Positions 1 to 64,000 of a DNA stretch of 64,000 nt are shown one piece after another. How positions within the stretch are numbered: the stretch's first letter is position 1; each line of letters starts with the position of its first letter. Position numbers and translations under genes: made by a program. This DNA is from Trichosporon coremiiforme (lineage: Eukaryota; Basidiomycota; Tremellomycetes; Trichosporonales; Trichosporonaceae): assembly GCA_039545355.1 (NCBI GenBank), contig BCJJ01000002.1, forward strand, positions 31,128 through 95,127, in the 5' to 3' direction. The notes beneath the pieces were generated by a model. The model was given only the letters and a program-made list of their open reading frames with translations. It had not been told where the DNA came from and made no database searches.

Positions 1-513
1 GAAATCACAGCCCCGCGCGAGGTCGTGGAACGTATCTACGCTCTGATCCCGGGGGCGAAGCTGCTGCAGCCGGTCGAGGGTAACCCGTCGAACACCCTTG
101 CGAGAATGTGCCGAACATTAGCATCTCGCTAAACATCGGCGGGGACGAGTACGCCATCGCCGCTGTCGATATGGTCTTAGGCACCTACAATGGCGAGTGG
201 TTCTCAGATGAAGGTGGTTGGAGAATTGAAGCCACACCCAAGAACGGATCTTGCGTCGGCCTGTTCCGCAGCGCGTAAGTGTCCCGGTCTCGGAGTGGTG
301 CTGACATGCAGGAAAGGCAACAAGACGCAATGGCGGTTGGGAACTGGCTTGCTTAAGAACGTGTACACCGTCTTCGACTTTGAGACACCCGCCGTCGGCT
401 TCGCCAAGCTCTCGGACGGGGCCCAGCCAGACGTGAAGCCGAGCAGGGCAGGGGCAACGACTGTGTCAGGTGCCGTCCTTGCTGCGGCCCTGGCGGTCGG
501 ATGCCTTTGGTAG
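1..513 (+). CDS. aspartic protease (pepsin family A1), 3' end, possibly frameshifted
   Basis: C-terminal part of a secreted pepsin-type protease; the start lies outside the window. Frame 1 from base 1 reads ITAPREVVERIYALIPGAK, typical of the pepsin C-lobe. After about base 81 homology continues in frame 3 (PCENV, then SLNIGGDEYAIAAVDM). No intron fits between them, so a 1-2 base indel around 81-98 is likely. A 37-bp intron at 275-311 (GTAAGT, CTGAC branch, CAG) joins CVGLF to the conserved W-x-LGTGLLKNVYTVFDFE and VGFAKL block, which places the stop at 513. The last 20 residues are a hydrophobic tail after a Ser/Thr-rich stretch, which fits a GPI-anchor signal. The indel may be real decay or a sequencing error. 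Family assignment is firm; whether the gene is intact is not. Confidence 0.72.
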
Positions 514-663
514 CGTGCTCGTGACTTTGGACTGTACAACATCATGACATGGCTGCTCAGAATGCGTTCCGAAGAAGAGAATCCTGGCTGTGGACTGCGG
601 CGACAATCACGTGCGTCCCCTTCTTCTGAGATGCTGAGGATCAGGTGGAAGGTGAACATGTGT

Positions 664-1309
664 TTAGGATGGAGAGGAGCAGCCTCGGGGTGTTGCGCGG
701 CAAACCCGCTTTGCGAGACGCATCACGCCGTGCGGTAGACGCCTTGCGCAGCTATCGATTGAGCTCATCAGGAAGCGGCTCGCCCTTCCTGTAAATCTCT
801 CTGAGACGATTTCGCCGTCGTCGTCCATGCAGTACATGACGGACCTAACACTGCAGTACTTCCCCGCGAAGCGGCCAAAGTCCTCCACCACTACCAGCGC
901 CCTCAGGGGTGATTTAGAAGCCGACGGTGTGGTGCCCGGGGGAGCATGAATGGTGTCCTTCGGCGGACGGTCCTCGATGTACACGATAAACGGCCAGGTT
1001 AGGAGAGCCGAGTGGAGGAATGGTGCGGTCTCGGGTGCACCGCCAGTGAAATGGAGGGCAGCTCGGACGCGGCTGCGATAGACAGCAAAGTTCGCCAGCC
1101 GGCTGCTAGCTTACCCAGACGTAAACGCTGTCCATCAAGTCCTCGATTTCGTCGATATACTGATGCCACGCGAACCTGATCTCTTCAGAACCCTTGTCAT
1201 CTGCGACTAGTATCGATGTCTCGCTCGATGACCTGTGCATGTTCAGAAGGCTTCTTCCCTTCTTCCCCTCGGCCTCCACAAAAGTTGCCGCTGGTCTTTG
1301 AGCTGACAA
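664..1309 (-). CDS. hypothetical protein or gene remnant
   Basis: Two protein-like segments lie on the minus strand. Codons from 1309 to 1115 include EEIRFAWHQYIDEIEDLMDSV. A second segment, running from about 1029 to 664, includes FIVYIEDRPPK and RALVVVEDFGRFAGKY. They are in different frames. An intron at 1030-1114 (GTAAGC to a weak GAG acceptor) would join them in frame. No family is recognised. The 5' segment starts at a non-ATG codon unless the first internal Met is used, so the true start may lie in another exon. It could be an F-box-type orphan or a decaying gene. Low confidence. Confidence 0.25.
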
Positions 1310-1861
1310 TCACACTTACGTACTTATGCTGCGCTAGTGCCTAAGCCAGCGGGCGGCCATTCATCAGAGCCTTCATTAACACGACTACGCGGGAACGCTT
1401 AACTTGACACGCCTCACATGCGGGCTTCCCCGCGCCCAGACATGTTACGCTAGGGGAACATGTCGCAAGTCGATCGGCACTGCCTCGTCTAAGCTTCGCA
1501 CAGGTGGATGCGTACCCTCCACGCTTGTTCGCTCAGGATGTCGTTGCCCGCTCCCGCTGTTCAATGCCACATGGGCTGTTGCGCTCTCGACTGGAGAACG
1601 ACGTTCTGCAGGCACCTGGCCCATCCCTGTCGCCGGCAAGTCTTTTCGAGCCCGGCAACCCCTCCGACAACCACACCGCGCCGCAACCAAACCTTGTCCT
1701 CCCACTTACCGTCTGTTGCGACCCGAGACTGACCAAGAGTCCTAAGAATGTCAGGACTCGCAGCCCGCTGCCGCTGCCGGGTACCTTGTCGAGCCCACAC
1801 TGCTGTGCGTGTGACTGTCATGCTTGTGTCGTGACCGGCATCTTACACGCAGACAGCTCGT
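1310..1861. other. intergenic, upstream of laccase
   Basis: Open frames on both strands here overlap each other, are rich in Arg/Pro and show no recognisable protein. No RNA gene was seen. Confidence 0.4.
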
Positions 1862-1867
1862 TATAAA
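1862..1867 (+). promoter_or_regulatory. TATA box of laccase gene
   Basis: TATAAA lies 82 bp before the ATG at 1944. It rules out the upstream in-frame Met at 1824, which precedes the box, as the start. Confidence 0.6.
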
Positions 1868-1943
1868 GGCAGCTACGAGATCAGTTCCGACAGTCATCTC
1901 ACCTCCTATCAAGGTTCGGCAGGAACGACCGAAGCTGCAGAAG

Positions 1944-4211
1944 ATGCGATTATCGCTGGTCGCCCTTGTCGCCGCGGCTAACGCTCTCCCTCAACTTCTG
2001 CAGGCCGACGATCCCTCAGGCACCGGCACATCGTCTACCACCTCGACCTCAGCCGACAGCATCAGCTCTTCATCGACTGCAAGCGAGAATCCCTCACCCC
2101 CTCCCTCCCCAGCCAGCAGCAATGCCGGCGTCTCCCCGTCCGCCACCGGCTCGCAATCGCTCTCGCTACCTGACCCCGCCGAGTCAAGCTCACTACGAGC
2201 CGCCGCCTCCTCACTGGGGGCGATGGGCGCCTCTGCAGCGACGACAGCCGCGACAGGTTATCCAACGCTGACTGGCGGTGCGGCTCCGACGGCACCAAAC
2301 ACAGCGCCCCTCCCCTCCGTGACCGGCTCGCAGTTCTACAGTATGCCTCTGCCTGTGCCGTTCAAGGACCCCGCCTTCCCAGCCTGGGGTGCGTTTTTCT
2401 CTTACTCACAGGCTCCGATCCCAACCCAGACGATCCAGGTGAACCCCGCCATCTTCACCGCGTCGCTTGGGACGCCCGACGCGATCAACCAGCCGCCCCA
2501 GGTGAGGGAGTACGAGTTCAACCTGACGTACGCGGCCGGCTGGCCCTCGGGCTATCTCCGCCGCATGGCTGTCATCAACAACCACTTTCCCGGTCCTTTG
2601 ATCGAGGCAAACCAGGGCGACCTAGTGCGGATCCGCGTCCGGAACAATCTCGACCATCCTCAGGCCATCCACTGGCACGGTATCCGCCAGAACGGGACGA
2701 ACCACATGGACGGCGTGCCCGGCATCTCGCAGTGCCCGATCCCGCCGGGGGGCGAGTTCACGTACGAGTGGACGACAGTGGACGAGGCGGGGACGTACTG
2801 GTACCACTCGCATTATGGGAATACTTTGGCCGACGGGCTAGTGGGCGGCATCGTGATCCACAGCAAAGACGACCCATTGAAGCAAGGAGTCGACTATGAT
2901 GAGGACCGCATCGTGTACCTGTCCGATTGGATGAATGACCAGTCCGAGGTCATCATCGCCGAAGAGGAGAACATGCTCCGTCCGTACCGCGGCATCCCCT
3001 TCGTGGCGGAGCCGGACGCGGCGCTCATAAACGGCATAGGACAGTGCAACTGCGCCGGGGCGCAGCGCGGCGTGCCGTGTGGCGTCAATGAGCCGGCAGA
3101 AATTCGGCTGGAACGAGGCAAGCGCTACCGCTTCCGCCTCATAAACCACGGAGGACAGGGCCTGATCCGCTTCAGCGTGGACGGGCACATGCTGCGCGTC
3201 ATCGAAGCCGACGACCTGCCGGTCAAGCCGCTCGAGCTGACCGAAATCCCCGTCGGCAGCGGACAGCGGTACTCCGTCGTCGTGACCGCCGACAAGGGCG
3301 CACCAGGGGAGGCATTCTGGATGCGCGCCAGGGTCGGGACGTATTGCATCAACCCCCTCGCGACCGTGAACGGGCATGGTGTCCTGCGTTACACAGACTC
3401 GCAGGACCGAGTCCCACCCGAGGCGGAAGGCGAACTGCCGACGAGCACGCAATGGTCGAACCTGAAGATCCCGAACATTGCGCTCTGCCGCGACCTGGAC
3501 GAGGAGGAGGACCTGCAGCCCCTCATTCCGAACGAGGTTCCGGGCGACGCGCGGCAGAACTGGATCCTCGACGCGCTGTTCGGCGTCTTCGTGCACCCCA
3601 CGAAACACACGCCCATGCTCGGTTTCGGCATGAACGGCATCATGTACAGGAACTACATCAACAATCCCCTCCTGCGGAGGGCCATGGATGGTCTCTCGAT
3701 TGGGGGGCGGAACGAAATCGCCGCGGTCAGCTTCACTGCCGACGGAGGCTCGGCGGACATCGCGCTCAACGTACTCGACCCGCCGCCGATCGGCCACCCG
3801 TTCCACCTGCACGGTCATCCGTTCTACATCATCGCGCGCGGACCGGGGAGCGTGTCCCGCTTCACGCTCCCGTTCATTCGGAAGAAGACGCACAACGCCA
3901 TCAAGAGGGACACACTCATGGTCGGACAGTGGAGCTATGCTATCATCCGCATACCGCTGAACACGCCCGGTGTCTGGCCGCTGCACTGCCACATTGGTTG
4001 GCATCTGGCGAGTGGCAAGATGGCCGCGGTCGCTGTGGGTCCGGAGAAGATTAGGGGATTCAGACGGCCTGAGGAGTGGGAGGAGTTGTGCAGACATGCG
4101 GATCCGGGAGTGATTGGACCGGGGAGACGAAGTAGGGTGTACGATGAGTGGGAGCAGTGGGCCGCTGTTGTGAACGGGTCGAGCACAGAGACAGAGACTT
4201 GCCACTGTTAG
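1944..4211 (+). CDS. secreted laccase-type multicopper oxidase
   Basis: Predicted 755-residue extracellular oxidase that would couple one-electron oxidation of phenols or other substrates to reduction of O2 to water. The ATG at 1944 gives a signal peptide (MRLSLVALVAAANALP) and follows a TATA box. About 110 Ser/Thr/Pro-rich residues come next, then three cupredoxin domains. Copper motifs are HWHGIRQ (about residue 242), WYHSHYGN (about 285), HPFHLHGH (about 617) and HCHIGWHLASG (about 679), so all type 1 and trinuclear ligands are present. The residue normally axial to type 1 copper (Cys+10) is Lys, followed by Met, whereas laccases usually have Leu, Phe or Met. The gene is uninterrupted. The substrate cannot be read from sequence; a pigment, phenol or ferroxidase role is possible. 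Confidence 0.9.
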   Translation: MRLSLVALVAAANALPQLLQADDPSGTGTSSTTSTSADSISSSSTASENPSPPPSPASSNAGVSPSATGSQSLSLPDPAESSSLRAAASSLGAMGASAATTAATGYPTLTGGAAPTAPNTAPLPSVTGSQFYSMPLPVPFKDPAFPAWGAFFSYSQAPIPTQTIQVNPAIFTASLGTPDAINQPPQVREYEFNLTYAAGWPSGYLRRMAVINNHFPGPLIEANQGDLVRIRVRNNLDHPQAIHWHGIRQNGTNHMDGVPGISQCPIPPGGEFTYEWTTVDEAGTYWYHSHYGNTLADGLVGGIVIHSKDDPLKQGVDYDEDRIVYLSDWMNDQSEVIIAEEENMLRPYRGIPFVAEPDAALINGIGQCNCAGAQRGVPCGVNEPAEIRLERGKRYRFRLINHGGQGLIRFSVDGHMLRVIEADDLPVKPLELTEIPVGSGQRYSVVVTADKGAPGEAFWMRARVGTYCINPLATVNGHGVLRYTDSQDRVPPEAEGELPTSTQWSNLKIPNIALCRDLDEEEDLQPLIPNEVPGDARQNWILDALFGVFVHPTKHTPMLGFGMNGIMYRNYINNPLLRRAMDGLSIGGRNEIAAVSFTADGGSADIALNVLDPPPIGHPFHLHGHPFYIIARGPGSVSRFTLPFIRKKTHNAIKRDTLMVGQWSYAIIRIPLNTPGVWPLHCHIGWHLASGKMAAVAVGPEKIRGFRRPEEWEELCRHADPGVIGPGRRSRVYDEWEQWAAVVNGSSTETETCHC

Positions 4212-4627
4212 ACCCAGGCGGGATTCAGCTTGCGTCAGTAATTGCTCGCATTCTTGGACAATCCTAGGTGTGGGACATTGCCGGAAGTAATCATTGAATA
4301 AGCCTAAGGTCACATTACCTGCCTGGAGTACCAGAAATTACGGAGTTGTACCAACTATGGAGTTTGTCGGAGCATCGCATCCCATGAAGGAAGAAGGAAT
4401 CGTGAAAGGCATCGTCAACCTTTCGTCATCTGGATAAGGTGCGAAGCCATTCAACAACCTCACTTTCAGATGGGCCGCATGATGCAAAACAGTCAGCCAC
4501 ATTTCGTCAAGACTCTCGCCAAGGCGCCAGCTCCCTCAGTGCAACCATTCGAGGTCAGCCATCAACTCTTGAGTTACAACTCTCTGGAACCCGTGTTGCG
4601 TGTCTATGATTACACATATCTTACCTC

Positions 4628-5369
4628 GCAGAGCTGCGACTTCCTTACCGCTGGCCTATCACGGTCGAAGCGGCGGGACATGCCGGCAAGGCGCGCCTCC
4701 AGCTGCTTGATTGCGCTTACACTGCGCTGCACAAGCATAGCCGCCCCGCCGGAACGCCCGTCATGTGGCCCACATCCTGGCCACCCCGGCCCAGACACAG
4801 TCAAGATGGAGAGCCAGTTCTACGGCCCGACCCTCCTGGTCGCGCCAGGGTTGGTCGGAAACGCAACGCAGAGCGACGTCTGGCTCGCACGAGGCGAGAC
4901 GTTTCACGACTACTTCACACTCGAGTGCGTGCAGAGTGACGTGGAGACACCTCGACAACGTGGACTACAACACGATCCCGGTGTACGTGCGCGCCGGGTC
5001 CGTGCTCCCGCTGCGCAAGGGCGAAGCGATGACGACGGCGCAGAACGCGAAACTCCCCTTCGAGATCCGCATCCCCCCCGACGCCCAAGGCAAGGCGAGC
5101 GGAGAGCTCTACGTCGACGACGGCGTCAGCCTCGAGCCGCATGGCGTGTCGGACCTCAAGTTCGCGCATGATGGGCGCAAACTGAGGATCTCGGGCTGCT
5201 GCGGGCCCCTGTCCGTGTCAGCAGCATTATGATCGCGGGGCAGAGACAGGGATGCGGATGCAGCGTGAACGGGCAGCCGGAGCCAGCCGAATTCTCCGCT
5301 GAGAGCGGAATGATCACGGTCAACGTGGACCTCAATGTCGACCACGAGATGGAGATTGAGCTGCAGTGA
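4628..5369 (+). pseudogene. GH31 alpha-glucosidase remnant (C-terminal part)
   Basis: Pieces of the GH31 C-terminal region occur in order but in different frames. Frame 2 (4628 to about 4775) has PYRWPITVEAA, then LLDCAYTALHKH and GTPVMWP. Frame 3 (about 4806-4925) has ESQFYGPTLLVAPGLVG and TFHDYFTLE. Frame 1 (about 4953-5190) has NVDYNTIPVYVRAGSVLPL and GKASGELYVDDG. A last piece (about 5213-5369) has VSSIMIAGQ and ITVNVDLNVDHEMEIELQ before TGA at 5367. Frame 2 is stopped by TGA shortly upstream of the first piece. The N-terminal half and catalytic barrel core are absent. No consistent set of introns restores the frame, so this is read as a truncated, frameshifted relic. Confidence 0.75.
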
Positions 5370-5524
5370 GGTAGTCAGTAGCGAAGTCAAAGGTATGGAT
5401 AATGGGTCTGTATGTACCTAGGGCACAAGCGTCGGTGACAAATAACCATCGTCAGTGCGCACGGTCGACCTGACGCGCATCGTTTCAGACGCTGGTACAA
5501 CGCACAGCGTTACATGTATGGTTT

Positions 5525-6076
5525 CTACAACGCCTGGCCCATGTTAGTTGGTCTCGCCTGGATCTGGCCGTTCCAGCTTCCCTGCACCCTCAGTGCTCCT
5601 TGTCCTCCCTGCCCGCCGGCGTCCTGCTGGAAGCGTCTCTGGGCCTCACGGGGCATCATGGCGCTCCACGCGATGCCGAGTCCCTCTCTGTGCTTCTGGA
5701 TCATCCTTGCGTCCCTCCTCGCCTGCTGCTCCAGGGCCCTAATCCGCTCATCGCGCTCCTCAACAACATGCTCCAGGTACGCGACGTAGTCCCTCGTGAG
5801 GGCGAGCTCGGCGTCACGGTCACGCAGCTGTGTGCGGAGAGAGGAGAAGGTGTCGGTCATCCACTCGACCGAGTCGAGCAGGTCGGCCGCGCTGTTGCGC
5901 TTCAGCTGCAGGAGGAAGGAGGAGCGCACGGCGCGCGTGCCGTTCTGCGGTGTTGGGGTCGGCGACGGTGAGGGTGACGATGGCGTGGTCGCGCAAAGCG
6001 TCTCAGCCGACTGGGGGGTTGAGGGATACGTTGCTGAGCTACCTGTGGGCGTGTGGACTGGGGTCAGCTGTGACAT
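5525..6076 (-). CDS. small coiled-coil protein, unknown function
   Basis: A 183-residue open frame with an ATG start. The first 60 residues are Thr/Ser/Pro-rich. A long helical, charged segment (about residues 58-125, including RTQLRDRDAELALTRDYV and ERDERIRALEQQARRDARM) has the heptad pattern of a coiled coil. The tail is Gln/Gly-rich. There is no signal peptide or membrane segment and no recognised family. Some basidiomycete transcription factors have similar coiled coils, but no bZIP basic region is evident. The gene ends about 155 bp from the GH31 relic. Confidence 0.5.
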   Translation of the reverse strand: MSQLTPVHTPTGSSATYPSTPQSAETLCATTPSSPSPSPTPTPQNGTRAVRSSFLLQLKRNSAADLLDSVEWMTDTFSSLRTQLRDRDAELALTRDYVAYLEHVVEERDERIRALEQQARRDARMIQKHREGLGIAWSAMMPREAQRRFQQDAGGQGGQGALRVQGSWNGQIQARPTNMGQAL

Positions 6077-6860
6077 ACAATGGCTAGCTCACGTTGATAG
6101 GGCCGAACGGCGAGTTGCCCAACTGGAAGCGTCATCGTCGATGGAGGAAAGGTGGTGAGGATGATGAAGATGAGGGAAGAACAGACACGCGTCGCACAAC
6201 GGTGGAAATGAGCTGGAGGCTAGTCCCTTAGTCTGGGCGTGAAACGCGCAACTTCATCACCAGGAGACGAGGCGAGGCTACGCCGCCGTCGCCAATCTGG
6301 AGTGGCGCTACAGCCAAGTCCACGAGGAAATGCGGCACGCTAGTGAGACTGTGGTGTGCTGCGTACTGCGGTCGTTCGCGAGTTGCAGACCTGCGGTCAG
6401 TGCTGGATTCGCGGCGTGGTGATCAACGGGACGTCCGGCCGCGACAATCAGTGGTCAGTGAGAGGTTAACCGGTGACCGGTCTTGAGAGCATGACACTAT
6501 GATCACTATGATCACTATGACCCGCATGAAATGGCCTTGGACTGCAAGATGCAGGTGCCGGTGCGTTGGAGGAGGAGGAGGAGGAGGAGGAGGAGTGAGC
6601 AACGCAAAGAGCATCTCTCCGGACCGATTTGATCCCGATCTCGGTGTCTTGGCTTCTGAATCTACCGTGGGAGACCCGTACTCCGCATCCGGACATGTCC
6701 GGTTAGTTCCAACGACTATAACCCAAGCTCCTTCCACTCTCAAGCTCAGCTCCGACCCAACTCTATGCCGGTGGTGCCCGGTACGACGTCGATGTCATGA
6801 CTAGCATGCACGTGTGGAGCGCGTCTGTCCTTGTAACTACTCCATCCGCACAACGCAGCC
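6077..6860. other. intergenic with simple repeats
   Basis: Contains a short GATCACTAT tandem near 6498-6522 and a GGA-triplet tract at about 6569-6595 (poly-Gly or poly-Pro in shadow frames). No gene was recognised. Confidence 0.4.
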
Positions 6861-7685
6861 ATGAAGCTGGTCTTCCTGTTGCTGTTCGCCTTTGTCCTCG
6901 TCTGGGCCGCGCCGCTCTACGACGACCTCGCGCTTCCCTCTACGACTACCTCGACAGGACGGTCATGGGACAAGTATGACCGCCTGGTGGCCCAGTACGG
7001 TCCCGAAGATGCAGGCTCCCCCGGCCTGAAGTTGCGGCCCCTGCGACGAGATCAAGCACCTCAGACCGCTGTCGACATCGAGTCGGAGCTCGACCGCCTC
7101 GGTCTGTCCCATTTCGACCTGCAGAACTGCGTGACTAAGGACGACCACTCAGCAGTAGAGCGTCAATACGCGAAACTCCGGGCGCTGTCCCCCGCCTCGT
7201 CCTATCGCGCCAAGGCGCGCGCCCTCGCCTGCCTTGTGAGCATGAGTGACCGGCCCCCACGCAGCTTAGTGTGGGAGTACGAATGGTCAATCTTCTACGG
7301 CACCTACCTCGACGTGTCTACCACCGACGAGCGAACGAGAGAGCTGGTAGAGTACTACTACGACCGCGTGAGTCGGGTGCGAATGCACAGCAGCATCCGC
7401 GAGAGGGCCGCCGCCGTCGCGCGCCTCGTTAGCCTCACAGCCAACCCGACACCGGACCTCATCGCTCAATTGGAGACAGAGGTGCCGAGGGACATTGCAG
7501 CATATGTCTGCTCGGCGAGGGAGTGGGTGCACTGCGCCGCTGAATTGGTGACAAGCTGGTTCAAGCCAATACGACGCGCTTTCATGTCTGTGATGACGGC
7601 GTGGAAGATCATCAGCCCATACTTCAACATCGCTAACGGACACTCGGACGCACTCGGCGCGTACGTCGCGTCATTCTGGGTGTAG
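6861..7685 (+). CDS. secreted protein of unknown function
   Basis: A 274-residue open frame starting MKLVFLLLFAFVLVWAAPL, a clear signal peptide with a likely cleavage after VWAA. The mature protein is mostly predicted helical, for example RERAAAVARLVSLTANP and CSAREWVHCAAELV, with few cysteines. There are no membrane segments after the signal and no recognisable domain. It is uninterrupted, like its neighbours on this side of the window. It could be a lineage-specific secreted protein; no function is proposed. Confidence 0.6.
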   Translation: MKLVFLLLFAFVLVWAAPLYDDLALPSTTTSTGRSWDKYDRLVAQYGPEDAGSPGLKLRPLRRDQAPQTAVDIESELDRLGLSHFDLQNCVTKDDHSAVERQYAKLRALSPASSYRAKARALACLVSMSDRPPRSLVWEYEWSIFYGTYLDVSTTDERTRELVEYYYDRVSRVRMHSSIRERAAAVARLVSLTANPTPDLIAQLETEVPRDIAAYVCSAREWVHCAAELVTSWFKPIRRAFMSVMTAWKIISPYFNIANGHSDALGAYVASFWV

Positions 7686-10600
7686 TCGTCGCTTCATACA
7701 CGTGAAGCATTCTTGCATCTGTTGTATCAAGGGGGGCGAGGGTTGACGTCAGCGGCGCTTGAATGTCAGTGGCGTCCATGAAGATCCTGGCGACCGTTTC
7801 GAACGCAAAAGTTGCGGAAGTGGGTGACGGCATGTTCTGAAGAGCTGCGGTGAAACGCGAAACGTGAAACGTGACAAGACACGATATGCGGGAGTGAACT
7901 CATGTTGCTCGATGAGTCAGAAGTCAAAGCATGACGCGGAGACGCTGCTTCCAACGCCGTGCCGGAAGATATCACGGCGGAGGACTTGGACCCCGCATGC
8001 AAGGTTGCGGAGACGTTTCGGTGCAGAACCTTCTGATACCGGCATTCGTTTCATCGGCGACTAACTTATCAGCGAGTGATCTGCTGTGCATTGAGACTCA
8101 GACGCGGCGGTCACGAGAGGAGGCAGTGGAAGCTGCATGCTCGGAGCCTGTCGGAATCTCAGCTGCTGAAGGCTCAGAGGGTTCGGTGGCAGACTCGGCA
8201 GAGTTGCCAAGCTAGTTAACGCTCATGTCCACATCAAACGGCCGGAGCATCACAGCCCGCACAAACATTGAACTGCCTAGCTCTCCGCCTGGGAACTCGA
8301 GATTTGAGGAGGGAGGTTTAGTCTTCCACAGGGGTAGCAATGGATAGTGTACGAGACAGAGTGAGAAGCGAAGAGAGTCGGATGGGCAGAAGATGACTGG
8401 ACTCGTACAGCATGGTTGCATCACTACATCGAACAGTCGAAAGTATGACCACTAGACTTAATCTCTCTCCTCCCTCTCTTCCAGGCTACTACTGTAACGC
8501 TTGCAACACTGACAGGAGAGAGAATGATGGTTTCCACCACGTTGAAGCCAAGGCGGCGGCGCCTCACCTCAGATTTACGCTCCAGCTCGGCCCTTCAACG
8601 GTGCGTATTCGCTGGCCGCACTCCAGGCTTATTCGCTGGCCGCACTCCAGGCTGCTGTCGGCAGCATCTCGCTGAAAACGCACTTCTCGATGATTCTGTC
8701 CACGATCGCCAACGGGAAGCACTCGCTGTCGATGTTTCCGTCTGTTTCTGCGGCTTGCGCCCCTTCTTGGTTGGCGCTGCGGGCTGCCCAGTGAAGTCGA
8801 GGCTTGTCGTATGCGGACGTGTCTCGGGGAAAGGAGGCTAAAGGAACCGGCCGCGTGCCAGTTTCTTCGTGGCATCGATGGCTCAGCGGCTGTTAGGCCG
8901 CGCCTGCCTAGTTGACCTTGTCATAGGTGGCTGAAGTTTGGAATTCTGAGAGTCTGTCGATGACCTGAAGAGCGAGTTGTGAGTTTGTGTACGTTGTGTA
9001 GGTTGTTGAGGTCTGGACATGTCAGCTGTCACTGATGAGGAGAGCTCACCAGTTGACTGCATGTGAAACGTGGTTGTCACTGCGTCGGTAAGTGCCATGT
9101 GAATGTTAGTGCGCTTCGGCTCCCTTAGACAGATCCTCCCGCTCTGTTTAGTTGGCCGCGACATCTAGTCCTGCTGTAAGCCGTATCAGGACTTGGTTAC
9201 GGTTGCGAACAGGTTAAGAGTCCTGCGGGCCGGCAGATAGCGCCACCCGATAAGATATCAGCGTGGGACCCTGTAGTCTCGCCGGGCGCCGCATGACCTT
9301 GGGCGCTGTCGCCGAGTCCTGCGGCGTGAGAGCCCGTCTCCGACAGCGGCCCCGAGTCAGAGCGACGGAGGCGCTGACACCGCGTCGTGATTAAGCTTCG
9401 ACGAGTTTTGCATTGAATCCATCAGGCCCCGGACTCAAGGTTGCCGTGTCGCATCGGAGTCCCATGTGACAGTTTTGCATTGACCTTCCTTCCATTCGGC
9501 CAGTGCCTCTTTCCCTCTGTGCCTTGCTCTATACATAGCGCGCTTAATGTGCTTGTTAGTACTCGATCGACTCTCACGCACTCACAAAGTAGCGGTACAG
9601 CCTCATGCATAGAGTTACATAGAGTGTCCGAGTAGATGATACCGGGGTTCCTGGTTATTGTTGTCCGGGCAGGTACATCCGATCGAGTGAGGCTCGAGGT
9701 ACGCAAAAGCAAGGCAGGAACGAAGGCAGTCAATGCGAGCAAGTCAGGCAGGGTTATGCATCGCCTTGATGAAGACTTACGACGTGTGCATTGTACTCTC
9801 ACGGTGTTTGCGGCTCGCAATGAAACGCAAAAGCGAAAACGAAAACGAAAAACGGAGCGAGGCAACGCCGAACAAACATCAAGCTCAACGCTGCCTGCAG
9901 GGAGCTCAGCAGCCTGACGTACGAAGTGAGGGATGGTGACGCTTGCATCGGTCGCAAACTCAAAAGCTCAGAAAAACCAGGAGGCTCAAGATTCAAGACC
10001 GAAACTCGCAGCACGAGACATGCAGTACGAGATACGAGAGCTTGGTACCCTTACGTCCTTGTGCTCGCCTTGTTCCACAGACTGTTCCAAGTCCCTGCCT
10101 CTTCTTTCGCCCTTCACCCGCCTGCGTCGGGTGCACTGGTTGCCCAAGGTTTGTAACCGCGGCCGTCTTCTGCGGTCTTCGTTGTGCACGTACGTCGATG
10201 CGTACTTCTCTCGCGGTCTAGCCAAAGCTTCGCTGTGTGACTGCTGCTCGCGTCACATGCCTCACATGCCCCGTGGTGACTGACCGTCAGCCTTGGCGAC
10301 GTTTTCTGGCTGAACGTCATCCGAGCGAGCCGAGCTAGATCTTGACCCACCATGCATCGCCACGACCACCGACGACGCTCCTGCTAAACGACATGCTCGG
10401 CGATCACGATAAGATGCAAGACAATGGGCTCGATAACGGTGATGAGATCCAGGATAGACAGCTTTGCTTTAGCATCGCCGGCGAAGTGTACAGAAAGATA
10501 TGCTCAACGCCGTGTAATGGGCCCAAGACCCTGGCTTCAATTCGGGCGAGTGGGACTCGGACGTTCAGCCGTACCGTTATGGCGGCTCACACCGTCCATT

Positions 10601-10970
10601 GGTGCGATCAAGCCGTCCGCTGTATTGGAGTGCGCCGCCGCCATGCATGGTGACATGGTCCATAGTCCACTGTACAGGGACCCTTGGTCTACGGGAACGG
10701 CGGCAGCGGATCGGCGCGCATGTTTGCGGCAGTCGCGGATCGGACACAACTTGTAACACGCTAGCAGAACAACTCGTTCCAGCGTAACACGTTATGCAGT
10801 GGTGCCGACGGAAAAGTCAGTCATGCATCCATTCGGTCGACACCGGGGACGTGACGGCAGTGAGAAAGCATAGTCGTGAACTAAGTCTGTTCCATCAGTT
10901 CGGTCTAGCGTGCAACGCAGTAGTCGTCAACCATCAAGAATTTCCACTTCATAGAGTCCGAGGTACAAGA
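7686..10970. other. long gene-poor interval
   Basis: 3.3 kb without a convincing gene. Open frames are short, overlap on both strands and lack family features. A perfect 24-bp tandem duplication lies at 8606-8653, inside a minus-strand frame (VDRIIEKCVFSEMLP) that stops within the repeat, perhaps a gene relic. No tRNA was found. Confidence 0.45.
8606..8653. repeat. 24-bp tandem duplication
   Basis: The unit begins TATTCGCTGGCCGCAC and ends CCAGGCT. Two perfect adjacent copies are present. Confidence 0.8.
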
Positions 10971-13649
10971 TTAGAGCTGGACGGGGTTGTTGAGCTGGAC
11001 GGTTGCCTGGCCACCGTTCAGCTTGACCCAGATAATAGGGGGCTCAGAGCCGACCTGGTCGGTGCGGCCGCCGCTAGCCCCGCCTCCAGGGATGGTGACG
11101 GGCACCTCAGCGGGGCAGTTCATATCGCCAGCGGAGACGTCGACGTGTGTGATCTGGGTTCCGTCGGCATTGGTGCGGAACACGGCCGAGGGCTTGCACG
11201 CGTCGAGCGCCTGGCGGTCGAGGAAGTACTGTGCGAAGTCGTCGTGCTTCAGCGACACGATGGGCCAGTTGGTTACGCGCGCGACCTCGCCCGCCACGCT
11301 CTCGACCCACCCCATCACCATTGACATCTGGCCCGTCTTGCTCCCCACCGTGATGCTGGGCATGTCGACCAGGCGCAGGTTCGCCTGGTGGAACATGTAG
11401 GGATCGGCCTGGAGCGAGAACAGGTACGGCGTGTTGACGTCCTTCGCATTCTGCAGCAGGTCGTTGTAGTCGCCGTATCCCTTTGAGATGTCCTTCCACT
11501 CCTGCACGTCGCACTCCCACGTGTCGCAGTTGTAATAAATGCTAGTCGCCCAGCGGGGGACGATGACCAGACCGGCGTAGCCGTTGCCCTCGACGGTCGA
11601 GATGAGGGGGTGGTAAGGGGACTCGCCGTTGCGCAGGACGGGGCGCGTGTTGTCGCCGACGACGTGCGTGATGCCGTTCTCCATCCAGGCGCGGATAACG
11701 TCGCCGTTGTGCAGACCCGTGATCGCCGGAGGGATAATGCCCTGGGGCGAGAACATGCCGTCCGCAATGCCGACCTGCTTCAGCCACGCCTGGTTGAACT
11801 GGATCTCGAGAGCGGCGTCGTGCGCAGTCGCATTGTTCATTTCCTCATGCGTGAACGTGTGCGAGACGTGGAAGAACGCGTCCCGCTTGCTCGTGTCCGC
11901 GTACCACTGCGTCAGCTTGTCGCGCTGCGTGCATTGATACGACCAGGGGTATGTCGTCCACTCCTTCGGCCAGAAGTCGACACCCGTGCCGAGAGGCTTC
12001 ATGAATTCGAGCTCAGTCTCCGGCACCTCGGGGTAGTCGACCGCGTAGTCTGGCTTGCACACTCCTCCCGAGCTCGGGTCAGTCGCAGCCAGGATGTCGC
12101 CGTTACCGTTGTGGCCGAGCTCGAGGCGCACGTTCGACCCGGCGGGCAGGCGTCCGTTCAGGTCGTTCTGCCAGTTCGCGTGGCCCTCGAGGTCCTCCGG
12201 CCTGAGGCGGAACACGGACCCAGCGGGAAGGTACATGTCGGTAGCGAGCTCGACGTCGTCGATCTGGATGTTCAGGTGCGTCTTGCGCTTGCCGAGGAAG
12301 AGACCGCGCGTGAGCCAGTGGATGTGCGCATGCTGGAACGCGGCGCAGGTCGTGCTCCACTGCGGCGCCCAGGACGTGAACCACACGAACTGCTCGCGCC
12401 CGTCCGCGAAGTTGTTGATGACGGCCGCGACCGTCTCGCCGAACGTCCCGTCCGCGGCGAACTTGGCGACCGCCTTGGTCGTGGCCGTGTCGACGACCTT
12501 GGCGGGGTAGTGCCACAGGCCCTTTGCGCTGAGACCCGCGCCAGTCTTAAGGTTCGCAGTCGGGAAGTCGGACGTGTCCGTGATACTGATGTCCTGCTCG
12601 GAGCCCGTGCCGCCCGCGCCGGCGGCGTCGACCTCGGCGCCAAAGTTGGGTCCAGGATACTCATTGATACGAACCATGCGCACACTGAAGAGCACCTGGT
12701 AGTCGTGGATCTGCTTCCACTGGTCGTCGGTGATGGCACTGCGCCAGCCATCCGAGTAATCGTACGAAAGCGCGTCCATGACAATAATGCCTGAGTAGAG
12801 GCCGTGCGTCGCGCTGTCGTTCAAGGCTGGGAGAGTCACGCCTTCCTGAGGTACCAGCACGCGGTCATATGGGATACCGTAGCCCTCAAGACCGTGGAAG
12901 CCGGATTCGGCACCGTAATCGTCTTTGGCGAGGATAAGGATGTGGTTGTCGACGGTCGCGCCACCGATGCGAGACACGGTGGGCGAAGTCGCGGGGTTGG
13001 GAGGGACGACGACCGAGGGCGCGGCACTCCCCGGCGACGCGTCGGGGGTAGCCGACTGGTCCGGGACGACGGGCGTGTCGGAGGGGCGCACGGCGCCGCC
13101 GGTGCCCGAGGTCGTGGCGGACGCCTCAGGAAGCGCAGCCGACGACGAGACGGCGGACGAGGCGTCGACAGAAGTAGGGGACACGTCCGGGGAGACGGAA
13201 GCCATAACGGACGACGCTATGTCTGACGAGGGCGAGGCGGCGTTGCCAGCCGACGAGGGCAAGCCTGCGTTGCCAGCCGACGAGGGCAAACCGGCGTTGC
13301 CAGCCGACGAGGGGCTGGCAGAGGGGTCCTTGGGCGCCGCCGTCGTGGTCGTCGTCGTCGGCCTGGACGTGGCCGGCGTGGTGGGCTTCCCAGTCGTCTT
13401 GACAGGCTTCGCGGTGGTCGTGGGCTTGGCCGGAGTCTTCTTCGTGGTCGTCGCTTTATGCATGTGGCCGGGGGGGTTGGCCCAGCCATGGTCTTTGTTC
13501 TTGCCGTTACAGGGGTCACGGGGGTACTCGCGGTACGGGATGTCGTTGCGGCGCTGGTACGCGCGGTGCCCACAGGCGCCGGCATTCGCACACGCCTCCG
13601 TCACGGAGAGGACTGAGAGAGCGACTCCAAGGGCGATGGTAGCTCGCAT
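10971..13649 (-). CDS. agd3: Agd3-like galactosaminogalactan deacetylase (CE18)
   Basis: Predicted 892-residue secreted enzyme that N-deacetylates GalNAc residues of galactosaminogalactan, giving cationic galactosamine needed for adhesion. The ATG at 13649 gives the signal peptide MRATIALGVALSVLSVTEA and lies 45 bp after a TATA element. A Cys-containing segment follows (CANAGACGHRAYQRR), then about 150 residues of Thr/Ser/Pro/Ala linker with tandem PSSAGNAGL repeats, encoded by 27-bp DNA repeats near 13240-13315. The rest matches the Agd3 type, which carries a CBM87-like domain and a CE18 deacetylase domain. Landmarks are HLNIQIDDVELATDMY (about residue 465) and HVSHTFTHEEMNNA (about 595), which carry the Asp and His residues expected at the metal site. 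A. fumigatus Agd3 is shorter; the extra length is linker. The gene has no intron. Its position beside ega3, sph3 and uge3 homologues supports the assignment. Confidence 0.9.
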   Translation of the reverse strand: MRATIALGVALSVLSVTEACANAGACGHRAYQRRNDIPYREYPRDPCNGKNKDHGWANPPGHMHKATTTKKTPAKPTTTAKPVKTTGKPTTPATSRPTTTTTTAAPKDPSASPSSAGNAGLPSSAGNAGLPSSAGNAASPSSDIASSVMASVSPDVSPTSVDASSAVSSSAALPEASATTSGTGGAVRPSDTPVVPDQSATPDASPGSAAPSVVVPPNPATSPTVSRIGGATVDNHILILAKDDYGAESGFHGLEGYGIPYDRVLVPQEGVTLPALNDSATHGLYSGIIVMDALSYDYSDGWRSAITDDQWKQIHDYQVLFSVRMVRINEYPGPNFGAEVDAAGAGGTGSEQDISITDTSDFPTANLKTGAGLSAKGLWHYPAKVVDTATTKAVAKFAADGTFGETVAAVINNFADGREQFVWFTSWAPQWSTTCAAFQHAHIHWLTRGLFLGKRKTHLNIQIDDVELATDMYLPAGSVFRLRPEDLEGHANWQNDLNGRLPAGSNVRLELGHNGNGDILAATDPSSGGVCKPDYAVDYPEVPETELEFMKPLGTGVDFWPKEWTTYPWSYQCTQRDKLTQWYADTSKRDAFFHVSHTFTHEEMNNATAHDAALEIQFNQAWLKQVGIADGMFSPQGIIPPAITGLHNGDVIRAWMENGITHVVGDNTRPVLRNGESPYHPLISTVEGNGYAGLVIVPRWATSIYYNCDTWECDVQEWKDISKGYGDYNDLLQNAKDVNTPYLFSLQADPYMFHQANLRLVDMPSITVGSKTGQMSMVMGWVESVAGEVARVTNWPIVSLKHDDFAQYFLDRQALDACKPSAVFRTNADGTQITHVDVSAGDMNCPAEVPVTIPGGGASGGRTDQVGSEPPIIWVKLNGGQATVQLNNPVQL

Positions 13650-13693
13650 GTTACCTTTGTTGTTGCTGGGGGAGATGACACGCCGTCGCTGCC

Positions 13694-13700
13694 TATATAT
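13694..13700 (-). promoter_or_regulatory. TATA element of agd3
   Basis: TATATA on the minus strand, about 45 bp upstream of the chosen ATG at 13649. It argues against the longer frame that starts at 13877. Confidence 0.55.
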
Positions 13701-16202
13701 CGCGCTGAGAGGCTGGCTAGAGCTTGTTTGTCCGTCCGAGCTTCCAGGAATAGAATGAAGCTCAATCGGCGTTGCGCGTCGCAGAGACACAGGACATAAG
13801 ACACCCGCTGCGCAGAGACACAGGACATAAGACACCCGCTGCCGCTGTTTCCCAGAGTCCCAAGCCCCCCAGATCACGGCCGGAATCCGGTCACGTCAAG
13901 GAGAAACGCGCTACGGCGACAGTGAGTGCAGCGAGCCGTCTGCGAGCCGTCTCCGGTGGAGGAGGAACCCGGTGCGAGACAGCGCGCGCGCGCGTACTCT
14001 TTGAGACGATTCAGGCAGACCCAGGGGGCCGAAGCCTCCCGGGAACACGGTACGGCCCTGAGCCGGGCCTGGCATGGCTGAAAAGAAAAAGCAGGGTGTT
14101 TAGTGTTACGGGAGACGCAGGTACGACAAGTGACTCGCCCGTGAACGCCGCTTCCGTTTTCGCAATGCTCGCAAAGCATCCGAGAATCCAAGTCTGTGTA
14201 ACGTCAGCTACGGCAAGAGGATCCAATTGACGGGGGCATACAACATTGCCTGCAAATCCCAATACATGTGCAAGTGGACGGTAAGCGATCAAGATCAGCC
14301 GAATTAGCGCTGCTCGCTCGGAGACCGATTAGTACATGCACGCAGGGCGCCTATGTTACGATTGTATGCATGCATCTGGGCCTCTGGGTAGGATGGGAGT
14401 TGAGGCGGTATTCGGGTAGCAGCAGTGCAGTTTGAATCAAAGCGAAAAGCCTAATCGGCCCGAGTCTTGTGGTCTCGACCGACCGTGACAGTGGGCGGGA
14501 GAGGTACCCAAGTGTTCCGCTAGAATGCTAGAATGAGTGGCCGGGCGTAGGACGGGGCTGGTCATTCCGCGTCAGTGGGCTAGATGCAGTAGCCTAGCCA
14601 GGTTTCACAGCCTTTTGTCTTTCAAGTCGGCACCGAAGAACGCTTGTTGTGAAAAAGAGGGACGACGTTGGCCCAAAGCGAACGGAGCAGAGAATGGAGG
14701 TATGGAGATGGCCGACGATCACCTTTGTGGAAGTGGCTCAAGTGGCTCAAGTGTCTCACGTCATCGGGTGTGGGAGTAACCCTGTCTCAGAAAATGGGTC
14801 TCAGGCAATGGCTTACGCCTCACACTCAGCGCCTACCGTCCGCTACCGAGCTACCGAAGCCTGGAACCTAATGAAGAAGAGATGCGCAAAGCCACGAATG
14901 CGCTCGGGTCACATGCATGATGGAGCCCCAACCAGAAGGTCGACCGCAGAGCCCACTTACTGAACCCCCTGCACACCCCTGTCGTTTCCTGACAAAGCCC
15001 CTAAGCCTGGATCGATCTGAGGTGCACGTCCACCACAGTCAGGAACCACAACCCAGGACGACCTCCCTCTCCTGCTTACTTTCCCACCTCGCCCAAGCCA
15101 AGTGTGCCCAAGAGCGTACCCGCATCGTCTTGCACTAGGCGTCCCATGGACTGACTGACTCATGTTCGTGCAAGTGCAACTCCGGACCGCTGCAGCGGCT
15201 TCTGCAGAGTTCTGTACTAGTGGGAGCCAGCCCGCCATTCACAGCCAGCCAAGTGCCAAGTATAGCCTCCTCTTGTCCCCCAACAGTGCGGGCTGTGCAT
15301 TCAGACATCTCTGCCGGCTCCGCGAGCGCCTTGAACGAAGCCTTCTTCATCAAGCTCGACCTCGTCCTTGACCTCGTCCTCGTCTCTCGACAGGTTCGCT
15401 CTCCCACCTCAACTTGCTTGCAACTCACTCTCTTCATCGATACAGACAGACGCGACGCATGCCAAGCACTGCGTCGTGACATCTGCAACCGACGTACATG
15501 CAATACGCCCGCGCTCGACAAACACGCCTAGCCTGGGCCCAGTCCAACCGACCAGAGTCGTAACACAACCAAGATGGGCACCGCACTCATCCAGTTCATC
15601 CCGTCCGACGGGCCGGACTCCAACTCGTACCAGAAGGATGGCACACGAAGCAGTGAGTAATAGCTTTCCCTGCCTTACGAGAGGACCTCAGAAAGTCCTC
15701 AAGTCCACCAACCTCCCGTGCACGACCTCGGTTTCCTACCGAGTGACGAGTGACCATCCATACATCCATCCATCTATCCATCCAATCCATCCATGGCCAA
15801 GCATCCAGGTCCACCGACCGGTCCAGCCGGGTGACGTCGTGTTTTTAAGCTTTCACCACCGCTGTCACTTTTCACCTTTTTGCTGCTTGCAGCATGATCG
15901 GGTTCGCGATCGCGATGCGGCCTGCGACGCGTCGAACGTCCTTGCATGCGATCATACATAATGCCCATGTCCATGCATCCATCCCTTGTCTCTCATCCCT
16001 ATCCCCCCCCTTTCCCCCTTCCCCCTTCCCGCTTCTTCATCTTCCCTTCTTTGTAGTTTCGTTTGTAGTCTCTTGAAGGCGCTCCGTCTAGCCGCCGCAT
16101 CCACTCCTTTCATCCCCACATTCTTTAACCTAGACTTACCGGACAGAGTCCGATCTCGAGTCAAACACTACGAAACGACAGCGCTGGCCGTTGTGGAAGA
16201 AA
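13701..16202. other. divergent intergenic region agd3/ega3
   Basis: 2.5 kb between divergent agd3 and ega3. A short ATG frame at 15573-15650 (MGTALIQFIPSDGPDSNSYQ) ends at a GTGAGT donor and could be an orphan or alternative first exon; no partner exon was identified. CCAT-type simple repeats lie at about 15752-15795 and pyrimidine-rich tracts at 15990-16060, just before ega3. Two copies of a CAGAGACACAGGACATAAGACACCC-like element, 31 bp apart, lie near 13783-13838. Confidence 0.4.
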
Positions 16203-17126
16203 ATGGTCATCCTCGGATTCCTCCTCGTCCTCATCCTCCCCTTGGCGGTTGGCATCCCCGTCGGGATATGTACCCGGAAGGGGCACTCCTCCGCCTCCGC
16301 TTCGGCCTCTGCCTCTGCCTCTGCTTCTGCTTCTGCCACCGCCTCCGCCTCCGCTTCCACCCCTACAGCGATCTGGCAGCCCTCCGTCGGCGCCTCGTGG
16401 CAGATCGTGCTCAGCGAGCAAGTGCCCATTGTGAACGGCAAGCCCACGCCCAACGTAGACGTCTACGACGTGGACCTGTTCGATGTCGAGGCTTCTACGA
16501 TCTCGGCCCTGCACGCCGCGGGCAAGAAGGTCATCTGCTACTTCTCCGCGGGTTCGTTCGAGGACTGGCGCCCCGACGCCAAGGACTGGGACCAGGCCGA
16601 CCTCGGCAACGACCTGAAGGGGTGGAAGGGGGAGAAGTGGGTCAAGACGGGCTCTGCCAAGGTCCGGTCCATCATGGCCACGCGCCTCCAGATGGCGGCG
16701 GACAAGGGCTGCGACGCCGTCGACCCGGACAACGTCGACGCGTACAACAACGAGAACGGCCTCGGCCTGACCGAGTCGGACGCGACCGACTACGTCAAGT
16801 TCCTCGCGCAAGAGGCCGGCAAGCACAACATGGCTTGCGGGCTGAAGAACGCGGCCGCGATCGTGCCTAGTGTCTCTGGCTCGGTCCAGTTCTCAGTCGT
16901 CGAGCAGTGCGCAGAGTACGGCGAGTGCAGGCAGTACCAGGTCATGATTCAGGAGAAGAAGCCAGTCTTCTCCATCGAGTACCCGTCCCAGGCGGGCACC
17001 GAGATGCCCTCGGACGCCCTCGCCGCCCAGTGCAATGCGGACGGCAGCCAGGGATTCTCCATGGTCATGAAGAAGATGGCGCTCGACCAGTGGGTTGAGC
17101 CCTGCGAGCCGACTTTTGACGCGTAG
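16203..17126 (+). CDS. ega3: Ega3-like GH114 endo-alpha-1,4-galactosaminidase
   Basis: Predicted 307-residue membrane-anchored glycoside hydrolase that cleaves alpha-1,4-galactosamine stretches in galactosaminogalactan. The N-terminus (MVILGFLLVLILPLAVGIPVG) is a signal anchor, as in A. fumigatus Ega3. A Ser-Ala dipeptide spacer (about residues 28-50, from a GCCTCT-type hexanucleotide repeat) follows, then a GH114 TIM barrel. It contains VDVYDVDLFDV, KVICYFSAGSFEDWRPD and DAVDPDNVDAYNNENG, with acidic residues at the strand ends expected for catalysis. The first ATG in the frame is 16203; the longer frame begins at TTG and is not used. No intron. It is convergent with the sph3-like gene, 572 bp away. 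Confidence 0.9.
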   Translation: MVILGFLLVLILPLAVGIPVGICTRKGHSSASASASASASASASATASASASTPTAIWQPSVGASWQIVLSEQVPIVNGKPTPNVDVYDVDLFDVEASTISALHAAGKKVICYFSAGSFEDWRPDAKDWDQADLGNDLKGWKGEKWVKTGSAKVRSIMATRLQMAADKGCDAVDPDNVDAYNNENGLGLTESDATDYVKFLAQEAGKHNMACGLKNAAAIVPSVSGSVQFSVVEQCAEYGECRQYQVMIQEKKPVFSIEYPSQAGTEMPSDALAAQCNADGSQGFSMVMKKMALDQWVEPCEPTFDA

Positions 17127-17698
17127 GCGTTGCGTCTCCATAGTCTCCATAGTTTATGGGGCGCGCGGCTGGTTCCGCGCTCCACTCGACTCGACTCGAC
17201 TCGACTCGACTGCGTCCAAGCGGACTCATGTTTTCACCAGTATGCATACTACGCTCTTTACGCAATGTTCTTGTCCCAGCTTGAATCCGTCCGTGCACTT
17301 TTATCAGGGCTGCGCAGCTCTGGCGGTGGTGTCTTATCAATGGCAGGCAGCGTAGGAGTCTATCGCTCCGAGTCTAAATAAAGCATCGTCAGGGTTTCCA
17401 TGTTATCTACAGTACAGCATCATCTCACCTCATCTCCGTGTCGGCCTGTGCTGCGATGAAACAACGTCGATCCGTTCCCCAGCACAGCCTCCGTCCCAGA
17501 CCATCGGAACCTATGCACAGCATTCCGGTCGTGTCAGCCTCGGTGATCGTCCCGTCGGAGTCGCATATCTTGCATATCTTGGTGCCTCGCGCGCAGTCCG
17601 CAGTGTCGATCCTCTCGCCACTCAGCGACGAGCGCAGCTTTAACCTAGAACCCAGCGCGGTTCGCAACTCGCAGCAAGCTGCTCGTTGCTCGCTCGGC
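17127..17698. other. intergenic, convergent ega3/sph3 ends
   Basis: Holds a GACTC pentanucleotide repeat near 17185-17210 and an AATAAA at 17377. No gene was recognised. Confidence 0.4.
17377..17382 (+). terminator. possible polyadenylation signal of ega3
   Basis: AATAAA 251 bp after the ega3 stop, between two convergent genes. Fungal 3' ends are loosely specified, so this is tentative. Confidence 0.3.
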
Positions 17699-18793
17699 TT
17701 AGAACCGCGTGCTCCGCGCCTGTGTCTGCGTCTTTGTCAAGCGCTCCGCGACCGTGTCCCAGGTCTTCGGGAAGTGGGAGTACCCCCCAACCTGCTCGGT
17801 GAGGAACACGCCGCCGAAGTCGAGCTGCGTGATCTGGTCCGTGACGGCTATGGCGGCCTTCGCTACGCCTCCTGCGTGGGTTCCATCGAGCTCTGCACTA
17901 TGATTGCGCGCGTGGCCTTTGCGGATGGGAGACGTCGGAGAAGTCGGAGAGGCGGAGGTGCAGTCGGTGGGCGAGGAGGGCTGCTCGAGCCCCTCAAGCT
18001 GCCCGAAGGAGTGCACCATCGCGACACACTTTGACCGCAGGTTGTACGGGATCTGGACCAGCCCCTTGCGGAGGAAGTAGGCGTACCATTCCTTATGGCT
18101 CTGCTCGAAGACGACGGCGAGGTCGCAGTCCTCGAGATACCCCTGATCCACGACCACGCCGGGGTTGTAGCACACCAAGCCTGGCTGGCCCATCTCCTCC
18201 TCGAACGTCTTGCGGATGTACGCTGCCAGGTTGGCCATGTACGGCCGGTGGCAGGGATCCCACGGCGCCTCGTCTATGAATATCCCGCTCACGCTGAAAC
18301 GGCCCTGTGACTCGGCGGCCCAGCACGCATACGCGTCAATGTCGGACTCGATCTCGGGCGAGTCCCGCTTGCACCACACGCAGTGCACGTACCCGAGGAG
18401 CGTTATGTTGGGGATCGCGCAGAGCTCCGCCAAAGCAGACTGGTAGCATGCGTCCGGGAGGACAGTGTTGCCTGGTCCATTGTTGGGGTTCACGATGGCG
18501 ACGAAGGGCACGAGCGGGTTCGCCTTGGCGGTTCGGATGAGGGGGCCCCAGGCGCCAGGGGAGGGATAGATGTATAGGGGAATGACAATTGCAGTAGGCG
18601 CCATGGCGGAGCGGATGCCGGGGTGGCGTCGGTGCGGAGTGAGTGAGGCCGAAGTCGTCGGAGGAGTAGGAGCAGGTGACTGTCCGGCGTGACGTTTGGT
18701 CGAACGAGGACTAGGTGGACAGTCTCGGTGGAGGTTCTCAGACTTGAACTTTCGTGAAGAGGTGAAGTCGAGGTTGAGGCGGCCCAACTTCAT
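17699..18793 (-). CDS. sph3: Sph3-like GH135 (spherulin-4 family) hydrolase
   Basis: Predicted glycoside hydrolase of the spherulin-4 family, which in A. fumigatus degrades galactosaminogalactan and is required for its production. The domain starts at AIVIPLYIYPSPGAWGPL and includes PFVAIVNPNNGPG, LLGYVHCVW, GIFIDEAPWD (acidic active-site pair), VCYNPGV and CDLAVVFEQS. The frame from 18793 codes 364 residues. A second ATG at 18604 (MAPTAIVIPL) would give 301. Neither start provides a signal peptide or membrane anchor, unlike the A. fumigatus protein, unless an upstream exon was missed. A Ser/Thr/Pro-rich insert (SPTDCTSASPTSPTSPIRKG) interrupts the barrel near its C-terminal end. No intron is visible. 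The start is uncertain; the family is clear. Confidence 0.85.
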   Translation of the reverse strand: MKLGRLNLDFTSSRKFKSENLHRDCPPSPRSTKRHAGQSPAPTPPTTSASLTPHRRHPGIRSAMAPTAIVIPLYIYPSPGAWGPLIRTAKANPLVPFVAIVNPNNGPGNTVLPDACYQSALAELCAIPNITLLGYVHCVWCKRDSPEIESDIDAYACWAAESQGRFSVSGIFIDEAPWDPCHRPYMANLAAYIRKTFEEEMGQPGLVCYNPGVVVDQGYLEDCDLAVVFEQSHKEWYAYFLRKGLVQIPYNLRSKCVAMVHSFGQLEGLEQPSSPTDCTSASPTSPTSPIRKGHARNHSAELDGTHAGGVAKAAIAVTDQITQLDFGGVFLTEQVGGYSHFPKTWDTVAERLTKTQTQARSTRF

Positions 18794-19589
18794 TGTGGAC
18801 GTGGACTCTGGCGAATCCGATGCAAACGGCGATATGGGGGCAGGAACGGTGGGAAGTCACCTCGTGCACAGTGCACGTTTGCTGCGGGTGCGTCTGCTGG
18901 CGGAGTACGTGCGGTAGCGGAGGCGAGGCTGCCGCGGACGGCGGCGGGCGGTAAGGACGGTAGGCGGACCGAGGATGACGGTCAGCGAAGAGAGAGAGCA
19001 AAGGACCAGAGGACAGGGCCACTGTTTCAGGCGTATGCGGACACTCTATGCGTGCACGCTTCGCACGACCACAGCAGGTGAAGGGTTAGGAGGCGTGGGT
19101 TGTTCCTGGTCTTTCCTGGCCTTCTGACCTAGTGCTGAGCCTGTTGCGGAGGGCGAGCCTTTCTGGGGGTGTCGTGGTCGTGATCGTGGCCGTGGTTGGG
19201 TCGGGGTCTGCAGTGTGCCAACGTGCTTTGGTGGAGAAGACTTGCCTTGCTGGAAGGCGCAGATGACTAAGCTGTGTGGGAAGGTTGGCTCCAAGTTGGG
19301 AGAGTGCAATGAGATGCGATGCTCACGCAAGGTCACCGATCGGTGTGGGTGAAGGTCGAGAGGTCTCGATGTTGCGAATGTTGCGTGATGCGGTGCGCTG
19401 GTAACATTAACGTTGAGGTTCAGGGGACGACAGGGGGCGGGGACCGAAACCGAGCCCGAGTGTGGGGAGAGTGAGTGTGGATCAGTGGAGTGGATCAGTG
19501 GATGCACCCACTTGAATCGCGATCTGATCTGTGGTGCCCGGTGCCCCCCCGGCCTAGCCTGCGGGCTGTTCGGCAGCCACAGCCAGCGC

Positions 19590-19660
19590 TCCCAAGCCCC
19601 TCCCTCCCAAGCCCCTCTCTCCCAAGCCCCTCTCTCCCAAGCCCCTCTCTCCCAAGCCCT
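19590..19660. repeat. 15-bp tandem repeat
   Basis: About five units of CCCAAGCCCCTCTCT with small variations. In the reverse frame it reads as repeats of WERGA. Confidence 0.8.
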
Positions 19661-20029
19661 CCCTAAGCTCTCGTTGATGCCGTGACGCGTTGCTCGCATT
19701 CTTGTGCCTGGACCTGAACCACCAGGGTAATCAGGATTAGGGTTTGGCTGAAACCTTTTTACGGTCAAGCTGACAATTACTGGGCCTCGATTGAGACCCG
19801 CGTCCCGTCGTGCCTGTTTTTGTTTCCTTGTAAGAGTCCTCGGTACACAGAACCTGCGATCACTATTTCGACCAGTATTTCGGTTCCTATGCTCGCTCGT
19901 ACACCGCTCCCAACTGCTCCCGGCTCACCCCTCATCTTCTTTGGTACCGAGTCAGAGCGGATTCAGCTGTATTCTGTAGAGACCCGACATGGCGCTCCTC
20001 GATGCTGTCATTCTCGTTTGGTCGAAAGA

Positions 20030-20198
20030 GGGGGGGGGNNNNNNNNNNNNNNNNNNNNNNNNNNNNNNGGGGGGGGGGGCATAAGAGTCTATCGATCTGA
20101 CTCGCGCTCAGGAGCGACTTCAGGAAAGAGGGGGGGGGGGGGGGGGGCATAAGAGTCTATCGATCTGACTCGCGCTCAGGAGCGACTTCAGGAAAGAC
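20030..20198. repeat. 68-bp poly-G-containing tandem repeat spanning an assembly gap
   Basis: Copies starting CATAAGAGTCTATCG at 20080 and 20148, each preceded by a run of G. 30 Ns lie at 20039-20068, also between G-runs. The true copy number is unknown. Confidence 0.75.
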
Positions 20199-20956
20199 TA
20201 GACTGGCGCGGAAACACATCATCCATTTTGCTTCCCAACTCGGTGGATCTGCGACGCCGTCGTCGTCGTCGTCGTCGCGTTCAGGACATTGGTAGCGCGC
20301 GGTTTCATGAGCCGTTCTGTCATTCTGCCTGAAGTAAGCTGAGGCAAGCAAGCGCACAGCGCACAGCGCACGGCGCTGGACCACTGTGCGTGCGTCTCAA
20401 GTCGCCGAGCTAGTGGGTTCCCCCTCTGACGCAGTCCCTTGCAGCCACTCCTCCCACCTCCCAGAGGGCAGGTACGCAGCCTGCTCGGGACGAGATCGGG
20501 CAGCCTGGACCAGCGGGTCAAGGTCCCATGTCTTACCCAAGACGCGCCAGGTGGCAGGTGGCAGATGCCAGGTACCTAGGACCAGAGCGCGCGCCAGGAA
20601 TGCAGACACTGTAAACTCTGTATCTCGCCAGAGAGTCGGGTCATGGTTGTGTCGCTCTTGGTTGGTTGGTCGGCATCTTTGCCTTACGTCTTAGTAAGTA
20701 GGCGCAGCGCAGTGCAGGCGGCGAGGGCGAGGAGCACCCGCCCCGGCCTCCGCCAGTCTCGGTCCTCACGCCCCGCTGAGGGCCGCCGAGTTGACCGGGT
20801 CGTCGACACCGACTCCCGGACATCCCGCCTCTCGAAAGTCTGGATGAGAGCTCCAACCTTGCGACCAAAATGAGGAAGGGAACGTCTCTTCCCGCGCATC
20901 ACCAGGACTTACCTGTTCTTCGCGCGCTGGGTCCCAAGGTCGTTGCGTTTCAGCGT

Positions 20957-20962
20957 TATAAA
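20957..20962 (+). promoter_or_regulatory. TATA box of uge3
   Basis: TATAAA 68 bp upstream of the ATG at 21025. Confidence 0.6.
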
Positions 20963-21024
20963 CGAGGCTGCATCGCCTTTCCCTTCCCCAACCGCAACCA
21001 GCCTAGGACAAGACAGACTCTATC

Positions 21025-22218
21025 ATGGCCCTCTACTCCCCCTCGGCGTCTTCCGTCTCCTCGTTCTCGGACGCCTCTACGGCCCCGACGACTCCTGGTT
21101 CGGGCTCTCCTCCCCCCGGTCCTGCCTATGTGCTGGTACTCGGCGGCCTCGGATTCATCGGCTCTCACACTGCCCTCGAGCTGCTCAAGGCGGGCAAGAA
21201 CGTCGTCATTGTCGACGACCTCAGCAATGCCTTTGAGACCGTTCTCTCCTCGATCCGCGAGGCCGCTGCCCTCTGGTGCAACGCCAACGGCCGCACCGTT
21301 CCCGCCCTCAAGTTCTACCATATGGACTACCGCTCCCTTAGCCTGCGCCTCGTACTCGACTCATACCGCATCAGCGGCGTCATCCACTTCGCTGCCTTCA
21401 AGTCTGTCTCCGAGTCCATCGCCCAGCCGCTCGACTACTACATGAACAATGTGTGCGGCCTTGTCTCGCTCCTGAAGACACTCGACAGCTACGGCATCAA
21501 GAAGTTTGTCTTCTCCTCGTCTGCGACCGTCTACGGCACCAAGGCGGAGGAGGGCATCCCGCTGCGCGAGGAGGACGTCGTCCACCACCCGCACACCTAC
21601 GAGCGCGACGGCGAGACCGTCACTGCCATCCCCGGCGCGATCGGCCTGACCTCCCCCTACGGCCGGAGCAAGTACTTTGGCGAAGCCATTCTCGCCGACC
21701 TGGCCTACTCTGACCCGTCGTGGTCCATTCTCGCCCTCCGCTACTTCAACCCGATCGGGTGCGACGCCTCTGGCCTGCTGGGCGAGGACCCGCGCGGGGT
21801 GCCGACAAACCTCTTCCCCGTGCTCGCGCAGGTTCTGACGGGCGACCGGCCGCGGCTCGAGATCTTCGGCTCAGACTGGGAAACGAGGGACGGCACGGCT
21901 GTGCGCGACTTCATCCACGTCTCGGACCTTGCTCGCGGCCACATCGCCGCGCTCGACGCCAAGGTCGACGAGCCCTTCCGTACCTTCAACCTGGGTACTG
22001 GCACGGGCACGACGGTCGCCGAGGCGCATGTCGCGCTCGAAGCCGCCTCAGGACGCAAGATCCCCGCCGTCCTCGCCCCAAGGCGCGAGGGCGACGTCGG
22101 CAGCTGTGTCGCCGCCAATGCTCGTGCCACAGCCGAGCTGGGGTGGACGACGACCGAGTCCCTGCTCCAGAGCGCATGCGACCTGTGGCGCTTCGTCGCC
22201 CGTGTCCGCGCCGTCTAA
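21025..22218 (+). CDS. uge3: Uge3-like UDP-glucose/UDP-GlcNAc 4-epimerase
   Basis: Predicted 397-residue cytosolic NAD-dependent epimerase that would make UDP-Gal and UDP-GalNAc for galactosaminogalactan. After about 33 Ser/Pro-rich residues comes the Rossmann motif GGLGFIGSH (about residue 40), then DDLSN, IHFAAFKSV, FSSSATVYG and the catalytic Y-x3-K in SPYGRSKYFGE (Tyr about 212, Lys about 216). The C-terminal half has GTAVRDFIHVSDLA, NLGTGTGTTV and APRREGDVGSC. In this last motif a Cys (about 361) occupies the gate position that is Tyr299 in E. coli GalE and Cys307 in human GALE. A small residue there permits N-acetylated sugars. No intron. The start is supported by the TATA box and is the first ATG after it. 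Confidence 0.92.
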   Translation: MALYSPSASSVSSFSDASTAPTTPGSGSPPPGPAYVLVLGGLGFIGSHTALELLKAGKNVVIVDDLSNAFETVLSSIREAAALWCNANGRTVPALKFYHMDYRSLSLRLVLDSYRISGVIHFAAFKSVSESIAQPLDYYMNNVCGLVSLLKTLDSYGIKKFVFSSSATVYGTKAEEGIPLREEDVVHHPHTYERDGETVTAIPGAIGLTSPYGRSKYFGEAILADLAYSDPSWSILALRYFNPIGCDASGLLGEDPRGVPTNLFPVLAQVLTGDRPRLEIFGSDWETRDGTAVRDFIHVSDLARGHIAALDAKVDEPFRTFNLGTGTGTTVAEAHVALEAASGRKIPAVLAPRREGDVGSCVAANARATAELGWTTTESLLQSACDLWRFVARVRAV

Positions 22219-24959
22219 GCCGGTCGTTGCGCCGAGCTGCGCTGCCCCGAGGCGATGGTAGCCCCGGATCCGTAATGAGGTCAAGCTTGCGCGGAGCAGA
22301 CTCGGAGCGTAACCTTGCCTCGTGCCCTGGCGGCGTACTACGGCTCGACGGTCCGCGAACCGAACCCCACCCACCCATCATCCCCAAGCATCACCAAACG
22401 GACTACGGCACACCCACGGCAGACTGCGGCACGGCTGGGCTACGGCACGGCACGGCGCTAGGCACGCGGCACGGCACTCTTGCCGCAATGCCTAGCGGCC
22501 CTCGGCGTGGCCCACAGGCAGCGGCGAGGGACTGTGCTTTCGGCACCCGTCGCTAAGGCGGTCGGTCGGGTGCCCGCGCGCCCGCTGCCGTGTCTGCTGC
22601 GGTGGCCAGACTCCTCTCTCTCCTTCATCATGTATCACGTATCACACATCGCCTTCATGTTTTTTTTTTTTTTTTTTTCGACGAAGCACGCACGGCGGCG
22701 ACGTGCGTGCGTGCGTGCGTGCGAACGAACGAACGAAAAGACCAAAAGCCCCCTAGGAAACAACATCTAGAGAACACTGCTACCACTATCCCCAAAACGA
22801 CGCAGCCACCGAAAGCCACCGAACATTGAAACTGCAACACTCGCCGTCGTCTGCATGCATGCGACGCGGCACTAACCCCGCCGAACAATGACCATAGACA
22901 TAGACAAAACCCGGACTCTGCACGGACGATGCAACCATTAGACTTTCATACGTATCACTCGAAGCATGCGAATGACTCAAAGCATACCGTATGCGATAGA
23001 GTCAAGGGGCTTACTTGTCACAGAGTGAAATGGATGCGTCCCGTGAGGGCGAGCGGCAAGCTGGTTGAGTGGGTCATGCATGTGTCAGTGGGTCGTGGAT
23101 ACTTGGAATTGCGTTGTTATCGTCCCCGCGCGGTTGGCTGACAGGCTGGATGGCACTAGCCGTCGAATACCGACTCGGTGGCGCTACGACGGCAAGCCAC
23201 GCGTCCCACACGTCCGTCCCTCGCGTCCCTCGCGTCCCTTGCCGTCCCGGTCAGAATGGCGAGGTGAGCTTGCTTTTCCCGTGCATGCATTGTAGCAATT
23301 GCAAGTGAAGAATGTACCAGCCCGCGAAAGTGCTCGTTCCGTTCCTGCATAGCGCGTACGTATCTCTTGTACCTCTTGAACCTCTTGTTCCTTGCATTGA
23401 TGAGCGCTTGCTTACAGGCACCGCCATGCATGCCTCGACAGACCGACTCCGGCAAGCTTGCAAGCTGACAAGTGATGGAGGAGGGTCTCGATGGCCGGTG
23501 ATGGCAGCCGAAAGCGTCCCGCAGCATCTGATTCCGTGCGTCTGTCGGCTGCGGATCGCGATCTGAGCGAGGTGAATTCAGCCCACGGCAGCGGCTGAAT
23601 TATATCGATGGCCGATGAAAACAGCGAAACCGAACGGGCCAAAATCTGATCCACTCCACTGTACCCACTGTACCACCGCAATACCACCGTGCGACACTCG
23701 GCTCCTCAGGGCCCCGGGCAGCGATTAGGCGCTCCCTTGTCTCTTTTTTTTTCATCCCCTTGGCCTTCCCCGTCACCTTCCCCTTCGTCCCCTTCGTCCC
23801 CTTGGTCCCCTTCATCCCCCCCCTGGCCCGGGAATCTTCGTGAGTCATGAGCACACGCACAACGCGCACCAGAAGGGGCAGAACCTCCATGGCGTCGTCG
23901 TCGAGACAAAGAAAGACCCCCCCTCGGCATCCACTTCGGGTCACCGCTCGCCTTGACGGTGCACCACGGGTTTAGGGTTCTCACCGGGCTGCCTGCGGGA
24001 CAGCGGTGGTCGAAACCTCGGCGGCGGCCATGCTTGCTCCGAGTCAGAAGCATCGCAGACGCCAAACGACGTCCACACCCCCCGGACCTCCTTGGTCGAT
24101 GTAATGGCAGATCGGGCCGGGTGCACGCTGACATGCCGCGTCGCTCGCTCAATCCAGGAAGGCCAGCCAGCACAAAGGCCGCACCGAACCGATCACAGGA
24201 TCGTAGGCGAGTGAGGACCCGCCTGTTGGAGGCTTGGGAACATGGAAGCTTGCGAACATTGGAAGTAGCCAGGTTGTCTCTGCGAGCTGGCTGTGTCTCA
24301 TCTTGGACCCGGGTCGCATTCCCTCGAGGACATCCTGACCGTGACCCTGCGACGGTGGTGGGTCGTTCCTGGTGCCAGTCCCTCGGATCCAGACATAGTT
24401 ATGTCAACAACCTTGAGCCCTCTACTGCCCTACTGCCCTACTGCCCTACTGTCCTACTGCCTACGACGCCCACCTGCATACTCCCGTGTGCGCAAGAGGG
24501 GAGTCACTCGGCCTGCAATCCCCGCCGAGCAGAGCTTGCTGAGGGCTTGCGACTGTCTCAGCGCGGGGGTGGCTGTCGTGGCTGTGATGGCGGTGGTGGC
24601 TGCTGGATGCCGACGGTATGCGGTATGCTACCGATAATCACGATCACCTGCCCTCCTTCCTGCCTTCCGTACTCCAACGGGTCTAAGTCCACCTAGACCA
24701 GCTGGCAAGACTTTTGCGATCGCGCTTCACAACTATCCAACTTTCCCACATTCTTCCCTTCGACTTCCAAGACCAAGGGGACCAACGACCTCCACCCCTC
24801 TGACCACTTCCCCTCGACGCCCCTCCCCCTCCTGTACCATATCCTCTCCCTTCTTTAACCTTCTTCATCCCCTCTGTTCTCAACCATTCCTACTACCGCC
24901 GACGTGACCGTCGAGTGAGACCACGACCCGACCCGACCCCTCACCAGCGACCAGCGACC
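22219..24959. other. intergenic between uge3 and gtb3
   Basis: 2.7 kb without a supported gene. It contains a T-run (about 22661-22678), GTGC and GAAC tetranucleotide repeats (about 22700-22735), CTACTGCC decamer-like repeats (about 24422-24465) and a pyrimidine-rich tract (24720-24900) that probably belongs to the gtb3 promoter and leader. Confidence 0.4.
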
Positions 24960-27900
24960 ATGGCGACCTTCTTCCAGCCCGGCTTCGAGGAGTCCGGCGG
25001 CGTGACCAACTGCACCGTGAACGGGTTCGAGATCTTCTGCAATGCGATCCTCCCCTCCGACCGCCTCCTGGCGCACTGGTACCAGGGCTTCAGCATCGTG
25101 TTCGCGGCCGTGACCTTCTGCGTGCCGATCCTGCTGTACGGTCTGTACAAGCTCATCCGGAGACGACCAAAGGACTACCAGCCGATACGAACGAAACCGA
25201 AAGAGAGTGAGAAGGAACGCGATCGGAAAGCGGCGCGCATGTCGATGGCGTCGCGGAGGTACACGCCGACCCATTCACGGCATGCCTCATACGCCACCCG
25301 GCTGTCTTTGGCAACCGGGTTCTCTGAGAGCCAGCTCCCGTCCTCGTATGGACACACGACGCAGTCGAGCCTGGGCCACCAGTCGCAGCCGTCGTTCTCG
25401 CCCTCGCAGTCCTCCTTGGGCACGTACAACACAGCGAGCCTGCGGAGGTTCACCCAGCAGGCGCGGGGAGCCCTCTCATTCCGCAAGCACAGGGACGACG
25501 ACAGCACGGTGCTGTCGCACCGCGACTCGTTCGCGAACATCTCCCTCCGTGGCAGCCTGAAGAACACCAAGTCCTTCACGGTTCTGAGTGACTACAACTT
25601 TAACCTCGACTACGCCGAGACAAGCACGGCCGACTTCGTTGTCTTCCCTCTGCACATGCCGAAGCGCGACAGCCGGGAGATGCTGACTGGCTCGCCAGCG
25701 CATCCCGGGAGTCCTGCCATGACCCCGTCCGACGTCAGCCATACCTGGGGCAGTGGCCCGGGCAGTGTCAGTATCCGCGGCAGTCCCCGCGTCGGCACCA
25801 GCGGCGACTGGGGCATGACCCCGCGCCTCACCCAGGCGCCCAGCTCGGACTGGACCCATACCCTCTATTCCCCGCGTCCTGGGAGTGAGTGGTCCCCCGG
25901 CAACGGCAACGGGCCGCAGAAGATGAAGCTCGGCGCTGTCGATCTCGAGGACCTGACCGAGGACGCGCTCTCATTAGCGAACCTGGGCGACACGGTCGTG
26001 GACCTGCTGGACCGGTTCGTGGAGCTGGAGCTGAACGGCTTCGCGCTGCGTGTCGCGCCGAGATCTACCGCCGAGGAGATCGATTCTCTGGTCGACGCGC
26101 TGCACTACCGCGGCGTCTCGAGCATCGTGTGCATCCACGAGGAGCACCCGGCGCTGAACGAGCTGAACCTGGAGTTGCCGGCTGGCCTCATCGTTGAGAA
26201 CGCGTGCATCCTCCCATCCGGTGAGCCGCGGGACTTCTTCCAATCCCGCCCGCTGCGCGACCTGATGGCGAACTGCGCGCGGGAACGCCAGAACCGCCCT
26301 GAGTTCTTTGTCGGCTTCCTCGACCAGTGGGAGAACCGGCCGCATCCGGCCGTTATCCGGCGCGCGATCAAGATTGCGGAACACTACGGCGCCGTCTTCG
26401 AGCATCGCCCGCGGCTGCTCGGCTCCGCGCCCACGAGCACCCGCACAATCGGAGGGTTCGAGTACCTCCGCCGACCGGAGATTGTGGACCTGCAACGCTC
26501 ATGGGCGAGCGAGTCTCGCCCCGTCGATCTCACCCCGACAGGCGAGCCGACCCACCTCCCCATCGCTGTCATCGAGAGAGTCATCCCCGGAGTCGCCGAC
26601 TGTCTCGTCGAGAAGGATCTCCCCGATGAACTGGTCAGGTTGCAGCACGAAGTTCCCCAGCTCGTGCCTGCGCCAGAGTACATGGCGGCGTATCGCGAGG
26701 CCGACTTTTGGACGCAGGGAACAGACGGCGCTCAGCTCAGCGAGCACGGATGCTTCCCGCTGTGCTCTGAACCGCATGATGGGCACTACGCGGCGATCGT
26801 AGCCGAGCAGTCCCAGCTGCGCGCGCTCGGGATGCTGTACCCCGTTCAGAACGCCGAGGAGCAGGCGATCCTGTCGCAGCTGCGCTCGCTCGCCGGTGAC
26901 CCGAGCGCAGACATCCTCCTGCACGAGCTGATCCACGGCCTGAGCACGCGGAGTATCCGGATCCACAAAGGGTTGCATTCAGGGTTCCGGGCTCCGGATG
27001 CAAACGCCGCGTTCTGGGGCGTGTGTGCGCCCAGGCACGACCCGACCGATCCGTCCCCGAATCCCGTCTTCGACATCTTCATCTCCCAGTCTGCGCCCAA
27101 TGACGCCGCCGTCGTCCTCCACACCTGGCTCGCGCACCATGGCCGGTCCCGCGTCACGCGCCTCATCCACGAGGTCGTGCTTGAGAACCTCACCGGCGGA
27201 GGACACCCGAGCGCCCTCCCGAACACGGTGCGCACCGCCCTCGAGGGAGCGAGCACGGCCGAACTTCTCCTCATCCTCCAGCAGCTCAGGTTGAGCGGGG
27301 ACGAGACACCGTTTGGCGCCCCGATCCGCGCCTTCGCGACCGAACTCCTCATGGACGGAACGAGCAAGGCAACGTGGATGAACATGGTCGCACGCCGCGC
27401 GCTCGACGGATCAATGAGCATGCTCGAGATCCTCTGTCTCCGGCTGGAGCAGCACGCGCGCGCTGGCGCCGTCCGCCTCCCGCTCATCGCGGACCTGATG
27501 AAGCTGTACCATGTCATTGACGACGTGATGGTCGACTCGCTGTACAAGGGCCAGCATAAGACGCTGAAGACGCTGTCCAAGGCGCTCCTCCACGTGTACG
27601 GGCGCGAGCCCGCGCCGCCCGGGTCTGGCGAGCGCGTCGACGTGCAGGCCGACCTCTTCGCCCTCATCTTCTTCACCTGCCTCCGCAGAGCCGCGTTCGA
27701 GGACGTATACCTCGAGAGCGTGGACCGCTGCCCCGTCTTCCTGCAGCAGGCGGACCAGGCCGCCGTCTTCTCCGAGCTCTGGACGCTCGGCTCCCAGTGC
27801 GAGAACTACTTTGGTGTGGTGCCCCGCGAGATCGGAGACATCATCTACCACCGCCGCCAGGGACAGCTCGAGGCTCTCGGCGGACCAAAGGCGGAGGACA

Positions 27901-30900
27901 GACAGAACAACGAGATCATGACGATGTACGCTTCCACGGACGACGCGCCGCCGAAGACCAAGGAGGCCATCCTCCAGATGCTCGCTGAGAGCAGCGTCGA
28001 CGCCAAGCTGAGTCTGTTCGAGCGTTTTACCGTCTGGCGCATGCGCTTCGCCGCCGCGAGCGCGATGAGTATCTTCTGTGCTCCCGCCATTGTCGACGTC
28101 ATCCTTCTCACCTTTGTCGGACGCGGCCTGTTCATGACCGCCTACATGGACTCGGACATGGTGGAGGCGGCCGGGTACGCGCTCCTAACCGCCCTCCTCC
28201 TCACGGCCGGCGTCACGGGGTGGGTCGGCAGCGCCGGCTCGCACTACCTCCCGCACTACGCCTATGACAACATCATTCTCTTCCACGTCCAGCGCCTCAG
28301 CGGCGGCTTCGTCCTCGCCGTCATCATCTCCGTCTTTGGCTGTATCGGTTTCGCTGTCTCTGTCTCGGTCGCGTCGGGCTTCGTCTTCGCCGCGTATCTC
28401 ATCGGCATCTCGACGTATCTCAACCTGCTCGGTATCATGAGCACGATGCATCAGCACGGCTCCCCGCTGCCTTCTGGCCGCAACGTGTTCCTTCAGACGT
28501 TCCCGATCCTCTTCATCTCGCCCCTCCTCTCCTCGCTCGTGAACGGGCACGACCTCCAGATCTACCTCCCCGTCATGTACGGGTTCCTTATTGTCGCGCT
28601 GCTGCGCTACCGCCGGCTCTGTCACCAGTGGAGCGCCTGGATGAAGAACATCCCCGACTTCAAGGACCAGGACATCACGGACTGGTATACTTCCAAGGTG
28701 ACGGTTGAGAAGAAAACGGACGATGTGGCGACACAGGCGCGCTCCGCGTTCGTCGCCGCCATCGCGTCCTACCGTCGCCGCGACGCAGACATGGTCAAGG
28801 ACCCGCTCGTCGGCAAGGTCGCACGGGGCATGCCGTATGTCGCCTGGTTGTTCAAGAAGGGCGGAGCATCTCAGCCGGAGCCGTTCACGACGGCGTGGTT
28901 CACGGCGCTTGGCGAGGCCATCTCCCAGCAGCGCCAGCTTTCCCGAGGCCTGAAGGACCACAGCGTCATGGCCCTCTTCCGCGTCGCGCGCTACGACCTC
29001 GGCCAGAACCTCGGCCTGTTCCTCGTCGCGCTCCTCGACCGCTGGATCATGCTCGTCATGGGCGCCCGCAAGCCGTACCCCTCGATCTATCTCGACCTCC
29101 GCTCACGCTACGCGTTCTGCTTCTGCATCGTCTACTTCTGTCTCGGGTCCATGGTCCTTGACGCGACGCTCTTCAAGTACTGGTCCATCCGTGACGACCT
29201 GTCCCAGGAGAAGCTTCTCGACCTCGCCCACGCACAGCGCGTCGCCCGCGAGACGGACCGCAAGCGCAAGGACTGCATGCTTCAGGCCCTCGCCGACGTG
29301 GCGGGCAAGGTATCGCTCGTGTTCGGGTCCATGACAATCCTTATGTGGCTCTTCGTCGACAACTACAAGACGGTCATCATGTTCTACATGTACATGTTCG
29401 GGTACTCGTGCTGCCTGCTCTTCCAGTTCAACCGGTGCTTCACGACCAACGTCGCCGTACACGTCCGCATCATCCTGTACTCGGCGGCCATCGGCTTCCT
29501 GATCGGCGTGCTCTTGCACGCGCTCCCCTGGACATGCGGATTCCTGTACAACGACATCATCTGCCAGAACTTTGCGGCCGGCATGGCTGCCCTCGGCACG
29601 TCGCTGTACACGATTAAGGACTGGTTCGGCTCGCCCTCGCCCCTGCTCTCGCCGAAGAACGAGAACCCGGACCCGGTCTACGTCCAGCCCCGCCTTATGA
29701 CGCTGCCTACTGCTCGCAAGCCGGTGTGCAAGTCTGAGCTGCCGAAGAAGTTCACGAACGCGACTCTGTGGCACGCCGACGGCACGGCCACCAGCTCCCA
29801 GGTCAGTCGCATCCTCGTGGCGGCTCTGAACGGCGCTCGCGGGCGCACGGCGTGGTCGACGCGCGTGATGCAGGAGGCGCTGAACATGTGGACTGGCGCC
29901 CGTCTCACCGTCGGCGTCCTGCCTCGCGACCAGTTCGACTCAGCTGGCCTCGGCGAGTTCTTCTCCATCTCGTACCACCGCAATCTCGCCCTGCACGTCG
30001 CGCTGTGCTTCTCGCAGATGGACATCACACACACGATGCTGCCGAACATTGTCGCCGAGTGCATTGTCTACCACGTCGCTCACGTCCAGATGGGTCTCAG
30101 CGACTCGCAGTCGCTCTTCGCCGAGAGCCTCGTGAACGGCATTCTGAGTGTGCGCCTGCAGACGGACCTGGGCCAGGTCGATGTCGAGGCGATGGGTGCC
30201 CTTCCGCGCAAGTCGCGCAAGGAGTTGATGCGTGCCCTCTGCCTCGAGCTCGACGTCGATACCGAGTGGCAGAACATGCCACCCGACGCGCGCGCGGCCA
30301 TCATCGCACGCATCGAGGGCGAGCCCGTCAAGTTCTCGGCCGCGTTCACAAGCTGGTGCTCCCAGTCCAACGTCGACGTGCAGACGGCCGACTTTGCAGT
30401 CGACCTCCACGTCGCCCTGTACCAGAACTCGGTCCACCTTCTTGGCTACGCGGACGCGAAGGATTACGAGGGGCCCGCTCGCCTCATGTCTGTCCCCATC
30501 GTGCAGGACCGCAAGCCCGCGTTCTGGAAGAGGCTCCAGCTTTTCCCTTACGACGCGGTGAAGTGGATCGCCATCATCACCGGCGGAGGCTCCAACATCG
30601 AGCGTGAGATCTACTACCTCCTCCACGGGAAGCGGGTGCCCATCGCCATCGTCCTGGGGATCTGGAAGTGCTGCTGGTCCGTGCAAAAGTTCTTCGTCTA
30701 CTGGATCCTGCTGTACCACCGCCCGGCGCTTGCGCGCATCGCCCGCTTGGCCACCAAGGGCGCTCGCCGCAAGATCAACCGCAACCGCATCGTCGTCGAG
30801 CTCACGCGCCGCTTTGTGACCGCATTCGCCGCCGTCGAGGACGACGGCTCCATGTCCCTCCAGGGATGGGATGGGCTGCATGAGTGCGACCCCGCCAAGG

Positions 30901-33704
30901 GAACGCCTCTCTTCATCGCGAGCTACGACCGCGACTTCCGCCTCATGTACCGCTCCGAAACCGGCGCGGGCATGGTCACTTACCACTATCCCGCTCGGGA
31001 GAAGGGGCGCCATCCCTCGCGCCGTCCCACCAGCGTCGAGGTCACGAACACGGACCTGCACTCAGTGGGCTACTATGACAAGAAGGGGCGCGTGCTCCGC
31101 GGTAATCTCACGCTCGGGGAGCGGACAGACCTCACGTTCAAGTACCACTACAAGAAGGGCAACACGGGCGGGTCGCACCTGCTCCGAGCCGACTACAGCC
31201 GGGGCGGCGACTCGCTCAGCGTATTCTGGGGCAACCCCATCGACACCGAGGACTACACGTGGGTGCCGTCGAAGATGGTCGGCCTCATCGTGCGCCGCAT
31301 CCAGGGACGCACGTACACAACCGAGTTCGACTACTCGCACCGCCGCGACCCCGTCACGACAACGTACCTGGAGGAAGGGAACGGGCGGCGCACGGCGCTG
31401 ACGGAGGCGCCCGCCTGCTGGCCGGGCGAGAAAGTGCTTCTGTCCATGCCGAGCAACCACAGCTTTGAGGCGGACGACCTGCTCATCGAGCACTCGGCGC
31501 TGCAGCTGGGCCAGATGCGCGCGTACGCACGCACGAACAAGAAGTCACTCCACCCCGCGCGCTGGCTCTCCCTCTGGCGCAGGAGGCAGTATACCCCTGT
31601 TCCCACCTGGCGCGTCCGCACCGAGCTCTGGAACCAGTGGCTCCAGAACGCGGACCTCGACGCCGTCACCGCGTGCACCGTCGACGAGATCATCCTCCGC
31701 GAGGAGCCGCTGCTGCGTCCCTATTGGCGCGCGCGCGACATGGGCCGTCTCCCCGAGGCGCGCAAGCTGCTCGACGAGAACATCAGCCAGATCGTCAGCG
31801 CGATCGACATCGAGACCGACGTGTCTGAGAAGACGCTGCTGGCCATCCGCACGTCTGACCTGTACGCTATGGGCTTGGCGCAGGACGCAAACGCAGTCAC
31901 GTCGCGCCCTCAGGACTGCTACCACGACACGCACGACCGCATTTCGGTCATCTTCAATGACATTGGGTGCTGGCCCGTCGCGCCCGGCGGTGTGTCAAAC
32001 TGCCGCCGCGACCTTGTCAACGGCCACAGCACAATCCGCAACCACGTCCTCGCCGAGTGCGCCAACGACTATGGCATTCCCCGCTTCCAGGTCGAGAAGT
32101 CGGTGCAGTCGCTGAAGCTGCTCCCGCTCTGGGGTCTCGACGGCGGAACCGCCCGCCACGGCGTCATCGACAACTACCTCGAGTCCCAGGTCGATGCCAA
32201 GGTGCAGGACACTGACCTGGATCGCGACATTGTGGGCACGTTCGTGCCGCTCCTCGACGCCTTCGTCAAAGGGTGCCGCATGAAGCGCCTCGGATACGAC
32301 GACCTGCTCCACCTGTCCAACGTCTTCCTCTCGTTCGGCAAGTACTACGAGCTCAAGGATTACACGCTCACGTGGCGGTCGCCCGAGGTCGAGCAGGCGT
32401 GGATCGCGGCGTGGATGCGCTCGTATGAAGACCCGAACATTGCGGACCCGACGGAGTGCTTCGACATCTCTCGCCCGTCCATGTTCGACTTCCGCCAGGC
32501 GCTGTACATCTACCTCGCGTACTTCTTCATCTTCTCGGTCGGCGTGCCCGAGCGCTGCCCTCGCGTCTTCCAGAGCACGCACCACGGCATCTCGTCCCTC
32601 TTCGGCATGGTGCTCAAGTACCGCCGCGGCGTGACGTTTGGCATTTGGGACCACGCCATCCTGTGGCGCGAGTCGTGCCTCAACTTCTCGGTGGCGCAGT
32701 GCCAGCTTCCTGTCGCCGTGCAGAACATGCTCCTCGCCGGCATCGGCATCGCGACCCGCCTCGCCTACTTCCACGCCGACGTCATCCTGCCGTGCGCGTC
32801 GCTGTTCAACCCGATGTGGGAGACCGAGCTCGGTTCGGACGGCTCACGCATCTGCGCCCGCAACACGTTCCACCGCAAGATCGACCCGATCGTGAACGGC
32901 ATCTCGAATATGGAGTCCTTCACGCCAGTCGACAAGGTGCGGACCGAGATCCCGACGGTCGTCATGCTCTCCAACGTCCAGTTCATCAAGGGCGTCAAGG
33001 TCGCGATCCAGGCCGCCGATATCATCATCAACAAGTTCGGCTTCAAGGACTACCGCCTCGTCGTCTACGGCGCCAAGGACAGGCAGCCGTCCTACTGCCT
33101 CGAGATGGAGAAGCTCATCGTCGACAACAACCTGAGCGAGCACGTCGTGCTCGCGGGCTTCGGCAAGCCGAGCGAAGTCCTCAAGGACGCGTGGCTGTTC
33201 ATGAACTCGTCCATCTCCGAGGGTCTCCCGCTCGCGATCGGCGAAGCCGCGCTCGCCGGCGTACCCATCGTCGCAACCGAGGTCGGCGCAACTGCGCTCG
33301 TCCTGACCGACCCTGCAAACCCGGAGCAGCGGTACGGCGAGGTCGTTCCTCCGAACGACGCACTGGGTCTGGCGCGCGCGCAGATCGCGATCCTGTCCAT
33401 GTCCGGCCCCTGGGCCAAGTTCACCGACTACGGCGAGGGTCCGCCCCTGCCAGACATCATCACGCCAGGCGAAGACGTCGAGAAGCTCACGCAGCGCTTC
33501 TACAAATTTGCCGAGGACAGGCGCAAACTCGGCCTCCTCTCTCGTGAGGTCGTTCTTCACTCGTTCCACGGAAGCAGGTACCTCCGCGAACACGAGCAGA
33601 TGTACTGGATCCAGTGGCATCTCGCGCAGATGCGAGCCAACAAGCAGCTCAAGGCGAAACCGTTCAGGTTTGGCGCGCCGGAGCACCTCAGATACATCGA
33701 ATAG
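24960..33704 (+). CDS. gtb3: Gtb3-like giant membrane glycosyltransferase (GT4)
   Basis: Predicted 2,914-residue plasma-membrane glycosyltransferase, the candidate galactosaminogalactan polymerase and exporter. The ATG at 24960 (MATFFQPGFE) is followed by a membrane segment at about 42-66 and a Ser/Arg-rich cytoplasmic linker (70-330). A soluble region of unknown fold (about 330-1010) comes next. About ten membrane helices lie in clusters at about 1030-1090, 1113-1217, 1353-1404, 1450-1540 and 1892-1920, for example VLAVIISVFGCIGFAVSVSV and SAAIGFLIGVLLHALPW. A region with YYDKKGRVLRGNLTLGERTD (about 2040) resembles sugar-binding beta repeats. The C-terminal GT4 domain (about 2520-2900) has VVMLSNVQFIKGVKVAI, KDYRLVVYGAK and the E-x7-E motif in SEGLPLAIGEAALAGVP. 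The 8.7-kb coding region is one open frame with no intron. Linkage to agd3, ega3, sph3 and uge3 homologues supports the name. Confidence 0.88.
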   Translation: MATFFQPGFEESGGVTNCTVNGFEIFCNAILPSDRLLAHWYQGFSIVFAAVTFCVPILLYGLYKLIRRRPKDYQPIRTKPKESEKERDRKAARMSMASRRYTPTHSRHASYATRLSLATGFSESQLPSSYGHTTQSSLGHQSQPSFSPSQSSLGTYNTASLRRFTQQARGALSFRKHRDDDSTVLSHRDSFANISLRGSLKNTKSFTVLSDYNFNLDYAETSTADFVVFPLHMPKRDSREMLTGSPAHPGSPAMTPSDVSHTWGSGPGSVSIRGSPRVGTSGDWGMTPRLTQAPSSDWTHTLYSPRPGSEWSPGNGNGPQKMKLGAVDLEDLTEDALSLANLGDTVVDLLDRFVELELNGFALRVAPRSTAEEIDSLVDALHYRGVSSIVCIHEEHPALNELNLELPAGLIVENACILPSGEPRDFFQSRPLRDLMANCARERQNRPEFFVGFLDQWENRPHPAVIRRAIKIAEHYGAVFEHRPRLLGSAPTSTRTIGGFEYLRRPEIVDLQRSWASESRPVDLTPTGEPTHLPIAVIERVIPGVADCLVEKDLPDELVRLQHEVPQLVPAPEYMAAYREADFWTQGTDGAQLSEHGCFPLCSEPHDGHYAAIVAEQSQLRALGMLYPVQNAEEQAILSQLRSLAGDPSADILLHELIHGLSTRSIRIHKGLHSGFRAPDANAAFWGVCAPRHDPTDPSPNPVFDIFISQSAPNDAAVVLHTWLAHHGRSRVTRLIHEVVLENLTGGGHPSALPNTVRTALEGASTAELLLILQQLRLSGDETPFGAPIRAFATELLMDGTSKATWMNMVARRALDGSMSMLEILCLRLEQHARAGAVRLPLIADLMKLYHVIDDVMVDSLYKGQHKTLKTLSKALLHVYGREPAPPGSGERVDVQADLFALIFFTCLRRAAFEDVYLESVDRCPVFLQQADQAAVFSELWTLGSQCENYFGVVPREIGDIIYHRRQGQLEALGGPKAEDRQNNEIMTMYASTDDAPPKTKEAILQMLAESSVDAKLSLFERFTVWRMRFAAASAMSIFCAPAIVDVILLTFVGRGLFMTAYMDSDMVEAAGYALLTALLLTAGVTGWVGSAGSHYLPHYAYDNIILFHVQRLSGGFVLAVIISVFGCIGFAVSVSVASGFVFAAYLIGISTYLNLLGIMSTMHQHGSPLPSGRNVFLQTFPILFISPLLSSLVNGHDLQIYLPVMYGFLIVALLRYRRLCHQWSAWMKNIPDFKDQDITDWYTSKVTVEKKTDDVATQARSAFVAAIASYRRRDADMVKDPLVGKVARGMPYVAWLFKKGGASQPEPFTTAWFTALGEAISQQRQLSRGLKDHSVMALFRVARYDLGQNLGLFLVALLDRWIMLVMGARKPYPSIYLDLRSRYAFCFCIVYFCLGSMVLDATLFKYWSIRDDLSQEKLLDLAHAQRVARETDRKRKDCMLQALADVAGKVSLVFGSMTILMWLFVDNYKTVIMFYMYMFGYSCCLLFQFNRCFTTNVAVHVRIILYSAAIGFLIGVLLHALPWTCGFLYNDIICQNFAAGMAALGTSLYTIKDWFGSPSPLLSPKNENPDPVYVQPRLMTLPTARKPVCKSELPKKFTNATLWHADGTATSSQVSRILVAALNGARGRTAWSTRVMQEALNMWTGARLTVGVLPRDQFDSAGLGEFFSISYHRNLALHVALCFSQMDITHTMLPNIVAECIVYHVAHVQMGLSDSQSLFAESLVNGILSVRLQTDLGQVDVEAMGALPRKSRKELMRALCLELDVDTEWQNMPPDARAAIIARIEGEPVKFSAAFTSWCSQSNVDVQTADFAVDLHVALYQNSVHLLGYADAKDYEGPARLMSVPIVQDRKPAFWKRLQLFPYDAVKWIAIITGGGSNIEREIYYLLHGKRVPIAIVLGIWKCCWSVQKFFVYWILLYHRPALARIARLATKGARRKINRNRIVVELTRRFVTAFAAVEDDGSMSLQGWDGLHECDPAKGTPLFIASYDRDFRLMYRSETGAGMVTYHYPAREKGRHPSRRPTSVEVTNTDLHSVGYYDKKGRVLRGNLTLGERTDLTFKYHYKKGNTGGSHLLRADYSRGGDSLSVFWGNPIDTEDYTWVPSKMVGLIVRRIQGRTYTTEFDYSHRRDPVTTTYLEEGNGRRTALTEAPACWPGEKVLLSMPSNHSFEADDLLIEHSALQLGQMRAYARTNKKSLHPARWLSLWRRRQYTPVPTWRVRTELWNQWLQNADLDAVTACTVDEIILREEPLLRPYWRARDMGRLPEARKLLDENISQIVSAIDIETDVSEKTLLAIRTSDLYAMGLAQDANAVTSRPQDCYHDTHDRISVIFNDIGCWPVAPGGVSNCRRDLVNGHSTIRNHVLAECANDYGIPRFQVEKSVQSLKLLPLWGLDGGTARHGVIDNYLESQVDAKVQDTDLDRDIVGTFVPLLDAFVKGCRMKRLGYDDLLHLSNVFLSFGKYYELKDYTLTWRSPEVEQAWIAAWMRSYEDPNIADPTECFDISRPSMFDFRQALYIYLAYFFIFSVGVPERCPRVFQSTHHGISSLFGMVLKYRRGVTFGIWDHAILWRESCLNFSVAQCQLPVAVQNMLLAGIGIATRLAYFHADVILPCASLFNPMWETELGSDGSRICARNTFHRKIDPIVNGISNMESFTPVDKVRTEIPTVVMLSNVQFIKGVKVAIQAADIIINKFGFKDYRLVVYGAKDRQPSYCLEMEKLIVDNNLSEHVVLAGFGKPSEVLKDAWLFMNSSISEGLPLAIGEAALAGVPIVATEVGATALVLTDPANPEQRYGEVVPPNDALGLARAQIAILSMSGPWAKFTDYGEGPPLPDIITPGEDVEKLTQRFYKFAEDRRKLGLLSREVVLHSFHGSRYLREHEQMYWIQWHLAQMRANKQLKAKPFRFGAPEHLRYIE

Positions 33705-34502
33705 GACACTGTTGTACTTTCTCTTCGCATAGATATGATTTTCTGCATTGTACTGGTTATTGGATGGGACGGCGCAAAATCTCGAGCAAGGAAGCTACAG
33801 CTACAGCGAAGATCATTTTGAGTTCTGCTGACGACGTCGGTGGAACTTTCCCACGGTTGTCCCGAAACGAAGCGGGGTCATGCGACCCTCAGCACTCATG
33901 TTCGCGTCTTTGCTCCTTGCTCTCCATCCTCTCACTGTCCACCACCTCATCTCATCACGACCAGCAGATCTCACCGCGGCACAGGCGTACCCAAACTGAC
34001 AGACCTGACGGTCACCTCTGACCGTTGCACAGGCTCCAATCCGCGGACCGACAATGAGCCTGAGCGCAACGCGACGCTGCACTTGAGGTTGGATACGCCC
34101 ACAATGAAGGCACTCGGAATGGGCCGAGCCAGGACAACTAAGCCTGCCACACGCATGTTGCGAGGTAGGCAGTCGGTCGCTTGCGATGTCGTTCTGTGTG
34201 CTGTGCTATTGTTCGAGATGGCTCGCATCGCAGCCAGGGCCAGTGGCTCGCGTACCACGTTCCGGCCTGGAGTAGACAATAAGCTCGGGTCTGCTTGTTC
34301 GCCGGAGAGACGCCAGGCTTCGGGCGAAGCAAATTGGGCTCCTGGACATGTCTGGGCACCAATTCAAACACCTACGCGCGGTGATCACTGAAACGCCAAC
34401 CACTGATCCGCGATTGATTACCTTCTGATCCGCGGAAGGATTACCTTCCTCGATCATACTCCATTGCTAACTCAACGACGCTCGCCTGCCCAATGAACAG
34501 CG
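33705..34502. other. intergenic downstream of gtb3
   Basis: No gene was recognised. A small imperfect direct repeat CTGATCCGCG...GATTACCTTC occurs at about 34404-34450. Confidence 0.4.
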
Positions 34503-34913
34503 ATGATTACGTCGACTTCCTACCCGCTGGCCTGGGAGATCTCCGCAGGGTTGGTCCCCGCAGCCCTTGTCCCGACGATGAGGTGCACGCCTTCCGGCTC
34601 GATGATGACACTCTGATCATTGTCATCGGCCGCGATCTGGAACAACACACTGTCCCAGAAACTCCAGCTCGAGCTTCCCGAGGACACGCGGGCCGAGTGG
34701 AACGACATCTTCAACAGTCTCCCAATGCAGCTGAGCTATCCCTTCCGCAGCCAGACATGCGCCGTCATCTAGCCCGGGTACGCCGAGGCGCAAGTCAGGA
34801 TGCTCGTCGCGAGCTTCCTCGCCATGCTCCTCGGACTGCCCTGCATCCTCCTCATCGGCAATGGCCTCGGCGTGCCCCAGGACAAGGCTGTTATGGAGGT
34901 CAACGATCTGTAG
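34503..34913 (+). pseudogene. MFS transporter remnant, siderophore-transporter-like C-terminus
   Basis: One frame carries a transporter C-terminus broken by two in-frame stops (TGA at 34614 and TAG at 34770). Segments in order are TSYPLAWEISAGLVPAALVP, then AAIWNNTLSQKLQLELPED, WNDIFNSLPMQLSYPF and GYAEAQVRMLVASFLAMLLG, ending at TAG 34911. The I-W-x-N-x-L, QLSYP and Y-x-x-AQ-x-ML pattern resembles fungal siderophore-iron transporters of the MFS. The N-terminal ten or so helices are missing, so this is a relic. The subfamily assignment rests on short motifs only. Confidence 0.55.
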
Positions 34914-35200
34914 GCTCGAAGCCTGCCGGCGATCCTTAGGGGAGATTCGCCGACGGGCGCTTCAGCGCCGAGACCATCCAAGAACGCCATCCGCGTGTTT
35001 CCAGTAGTGCACAACTGTGCGCCCTGGCTCTCATTCACTCTGTCTGTCTCTACTCTGTTGGCCCCTGTTCCCTCCACCTCTGCTCTCTCGACCTCTGTTT
35101 GCAACCCTTGCAATCCGTACGGGCTGTAATGACCACACGAACCTAATGCACACATATACCACATATACCACATATACCCTGTGTAGCAAGCTCGCGGCCC
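34914..35200. other. intergenic
   Basis: Nothing recognised apart from a short ACATATACC tandem at about 35150-35178. Confidence 0.4.
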
Positions 35201-35236
35201 AAAAACTAGGCGTAAGGGAGTATGCTACTACTCGCT
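35201..35236 (-). terminator. tRNA-Leu 3' trailer hairpin and terminator, copy 1
   Basis: After the tRNA 3' end the minus strand reads AGC, a GAGTA/TACTC stem with a GTAGCA loop, CCTTACGCC, then TAG and a T5 run. Confidence 0.65.
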
Positions 35237-35350
35237 TGACGAGAGTGGGATTCGAACCCACGTCCGAAGACTGCGGAGGTGATTGTCGGACTCGGAATTC
35301 CGAGACCCGGTACCTTAACACAGCGCCTTAGACCGCTCGGCCATCTCGCC
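35237..35350 (-). tRNA. tRNA-Leu(AAG)
   Basis: Type II tRNA with acceptor GGCGAGA/TCTCGTC and discriminator A. The anticodon loop TT-AAG-G is interrupted after position 37 by an intron of about 36 nt. It has a variable arm GTC-TTCG-GAC and a T arm with the usual TTCGAAT loop. The CTGTG/CGCAG anticodon stem pairs. Confidence 0.95.
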
Positions 35351-35828
35351 TGCTGGGTGCCGTAGAGAGATCGGCATGATCGGCGCCGCCCGACGCCCTG
35401 CCGCTGAGGCAAAATCGACTGTATCAGCCGAAGCACGCGGGGTTCCTCGATCCTGGGCCAGGGCATTGACTAGCTGTTTGCTGAGTAGGAACACCAGGAG
35501 CCCCAACAAGCGCAGAGATGAATACTGACCGAAGAAACCATAGTCATGGCTATTGTGCTCAGCTCGGAGACTTTTCTTAAGGAATGCTGCCGTGGAGACG
35601 CGTAAGATCGACCAGCTTGAGCTGAGCGACGTCAAAGAGGGGGGTCGATCTTCAGCAGCAGGGGCAGTGTTAGCGCGTCCTTCTTCACCCTACCACAATG
35701 CAAGCTTGTACAAGTCATCGCACGGACCATTATCCCAAAACTGAACAGCACGACGGCGACGTAGTCGCACCCGTGCGTACTCTAGGATAATGTCTCCCCA
35801 AGAACTCGGCGATAGCCGAAGGCCTGCC
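35351..35828. other. intergenic between two tRNA-Leu genes
   Basis: No gene or repeat was recognised. Confidence 0.35.
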
Positions 35829-35864
35829 AAAAGGGAGGCGTAAGGGGGTGCGCGAGCACCCGCT
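35829..35864 (-). terminator. tRNA-Leu 3' trailer hairpin and terminator, copy 2
   Basis: Minus strand: GGGTGC/GCACCC stem with a TCGC loop, CCTTACGCC, CTCCC and T4. Confidence 0.65.
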
Positions 35865-35977
35865 TGACGAGAGTGGGATTCGAACCCACGTCCGAAGACT
35901 GCGGAGAACTGATCGGCCTCGGAGTTCCGAGCCCGAGAGCCTTAACACAGCGCCTTAGACCGCTCGGCCATCTCGCC
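35865..35977 (-). tRNA. tRNA-Leu(AAG)
   Basis: Exons identical to the copy at 35237, with anticodon AAG. The intron of about 35 nt differs in sequence. Confidence 0.95.
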
Positions 35978-36208
35978 TGCTGGGCATAAAGCCCAGACTG
36001 GAGCCAACTGAGGGCTCGCGTCTCCGAGCTCGCTTCCGTGGCCGGTAATCCGCACTCGTGAGCGACCAGCCAACGGGAGCGAGTCATCATGCAGGGTCGC
36101 AGTGGACGGCTGATGCTGCTCGCCTCCCCAGCGTCTGCCGAAGTGAAGAGACTTTGGAATTTCCTAAGCTCCAGCCTGACCACCAGGAGCTCAGCATCGT
36201 TCGGTGCT

Positions 36209-36275
36209 TGTTGGAATCTAAATCACTGAATGCCCGAGTAACGATGTGACTCGCAGCGCGACTGGAAAGAACGTC
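36209..36275. repeat. LTR-like repeat fragment R0
   Basis: Starts TGTTGGAATCTAAATC and continues with GTAACGATGTGACTCGCAGC, similar to the 5' part of R1 (36651). The 3' part is missing. Confidence 0.5.
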
Positions 36276-36504
36276 TCGCGCACGGCGATCACTCATCGTA
36301 GTCGGCGAGACGGCCTCAGGGAGCATTTTCTAGGGTCCCAGAATGTGCCCTACCGGGCAAACGGCGCTAGTGTCTCACTTGAGTGGCACAAGCCTTTGGT
36401 CCAATCCATGCGTAACCAACATTGGCCTTTGTTGTTCCTGTCGTCCATCTCACCTATTCTGCTTTGACAAAAGGCAAAAGAGAGACGCAACTTGAGCGTC
36501 CATC

Positions 36505-36597
36505 TGACCACTGACAGGATCGAACTGCCGACCTCCGCATGGACTGATATTCAGCTGAATATTAGTACGATGCTCTAACCAGCTGAGCTAAGCGGCC
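36505..36597 (-). tRNA. tRNA-Ile(AAT)
   Basis: Acceptor GGCCGCT/AGTGGTC with discriminator A and a normal D arm. The anticodon loop CT-AAT-A carries an intron of about 19 nt. Its 3' trailer contains a GACGC/GCGTC hairpin followed by TCTCTTTT. Confidence 0.93.
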
Positions 36598-36650
36598 GAA
36601 GACGATGGTGACAGGCGCCAGGCAGACCTGGCCTCCGGGCGCGCGGGGCG

Positions 36651-36927
36651 AGTTGGAATCTAAGTGGTTGGATACCCCAGTAACGGTCTGACTCGCAGCA
36701 AGACTTGACAGAACTGATCGATTGAGATGGGCTTGCATAGGGTGGCCAGGCGGCCGTTTATATATATACGGACAACTAGAGAACAATAGGGCTAGCTGCA
36801 GGCTGTCGGAAGGCGCTGGAGACACCGAGAATGTGTGTAAGAAGCATGTTCTTAACGAGAACAATGGAACGTCAAAACTGGGGTGCTGCCGAGCACAGCA
36901 CCGGGTTGACGGGCAAGAAATCACCCA
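36651..36927 (+). repeat. LTR-like repeat R1
   Basis: Similar to R2, R3 and R4: TTGGAATCT start, GGCCAGGCGGCCGTTTATAT core, CTAGAGAACAATAGGG, and GGGCAAGAAATCAC near the end. The 5' TG and the terminal CCAACA are missing. It begins 54 bp upstream of the 5' end of tRNA-Ile. Confidence 0.6.
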
Positions 36928-36929
36928 AT

Positions 36930-37274
36930 TGTAGAAATCTAGACTGCCCGGGGCCCAAGCAACGATGTTGCTCGTAGGGTGGCTAGACTTGAACTGATCA
37001 ACAGAGAATGTGGTTGCATAGGATGGCCAGATGGCCACTTATATATCTACAAGCAGCTAGAGAACAAAGGGACTAGCTGCAGGCTATCGGAGGATGTCGT
37101 ACGGTGTCGGGCGCCGAGGCCGGCGCCGAGAATGCGTGTAAGAAGCATGTTGAGCATGTTCTCAGCTAGAACAATAGAAACATTGAGAACGGGGGTGCTG
37201 ACAGGATGTCGAACACCGGAGTACGGGCCGAGTNCCGCGAGACACGTGGGAAAGAAATCGCGTGATTTCCAACA
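36930..37274 (+). mobile_element. LTR-like element R2 with 6-bp target duplication
   Basis: 345 bp running from TGTAGAAATC to GATTTCCAACA, so the ends are near-inverted and of the TG...CA type. It is flanked by CCCAAT at 36924-36929 and 37275-37280. It has no coding capacity and contains one N (37234). Its right end is 70 bp upstream of tRNA-Phe. It is read as a solo LTR or a short nonautonomous element. Confidence 0.65.
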
Positions 37275-37343
37275 CCCAATTTCCAGCAGCTGCTCGTCAG
37301 GGCGGTGTCACGAACGGCGCCGCGTCCGCGAATGTTCGTCACC

Positions 37344-37422
37344 GGGATGATAGCTCAGTTGGGAGAGCGCGAGAGTGAAGCTTCAGTTCTTGAGGTCGGG
37401 CGTTCGATCCGCCCTCGTCCCA
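37344..37422 (+). tRNA. tRNA-Phe(GAA)
   Basis: Acceptor GGGATGA/TCGTCCC with A73. The GT-GAA-G anticodon loop has an intron of about 6 nt, and the CGAGA/TCTTG stem pairs. The trailer has a GCTC-TCCG-GAGC hairpin followed by CCTTACCC and TTTT. Confidence 0.92.
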
Positions 37423-37537
37423 CATGTCGGTCCGTGGCTCTCCGGAGCACCTTACCCTCTCTTTTGCCTTTGTTCGCGCAACAGCACCGCCGGGGTCGGC
37501 ATCGTCGAGCGCCTCGGAACTCCGAGTGTAGCACGAT

Positions 37538-37617
37538 GGGATGATAGCTCAGTTGGGAGAGCGCGAGAGTGAAGAACTCAATTCTTGAGGTCGGGCGTTC
37601 GATCCGCCCTCGTCCCA
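37538..37617 (+). tRNA. tRNA-Phe(GAA)
   Basis: Exons identical to the copy at 37344; only the intron of about 7 nt differs. T5 lies about 40 bp downstream. Confidence 0.92.
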
Positions 37618-37897
37618 GTGGCAGCTGCTCCGTTGAGAAGCTAGGGCCGCCTTTTTGGCTGCTCTAGCTATTTTTGAGGTACTAGGGTGATCCAGGTAGA
37701 CTCTCGCCTGAGAGCAGCGGTTAGGAAGACAGCAGGACGAGGGAGAACGAGATTTTCTGCCGAACTCCCTGCATAGGCTCCTTCCAGTCGGCAGCATGTT
37801 TGGAACACAATTCAGCCACAGCCACGTTTTTGGTCAAGCGCCAGGCCCTTTGCTCACAGTGGACGCGCACAGGCGGCTTCCATCTTCTCTTGACATC

Positions 37898-38005
37898 TCT
37901 TCGCTAGTATATCGGTTAGTATAATCGCCTCTCAAAAGAGAGTTTCTCGGCCTTCGACAGCCGTAGTGATCGCGATAGAGCAGGGTTCGACTCCCTGGCG
38001 GAGAA
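37898..38005 (+). tRNA. tRNA-Glu(CTC)
   Basis: Acceptor TCTTCGC/GCGGAGA and anticodon stem ATCGC/GCGAT. The loop CT-CTC-A is interrupted by an intron of about 36 nt. The T arm is CAGGG/CCCTG. T5 follows almost directly. Confidence 0.9.
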
Positions 38006-38220
38006 GCTTTTTGGCTCCTGTGCATACCGAAGTAATCGGATGGAGGAAAGGAGGGGAGAGCGAGAAGATATGAGCGTTTGAGTGGCCTCAGAGCGGATGA
38101 TGGCCAAATTTGAATGGTCGGTGGAGGTGGAGGGGCGAGTGGCACTTGAGCCAATTACCTCGAGTTTCACTCGAAATACGTCCAAGCCTTTCCTCTCAAC
38201 CCTGGCATCGTTCCGCATGT

Positions 38221-38258
38221 AAAAAAATTGGCGTAAGGAGGTAACTGAATACCTTCTC
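38221..38258 (-). terminator. tRNA-Leu 3' trailer hairpin and terminator, copy 3
   Basis: Minus strand: AGGTA/TACCT stem with a TTCAGT loop, CCTTACGCC, AA and a T7 run. Confidence 0.65.
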
Positions 38259-38365
38259 TGACGAGAGTGGGATTCGAACCCACGTCCGAAGACTGCGGAG
38301 GAGAGCCTGTCAGAGGACAGGTGGTCACCTTAACACAGCGCCTTAGACCGCTCGGCCATCTCGCC
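38259..38365 (-). tRNA. tRNA-Leu(AAG)
   Basis: Same exons as the other Leu(AAG) genes; the intron is about 29 nt. Confidence 0.95.
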
Positions 38366-38685
38366 GGGATAAGAGCCGCGCCGAGACAGCGGGAATGACG
38401 TGGGCCCTCGCTGAGCCGTACAAGCGTCAGTGGTTCGAGGAGCTGAGCGCTAACAAGAAGAATGACCGCCGATGTACAGTCTGGGGGCCGCTTTGCCTGG
38501 TTGCGCCGTTGTGACTAGACTTAAACAAGAGCCATCTGCTCTGCCGCTCCCCAACACCGCTCTGTATGCCTGAGCGCCTGCTGCACTGCGTGGGCATTGA
38601 AGGTCTGGTCAGACAGAGAAGGCCCTCTGCCTCCTATCCCCGCGCCAGACGACACCTCCTCTTCTTCCTCGCTGTCCGACCGAAG

Positions 38686-38720
38686 AAAAAGACCAGCTAT
38701 GGAGCAACTGAATGCTCTCT
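38686..38720 (-). terminator. tRNA-Leu(CAG) 3' trailer hairpin and terminator
   Basis: Minus strand: GAGCA/TGCTC stem with a TTCAGT loop, then CATAGCTGGTC and T5. It has the hairpin but not the CCTTACGCC box. Confidence 0.6.
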
Positions 38721-38831
38721 TGACAAGAGTGGGATTCGAACCCACGCCCGAAGACTGCGAATTGAAAGCCCTCCGAAGAAGCTCGGAGAGAAACCTGAAC
38801 ACAGCGCCTTAGACCGCTCGGCCATCTTGCC
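38721..38831 (-). tRNA. tRNA-Leu(CAG)
   Basis: Close relative of the Leu(AAG) genes, with acceptor GGCAAGA/TCTTGTC. Loop TT-CAG-G gives anticodon CAG. The intron is about 33 nt. Confidence 0.93.
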
Positions 38832-38886
38832 TGGTGATGATCGGCGTCAGAGCAGAACACATTGCCGTCAGGGGCGCCGCTCAATG

Positions 38887-39447
38887 TGTAGGAATCTAGA
38901 GCGCTGGATGTCCAGGCAACGATGTTGCTTGTAGCACGGCTAGATGAACTGATCAGTTGAGATGTGGTTGCATAAGAATGGCCAGGAGGCCGTTTATATA
39001 TCTACAGGCAATGAGACTAGCTGCAGACTGTTGGAAGGTGTCGGAGACACTGAGAAGGTGTCGGAGACACTGAGAAGGTGTCGGAGACACTGAGAAGGTG
39101 TCGGAGACACTGAGAAGGTGTCGGAGACNNNNNNNNNNNNNNNNNNNNNNNNNNNNNNNNNNNNNNNNNNNNNNNNNNNNNNNNNNNNNNNNNNNNNNNN
39201 NNNNNNNNNNNNNNNNNNNNNNNNNNNNNNNNNNNNNNNNNNNNNNNNNNNNNNNNNNNNNNNNNNNNNNNNNNNNNNNNNNNGAAGGTGTCGGAGACAC
39301 TGAGAAGGTGTCGGAGACACTGAGAAGGTGTCGGAGACACTGAGAAGGTGTCGGAGACACTGAGAAGGTGTCGGAGACACTGAGAACAACCTGGAGTGAC
39401 GGATTGGGCACCGGGGTGACTGATGAGAGATCACGTGATTTCCAACA
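38887..39447 (+). mobile_element. LTR-like element R3 containing a minisatellite
   Basis: Runs from TGTAGGAATC to GATTTCCAACA and is flanked by TCAATG at 38881-38886 and 39448-39453. It starts 56 bp upstream of the 5' end of tRNA-Leu(CAG). The middle is a 20-bp tandem array broken by a 155-base gap, so the true length is unknown. Confidence 0.65.
39034..39386 (+). repeat. 20-bp minisatellite with assembly gap
   Basis: Units of GAAGGTGTCGGAGACACTGA, essentially identical, lie on both sides of 155 Ns at 39129-39283. R1 and R2 have one degenerate unit at the same place (GAAGGCGCTGGAGACACCGA in R1), so the array grew inside the element. Confidence 0.85.
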
Positions 39448-39453
39448 TCAATG

Positions 39454-39523
39454 TGTTGGGATATGGAAAAACGGGAATTAATTATTATTAGGCTGCTGGA
39501 CCGCTTATATGCTAATTCCAACA
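39454..39523 (+). mobile_element. 70-bp mini-element, copy 1
   Basis: Begins TGTTGGGATATGG and ends GCTAATTCCAACA, and is flanked by TCAATG on both sides. Similar over its whole length to the copy at 54040 in reverse orientation. It has no coding capacity. Confidence 0.65.
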
Positions 39524-39527
39524 TCAA

Positions 39528-39831
39528 TGTAGAAATCTAGACTGCCCGGGGCCCAAGCAACGATGTTGCTCGTAGGGTGGCTAGACTTGAACTGATCAAC
39601 TGAGAATGAGAGTGAAGATGCATTGGGTGACCAGGAGGCCGTTTATATGTCTACAGGCAGCTAGAGAACAATAAGACTAGCTGCAAGCTGTTGAGAAGTT
39701 GTGGGGACACCTGAGAAGTGTGCCAGAAGCATCTGGAGAAACAGAGGTGCTAATGAGAACAATAGAATGTCAAAACAGGGGTGCTGCCGAGCACCTGGGT
39801 TGACGGGCAAGAAATCATCTGATTTCCAACA
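39528..39831 (+). repeat. LTR-like element R4
   Basis: Starts TGTAGAAATCTAGACTGCCC, identical to R2 over about 75 bp, and ends GATTTCCAACA. Flanks TCAA and CTCAA are only a partial target duplication. It abuts the mini-element. Confidence 0.6.
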
Positions 39832-40478
39832 CTCAATCGTGAGGAAGGCAGGCTAGGTATCAACGCCACATGGGATACTGAGCTTGTCAAACAGGATGCG
39901 TACCCGGCAGTGGGATAGTAAAGTGGACACGGATGTCAATCTCTGCCATTTACCTGCAACAGACTCTGCTCCTTTTCCTGCTCCGTTCGGGAACACTACA
40001 GGGCCCGGAAGGGGCTGCGCCAGGCGATGACTATCGTCTCAGGGGGCCGATAGTGGGCGATTGGGCTCTCGATAATACGGTGACCGTGTCGCCCTTCATC
40101 GTCTTCACACCATAATCACGCCCTATGCAGCTCTTTCGGACACAGTTTCGGTAGGAAACCTCCTGGCCACGCGCGCGAAGCCTGTTGGAAAACGACATGC
40201 TCGAGTGGAGGTCCATGCTCCATTGTTCTATTGTTCCATTGTTTGTAGTGTGGCCCGAGCGTAAGACAGCCTACACGCTGTTCTCATGCTGTTCTTGTGA
40301 CATATATACATCAGTATGAGCTCTATGCATCCACACCATTCACCTCTCATAATATCATCATCCCACCGGTGGCAATTATCATACTGCCACCCGGTCGCAG
40401 CTATCGCGCTGCCCTACGATCGCTCGATATCAGCCAGCCTCAAAAGCTGACAAAGCCCCTACCGTCTGTCCATCGGAC
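39832..40478. other. intergenic
   Basis: No gene was recognised; open frames are short. Confidence 0.35.
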
Positions 40479-40598
40479 GTTCTCGTGGTGTAGTGGTTAT
40501 CATACTCTCTTAGGGTGATCTAACATCTTGAGCTTTGCCTCCTCGTCTCTTCGGAGTCGGATTGGGAGTGGCCCCGGGTTCAAATCCCGGCGAGGACC
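40479..40598 (+). tRNA. tRNA-Pro(AGG)
   Basis: Acceptor GTTCTCG/CGAGGAC with discriminator C, typical of eukaryotic tRNA-Pro. The CTCTC/GGGAG anticodon stem and TT-AGG-G loop are interrupted by an intron of about 48 nt. The T arm is CCGGG/CCCGG. T6 follows directly. Confidence 0.9.
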
Positions 40599-40983
40599 TT
40601 TTTTGTCCGTACTCCGCCTGCATGCTTGGTTGGGGAGAGAAGAGAGAGCAGGAGATCCCGAGATGGTTGGACGATGATGGCTGACGTTAGAGAGAATACT
40701 GTGAGCAAGTGCCACATATGTCTCCGGCGCAATATAGGCTGCGGAACCCGCTTCGGCAGCCACCACTGCAAGTGATCGCTCACTTGGGCTCACAAAAATC
40801 CCTCACAACAAACAGCGGAGAGCAATCTGTCGATACCGAGCAACGCCACTCGTGTTGGCTGCCCTGAGTTACCTGTCATCGGTCGCCGTGTCCGATTGGG
40901 CACCCATCTACGTCCACCAAGCACCGCCGCACCAACTTCTCTCCCAATTGGCCCTCAGGTGGATCACCACTCACTCTGCCTCG
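40599..40983. other. intergenic
   Basis: Nothing recognised. Confidence 0.35.
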
Positions 40984-41020
40984 AAAAAGGTTGGCGTAAG
41001 GGAGTGTGCGACCACTCGCT
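40984..41020 (-). terminator. tRNA-Leu 3' trailer hairpin and terminator, copy 4
   Basis: Minus strand: GAGTG/CACTC stem with a GTCGCA loop, CCTTACGCC, AACC and T5. Confidence 0.65.
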
Positions 41021-41133
41021 TGACGAGAGTGGGATTCGAACCCACGTCCGAAGACTGCGGAGAGAACATCGGCCTCGGAGATCCGAGGTGAAGAACCTTA
41101 ACACAGCGCCTTAGACCGCTCGGCCATCTCGCC
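41021..41133 (-). tRNA. tRNA-Leu(AAG)
   Basis: Same exons as the other Leu(AAG) genes; intron about 35 nt. The 3' end of the P5C dehydrogenase gene lies about 150 bp upstream of this tRNA. Confidence 0.95.
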
Positions 41134-41281
41134 TCCTGGCAGCGGGTCCGGAACTCCGGTCGTCAGCGCTCCGGCGCCGCGGCGGCGCGTCAGCTGCTCA
41201 GCATTCCGTGAGTCGCAATGACATGGCATGGCCCTCAATATGAGCCTTCAGTGACACGATTCATGCATATGCTCTACAAAC

Positions 41282-42928
41282 TTAGGCGACGTTGGAAGGG
41301 TGAGTGAATTGGGCGGGAGGCGAGGCAAAGTTGTCCTTGATGGTACGGGGCGAGACGAAGCGGGAGAAGTGGGCCCAGGTGCCGCTCTTGTCGTTCGTGC
41401 CCGAGGAGCGGTTACCGCCGAAGGGGTGCTGTCCGACCTGGGCTCCCGGGGTGCGCTCGTTGAGGTACAGATTTCCAGCGGAGTAGCGGAGAATCTCAGT
41501 CGCGCGGGCGAGGGCATGCGGGTCGGTGGCGAACACGGCGCCGGTGAGGGCGTACTCGGTCGTGTCGTCGATGAGCTCGCAGATATTCTCGAAGTCGTCG
41601 TCCTCATACACGTACGCCGTGATCACGGGGCCGAAAATCTCCTTCGTCATCGTGACCGACTTCGGGTCCTTCGTGAGGATGACAGTCGGCTGGACGTAGT
41701 ATCCCTCGCTCTTATCGCCGTTGCCGCCGGTGAGGACGACGCCGCCCTCGGCCTTGGCTGCCTCAATGAGGCTGAGGATATTGTCGAAGGAGCGCTCTGA
41801 GATGACCGGGCCCATGAAGGACGGGTACTGGTCGACGGGGCCCTGCACGATCGTCTTGACCTGCTCGACGAGCTGGTTCAGCCACCCGGCCTCGTACATG
41901 CTGCGAGGGATGTAGAGGCGTCCGAGGGCGCTGCATTTCTGGCCCTGGTACTCGTATCCGGCGCGGATGGCCTGTGTGATAGTCGACTCAAAGTCGGCAC
42001 TGGGGTGCAGGAGGTGGTAGTTCTTGCCGCCCGTCTCGCCCACAATGCGCGGGTACGAGCGGTACTTGTGGACGTTGGCACCGACCTGCTCCCACAGGTC
42101 GCGGAGGACCTTGCTGGATCCGACGAAGTGGAGCGCAGCAAAGTCGCGGTGCTCAAAACACTGCTTCGTGATCGCCTCGGCGTCGCCGGGGATGAACTGG
42201 ATCACGTCGCCGGGCACACCCGCCTCGAGCAGGATCTTGTGCGTCAGGTAGTTCGCGTACAGGCTCATGGGGGAGGGCTTCCAGAGTGCGACGCCGCCGA
42301 GGATGCTGGGAACAATGACGAGGTTGCCGCCGATGGCAGTGAAGTTGAACGGCGACACGGCAAGCGTGAAGCCCTCGAGGGGGCGGTACTCGATACGATT
42401 CGCCGCGTCGTTGACAACAGTCATCGGCTGCTGCTTGTAACCGTCGTCGACGATCTGGACGGAGAAGCGGAAGAAGTCGGCGAGCTCGGCGATGCAGTCA
42501 ACCTCGGCCTGGAGCACGTTCTTGCCCTGGCCCAGCATTGTCGCCGCCATAAGCCGCCAGCGGTACTTGCCGCACACGAGCTGGGCGGCGCGGAGGAAGA
42601 TGGTCGCGCGCTCGTACCACGACGTCGCGGCCCACTTGCGCTGGGCGGCGACCGCACCCTTGATAGCCTGCGAGACGACCTCGGGTGTTGCGGCGTGGAA
42701 CTCGGCAAGCGGCTGCCCCTTCACGTCGTCGGGCCGGATCTGCTGCATCATCTTGCCCGTCTTGATCTCCTTCCCGCCCACGACGCAGGGCACCTCGAAC
42801 GGAAGCTGCGCCTTCATCTCCTTCACTGCCTTGTCGACGAGCGCGCGCTCGGGCGACCCCTTCGCGTACTCAAACGAAGGTTCGTTGTACACCTTGGGCG
42901 GGACGAACTGGTACGAGGTGGTGGACAT
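41282..42928 (-). CDS. put2: delta-1-pyrroline-5-carboxylate dehydrogenase (PUT2/PrnC type)
   Basis: Predicted 548-residue mitochondrial NAD-dependent aldehyde dehydrogenase that oxidises P5C/glutamate semialdehyde to glutamate, the second step of proline breakdown. P5CDH-specific features are the start region FVPPKVYNEPSFEYAKGSPE and the NAD-site and catalytic blocks AVSPFNFTAIGGNL, IVGETGGKNYHLLH (Glu) and GYEYQGQKCSALGRLY (Cys). The end has GNRSSGTNDKSGTWAHFSRF. Length fits the family. It is one open frame, with the ATG at 42928 about 50 bp after a TATA-like TTATAA. A strong mitochondrial presequence is not obvious. It is the last gene of a four-gene minus-strand proline cluster. Confidence 0.95.
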   Translation of the reverse strand: MSTTSYQFVPPKVYNEPSFEYAKGSPERALVDKAVKEMKAQLPFEVPCVVGGKEIKTGKMMQQIRPDDVKGQPLAEFHAATPEVVSQAIKGAVAAQRKWAATSWYERATIFLRAAQLVCGKYRWRLMAATMLGQGKNVLQAEVDCIAELADFFRFSVQIVDDGYKQQPMTVVNDAANRIEYRPLEGFTLAVSPFNFTAIGGNLVIVPSILGGVALWKPSPMSLYANYLTHKILLEAGVPGDVIQFIPGDAEAITKQCFEHRDFAALHFVGSSKVLRDLWEQVGANVHKYRSYPRIVGETGGKNYHLLHPSADFESTITQAIRAGYEYQGQKCSALGRLYIPRSMYEAGWLNQLVEQVKTIVQGPVDQYPSFMGPVISERSFDNILSLIEAAKAEGGVVLTGGNGDKSEGYYVQPTVILTKDPKSVTMTKEIFGPVITAYVYEDDDFENICELIDDTTEYALTGAVFATDPHALARATEILRYSAGNLYLNERTPGAQVGQHPFGGNRSSGTNDKSGTWAHFSRFVSPRTIKDNFASPPAQFTHPSNVA

Positions 42929-42976
42929 GGTGAATGCGTGTGTGTATGTTGGCTAGAGACGTGTCCGCACCGCCCC

Positions 42977-42982
42977 TTATAA
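42977..42982 (-). promoter_or_regulatory. TATA element of put2
   Basis: TTATAA, palindromic, about 50 bp upstream of the ATG. Confidence 0.5.
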
Positions 42983-43312
42983 GCATCGCGAACCGTCTGC
43001 GCAGCCTCGGCGTGCTAAGCGCGCATCCGAGATATGACGCCGAGACGCCCACCGACACACAGGCGAAGGCCGGGAAACGCCGGGCCGCGTGCAGTGGAGT
43101 GAGAAGTGTCCAGGGTGGTATGCTCGGGAATCGTCGGCACCGGCGCCAACTCGGTCGGATGTTGCCGACGATAAGCCTTATCACGGTCTTACATAACACG
43201 AGTCTGTGACAACAACCCCCATCCGCCATCTATACACCCTTTCGCTCTCTCAAATCGTCTTCAACAGCGTCTCTTCATATGCATCTGAACGCTCAAACTC
43301 GAAAAAGATGAA

Positions 43313-43391
43313 TACATCCAGGGGGAATCGAACCCCCACCGCATCGAATCGCACGTGGCAACGATGCATGATACCATTTCACCATAGATGT
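43313..43391 (-). tRNA. tRNA-Gly(GCC)
   Basis: Acceptor ACATCTA/TGGATGT with A73. The CATCG/CGATG anticodon stem and loop TT-GCC-A carry a short intron of about 8 nt. The T arm is GGGGG/CCCCC. T5 lies 7 bp downstream. An alternative folding would give anticodon TGC, but T33 and A37 favour GCC. Confidence 0.82.
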
Positions 43392-43973
43392 GCTGGATGT
43401 CTTCCTGTCTGCTCTCCGGCCAGCGGCGTCAGGTGCGGCGAGGCTGCCAGCGCACTTGCGGCATATGCGACTGCAGCCAATGCATGAGTATCGGATTCAG
43501 CACAGTCAGTCCATTAAGGTCGCTTTACCGCCACTGGAGTACACGCTTTCGGAGAAATAGTGAACGATGGTGTGGAAACGCTGCACAGATGTTTAGTAAA
43601 CCCACGACGATTTTGTCTGTAAACAGATAGTCTCCCACTCCTACTGCTGCGCTATCTGCTGGATCTGTGTCATTGCAGGGATTAAGATCGCGCAGGCGTA
43701 GCCTCGCTATGGCTGGCCAAAGAGAAGGAAGCCGAACCACTCGGGTCTTGGGCTGAAGTCACCGATTCCGGACTTTGCCATGCCCACCTCGGCAGCGTAT
43801 CTCTGACGCCCGGTGCCTCCGAATCTCGGCTGCCCACTTGCTGTCTAGTTCTCAGATCCCTTGCTGTTCTCTTGCCCTCCTTTCCGGCGTTCCGGACCCA
43901 CAGATTTCACCTCGCAGTTATTACAACCTAATGCATCAAACCCAACTACAGAGAAAAGCGAATACTGATACAA
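43392..43973. other. intergenic between tRNA-Gly and the Zn2Cys6 gene
   Basis: No gene was recognised. Confidence 0.35.
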
Positions 43974-46274
43974 TTACAACCCCACCCCGTCAGGGAGATT
44001 CAGCGCGTCGCCAAGCAGAGTGGCGTACAGGTTGGACGTCTCGTTGTCCGTGTCTTGCAGCGACGTGTCCCAGATCGTCTGGAAGAGAATGTCCTGTTCG
44101 TGGTCAGCGGCCGGCATCTGGAACACGGGGTTGAAGTTCCACCCCAGCTCCAGGAGGTTGGGCGGGGTGCCATTGAGCCCGGGCACAGGTAGCGGTTCCG
44201 GCTGCGTCTGAGGCTGATCGTTTTGAGCTGGTGCAGTCGTAGTAACTTGCGTCGCAGCTGGCGCGTCTGTGTCGCGATTCTCCTCCCTCAGACTCGGCTC
44301 GACATTGAGCACAGACGGCGAGTTGGTAGACGCGCCGCTCTTCCAGTGCTTCCCGAGCCTTCTGAGCAACTCGGCGAACCCCTTGACGAAGTGTTCGTCG
44401 TCAATAGACTCTGAGCTGAGCGCGGTGACGATTTCGTCAAGCATTCCCGCAATCTTCTTCTGACCCTCCTCGACCATCCCGCAAGCTAGCGCTTTGTACA
44501 GGAACGTCGTCGCGAACAGGATGAACTGGAAGATGCGTGAGGGGCAGTATCTGAGCAGACCTCTCGCTCGGAGCACGTTGAGCGCAGTCTCGATGATGCT
44601 CCGTGCCGCGCTCGCCGCCTCCATGATCCAAGGGCCTTCGACTAGGTTCAAGAGCGAGGGGGCAGTGTAGTGCACGTCTCCTGCTTGCCGCCTCCGGCGG
44701 AGTTTGTCCTGCAATGCGCGCAGAGCAAGCGAGTAAGCGTACAGCACGACGTAGTCGAGTTCGATCTGGAGCAGGGCGCTGCTGAGGCTGCCGTCTCTCA
44801 GCTGATGAGCAGTGGCGCGTTTCGAATATCGAATCTCGAGCCTGAGGCTGCGGAGGAACGGCTCCCAAGCCCCCGTGCGCAAGAGGCTCCGCGTCATGTC
44901 CTTGTTCGTGTAGAGGTGGTCCTGAATCGTACCGATGAGCTGTGCTATGGCGCCAAGGATCCACGCGTCCGAGGTCCACACGTCCTCCCTCTTCTGGGGC
45001 GAGTGCACAAAGCTGCTCGTCGCCTCCCACCACCTGCTGCTCATGGCTTCCTGGAACACGGCGTTGCGCCCCAGCCGCACAGCAATGTGCCGGTCGGCTG
45101 TATAGCAGTACACCCACGTTTTCAGCGACCGCATCTCGCGCCAGGTAGCGGGTGCCCTGCGGTTCGCGCTGATTGCGTGGTGCAGCCCGAGTTCTTGGCC
45201 CAATCGCACGGCAAGGCCGATGTTCGTCCATGAGCTTGCATCGTACCGGAGGGACGGAGAGAGGAGGCGGGCCTCCTCTGACGCTGCGTCGGAGCGGCCC
45301 GAGGCTGGCGTCTTCGGTGCCAGAGGCCATTCTGTCAACAGAAGCAGCGCTTCAACGGTGCTGATACACCGGAGAGCGGGCTCGCCGTCGAACACATCCA
45401 GAAGCCGTTGGCGGATCCATTTCGAAAGTTTGCGGTGCACGATCGGTCCGCGGTTGTTCGCCAGAATCGTAGAATACCTAGCGGCGATAGCGATGATGAC
45501 CGCGAGAAGCAGCGATTCCTCGTGGATCAAACTGGCCAGATGTTGCGGCTCAAACAGCACAGGATGCAGGAGTGGGTACAGCGACGCGATCTCGAGCTCA
45601 AAGCTGTCATCAGCGCAACCCACAAGGTAACTCACAAAGTGAACAGGGCCTGCGCCTCCTGTACGGTCACGCAGCCTTCTTCGATGGGCTCGAACTCGGT
45701 CCAGATCGCAGCGTTGTCGCCCGCCCACCGCACCTCTCGCTTCTCATTCTGCCCCACGCGCCTGTAGCTCAGACTGCTGGCACTGGCTAGGAGACGCAGC
45801 GCATCGTTCGGATTCTGAAGGTGCGAGTTTAGGAGCGTGTTCTCCCCGCCTGTCCCTTCGCCCGAGTCCTCCTCTTCGCCGCTGTAGTAATCCTCCGGCG
45901 CATCTTCGTACCCTTCAGTTAATGGGCGGGGTGATCGGGACGGTGGTGAGCGGCTGCGCGAAGAGTGTGATGGGTGCGAGACGTCGGGTGGTCGAGTGCG
46001 TGGGGAGGGCGGGTCCACGTCCATGTCCGACTTGCGCGGGATAACGGCGGGAATTGTGGTCGACTTTCCGCGGACACACTCTCGCTGCTCGCGCCGGCAG
46101 CGCTCACACGGCCCGTCCCATGGCTGGTTCGGGTTGCCGAAACTGCATTTCGTCTTGCGCTGCTTGTCAGCGACACCTCGACTGCTTACGCACCGCTCGG
46201 CAGGGATAGCAAGCTCTGTACGTCCTTTGGGGGCGGACGGAACTCCGCGGCCCCTCCTTCTCGGCTGGTGGCAT
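43974..46274 (-). CDS. Zn2Cys6 transcription factor in the proline cluster
   Basis: Predicted 744-residue nuclear regulator. The gene model has three exons: 46194-46274, 45636-46159 and 43974-45603, with introns of 34 and 32 bp (GTGCGT...GACAAGCAG and GTGAGT...GATGACAG). Joining exons 1 and 2 completes the binuclear zinc cluster CYPCRARKTKC...CERCRREQREC (C-x2-C-x6-C-x12-C-x2-C-x6-C). An acidic Ser/Pro-rich linker follows, then the fungal-specific middle homology region from FELEIASLYPLLHPVLFEP. Joining exons 2 and 3 gives ALFTFFELE, as expected at its start. The C-terminal part is Gln/Pro/Asn-rich. It sits between P5C dehydrogenase and an amino-acid permease, so a PrnA/Put3-like role in proline induction is inferred. 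Orthology to PrnA is not claimed. Confidence 0.85.
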
Positions 46275-46574
46275 TGTAGCCCTGTGGTGGTGGTGGTAGT
46301 GGGTGATGTGACGATAGCAACATTGCCCACTGACGCGGCAACGGTTGTACGCAGTCAACAGTCAAGGGCCAGGTGACCAGATCGTCGGATCTGTATATCT
46401 GGGCTGAACCCTGAATCGGGTAGAGCCGATAGAGCGGCCCGATAGAGCCCCACAACCGCGCCTCCGCAGCGGACCAGGGGCCGCCGATAGGTCCAAGGCG
46501 ACGAAGAGACTACACTTTTGCATACTGCACACAACGGTTGATTACTATAATTTTACGATTACTGAGCAACGTAT
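46275..46574. other. short intergenic
   Basis: Spacer between the regulator's start and the permease's stop; it must contain the regulator's promoter. No clear TATA box was seen. Confidence 0.35.
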
Positions 46575-48093
46575 CTACACGGAATTCGAGTTGTCAGCGC
46601 ACGACCACGGCGATGTGCGCGACGAGTCTGCGATGAGCGCGAGGATCGCGCTCCACGTCCCGGCGCCCATGAGGAAGAGGCCGGCGAGGATGACGAACAC
46701 GGCCCAAGCGGCCTGCAGCTTGATGCCGAGTGTGCGGTTCGGGTTGTTCCTGTAGTTGTCATGGAGCCACATGAACGCGAAGGGGATCATGCAGATCCAA
46801 GGACAGAAGAACGCGCCAATGAACCCGACGAGGTTGCTGAAGACGGGGATCGCGCTGCCGATGATGTATGCGACGAGCGTGATCCCGCATGTGCAGGACA
46901 GCCAGTACATCCAGTGCGTCGGCGTAGAGGAGGAGAGGTGGTGCGAGCCGCGCAGCAGTCGCACGAAGATGTACTTGGCCGGCAGGTGAGAGTAGATTGT
47001 GTACGTGACGAGGAGGCCGGGGATGGCGATACCGTACGTTACACGCTTCATGAGGGGGCCGGCGCTGCCGAGCGCTGGGAAAGACACATACTGTCCGCAG
47101 TAGTAGTAGACGGTGACACCGATGGCGATGTAGAAAGCGGTCGTGAACGCTTGCGCGATGAGCATGGAGCGGTTGAACTTGCGCGGGTCGCGCATCTCGC
47201 TAACAATGCCGAAGTAGGTCGATGTCGCCGACGTCGCAAACACGATCGACGCGACTGCGCTCATCGCGCCCGCGAAATCGGGGTGCCCAATGACGTAGAA
47301 CTCCTTCTGCCAGTTGGGCGGCGCATCGGCGGGTCGATCCTGCACGCCGACCGAGATCGCCAGAGTGATGACGGCCGTCAGGATCGAGAACAACCCGGCC
47401 CACCCGAGCCAGGTGATCTGGCCGAGCGTGCGGATGCTGCAGCAGACCGCGCCGACAACCGCAGCGCATGCCATGAAGACGGCGGTGCACGTCGCGTGGA
47501 CAGAGATCGCGTTCAAAGACACACTGATCGACACGAGACCCGAGGCCGAGACAAACACCATGTCTGGCGTCAGTCACGCTTGCATGGCCAGAAACTCACA
47601 GATACAGAAGATGACGGCGAAGATCTCCTCGCCGACGCGCCCAAAGCATACCCGCCCAGCGTCGGCCAGGCTGTACACCTCCGGGTGGTTCAGCTTGAAC
47701 GTGCCGACGACGTAGTCCGCCCACGTGATTATCGTCTGCACGAAGCAGATCAGGATGATGCCCGGCACGACGCCCATGGTCTGGAAGACGGCGGGGATGC
47801 CGAGCACGCCGAGACCAATGTTGCTCTTGCACATGAGGATGATGGCGCCGACCCATGACACCTGCCCGTCAGCGCTGGCACGAGTAGAGGCTTACATTCC
47901 GGTAGTTGGGTCCGTCTTCTGTGACGTCTCCGAACACGGCGTCGTGGACCTTGACGTCGGCCGGTCGGTACTCGACGTCGTCGATGTGCTTGACCGACGG
48001 GTCGTTGTCGTACTTGTCGACCGGGACGATGTCCACAGTGGCGTCCGGCATCTTGCTCGTCTTCTTGTCGTAGTCGTGTGAGGCAGTGTCCAT
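46575..48093 (-). CDS. AAAP-family amino-acid permease, candidate proline transporter
   Basis: Predicted 482-residue plasma-membrane permease of the amino acid/auxin permease (Mtr-like) family. Three exons: 47896-48093, 47600-47861 and 46575-47563, with introns of 34 and 36 bp. Exon 1 codes an acidic cytoplasmic N-terminus (MDTASHDYDKKTSK). The first helix follows as VSWVGAIILMCKSNIGLGVLG, the conserved AAAP helix 1. Joining exons 2 and 3 gives VIFCIYMVFVSASG. About ten to eleven helices are visible, including FATSATSTYFGIVSEM, ITLVAYIIGSAIPVFSNLVG and ALIADSSRTSPWSC at the end. Cluster context suggests proline uptake. The Aspergillus prn permease PrnB belongs to a different family (APC/YAT), so substrate is inferred from position only. 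Confidence 0.85.
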
Positions 48094-49004
48094 GTTGTTA
48101 GTTGGTCGAGTTGAGAGATGTGAAGGGGACAACAGGCAAGCGACTGTCAGCCCTTAGTCGCGCTGTGGGGGCCCGTCGAGAAGGACTGGGGGCACATGTT
48201 ATTAAGGTAAACGCGCGTCGTCGCGTCGAGAGGCTGCGAAGGGTGGCGGAGGGTGGCGACGGGGCATCGCTGGAGCGCGCACAGAGGGGACAGATGACAA
48301 CCTCGGAGATGACTGGTGGGCGTCGTTGATGGGTAGGCCGCTGAAGGTCACGTGAGTTCGGCAAAGACCGGAAAGGGAGTTGGAAAAGCGTCGGAGAAGT
48401 CTGGAACGCCCGGAACCTGATCAGCGACCACGTCTGAGCGCGCAGAGAGCGAACGCCGCCGACGTCAAGGGACACTACCGCACTCTCTTGATTGCGGGCA
48501 ATCGCGATACCGATGTATTTCAAGACGAGAACTGCATGCGCAAAGATCCCACAGGCGTCTATCTTAGATCACAAGATCTGGCAACCAGCGTCCGGGGATG
48601 CCCGGACGGAGGCTGCACTAGGAACCCGGCGCCGCACACCGACCGCCCAGTGTCGAGCGTCGGAGCGTCGGAACGTCGAGGCACGTCGAACGGGACCCCA
48701 AAGAGGGTGCTCACCATGCCGGAGCTTGCCAACAATCCGACGGACGGAAAGTAGTGCGGCGATGCCTACCATGCCGCACCGTTGACGTCGCGTGGACATG
48801 CTTCGTGGAATGGACTTCGCGTCGGGGTTCGCAACGCGTAGCCGGCGACTGATATCCCTGAATGTGATCCGGGGGAAGCATGTCTGCGGCTAACGACTGC
48901 ACAAGCGACAAGGTACACGTACTCTGTACATTCTCTGTACCAGTATCGCCTGCAGGTATTCCAAATCCCAATTCGATATGCATTCGTTCCTACAAAGACC
49001 CCGT
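48094..49004. other. intergenic between put1 and the permease
   Basis: 0.9 kb between put1's stop and the permease's start. No gene was recognised; the permease promoter must lie here. Confidence 0.4.
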
Positions 49005-50804
49005 TCACCTCTCGCTTGTGTAGAACGGCACATAGCGCCTGCACAGCTCGCGCCCGATTCTGCGCCTCTCGGCAATAGCACCTCCGCGACCCTCCATCAC
49101 GGTCTTGTTCTCCGCCGCCCTCCTACTCAGATTCGGCAGTGCATGCTCGAGCGTGCCGTACACTGCACTCTTGCACACGACGGGAAGACCGTCCTCAGTC
49201 TTGATGCTAGCCGCAGTCCGGTTGGTGAGGTTATCCTTCATGCCGTAGATCTGGGCGAAGGCAACGCGATTGGCGACGAAAGGGTCGATGAGCAGGCTGC
49301 CGTCCGGCTGCCTTGTACCCATGCCATAGTCCTCGAGGTACTTGATCGCGTTGTCGACGCTGACCTCGTTGTGCGTCGCGAAGATGACGGCGACGTCGGG
49401 CTTGCTCCCATCTTGCTGGCGCTCCTTGATGGCCTGCAGGCCGATGCGCATCGCCGCATCGTACGCCGCGTCCGTCTCCTCCTTCGTGTCCCAGACGGGA
49501 GGCGGGCCAGCGAAACCCTTCTCGGTCCACCGCGCACGCTCGTATGGCATGTACGCGCCCCGCACCTGCTTGAAGATGTACTTGTACCCGTCCCTCTGTG
49601 CGCGTTCGAACTGGCTCTTGAGCAGCGCCGTGTTACGCCGGAGATAGCCCTGCGTGCTCGCGCACACAATCGCGGGCCCCGTGCCAGAGTTGAACTCCCG
49701 CATCAGCTCCTCCGTCATCACGTCCACGGCCGGCTGGTACCAGCTCTGCTCCGCGTCGAGGATGATTCGCACGCCGTACTTCTGCCCCTGGCGCATGAAC
49801 TGGCGCAGCTCCTCGTACAGACCTTTCAAGGCCTTCCTGTCCTCGACGCTGAGGCCTTCGCCATGCATCAGGCGGTCGAAGTCACCGTCCTCCGGTACGC
49901 CGGGGTACGGAATAGCTCCCTTACGGTTGTGCACTATGTGCTCGCTGGCGCGAATCATGATCTGCGGGTCAGGGAGGAGCCCGCTGACCTTGGTTCGCAC
50001 CCAGCAGCGCGTGTCCCCGGCCTCAGCGGCCAAGGCGGACGAATGCTGCAGCCCAAACACGCCGACCTTGCGGATTGCATCCAGCGTGCCCTCGACGCAC
50101 TCCCGAATCGTCGCGTGAGAAAGCACGCTGTCATAATTCTCCGCCTCGACGTTGTACGCGGTCAGTACGCCGACGTGCTCGGCCCGCAGTGGCGCCCACA
50201 CGTTTTGTGCCGCGAGGCGCGGCGTCTCCTCGCCGAAGAACTGGCGGAAGAAGGTCCGGCGCGCAAAGTCGTCCACGAAGTAGCCGAGCACAGGGACTTG
50301 CCGCAGCGTTCGGAAGAGGGGCTCAGACCATTCGATCAGGAGCGGAGAGGAGCAGAACGCGTACACGCTGGGTTCGTCAGGGGAGTAATGGTTGGGGACT
50401 CACATCCACCCGGACACGAGTTTGGAGAGAGGAACGCGTGACAGCGCGTCGACATCGGCAGGGTTCGGCCGGCCTAGCATGGAGTCGTTCTTCCCATCGT
50501 CGCCGGAGAGGAAGTATGCGAGACCAGCCAGGGCCAGTGCACCGCCCGCTGCTCCCTTGACGAGGCGAGGGTGGTCGCGGGCGTGGGCGCGGGCGTTGTC
50601 CCAGTGTGGGCGAAGTCTGGCGAGAGCATCCTTGACCGTCTCAGCCGGAGCTGGTGTAGACGTGGTATGGGCTGCAGCGTCTGCTGGAGCATCGGAACGC
50701 GGCGAGCTCTTAGGACTAGCGAGCCAGACTGTGGTATGAAGCTGCAGCCGAGATCGCGCTCGGAAGGTCGCGAGATGGTTCGGTCGAATGCTGCGAAGCA
50801 TCAT
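49005..50804 (-). CDS. put1: proline dehydrogenase (PUT1/PrnD type)
   Basis: Predicted 587-residue FAD-dependent mitochondrial enzyme that oxidises proline to P5C. Two exons: 50404-50804 and 49005-50367. The 36-bp intron (GTGAGT...CTGACGAACCCAG) joins KLVSGW to IVYAFCSSPLLIEW in frame. Exon 1 starts MMLRSIRPNHLATFRARSRL, an Arg-rich presequence, and contains a short hydrophobic stretch (GGALALAGLAYFL). The barrel has DAEQSWYQPAVDVM, YKYIFKQVRGAYMPYER and VIFATHNEVSVDNA, typical of the family, and ends near GTLEHALPNLSRR. It is the first gene of the proline cluster and divergent from the RidA-family gene, with 339 bp between the two start codons. Confidence 0.94.
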
Positions 50805-51071
50805 GTTGTGCGGTGGTTGCTCCTCTCACGCGCATGGAGCATATAAAGCCCCGACCGAGAGAACTCGACGCCTGAGTTTGCCGGGTGGCAAGGGCAAGAT
50901 GCCGAGCCGATAAGAGGGCAAGGTGGGCACGATGCCGATGTTCTCCTTATCGCGGAGAAGACCGGTTCCCTTTCACAGCTCGCTATGCATTGCAGGCAAC
51001 GACCGGCCCCACTCCGGATCCACTGGATGGCTTCCTCGTGTATGCATAATTTGCGGCTTATCAGCAGGCTC

Positions 51072-51078
51072 TATATAA
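51072..51078 (+). promoter_or_regulatory. TATA box of ridA-like gene
   Basis: TATATAA 66 bp before the split ATG. Confidence 0.6.
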
Positions 51079-51143
51079 CTGGAGAAGTCGTAGTTGGAGC
51101 CAACCCAACAGCACGGAATTCTTCGGCCACCACGACACCAATC

Positions 51144-51574
51144 AGTAAGTCGCGGTTCCTCCGTTCCTGACCCCAGTGACCCTCGCCCGCACGACCATCA
51201 CCGGCATTGCCCCTTCGCGCGCGCCAAAGACAGTCGGCCCCTACGTGCACGCAACCGTTCACGAGAACACAGTGTACAGCACGTGCATCCTCCCGATCGA
51301 CCCCAAGTCCGGCCAGCTCGTTGGCGACGCGGCCGAGGAACGTTTCCGTCGCATCTACCAGAATCTGTCCGTCGTGCTCGAGGAGGCTGGCTCTTCGCCC
51401 CAGCGTATCCTGAAGCAGACCCTATACCTCACCGACTTGGCTGACTTTGACGCTTTCAACAAGCTCACTGTTGAGTTCCTTGGCGACCACCGCCCCGCGC
51501 GCGCCACGGTTAAGGTGCTTGGCCTGCCGCTCGAGGCGCCCTGTGGTCTTGAAGTCATTGCCGCTCGTAACTAG
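51144..51574 (+). CDS. RidA/YjgF/YER057c-family enamine/imine deaminase
   Basis: Predicted 132-residue protein that hydrolyses reactive enamine/imine intermediates from PLP enzymes; family members act in cytosol or mitochondria. It contains APKTVGPYVHATVHENTVYS, QNLSVVLEEAGSSPQRILKQT and ARATVKVLGLPLEAPCGLEV, the conserved RidA blocks. The start codon is divided: A at 51144 is the last base of exon 1, then a 32-bp intron (51145-51176, GTAAGT, CTGACCCCAG), then TG at 51177. No other ATG occurs between the TATA box and this point, and the unspliced exon 2 has no in-frame ATG near its start. It is divergent from put1, suggesting shared regulation or a role in handling imine products such as pyrroline compounds; this is inference. 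Confidence 0.88.
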
Positions 51575-51914
51575 TTGTGTTATAGAGATTGAATGAGCGA
51601 ATGCATATGACGTGAATCCTACGCCTGAGAATGACGGACACTGCTATGCATAGACCACGTTAGACGCGACGCACATGCCATGCATGAAGATGGCCATGCA
51701 ATCTCCACAGGAGTCGCTGGTGGCACGTGGTGGTGAGAAGCGGGCTCGGAGAACATCGGCAAGGTAGTGCTGAGAAGCGCATGGTCATTAAAGGTGGGGT
51801 CATTGGTTGTCATGTAGGATGCAGAGACTAGGACTGGACTTGGCTTCTTTCGAGTGGAGTCATCTGGACACTTCCTGAGAACCATGCATTTCGGAAACTA
51901 CAACTCATTGCAAC
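51575..51914. other. convergent intergenic
   Basis: Nothing recognised between the RidA and alcohol dehydrogenase stops. Confidence 0.35.
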
Positions 51915-53049
51915 CTAAGCGCCGGGAATGGGCACGTCGTCGGCGTAGAACACCGTCTTCCCAATCTTGCCCTTGTCAAACAGCTCATAGTACTCAGCGT
52001 ACTGGTCAAACCGGATCCTGTGCTGGATGAACGCGTCAAAAAGCTCCTTGTTCTGCTGCAGCACCTTAAGCGCACCGGGGAAGAACCTGCGCACAGAGCA
52101 TCTGCCAAACTGCAAGCGGGCATTCTTGGCATAAAGCGCCTCTCCATGCAGCTCGAGGGGCTTCATGTGCATGCCAATAGAGCTCACAGCGCCGAAAGGC
52201 CGCACGAGCTCGAGAGCGGTGTGTAGCGCAGGCGTGTTCCCGACGAGCTCGAGGACGACGTCGGCTCCGCGGCCGTCCGTCGTTTTGGCCAGGGTGGCGC
52301 GGAGTTCGTCGAGAGGAAGCGCGATCGCCCCGTGCTTCGCAGCCTGGGCGCGGCGTTCCTCGGAGGGATCGGTCGCGTACACAGTCTTGAACATGCTCTT
52401 CGCGCTCGAGACGCAGCAGAGCCCCACCGGCCCGCAGCCGAGCACGACGGCGATGGCGTCGATCGGCTCGTTCATGTCCCGGTCATCGTCCTCGTCCAGC
52501 AGCCGGCGGCCGTGATAGGCACACGAGTAGGCTGTGGGCAGAATGTCGCCGAGCAGCAGCATGGCTTCCTCGTTCATGCCCTCAGGGACTGGGAAGAGCG
52601 AACTGTCGGCGAGAGGCTGCCGGACGTACTCTGCCTGGCACCCGTTCAGAGCCTCGCACCCGTACCCTTCGGACTGTGCGCAGCGCGCAGTGTACCCCTT
52701 GTCGCAGTAGAAGCAGGAGCCACAGTTGCTCGCGAACGGCGCGGCGACGATGTCACCGACCCTGAAGTTCTTGATCGACTCGCCGACGCATACCACCTCG
52801 CCGACCACCTCGTGCCCGATGACGTATCCCTGGGTCGGGTCTGTGCCGCGGTAGATGTGTAGGTCGGAGCCTGAGGTCAGTTTGGCTAGGAGAAGGATGC
52901 TCACCGCACAAGCCGGAAACGCGGGTCTTGAGAATCACGTCGGTCGGTTGCTCGATCTGGGGAACGGGAACGTCCTCCAGCTGCAGGTTGTACTTGCCCC
53001 GCGCCATGATCGCCTTCATCGTGGCGGGGAGGGGTGTGTCGATGGTCAT
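51915..53049 (-). CDS. zinc-type alcohol dehydrogenase (MDR family)
   Basis: Predicted 366-residue NAD(P)-dependent medium-chain dehydrogenase. Two exons, 52905-53049 and 51915-52870, with a 34-bp intron (GTGAGC...CTGACCTCAG) restoring VSGLCGSDLHIYRGTDP. Catalytic zinc ligands lie in GLCGSD and GHEVVGEV. The structural zinc loop is NCGSCFYCDKGYTARC, with all four Cys present. The nucleotide-binding region is IAVVLGCGPVGLCCVSSAKSM, followed by TDPSEER. It resembles glutathione-independent formaldehyde dehydrogenase-like or sorbitol dehydrogenase-like fungal proteins; the substrate is unknown. The end, VFYADDVPIPGA, is complete. Confidence 0.88.
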
Positions 53050-53580
53050 TGAGTGTCTGGTGGTTTGTCGGGGTATGGTGGCATGTTGTTCAGCTGCTGT
53101 TCATGAATCGCTACTTGTACCTTCTCCCATTATTGCAGCGCGCTGAGGATGTATCTGGAGCAGCGCCCGGTTTGCCGATGGCAACGGCATGGACCGGAAA
53201 GTGGAACTCGGCGACTAAATCAGCTGATAAGGAATCGACCGGAAAAGTCGGGAAGAAAGGGCGGAGGTGGGATCTGGTGGGCAAAGCGACGCTTATCTAC
53301 GCAGCCTGACCAAAGCACACTACCGGGCTTTGTTCCGCCCGCCCAGGCTCGTAGAGTCGGTAGGGCGGCAATTCGAGGATGTGGGCAGCAGCGGGGTCGG
53401 CCGAAGTGGCACTCCACGAGTACACCAACCGACACAGCCTGCCTCACCATGGCGCTTGTTCTCACCCTTACTTCGTCCCACTATCACCATTCCTGATCAA
53501 GAACGCATGCATGACAGCTCAATCCCATCCGGTCGGCGCCCACGCCTCCCACATTCCAGCTGAAGCCCCGGAAACCATCA
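53050..53580. other. intergenic
   Basis: Promoter side of the alcohol dehydrogenase gene. No gene was recognised. Confidence 0.35.
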
Positions 53581-53693
53581 GGCGAGATGGCCGAGCGGTC
53601 TAAGGCGCTGTGTTAAGGTTCAAGGTCTCGGAGTTCCGAGGCCGATGTCCCCTCCGCAGTCTTCGGACGTGGGTTCGAATCCCACTCTCGTCA
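53581..53693 (+). tRNA. tRNA-Leu(AAG)
   Basis: Same exons as the other Leu(AAG) genes; intron about 35 nt. Confidence 0.95.
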
Positions 53694-53729
53694 AGAGGGC
53701 ATTCGGTTGCCTCCTTACGCCTCCTTTTT
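53694..53729 (+). terminator. tRNA-Leu 3' trailer hairpin and terminator, copy 5
   Basis: GGGCA/TGCCT stem (one G-U) with a TTCGGT loop, CCTTACGCC, TCC and T5. Confidence 0.6.
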
Positions 53730-54039
53730 CTGCGGGATGGGGTGCACGGGGGCATCGAGTGAAGGATGAGATGTGGTTGGTCCATCCACCATTGGGGCAG
53801 GACATGGCTCTGAGTGTTGGCTGCTGCGCTGCCACGGCTCGTAAGCAACTACCGGCAGTCGCACTCATGAGAGAGACTGTAGGGCATAGGCATTGCACTG
53901 CCGAGTGCAGAAACCGGCTGCGTACCATAACCGCTTAGGCTCCGACAGTACCCGGCTCATGAGGCATCAGAGAGGAGACGTTTTCATCATTGCTGGCCTT
54001 GGTCCCGCCTGCTCTCTCACCTATGTGGACCATTTCCCA
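53730..54039. other. intergenic
   Basis: Nothing recognised. Confidence 0.3.
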
Positions 54040-54109
54040 TGTTGGAATTAGCATATAAACAATTCAGCCGCCTAATAGTAATTAATTCCCGTTTTGCCAT
54101 ATCCCAACA
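54040..54109 (-). mobile_element. 70-bp mini-element, copy 2
   Basis: Reverse-oriented copy of 39454-39523 (TGTTGGGATATGG...CTAATTCCAACA on the minus strand). It is flanked by TTCCCA at 54034-54039 and 54110-54115. It lies 58 bp upstream of tRNA-Phe. Confidence 0.7.
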
Positions 54110-54166
54110 TTCCCATCGTTGGGGCCAGCGGCGATCACCGCTTCGCCGCTGAGTGAATGTGATCCC

Positions 54167-54245
54167 GGGATGATAGCTCAGTTGGGAGAGCGCGAGAGTG
54201 AAGCTTCAGTTCTTGAGGTCGGGCGTTCGATCCGCCCTCGTCCCA
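54167..54245 (+). tRNA. tRNA-Phe(GAA)
   Basis: Identical to the copy at 37344, including the short intron. The trailer contains GCTC-TTCG-GAGC and then T8. Confidence 0.92.
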
Positions 54246-54626
54246 CACATGGTCTTCCAGGCTCTTCGGAGCTTAGGAAATGGTTTTTTTTGGAATTTTA
54301 CGGAATGCGTAGGATCCTACTTGGGCCCTGAGCCACTTCTCGATTGGACCAGAGTCATGACCCGTCTGCTCTGCCTGACCTTGACCAGTTTGCCGATCTT
54401 CCGCTAGCAGTAAGTACAGCAGTGTGCGTTAGAATGCTTCGAGGTCAGCATAATGCATAGAGACGAGGTGTTTCGCGTGGACCCGATAATCCTGGAAAAG
54501 AATCCCAGTGCCACACTCATCCTCCACTCAAGAAACTTCCATCCGACTTGCGTCCTTCGTCTTTCAACCTTCCTCCGGCTCCCACAACCCTTCCGCATGC
54601 ATACAGCCTTCGCAGAGGCTTCAAAA

Positions 54627-54732
54627 AGGTCACGACGGGGATCGAACCCGCAATCTCCTGATACACGTCTTCTGGGGTACTCGAAAGAACCTTGAGTCGT
54701 AGTCAGACGCCTTGCCATTGGGCCACGCGACC
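54627..54732 (-). tRNA. tRNA-Arg(ACG)
   Basis: Acceptor GGTCGCG/CGTGACC, D arm with CCCAATGG, anticodon stem TCTGA/TCAGG and loop CT-ACG-A with an intron of about 33 nt. The T arm has GCGGG/CCCGT. T5 follows directly. Confidence 0.9.
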
Positions 54733-55212
54733 GATGGGAGTTGGGAGAGAGGGAGGGATGGAGTAGGGCTGGGGCTGGTGCGAGTGCACATGGACGTACC
54801 AGGGATGTAGGAGCATGAGAGGTGAAGGGGAAGCTGGTAGGTGGGAGGCGGAGGGGAGAAGGATAAGGAGATGAAGATGAAGATTTGGCAGATGTGGATT
54901 GGTCGCGAGGCGCCACATCCTGTCGTCGCCCTGGGGTACGCATCTCAAGTCTCTCTTTCTTCAGAGCTCCACCACATCGACACTATGAGTTGTTTAGAGG
55001 ACAGATAGACAGAAATGGCAGGGCTGAGTACGTATACGTACACGTAATGACGAAGTTGCAGTGACTCGGCGAAGCCACACTTCTGACCAAGCCCTCTGCA
55101 TCGCTAATCCTCTTCTCCCGCACTCTCCAGCAATTCCCGCCTCCTTTCCACACTCCGTCAACCTTTTGCATTCCCCTCGGGGCTTCTTTCGGAGGTCGTA
55201 GAGCCAAAAAAG
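54733..55212. other. intergenic
   Basis: Purine-rich GGGAG/GAAGGGG sequence; no gene was recognised. Confidence 0.35.
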
Positions 55213-55325
55213 TCTCACCACTGTGAGTCGAACACAGGACCTGCGGATGAAATCGCCTTGTCAGGCGGCTTTGGAAGGATGTTACCAGTTACAGTCCGAC
55301 GCTCTACCAACTGAGCTATGGTGAG
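55213..55325 (-). tRNA. tRNA-Tyr(GTA)
   Basis: Acceptor CTCACCA/TGGTGAG with A73, anticodon stem TCGGA/TCCGC and loop CT-GTA-A with an intron of about 40 nt. A T6 run starts one base after the 3' end. Confidence 0.93.
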
Positions 55326-55643
55326 GAGCTACGACGTGGTAGGCGCAGCCTGGGTCGTGAGCGGCGTCGGCGCAGGGCGTCGGACATCTGACATCGTGCC
55401 AGCGGGTCCTAGTACCCCGTGTCTCGGCCAGGGCGTCACCGCCTTCTCCTGCTCGCTCGAGAGTCAATGTCTTCGGAGGAGGCTGTCAGTCGGGGGAAGG
55501 TCAGTGAAGCAGGGGGTCACGGAGGACTAACCAGAAGGGGACCAGGGATGTAGAGCGACTAGCTGCGCTCACCGTCGCGCTCACCGACACTCGCCCCCTG
55601 CCGCCCGCCGCCGTCCCTTTCCTCCCGGAGTTCCGACATCCCC

Positions 55644-55742
55644 GGCGAGATGGCCGAGCGGTCTAAGGCGCTGTGTTAAGGTGAGCTCAAGGGCATTCAT
55701 CTCCGCAGTCTTCGGACGTGGGTTCGAATCCCACTCTCGTCA
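55644..55742 (+). tRNA. tRNA-Leu(AAG)
   Basis: Same exons as the other Leu(AAG) genes, with the shortest intron of the set (about 21 nt). Confidence 0.95.
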
Positions 55743-55779
55743 GTCGGGTGCGCGAGCACTCCCTATGCCAATACTTTTT
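55743..55779 (+). terminator. tRNA-Leu 3' trailer hairpin and terminator, copy 6
   Basis: GGGTGC/GCACTC stem (one G-U) with a GCGA loop, then CCTATGCC (variant box), AATAC and T5. Confidence 0.6.
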
Positions 55780-56259
55780 CTCAACGACAAAGTCATCGTG
55801 TGGTGATTTGGCAGATGGTGGATTGGGTGGTGGTAATTTCTGTGTGAGAGGCAATGGAGCCCCGCATTACGCCCCTGCACGTGTTCCTGGGAAGAGTGAG
55901 TCACCTCGTTTTCGCCGGCCTCACTTCCGAGCTCCTGCCGTATAAAAGAGTTCCAGCAAAGCCGTGTTCACGTCAGAATTCCCATCGCGTCGACGTGTCA
56001 GTGTAATCGGTGTGATCGCGTAGTCAGCACCTCTTTCCCTCCAATCGAATGATCGAATGAGAACGAAACAAGTGCGACGTGCAGCTGATAAAAGCGTGGG
56101 AGAATACCTTCCTCTTTGGGCAATTCTAGATTCGAGGTTCAGGCACGGTCCAGAAAGACCCGCGGCTAAGGGGCTGAGGATTGATAATCGCTCCCAGCGA
56201 TGACATGCCGCAGTCGCCGCGGACTTGATATCGATGACGACAGGTGCCTTCGCCGATGG
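55780..56259. other. intergenic upstream of pirin
   Basis: No gene was recognised. Confidence 0.35.
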
Positions 56260-56267
56260 TATATAAA
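56260..56267 (+). promoter_or_regulatory. TATA box of pirin gene
   Basis: TATATAAA, about 390 bp upstream of the first ATG, so the transcript has a long leader. Confidence 0.6.
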
Positions 56268-56329
56268 GCGCTGGCTCGGAGGGATCTTCGTTTCCCATCA
56301 ACTCTTCAAACAACATCCGCTCTCAGTAG

Positions 56330-56647
56330 CTAGCACATCTCTGCTCGCTACTCATCGAACTCAAGAACAACAACAAACTCGCTCCCCTTAGCTACAAGCT
56401 CGTAGCTCAGCTCACTCAGCTCGCAACTCGCACTCGTCCAACGAGTGCAGCTACCATTCCCCGCTTCCTCAGCGCGCTCGCGCTCGCCTTTGTGGCTCTC
56501 GCAGTCGCCATTCTGACTCCCCGTCTTCCCTTCTTCCGCGCCGCTAGGCCGCTTGCCACCACTACCCCGGTCTACACCCTCAAGACCTTCCTCTCCACCA
56601 CCCCCGTCTCAACTCCCACTGCCACGCTCAAGACCAACGCCCGCTCG
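56330..56647 (+). other. in-frame AUG-less extension upstream of pirin
   Basis: From the TAG ending at 56329 to the pirin ATG the frame is open for 318 nt and lacks ATG. No ATG occurs in any frame between the TATA box and 56648. The last 70 codons look like protein: IPRFLSALALAFVALAVAIL followed by PRLPFFRAARPL and a Thr/Ser-rich stretch, like an N-terminal signal anchor or mitochondrial presequence. A near-cognate start such as ACG at 56441 is possible. Confidence 0.4.
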
Positions 56648-57475
56648 ATGTCGTCCAACGTGTCTTTCCAGTTCCGCCCCTCCGAAACCCGCGGCGGGGC
56701 CGACCACGGCTGGCTGAAAACGTTGCACACCTTCTCCTTCGCATCTTACTACGACCCCCGTTTTGAATCCTTCGGCTCGCTCCGCGTCATAAACGAGGAC
56801 CGCGTGGAGCCGGGAACCGGGTTCCCGACGCACCCGCACCGCGAGGCTGAGATCTTCTCCTACATCCTTGGTGGTACTCTGGCACACAAGGATTCCATGG
56901 GCAACGTCGAGGGCATGACCCGCGGCGATGTGCAGATGACCTCTGGCGGCACGGGCATCAGGCACTCAGAGTACAACGGGGGCAAGGACGAGGTGCACTT
57001 CCTCCAGATCTGGGCGCTGCCGAATGCCCGCAACCTGGCGCCGAAGTATTACGCGAGGCATTTCTCAGACGCTGAGAAGACCGACAAATGGGCGCACGTC
57101 GTCGCGCCCACGTCGTATCCTGGCGTAATCGACGAGCGCGACGCAAAGGGGCCCACGCCGATCCATGCCGACCTCCACTTCTTCGCGACCCTTCTTAGTC
57201 CCGGCAAGGAAGTGAAGAAGGAGGTGACCGACCGCAGCGACAACAAGCCGGGTGACAAGCTGGTCTATGTCCAGGTCGTCCAGAGCACCAAGTACAACAG
57301 TGGTCCCGCGCTCGCCGACGGCGCCCACATTGAAGTGACTCTGGGCGGACAGAGCCAGAAGCTCGGCGAGGGAGACGGCGTCTTCGTCCGTGGGGTTAAA
57401 TCTGCCGACGAGGTCACGGTTAAGAATGTAGGCGGCAGGGTCGCTGAGGTCGTCTTGTTCGAGATGGACAAGTGA
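56648..57475 (+). CDS. pirin-family protein
   Basis: Predicted 275-residue bicupin of the pirin family, found as nuclear cofactors or quercetinase-like dioxygenases. The first ATG gives MSSNVSFQFRPSETRGGADH. The N-terminal cupin has HTFSFASYYDPRFESFG, GFPTHPHREAEIFSYIL and TSGGTGIRHSEYN, which carry the expected metal ligands (His, His, Glu, His). ADLHFFATLLSPGKE and VFVRGV mark the C-terminal cupin. No intron. The frame continues upstream without a stop or ATG (see 56330-56647), so a longer targeted isoform may exist. It is convergent with the Zn2Cys6 gene at 57690. Confidence 0.9.
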   Translation: MSSNVSFQFRPSETRGGADHGWLKTLHTFSFASYYDPRFESFGSLRVINEDRVEPGTGFPTHPHREAEIFSYILGGTLAHKDSMGNVEGMTRGDVQMTSGGTGIRHSEYNGGKDEVHFLQIWALPNARNLAPKYYARHFSDAEKTDKWAHVVAPTSYPGVIDERDAKGPTPIHADLHFFATLLSPGKEVKKEVTDRSDNKPGDKLVYVQVVQSTKYNSGPALADGAHIEVTLGGQSQKLGEGDGVFVRGVKSADEVTVKNVGGRVAEVVLFEMDK

Positions 57476-57689
57476 CTCGACCCTGGGGTTTCATATACCA
57501 ACGACGACTTCTAGATCCCAGCTTCGACCTTAAGTTTATAGACATTTCAGTAGCCTGTGATATGTGCGACTTTTCATGCATGTACTATAGAATACAACTG
57601 TTGCTGTAACCGAGTCACCCCTGAGAAACCAAGAACTGATGAACGCCCCGCTCGCTGCTCGCTGCTCGCTGCGCGAGCGCGACGGCGGC

Positions 57690-60192
57690 TTACCGACCTT
57701 TAGCAGCCTCCACCATATAGCTCATGAGTGCGGCGTAGATTGCGGCCTGGTCTGATCCCTCGCCACTCCCTTGGGCTGGCGGGCCCCACTGTCCGCTGCC
57801 GTCAAAGTAACCTCCCTGGCTCGGGCCGGCGAACTGGACGGGGGGCGTGTTGTCCGTCCTTGCAGGAGGCATCGGCTCGGCAGGACTGCCAAACATGTTC
57901 TGCGGCCCGAGGCCGGGATCCAGCTCCCAACCGCCCTCGCCCGGCGCCGGCTCCGTCGTCGTCAGATGATTCCAGTAGAATTGGCTGAGGTTGAACAGAT
58001 TCGGCTGCTGCTGCTGCCCCTGCTGGCCCATTGTCAGTTGGCTGCCCTGGCTGATCGGCTGGCCCAGCTCGTGCCCCGAGGCCTGCTGCCGCGGCGCGTC
58101 GTCCTCGTCTCCGTCCGCCAAGTTGCGACCCATGCTCCGCAGCCCCTCTGTGATGGCGACCCCAGGCTCGCCGGAACGCGGCTCGCTCTCCGGCGTGTGG
58201 TCTTCGCGGAACATGTCGCCTGAACTGAGCTTCAGGCCGCCCTGAATCAGGCCCTCAAAGAAGAGCTTGTGCGCCGACGCTGCTGGCCACGAAGACGAAA
58301 AGTCGCGCAGCCAGATGCAGCACTGCGCAAAGTTGAGCTTGGCGCGGTGCGCGATCGCGGGGTCGGATGAGGACGCGTCAAACGCCTCCCATAGCGTGAT
58401 CACCGACATCATGTGGATGCAGTCCGACGAGCACTGCGACAGCAGCTTGTGCCGGTCCAGGTGCGCCAGCATGTCGATGCACGCCTCGGCCGACTCAGAG
58501 CACACGCGGTGCGCCTTGTCGACGAGCGCAGGGGGACCGCGGCCTTGCCCGCTTCGCCGACGCAGGAAGCGGCAGTACAGCAGAATGCGCGCCGTGTGGT
58601 ACCACGACAGGCCGACGACGTGGTGCGGCAGAGGCGACACGTTCGGGTCCAGGTTCACTTCGAGTTTCGCAGGCATCGCCTCCCGCCATGCGACCAGATC
58701 CGCTGCGATGCGCTCCGCGCGGCGCCACACGTCCTGCTCCGCCTCGATGCGCGCGATAAACCGCCGGTCCCAGCTGTCGTACACTGGCGGACCGATGACT
58801 TCCAGGTCCAGAATGTCCTCCATGATCATGCCCATCCGGCACGTCCAAACGAAGAACGACATAATGTGTCCTCGTCGCGGCGTGATGTGTCGTACTGGAG
58901 CCGGTATCGGCGCAGAGCTCGGCGACTGGGGCGGCCACGGCTCAAACTCGTCCGACTCGGTCTCGGACGGCAGCGGCGTGCTGCTCCGCCTGTAGCGCAG
59001 AAACAGCGGGCGGCCCAGCTCTTCCGCGAGGATCTTGTCGAGCACATAGACATTCCAGAACACGCGCGAACGCAGCTCGCACTCGCCTGCCTCACTCGGC
59101 GTAGTAGGCGCAAGGTGCAGGCCAAGGTTCAGCGCCATTGTCGCGGCACGACCGGCGTACGTGAACGCGGACCGTTTGTCACCGACTCCCGTCTGGCGCA
59201 GCGACAGGATCATGAGCGCCTGGATAATGTCGACACGCGACTCGTTCCGGCAGTGGTGCAGTGCCGACTCGGCCATCGCGTACAGCTTGTCCCCGTCGAT
59301 ACCGTCGGTCGGGGGCGGGCACAGGCATGCCGAGATCGCGAGCATGCTGAGGAGCAAGGGCGCACTCGCAGTATGGGGGTTGAACATGGGCTTGTAGATG
59401 AGCGGCCAGATGCACTGATCTCAGCTAGAGCCATGTCTAAAGAGCTTACATGAACTGATGTGAAGTACACCGCGAGCAGCTCGTCCACCAGTCCGGGCGG
59501 AAGACCGAGCAATGGCAACCGGCGTCGCTTGACTGGTCCTCCGTGGTCGCGCGGGGATGACTGGTCGTGCGGTCGAGAGCCGGGTCCGCCGAGCTGGCTG
59601 CCGGGCGACTCGTTTCCATTGCGTCGTCGGAATCCTGGTGCCGGTCCACTGTCTGTCAGCTAGGAGAACTCTCTAGTAGATAGCTGGGGCGTCGCTGTGT
59701 GGCTACAGTTCGCGCTTCAAAGCATCGTTGGAGCCCCGTTTGAAACAGCACCCGCCTGGCAGCTCCGAGCGAGACCAGATGAGAAGCGGGTGAATGTTCC
59801 CACGTCCAGCGCAGAGTGTGCACTCACCGTTTCCGTACCGGGGTCTCGAACGTGCAGTCCACTCCGGCTTCACGACACAACTTGCACGTCATTTCGCCGT
59901 TCGAGGAAGGCGCGAGTTCCTCGCATTTCATCCGTCGCAACTTGCATCCCTGTCTGTCAGCTTCGGTCCGGTAAGCGTAGCTGTGCATCCTTCCGCCCAA
60001 GAGCCTGTCGTTCGAAGGAGCGGCCTCCACCGCGTTACACTTGTAATTGTTGACAAGAATGTTGGTTGGGGGACATGGAATTGAGGATGAACTCTGTCGC
60101 ACAGCCGGGTAATCTTTGCGGGGACAAGGGGAGCCAAGACTTACGTCGCATGCGCGGGAGGAGCGCTTCCTCGTGGATGGGCCGGGCGACAT
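57690..60192 (-). CDS. Zn2Cys6 transcription factor, divergent from aldehyde dehydrogenase
   Basis: Predicted 697-residue regulator. Four exons: 60145-60192, 59828-59949, 59450-59648 and 57690-59414, with introns of 195, 179 and 35 bp. Exon 1 ends ACD; joining to exon 2 gives CDGCKLRRMKC...CKLCREAGVDC, a complete C-x2-C-x6-C cluster pair. Joining exons 3 and 4 gives YFTSVHCIWPLIYKPMFNP, the usual start of the fungal transcription factor homology domain, followed by GRAATMALNLGLHL and RVFWNVYVLDK. The tail is Gln/Gly/Pro-rich with GQQGQQQQPN. Introns 1 and 2 are long for this locus and share the 3' end AGCTGACAGACAG. The gene is divergent from aldehyde dehydrogenase (846 bp apart), which is a plausible target. 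Confidence 0.85.
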
Positions 60193-61038
60193 GATGTGCG
60201 CGGGTGGGTGGGTGTTGTGGATGCTTGGGTGGTCGGCACGAATGCAGACTTGGATGTGCTTTGTAAGAGCATGAATAAACCAATGTCTGTCTGGTTGAGT
60301 GGATGGGCGGGGTGGTTGGTTGAGCCTGGCTGGGTGCAGTGCGGTGCGGCTGCTGGCTGGGTGCGGTCCGACTCGGTCAGCCTGGGCAGCCTGGCGGCAT
60401 GCGGCTGGGCTGGGCCGGGCTCTACCTACGACCTGTCATCTCGCGAGGCGGGTCCGATCGAAATCAACGCCGACTCAGATTCACCAAGTCGTTTGCCGTG
60501 TCATCGTCGAGCACGCATTCCGGGTGCATGCGGCTGGGCATGGTGGGTATGGGGGATGTTGCAAAGGTGAGAAATGGAGGGCATGCGCTGTTTTTGATGC
60601 AAAGGGAGGCAAGGGAGGCACAGCGAGCGCACGAGAGCGCACGACTGCATGAGCGGCTGGCTGTCCAAAGTTCGCCGAGCTGCACGCTCTCATTGGATTC
60701 CTGGATCAACTATGCCCGCAAGATGATCCGGACACCACTTACAGCCTGGGCCCAGCACCCAGCACTCGATCGCTCGTCCTCGTCCTCGTTCTCGTTCTCG
60801 TTCTTGTCTTCGCACTCCGGAGCCTCCACACGATCCGACGCCGGTCACACGTTGGTCCCCGCACTGTGCACACCTCGGCTCCTGTCCACTGGCTTCGTTC
60901 CTCGCCTCGCATTCCTCGCCCCCCGCATATCCATATCCGCCCCTTATCATCCACACCCCCTTACCACCACCACCTCATCTTCCAACCGTCCCCTTCCCCT
61001 ACCCCCCTGCTCCCCTGCTCCCCCGCTCCCCTTGCAAC
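60193..61038. other. divergent promoter region
   Basis: Shared upstream region of the Zn2Cys6 and aldehyde dehydrogenase genes, with GGCTGGGT-type repeats near 60310-60420 and C-rich tracts at 60950-61030. No gene was recognised. Confidence 0.4.
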
Positions 61039-62909
61039 ATGTTGCTTCCGCGGGCCATCGCTGCTGCACGCCTACCCCTCTGCAGAGCTCGCTCCTATGC
61101 CTCGTCATCTACTCATTCCACTCTCAACGTCCCCACCATCGGCAACCTAGACATCCCCACGAGTCTCTTCATGTTCGTTATGGCGGGCTCGGTAACTGAC
61201 ATCCAGCAACAACAAGTGGATCCCTTCCTCGACTCAGGACAAGGACACCTTCCCCACATACAATCCCGCAACTGGCAAGCCTATCGCCAATGTCGCCCAT
61301 GCGTCCGCCGCCGACGTTGACGCCGCCGTGGACGCCGCGAGGACCGCCTTCAACACGACATGGGGCTTGAACATTGATGCAACGGAGCGAGCAGCGCGTA
61401 CGTTCATCTGGAAAGGTGTCTCACCTGGCTGACCTCAGTCATCAACAAGCTCGCAGACCTCATCGAGCGTGACGCCGGCCGGCTAGCAGCTCTTGAGAGG
61501 TAAGCTTGCGGCCTCCGGCAGAGCTGACCACAGTCTGAATTCTGGCAAGGGTGTCCGAATCGCTCGGTGAGCTAGCGGCTCCTTCGATTGAGCTGACACC
61601 AGTGACGGCGACATTGTCGACGCCGTCGCGTGTTTCCGATACTACGCCGGCATGGCAGACAAGATCCACGGCCAGACGCTCAACGCGTTCGGCGGCTCCA
61701 AGCTCGCCTACACGCTGCACCAGCCGATCGGCGTCTGTGGCCAGATGTAAGCTATCCATTAAAGATAAGCTGACCATCAGTCTTCCCTACAACTACCCGA
61801 TCATGATGATGGCGTGGAAGTGTGCGGCCGCTCTGGCAGCGGGATGCACGATCATTGTGAAACCGAGCGAGCTCACGCCCCTGACTGCGCTGGCGATCTG
61901 TGACTTGGCGAAAGAGGCCGGCCTCCCCCCGGGCGTGCTGAACGCCCTTCCCGGCCTCGGATCTACGACCGGTAGCGCCATAGCCTCCCACATGGGCATC
62001 GACAAGGTAAGCTGGGGTTGCTCCGGCCGGAAGCTGACAGCCAGGTCGCATTCACCGGCTCGGTCGCGACTGGGCGCAAGATCTCGATTGCTGCTGCGTC
62101 GTCGAATCTGAAAAAGGTCACCTTGGAACTCGGGGGCAAGTCGCCCCTCATTGTCTTTGGGTCTGCAGACGTCAAGCAGGCTGCAGACTGGACCGCCTTG
62201 GGCGTGTTCTACAATACTGGCCAGGACTGCACAGCGAGTAGTCGGGTAAGCTGTGCAGAACGTGCAGAGCTGACCAGCCAGGTCTATGCCCAGGAGGACA
62301 TCTTTGACGACTACGTCGCGGAGCTGAAACAGCGAGCTGAGGCTTGCGCTATCGGCCAGCCGTACGACGAGGCGACCTCCATGGGGCCTTTAGTGAGCTT
62401 TCAGGTTACGCCAGAGCTGACGGCAGATCTCCTCTGCTCAGCGGGACAAGGTACGTGCCTACATCCAGTCCGGGCTTGACGAGGGCGCTACGATCATAAC
62501 TGGCGGGTTGGGACCTTGTGGCCCGCAAGGCGACGACGTCGGGCACTGGCAACGGCCTACGATCTTCGTGAACACTCGCCCGACTATGCGCATAATCCGA
62601 GAAGAAATCTTTGGCCCCGTCGTCTGTGTGATCCCCTTCAAGGACGAGGCGGAGGCGTTGAGATTAGCAAACGACACCGAGTTCGGCCTCGGCGCGGGAG
62701 TGTTCACGAATGACGTGGGCCAGGCGACCCGTGTCTCCACCGCCCTTGAAGCGGGAACAGTCTGGGTCAACCAGTATGGCATCCTGCACAACTCGGTGCC
62801 GTTCGGAGGATTCAAATTCAGCGGCATCGGGCGCGAGCTCGGGTCCTACGGTATACAGGAGTACTGCCAGGTGAAGGCCGTGCATTTGAATCTGACGCAG
62901 ACTGTGTGA
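61039..62909 (+). CDS. aldehyde dehydrogenase, mitochondrial type
   Basis: Predicted 526-residue NAD(P)-dependent aldehyde dehydrogenase. Nine exons: 61039-61172, 61207-61397, 61439-61499, 61534-61566, 61603-61746, 61781-62006, 62045-62245, 62282-62404 and 62442-62909. The eight introns are 34-41 bp, most with CTGAC before CAG. The start [20 protein letters not shown] is an Arg-rich mitochondrial presequence. Spliced landmarks are [64 protein letters not shown] (catalytic Glu) and [13 protein letters not shown] (catalytic Cys). [19 protein letters not shown] and the C-terminal [18 protein letters not shown] follow. Every junction restores a conserved block. The likely role is acetaldehyde or related aldehyde oxidation. 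Confidence 0.93.
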
Positions 62910-63228
62910 GTTGGCAGCTTGAGAGCTTGGAATGTACAGCTGATGACAACAGGGACTGGCCGGTATAGACGAGCACGAACGAAACGTTAGTCCAACTATG
63001 GAAGTGGTGACGAGCTGACTGATACAGAATAGAGCCTGCAACATTGCCAGCATTGTAAAACAGCATGAAGTCATGAAGCAGAAACTCTCCCTACTCCACT
63101 CGCTACTGACCTCGCAACGCTGAACCTCGCAAAGACTTCCACCTGAAACGAGTGAGTGGCACTTTGCCTCCCCCTCTTCCTCTCACACTCTCTTCCTCTG
63201 ACATACTCTGAACGTCCCCTCAGAATCG
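62910..63228. other. intergenic
   Basis: No gene was recognised. Confidence 0.35.
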
Positions 63229-63264
63229 AAAAAGTTGGCGTAAGGGAGTATGCGACTACTCGCT
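63229..63264 (-). terminator. tRNA-Leu 3' trailer hairpin and terminator, copy 7
   Basis: Minus strand: GAGTA/TACTC stem with a GTCGCA loop, CCTTACGCC, AAC and T5. Confidence 0.65.
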
Positions 63265-63369
63265 TGACGAGAGTGGGATTCGAACCCACGTCCGAAGACT
63301 GCGGAGATGAATCCCTTGGAATAAGGGGTCACCTTAACACAGCGCCTTAGACCGCTCGGCCATCTCGCC
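63265..63369 (-). tRNA. tRNA-Leu(AAG)
   Basis: Same exons as the other Leu(AAG) genes; intron about 27 nt. Confidence 0.95.
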
Positions 63370-63700
63370 TGGTGACAGCGCTGCGCCGCCGACGGAGACG
63401 CCCCAGGGAGCACGGGGGCGAGGGACAGCGAGGCGTTTGCGGGAAGGCGTAGGCGGTGATATGAAGAGCGCGGTCTGCGATTCTGCAAGGATAGACCTCT
63501 TGTGAGATTCTTCTTGGTACGAGCTGGACTGTACACGGATGGCAGCTGACCTCAGCCTCCCTTGTTCTTCTCCCTCTCTCATCGTCCCTTCCCAACCTCC
63601 TCCTCCCCCACCACACTCCCCCCGCTAGCTACCTCAAGCCCGCTCCGACCCCGGCGTGCGCCTCCCTCGGCCTAGCCTCTGCCAGCCAGGCAGAGCTCCT
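63370..63700. other. intergenic between tRNA-Leu and tRNA-Tyr
   Basis: Nothing recognised. Confidence 0.35.
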
Positions 63701-63807
63701 CACCATAGCTCAGTTGGTAGAGCGTCGGACTGTAATTTGGTAACAATCAAGCCGCCCAAGAGGGCGATGACATCCGCAGGTCCTGTGTTCGACTCACAGT
63801 GGTGAGA
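63701..63807 (+). tRNA. tRNA-Tyr(GTA)
   Basis: Same exons as the copy at 55213, with anticodon GTA. The intron is about 34 nt and differs from the first copy. T5 starts two bases after the gene. Confidence 0.93.
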
Positions 63808-64000
63808 CTTTTTGGCCCCTGGACGTCCTCGAGGCCCCCGAAGAGGGCCACTGAAGTTGTTACGGTGTATCGGGACGGGTGGAGAGTGGGTGCAAAACGG
63901 TTGGGAAGACATGGGGGTGGAAGGTGAGGAGGAGCTGGAGAGGGGGTGGAGAGGGTGGGAAGAGTGGGGATGGAGCAAGGTGGTGAACGCAGGTGAGAGC

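Follow-up and report, generated by a model that had tools for sequence, protein, structure and literature searches.

Two copies of a galactosaminogalactan gene cluster, presumably one per subgenome, in a probable Trichosporon hybrid

The galactosaminogalactan (GAG) cluster in Trichosporon asahii is the closest described relative of the locus analyzed here. In a survey of more than 250 fungal genomes, Lee et al. 2016 (PMC4817252) recognized a GAG cluster by an adjacent synthase, epimerase, and deacetylase together with a GH135 and/or a GH114 hydrolase and reported such clusters in 28, T. asahii being the only basidiomycete among them. In that survey, T. asahii Agd3 is nested within the Sordariomycetes, from which a transfer was argued; a MULE-domain gene lies in or near the cluster; and soybean agglutinin (SBA) stained the matrix between hyphae. 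These findings are repeated in a 2017 review (PMC5383668). The first-pass annotation of the DNA described here had pointed to related genes in T. asahii, and rightly so: a complete cluster and binding of soybean agglutinin are in print (PMC4817252). The core of its claim is thus already known, since the T. asahii cluster, the transfer hypothesis, and the lectin test were all published in 2016.

Two ascomycete clusters complete the comparison. In N. crassa, NCU05132-NCU05137 is reported to run synthase, epimerase, GH135, GH114, and deacetylase, the same order as here, with an additional small gene (NCU05134) between the epimerase and the GH135 gene, of which no counterpart was noted in the present cluster; a synthase mutant is reported to have lost its GalN/GalNAc polysaccharide (PMC11356417). 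The A. fumigatus cluster holds the same five families, with gtb3 listed at the other end, i.e., gtb3, agd3, ega3, sph3, uge3 (PMC6753227). The published UgeB genes of Apiotrichum were considered and set aside, an epimerase alone not being equivalent to a GAG cluster. GAG genes in hybrid species did not appear in the titles and abstracts surveyed, a coverage that leaves out most subscription journals, and the string "galactosamin" is absent from the main texts of PMC12820176, PMC6642101, and PMC7026411.

The window (the whole stretch of DNA that was analyzed, 64,000 nucleotides) is part of contig C2 (G000:C2:31128-95127) of a genome of 42,036,993 bases (42.04 Mb) in 134 contigs. Five adjacent GAG genes were found by Pfam in a 22.7-kb part of it, at 10,971 to 33,704 (Table 1). 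The first-pass annotation had proposed these five genes at this place, and all were confirmed at a level far beyond chance. Synthase, epimerase, deacetylase, GH135, and GH114 genes are adjacent, as in the clusters recognized by Lee et al. 2016. The locus resembles that of T. asahii, where the same five genes stand together in a Trichosporon, with a reported HGT hypothesis and a lectin-positive matrix, and it extends the lone basidiomycete case to a second genome. It differs in that two syntenic copies, apparently one per subgenome, are present in a 42 Mb genome and in that no MULE domain was found in the present genome, whereas T. asahii is reported to have one inside its cluster or close by. 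The first-pass word "yeast" for the carrier is loose: Trichosporon also grows as hyphae, and hyphae of T. asahii are shown in the survey (PMC4817252).

Table 1. Features of the window (window positions), with comparison of the GAG and flanking genes to their counterparts on contig C4; dN/dS between copies was calculated by NG86
Feature	Position	Strand	Predicted product or description	Family match	Protein identity to C4 copy	dN/dS
multicopper oxidase	1815-4208		conserved flank in both presumed subgenomes		89.6% over 462 residues	
agd3	10971..13649	-	secreted CE18 GalNAc-polymer deacetylase, 892 aa	PF25115/PF25116/PF25117	88.6%	0.112
ega3	15574..17126	+	GH114 endo-alpha-1,4-galactosaminidase, 352 aa, two exons	PF03537 7.1e-84	89.5%	0.137
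sph3	17699..18793	-	GH135/Spherulin4 hydrolase, 364 aa	PF12138 5.7e-64	86.7%	0.151
N run (assembly gap)	20,039-20,068		between sph3 and uge3, inside a G-rich repeat			
uge3	21025..22218	+	GalE-type UDP-Glc/UDP-GlcNAc 4-epimerase, 397 aa	TIGR01179	97.0%	0.054
gtb3	24960..33704	+	GAG synthase, multi-pass, GT4, 2914 aa, single exon (ATG at 24,960; stop ends at 33,704)	PF13692 (Glyco_trans_1_4, GT4) 6.9e-18	95.0%	0.052
second N run (assembly gap)	39129-39283					
aldehyde dehydrogenase	41285-42952		conserved flank in both presumed subgenomes		97%	

A second complete cluster, syntenic and with all five genes intact, was found on contig C4, outside the DNA available to the first-pass annotation. When the genome was searched with Agd3 and Gtb3, each returned one further strong match, both on C4; Gtb3 also hit a different GT weakly (E 2.1e-4). 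From about 2,800 to 33,750, the window aligns collinearly with the C4 stretch, which is inverted. Both contigs carry the same flanks, with the multicopper oxidase and an acyl-CoA-ligase-like gene (which has matches on both contigs) on one side and the aldehyde dehydrogenase on the other. Because the two copies share these flanking genes, the cluster was in place before the two presumed parents diverged. The dS between cluster copies was 0.52 to 0.68, and dN/dS fell to 0.011 in the last 500-codon block of gtb3, which ends with the GT part. Retention of both parental copies, intact and under constraint, is an argument for the importance of the polymer to these fungi.

Many family matches across the genome occur as pairs on different contigs, and in three of the three extra, noncluster gene pairs compared, protein identity was 97 to 98%. 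These values are nearer the average divergence given for T. coremiiforme (7%) than that for T. ovoides (17%). T. asahii, T. faecale, and T. inkin are haploid. The known hybrids are T. coremiiforme, T. ovoides, and C. mucoides (PMC12820176), and the T. coremiiforme JCM 2938 genome comprises 42,353,277 bases (PMC7026411). RNA-seq data are available for T. coremiiforme and T. ovoides (PMC6642101). From the paired sequences we infer that the two clusters represent one per subgenome of a hybrid Trichosporon, probably T. coremiiforme or a close relative. On a speculative and unlikely reading, the diverged subgenome copies could let such a hybrid mix parental enzymes and produce a GAG of mixed pattern. 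The assignment to the basidiomycetes has indirect support: an acetyl-CoA synthetase exon of the genome matched PDB entry 5ifi, a Cryptococcus protein, best (865 bits; next chain, 641 bits). A search for 5.8S rRNA across the genome gave no match. Separately, the window's 12 Rfam tRNA matches are confined to 35237-63807, its first 35 kb being free of them. That interval also contains repeated copies of a tRNA-like element of about 155 bases, which is found just beyond the C4 cluster as well; the right border of the cluster adjoins a tRNA-rich stretch in both subgenomes.

The proteins were then compared with characterized enzymes, the PDB relatives by sequence being 6nwz for Agd3, 6oj1/6ojb for Ega3, and 5c5g/5d6t for Sph3. 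Agd3 matched Agd3_CE (2.8e-168), CBM87_Agd3 (6.4e-86), and Agd3_C (1.2e-16) and is laid out as a signal-like N terminus, a low-complexity linker, CBM87, the CE domain, and a C-terminal domain, with a single hydrophobic segment at residues 3 to 21. It thus has both the CBM87 and the CE domain with motifs CM1 to CM4 that characterize CE18/Agd3 proteins. Agd3 and 6nwz were identical at 328 of 663 positions (49.5%), and the equivalents of all seven active-site residues (D377, D378, H510, H514, R613, M666, and H668; numbers from PMC7229062) are kept. Ega3 was identical to 6oj1 at 133 of 257 positions, with the GH114/Ega3 catalytic Asp/Glu pair (D189/E247) and W154 retained. The ega3 gene was spliced by a hand-chosen GT-AG model that requires a short first exon (exons 15574-15652 and 16147-17126; intron 15,653-16,146). 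The same spliced N terminus, which ends in a basic stretch and one strong membrane segment, is readable in the C4 copy; two other acceptors in the C4 copy likewise keep the frame open. With this one segment, at residues 47 to 65 near the N terminus, Ega3 is probably a type II membrane protein.

Uge3 exceeded the cutoff of the NCBIfam galE model (TIGR01179; 314.9 bits against 262.3), matched Pfam Epimerase at 5.6e-41, and had human GALE as its best PDB match. Uge3 Cys361 aligns with a cysteine of human GALE, presumably the substrate gate at which a small residue allows UDP-GlcNAc. A third strong Epimerase match in the genome (9.2e-36; G000:C66:13998-14639) lies outside both clusters and is possibly a housekeeping GalE.

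Gtb3 consists of an N-terminal membrane segment, a large soluble part, nine membrane segments (residues 1035 to 1522), and a C-terminal PelF-like GT4 domain. Its best NCBIfam model was PelF (NF038011), and because the score of 71.5 bits is under the curated cutoff of 100 bits, Gtb3 is, by its sequence, classed as PelF-like and was not filed as PelF. The score against DUF3492 (19.5 bits) was likewise under that model's cutoff (23.3 bits). Searches of PDB sequences with Gtb3 returned GT4 matches only, at E values of 0.076 or worse, and AlphaFold predictions made without an alignment for residues 321 to 1053 and 988 to 1741 had mean pLDDT values of 36.7 and 39.4, too low for use.

Sph3 was identical to 5c5g at 72 of 192 positions (37.5%), and D166, E167, and E222 are kept. 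We take Asp166 and Glu167 to be the catalytic numbering, which fits the alignment. The catalytic Asp is printed as Asp196 in the Sph3 numbering paper (PMC12054363). The sph3 start is probably at 18,793. Neither copy of Sph3 has a signal peptide or membrane segment (in the protein of Table 1, no 19-residue stretch exceeded 1.6; maximum, 1.42), and upstream of sph3 the hydrophobic stretches are weak and at nonmatching places in the two copies. An N-terminal TM domain is described for A. fumigatus Sph3 (PMC11356417), in contrast to both Trichosporon copies. This leaves two readings: the gene has a further 5' exon that escaped detection, or the Sph3 of this lineage is a cytosolic protein. Because an N-terminal membrane segment like that of A. 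fumigatus Sph3 is missing, the place of Sph3 in the pathway may be different here. On a speculative reading, a cytosolic Sph3 would shorten or end chains on the side of Gtb3 where synthesis takes place, not extracellularly, which might account for the need for a hydrolase in synthesis. Comparison of A. fumigatus, Trichosporon, and Streptomyces provides a simple way to ask where Sph3 resides and how Gtb3 exports the chain.

The enzymatic activities, export by Gtb3, and polymer composition outlined here are modeled on relatives. Uge3 would generate UDP-Gal and UDP-GalNAc, which the C-terminal PelF-like GT4 domain of Gtb3 would polymerize, with Gtb3's own membrane segments forming the putative passage for the chain. 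Agd3 would remove acetyl groups extracellularly, rendering the polymer cationic and adhesive. Membrane-anchored Ega3 would cleave deacetylated stretches and Sph3 acetylated ones; Sph3 is probably required for synthesis, as in A. fumigatus. The first-pass annotation had suggested that a GAG-like cationic exopolysaccharide is made, and this gains support by analogy: the families, the catalytic residues, and the make-up of the cluster match the A. fumigatus and N. crassa pathways. The published catalytic residues of Agd3, Ega3, and Sph3 are conserved, all five frames are intact, and both copies are under constraint. We therefore consider it very probable that the cluster is a functional one for GAG biosynthesis and that a hybrid Trichosporon has one copy of it per subgenome. 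Weighing against this reading are the Gtb3 scores below the PelF and DUF3492 cutoffs, the missing N-terminal membrane segment of Sph3, and the limited identity of Agd3 (49.5%) and Sph3 (37.5%) to characterized enzymes. The genes might instead act on another polymer or merely degrade or modify the GAG of other microbes, since Agd3, Ega3, and Sph3 are hydrolases or esterases whose substrate could be foreign GAG or Pel. Such a role is highly improbable, however, as the cluster includes a dedicated synthase and epimerase, which are its most constrained members, and T. asahii is reported to stain for a GalNAc polymer (PMC4817252).

The origin of this biosynthetic cluster was considered in light of the two copies. 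Read from Gtb3, the order Gtb3-Uge3-Sph3-Ega3-Agd3 is that of N. crassa and differs from the A. fumigatus list, which we take to follow chromosome order. Gene order agrees with, and favors without proving, the published Sordariomycete donor. The position of the cluster between the same flanking genes in both subgenomes and the published Agd3 tree, which places T. asahii inside the Sordariomycetes (PMC4817252), also argue for horizontal transfer from a Sordariomycete to the Trichosporon lineage before the hybrid's parents separated, and we regard such a transfer as likely. Several observations weigh on the other side. The GC3 of the cluster (0.79 to 0.88) is within the range of five neighboring ORFs (0.74 to 0.88), a likeness that fits an old arrival or no transfer, and a "recent" arrival is hard to reconcile with the dS between the copies. 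The proposed carrier element has left no trace here: a whole-genome search for the MULE domain gave no candidate at first look (the control was positive in 3 of 14 genomes), and Pfam detected no transposase domains in 20 neighboring ORFs.

A vertical origin, in which a dikaryan ancestor had the cluster and almost every other basidiomycete lost it, is compatible with the results obtained here and with the age of the family, which is indicated by published bacterial and chytrid relatives of Agd3 (PMC7229062). We nevertheless consider it rather unlikely, because in the survey of more than 250 genomes T. asahii is the sole basidiomycete with the cluster, the ascomycete carriers all belong to a single subphylum, and T. 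asahii groups inside the Sordariomycetes (PMC4817252). The present genome dates the arrival before the parental split and weakens, for this genome, the idea of a MULE carrier.

More distant counterparts were sought in bacteria, for which actinobacterial Agd3-type operons have been published (Bamford et al. 2020, PMC7229062). With Ega3 as the query, one scan across bacteria and archaea identified 10 GH114 loci. At four of these, all in Streptomyces (L014, L019, L020, and L022), every functional class is present in one same-strand row: a CE18-like deacetylase, a PelF-like GT4, a membrane protein of 482 to 487 aa, two SDR epimerase-like proteins, Spherulin4, and GH114. One 3.6-kb contig (L017) carries Spherulin4 and GH114, and the remaining five loci had GH114 alone at the thresholds used. 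The GT and the membrane protein of actinobacterial Agd3-type/Pel operons are separate genes, unlike Gtb3. The Streptomyces GT passed the PelF model (172 bits; cutoff, 100), and hhalign placed 420 of its columns on Gtb3 at about 2,327 to 2,816 (97.9%; E 5.4e-13). We also considered Gtb3 as a fusion of the bacterial GT and membrane protein. The Streptomyces membrane protein had no profile match to Gtb3 (hhalign probability of 0.0 to 0.4% across seven Gtb3 pieces), and the fusion is therefore unsupported by sequence.

Agd3 and the Streptomyces CE18-like protein were 20% identical over 478 residues. PF25115 was matched in 0 of 9 bacterial genomes with GH114 loci and in 0 of 14 controls; one Streptomyces protein scored 20.0 bits, below the cutoff of 27.6, and the model seems to be built on fungal members. 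That the fungal GAG cluster is a eukaryotized actinobacterial Pel/GAG operon, with Sph3 cytosolic in this lineage, is a speculative proposal that we consider unlikely. By eye, the Streptomyces Spherulin4 reading likewise begins near the barrel and has no hydrophobic lead. At a further set of loci in Streptomycetes (L023-L052), a polytopic membrane protein stands beside a PelF-like GT. One member of this membrane protein family was scanned, that from L019, and had no Pfam match. Of 197 genomes from the order, 153 gave a match to the family, and an uncharacterized Pel-like system may be common among Streptomycetes.
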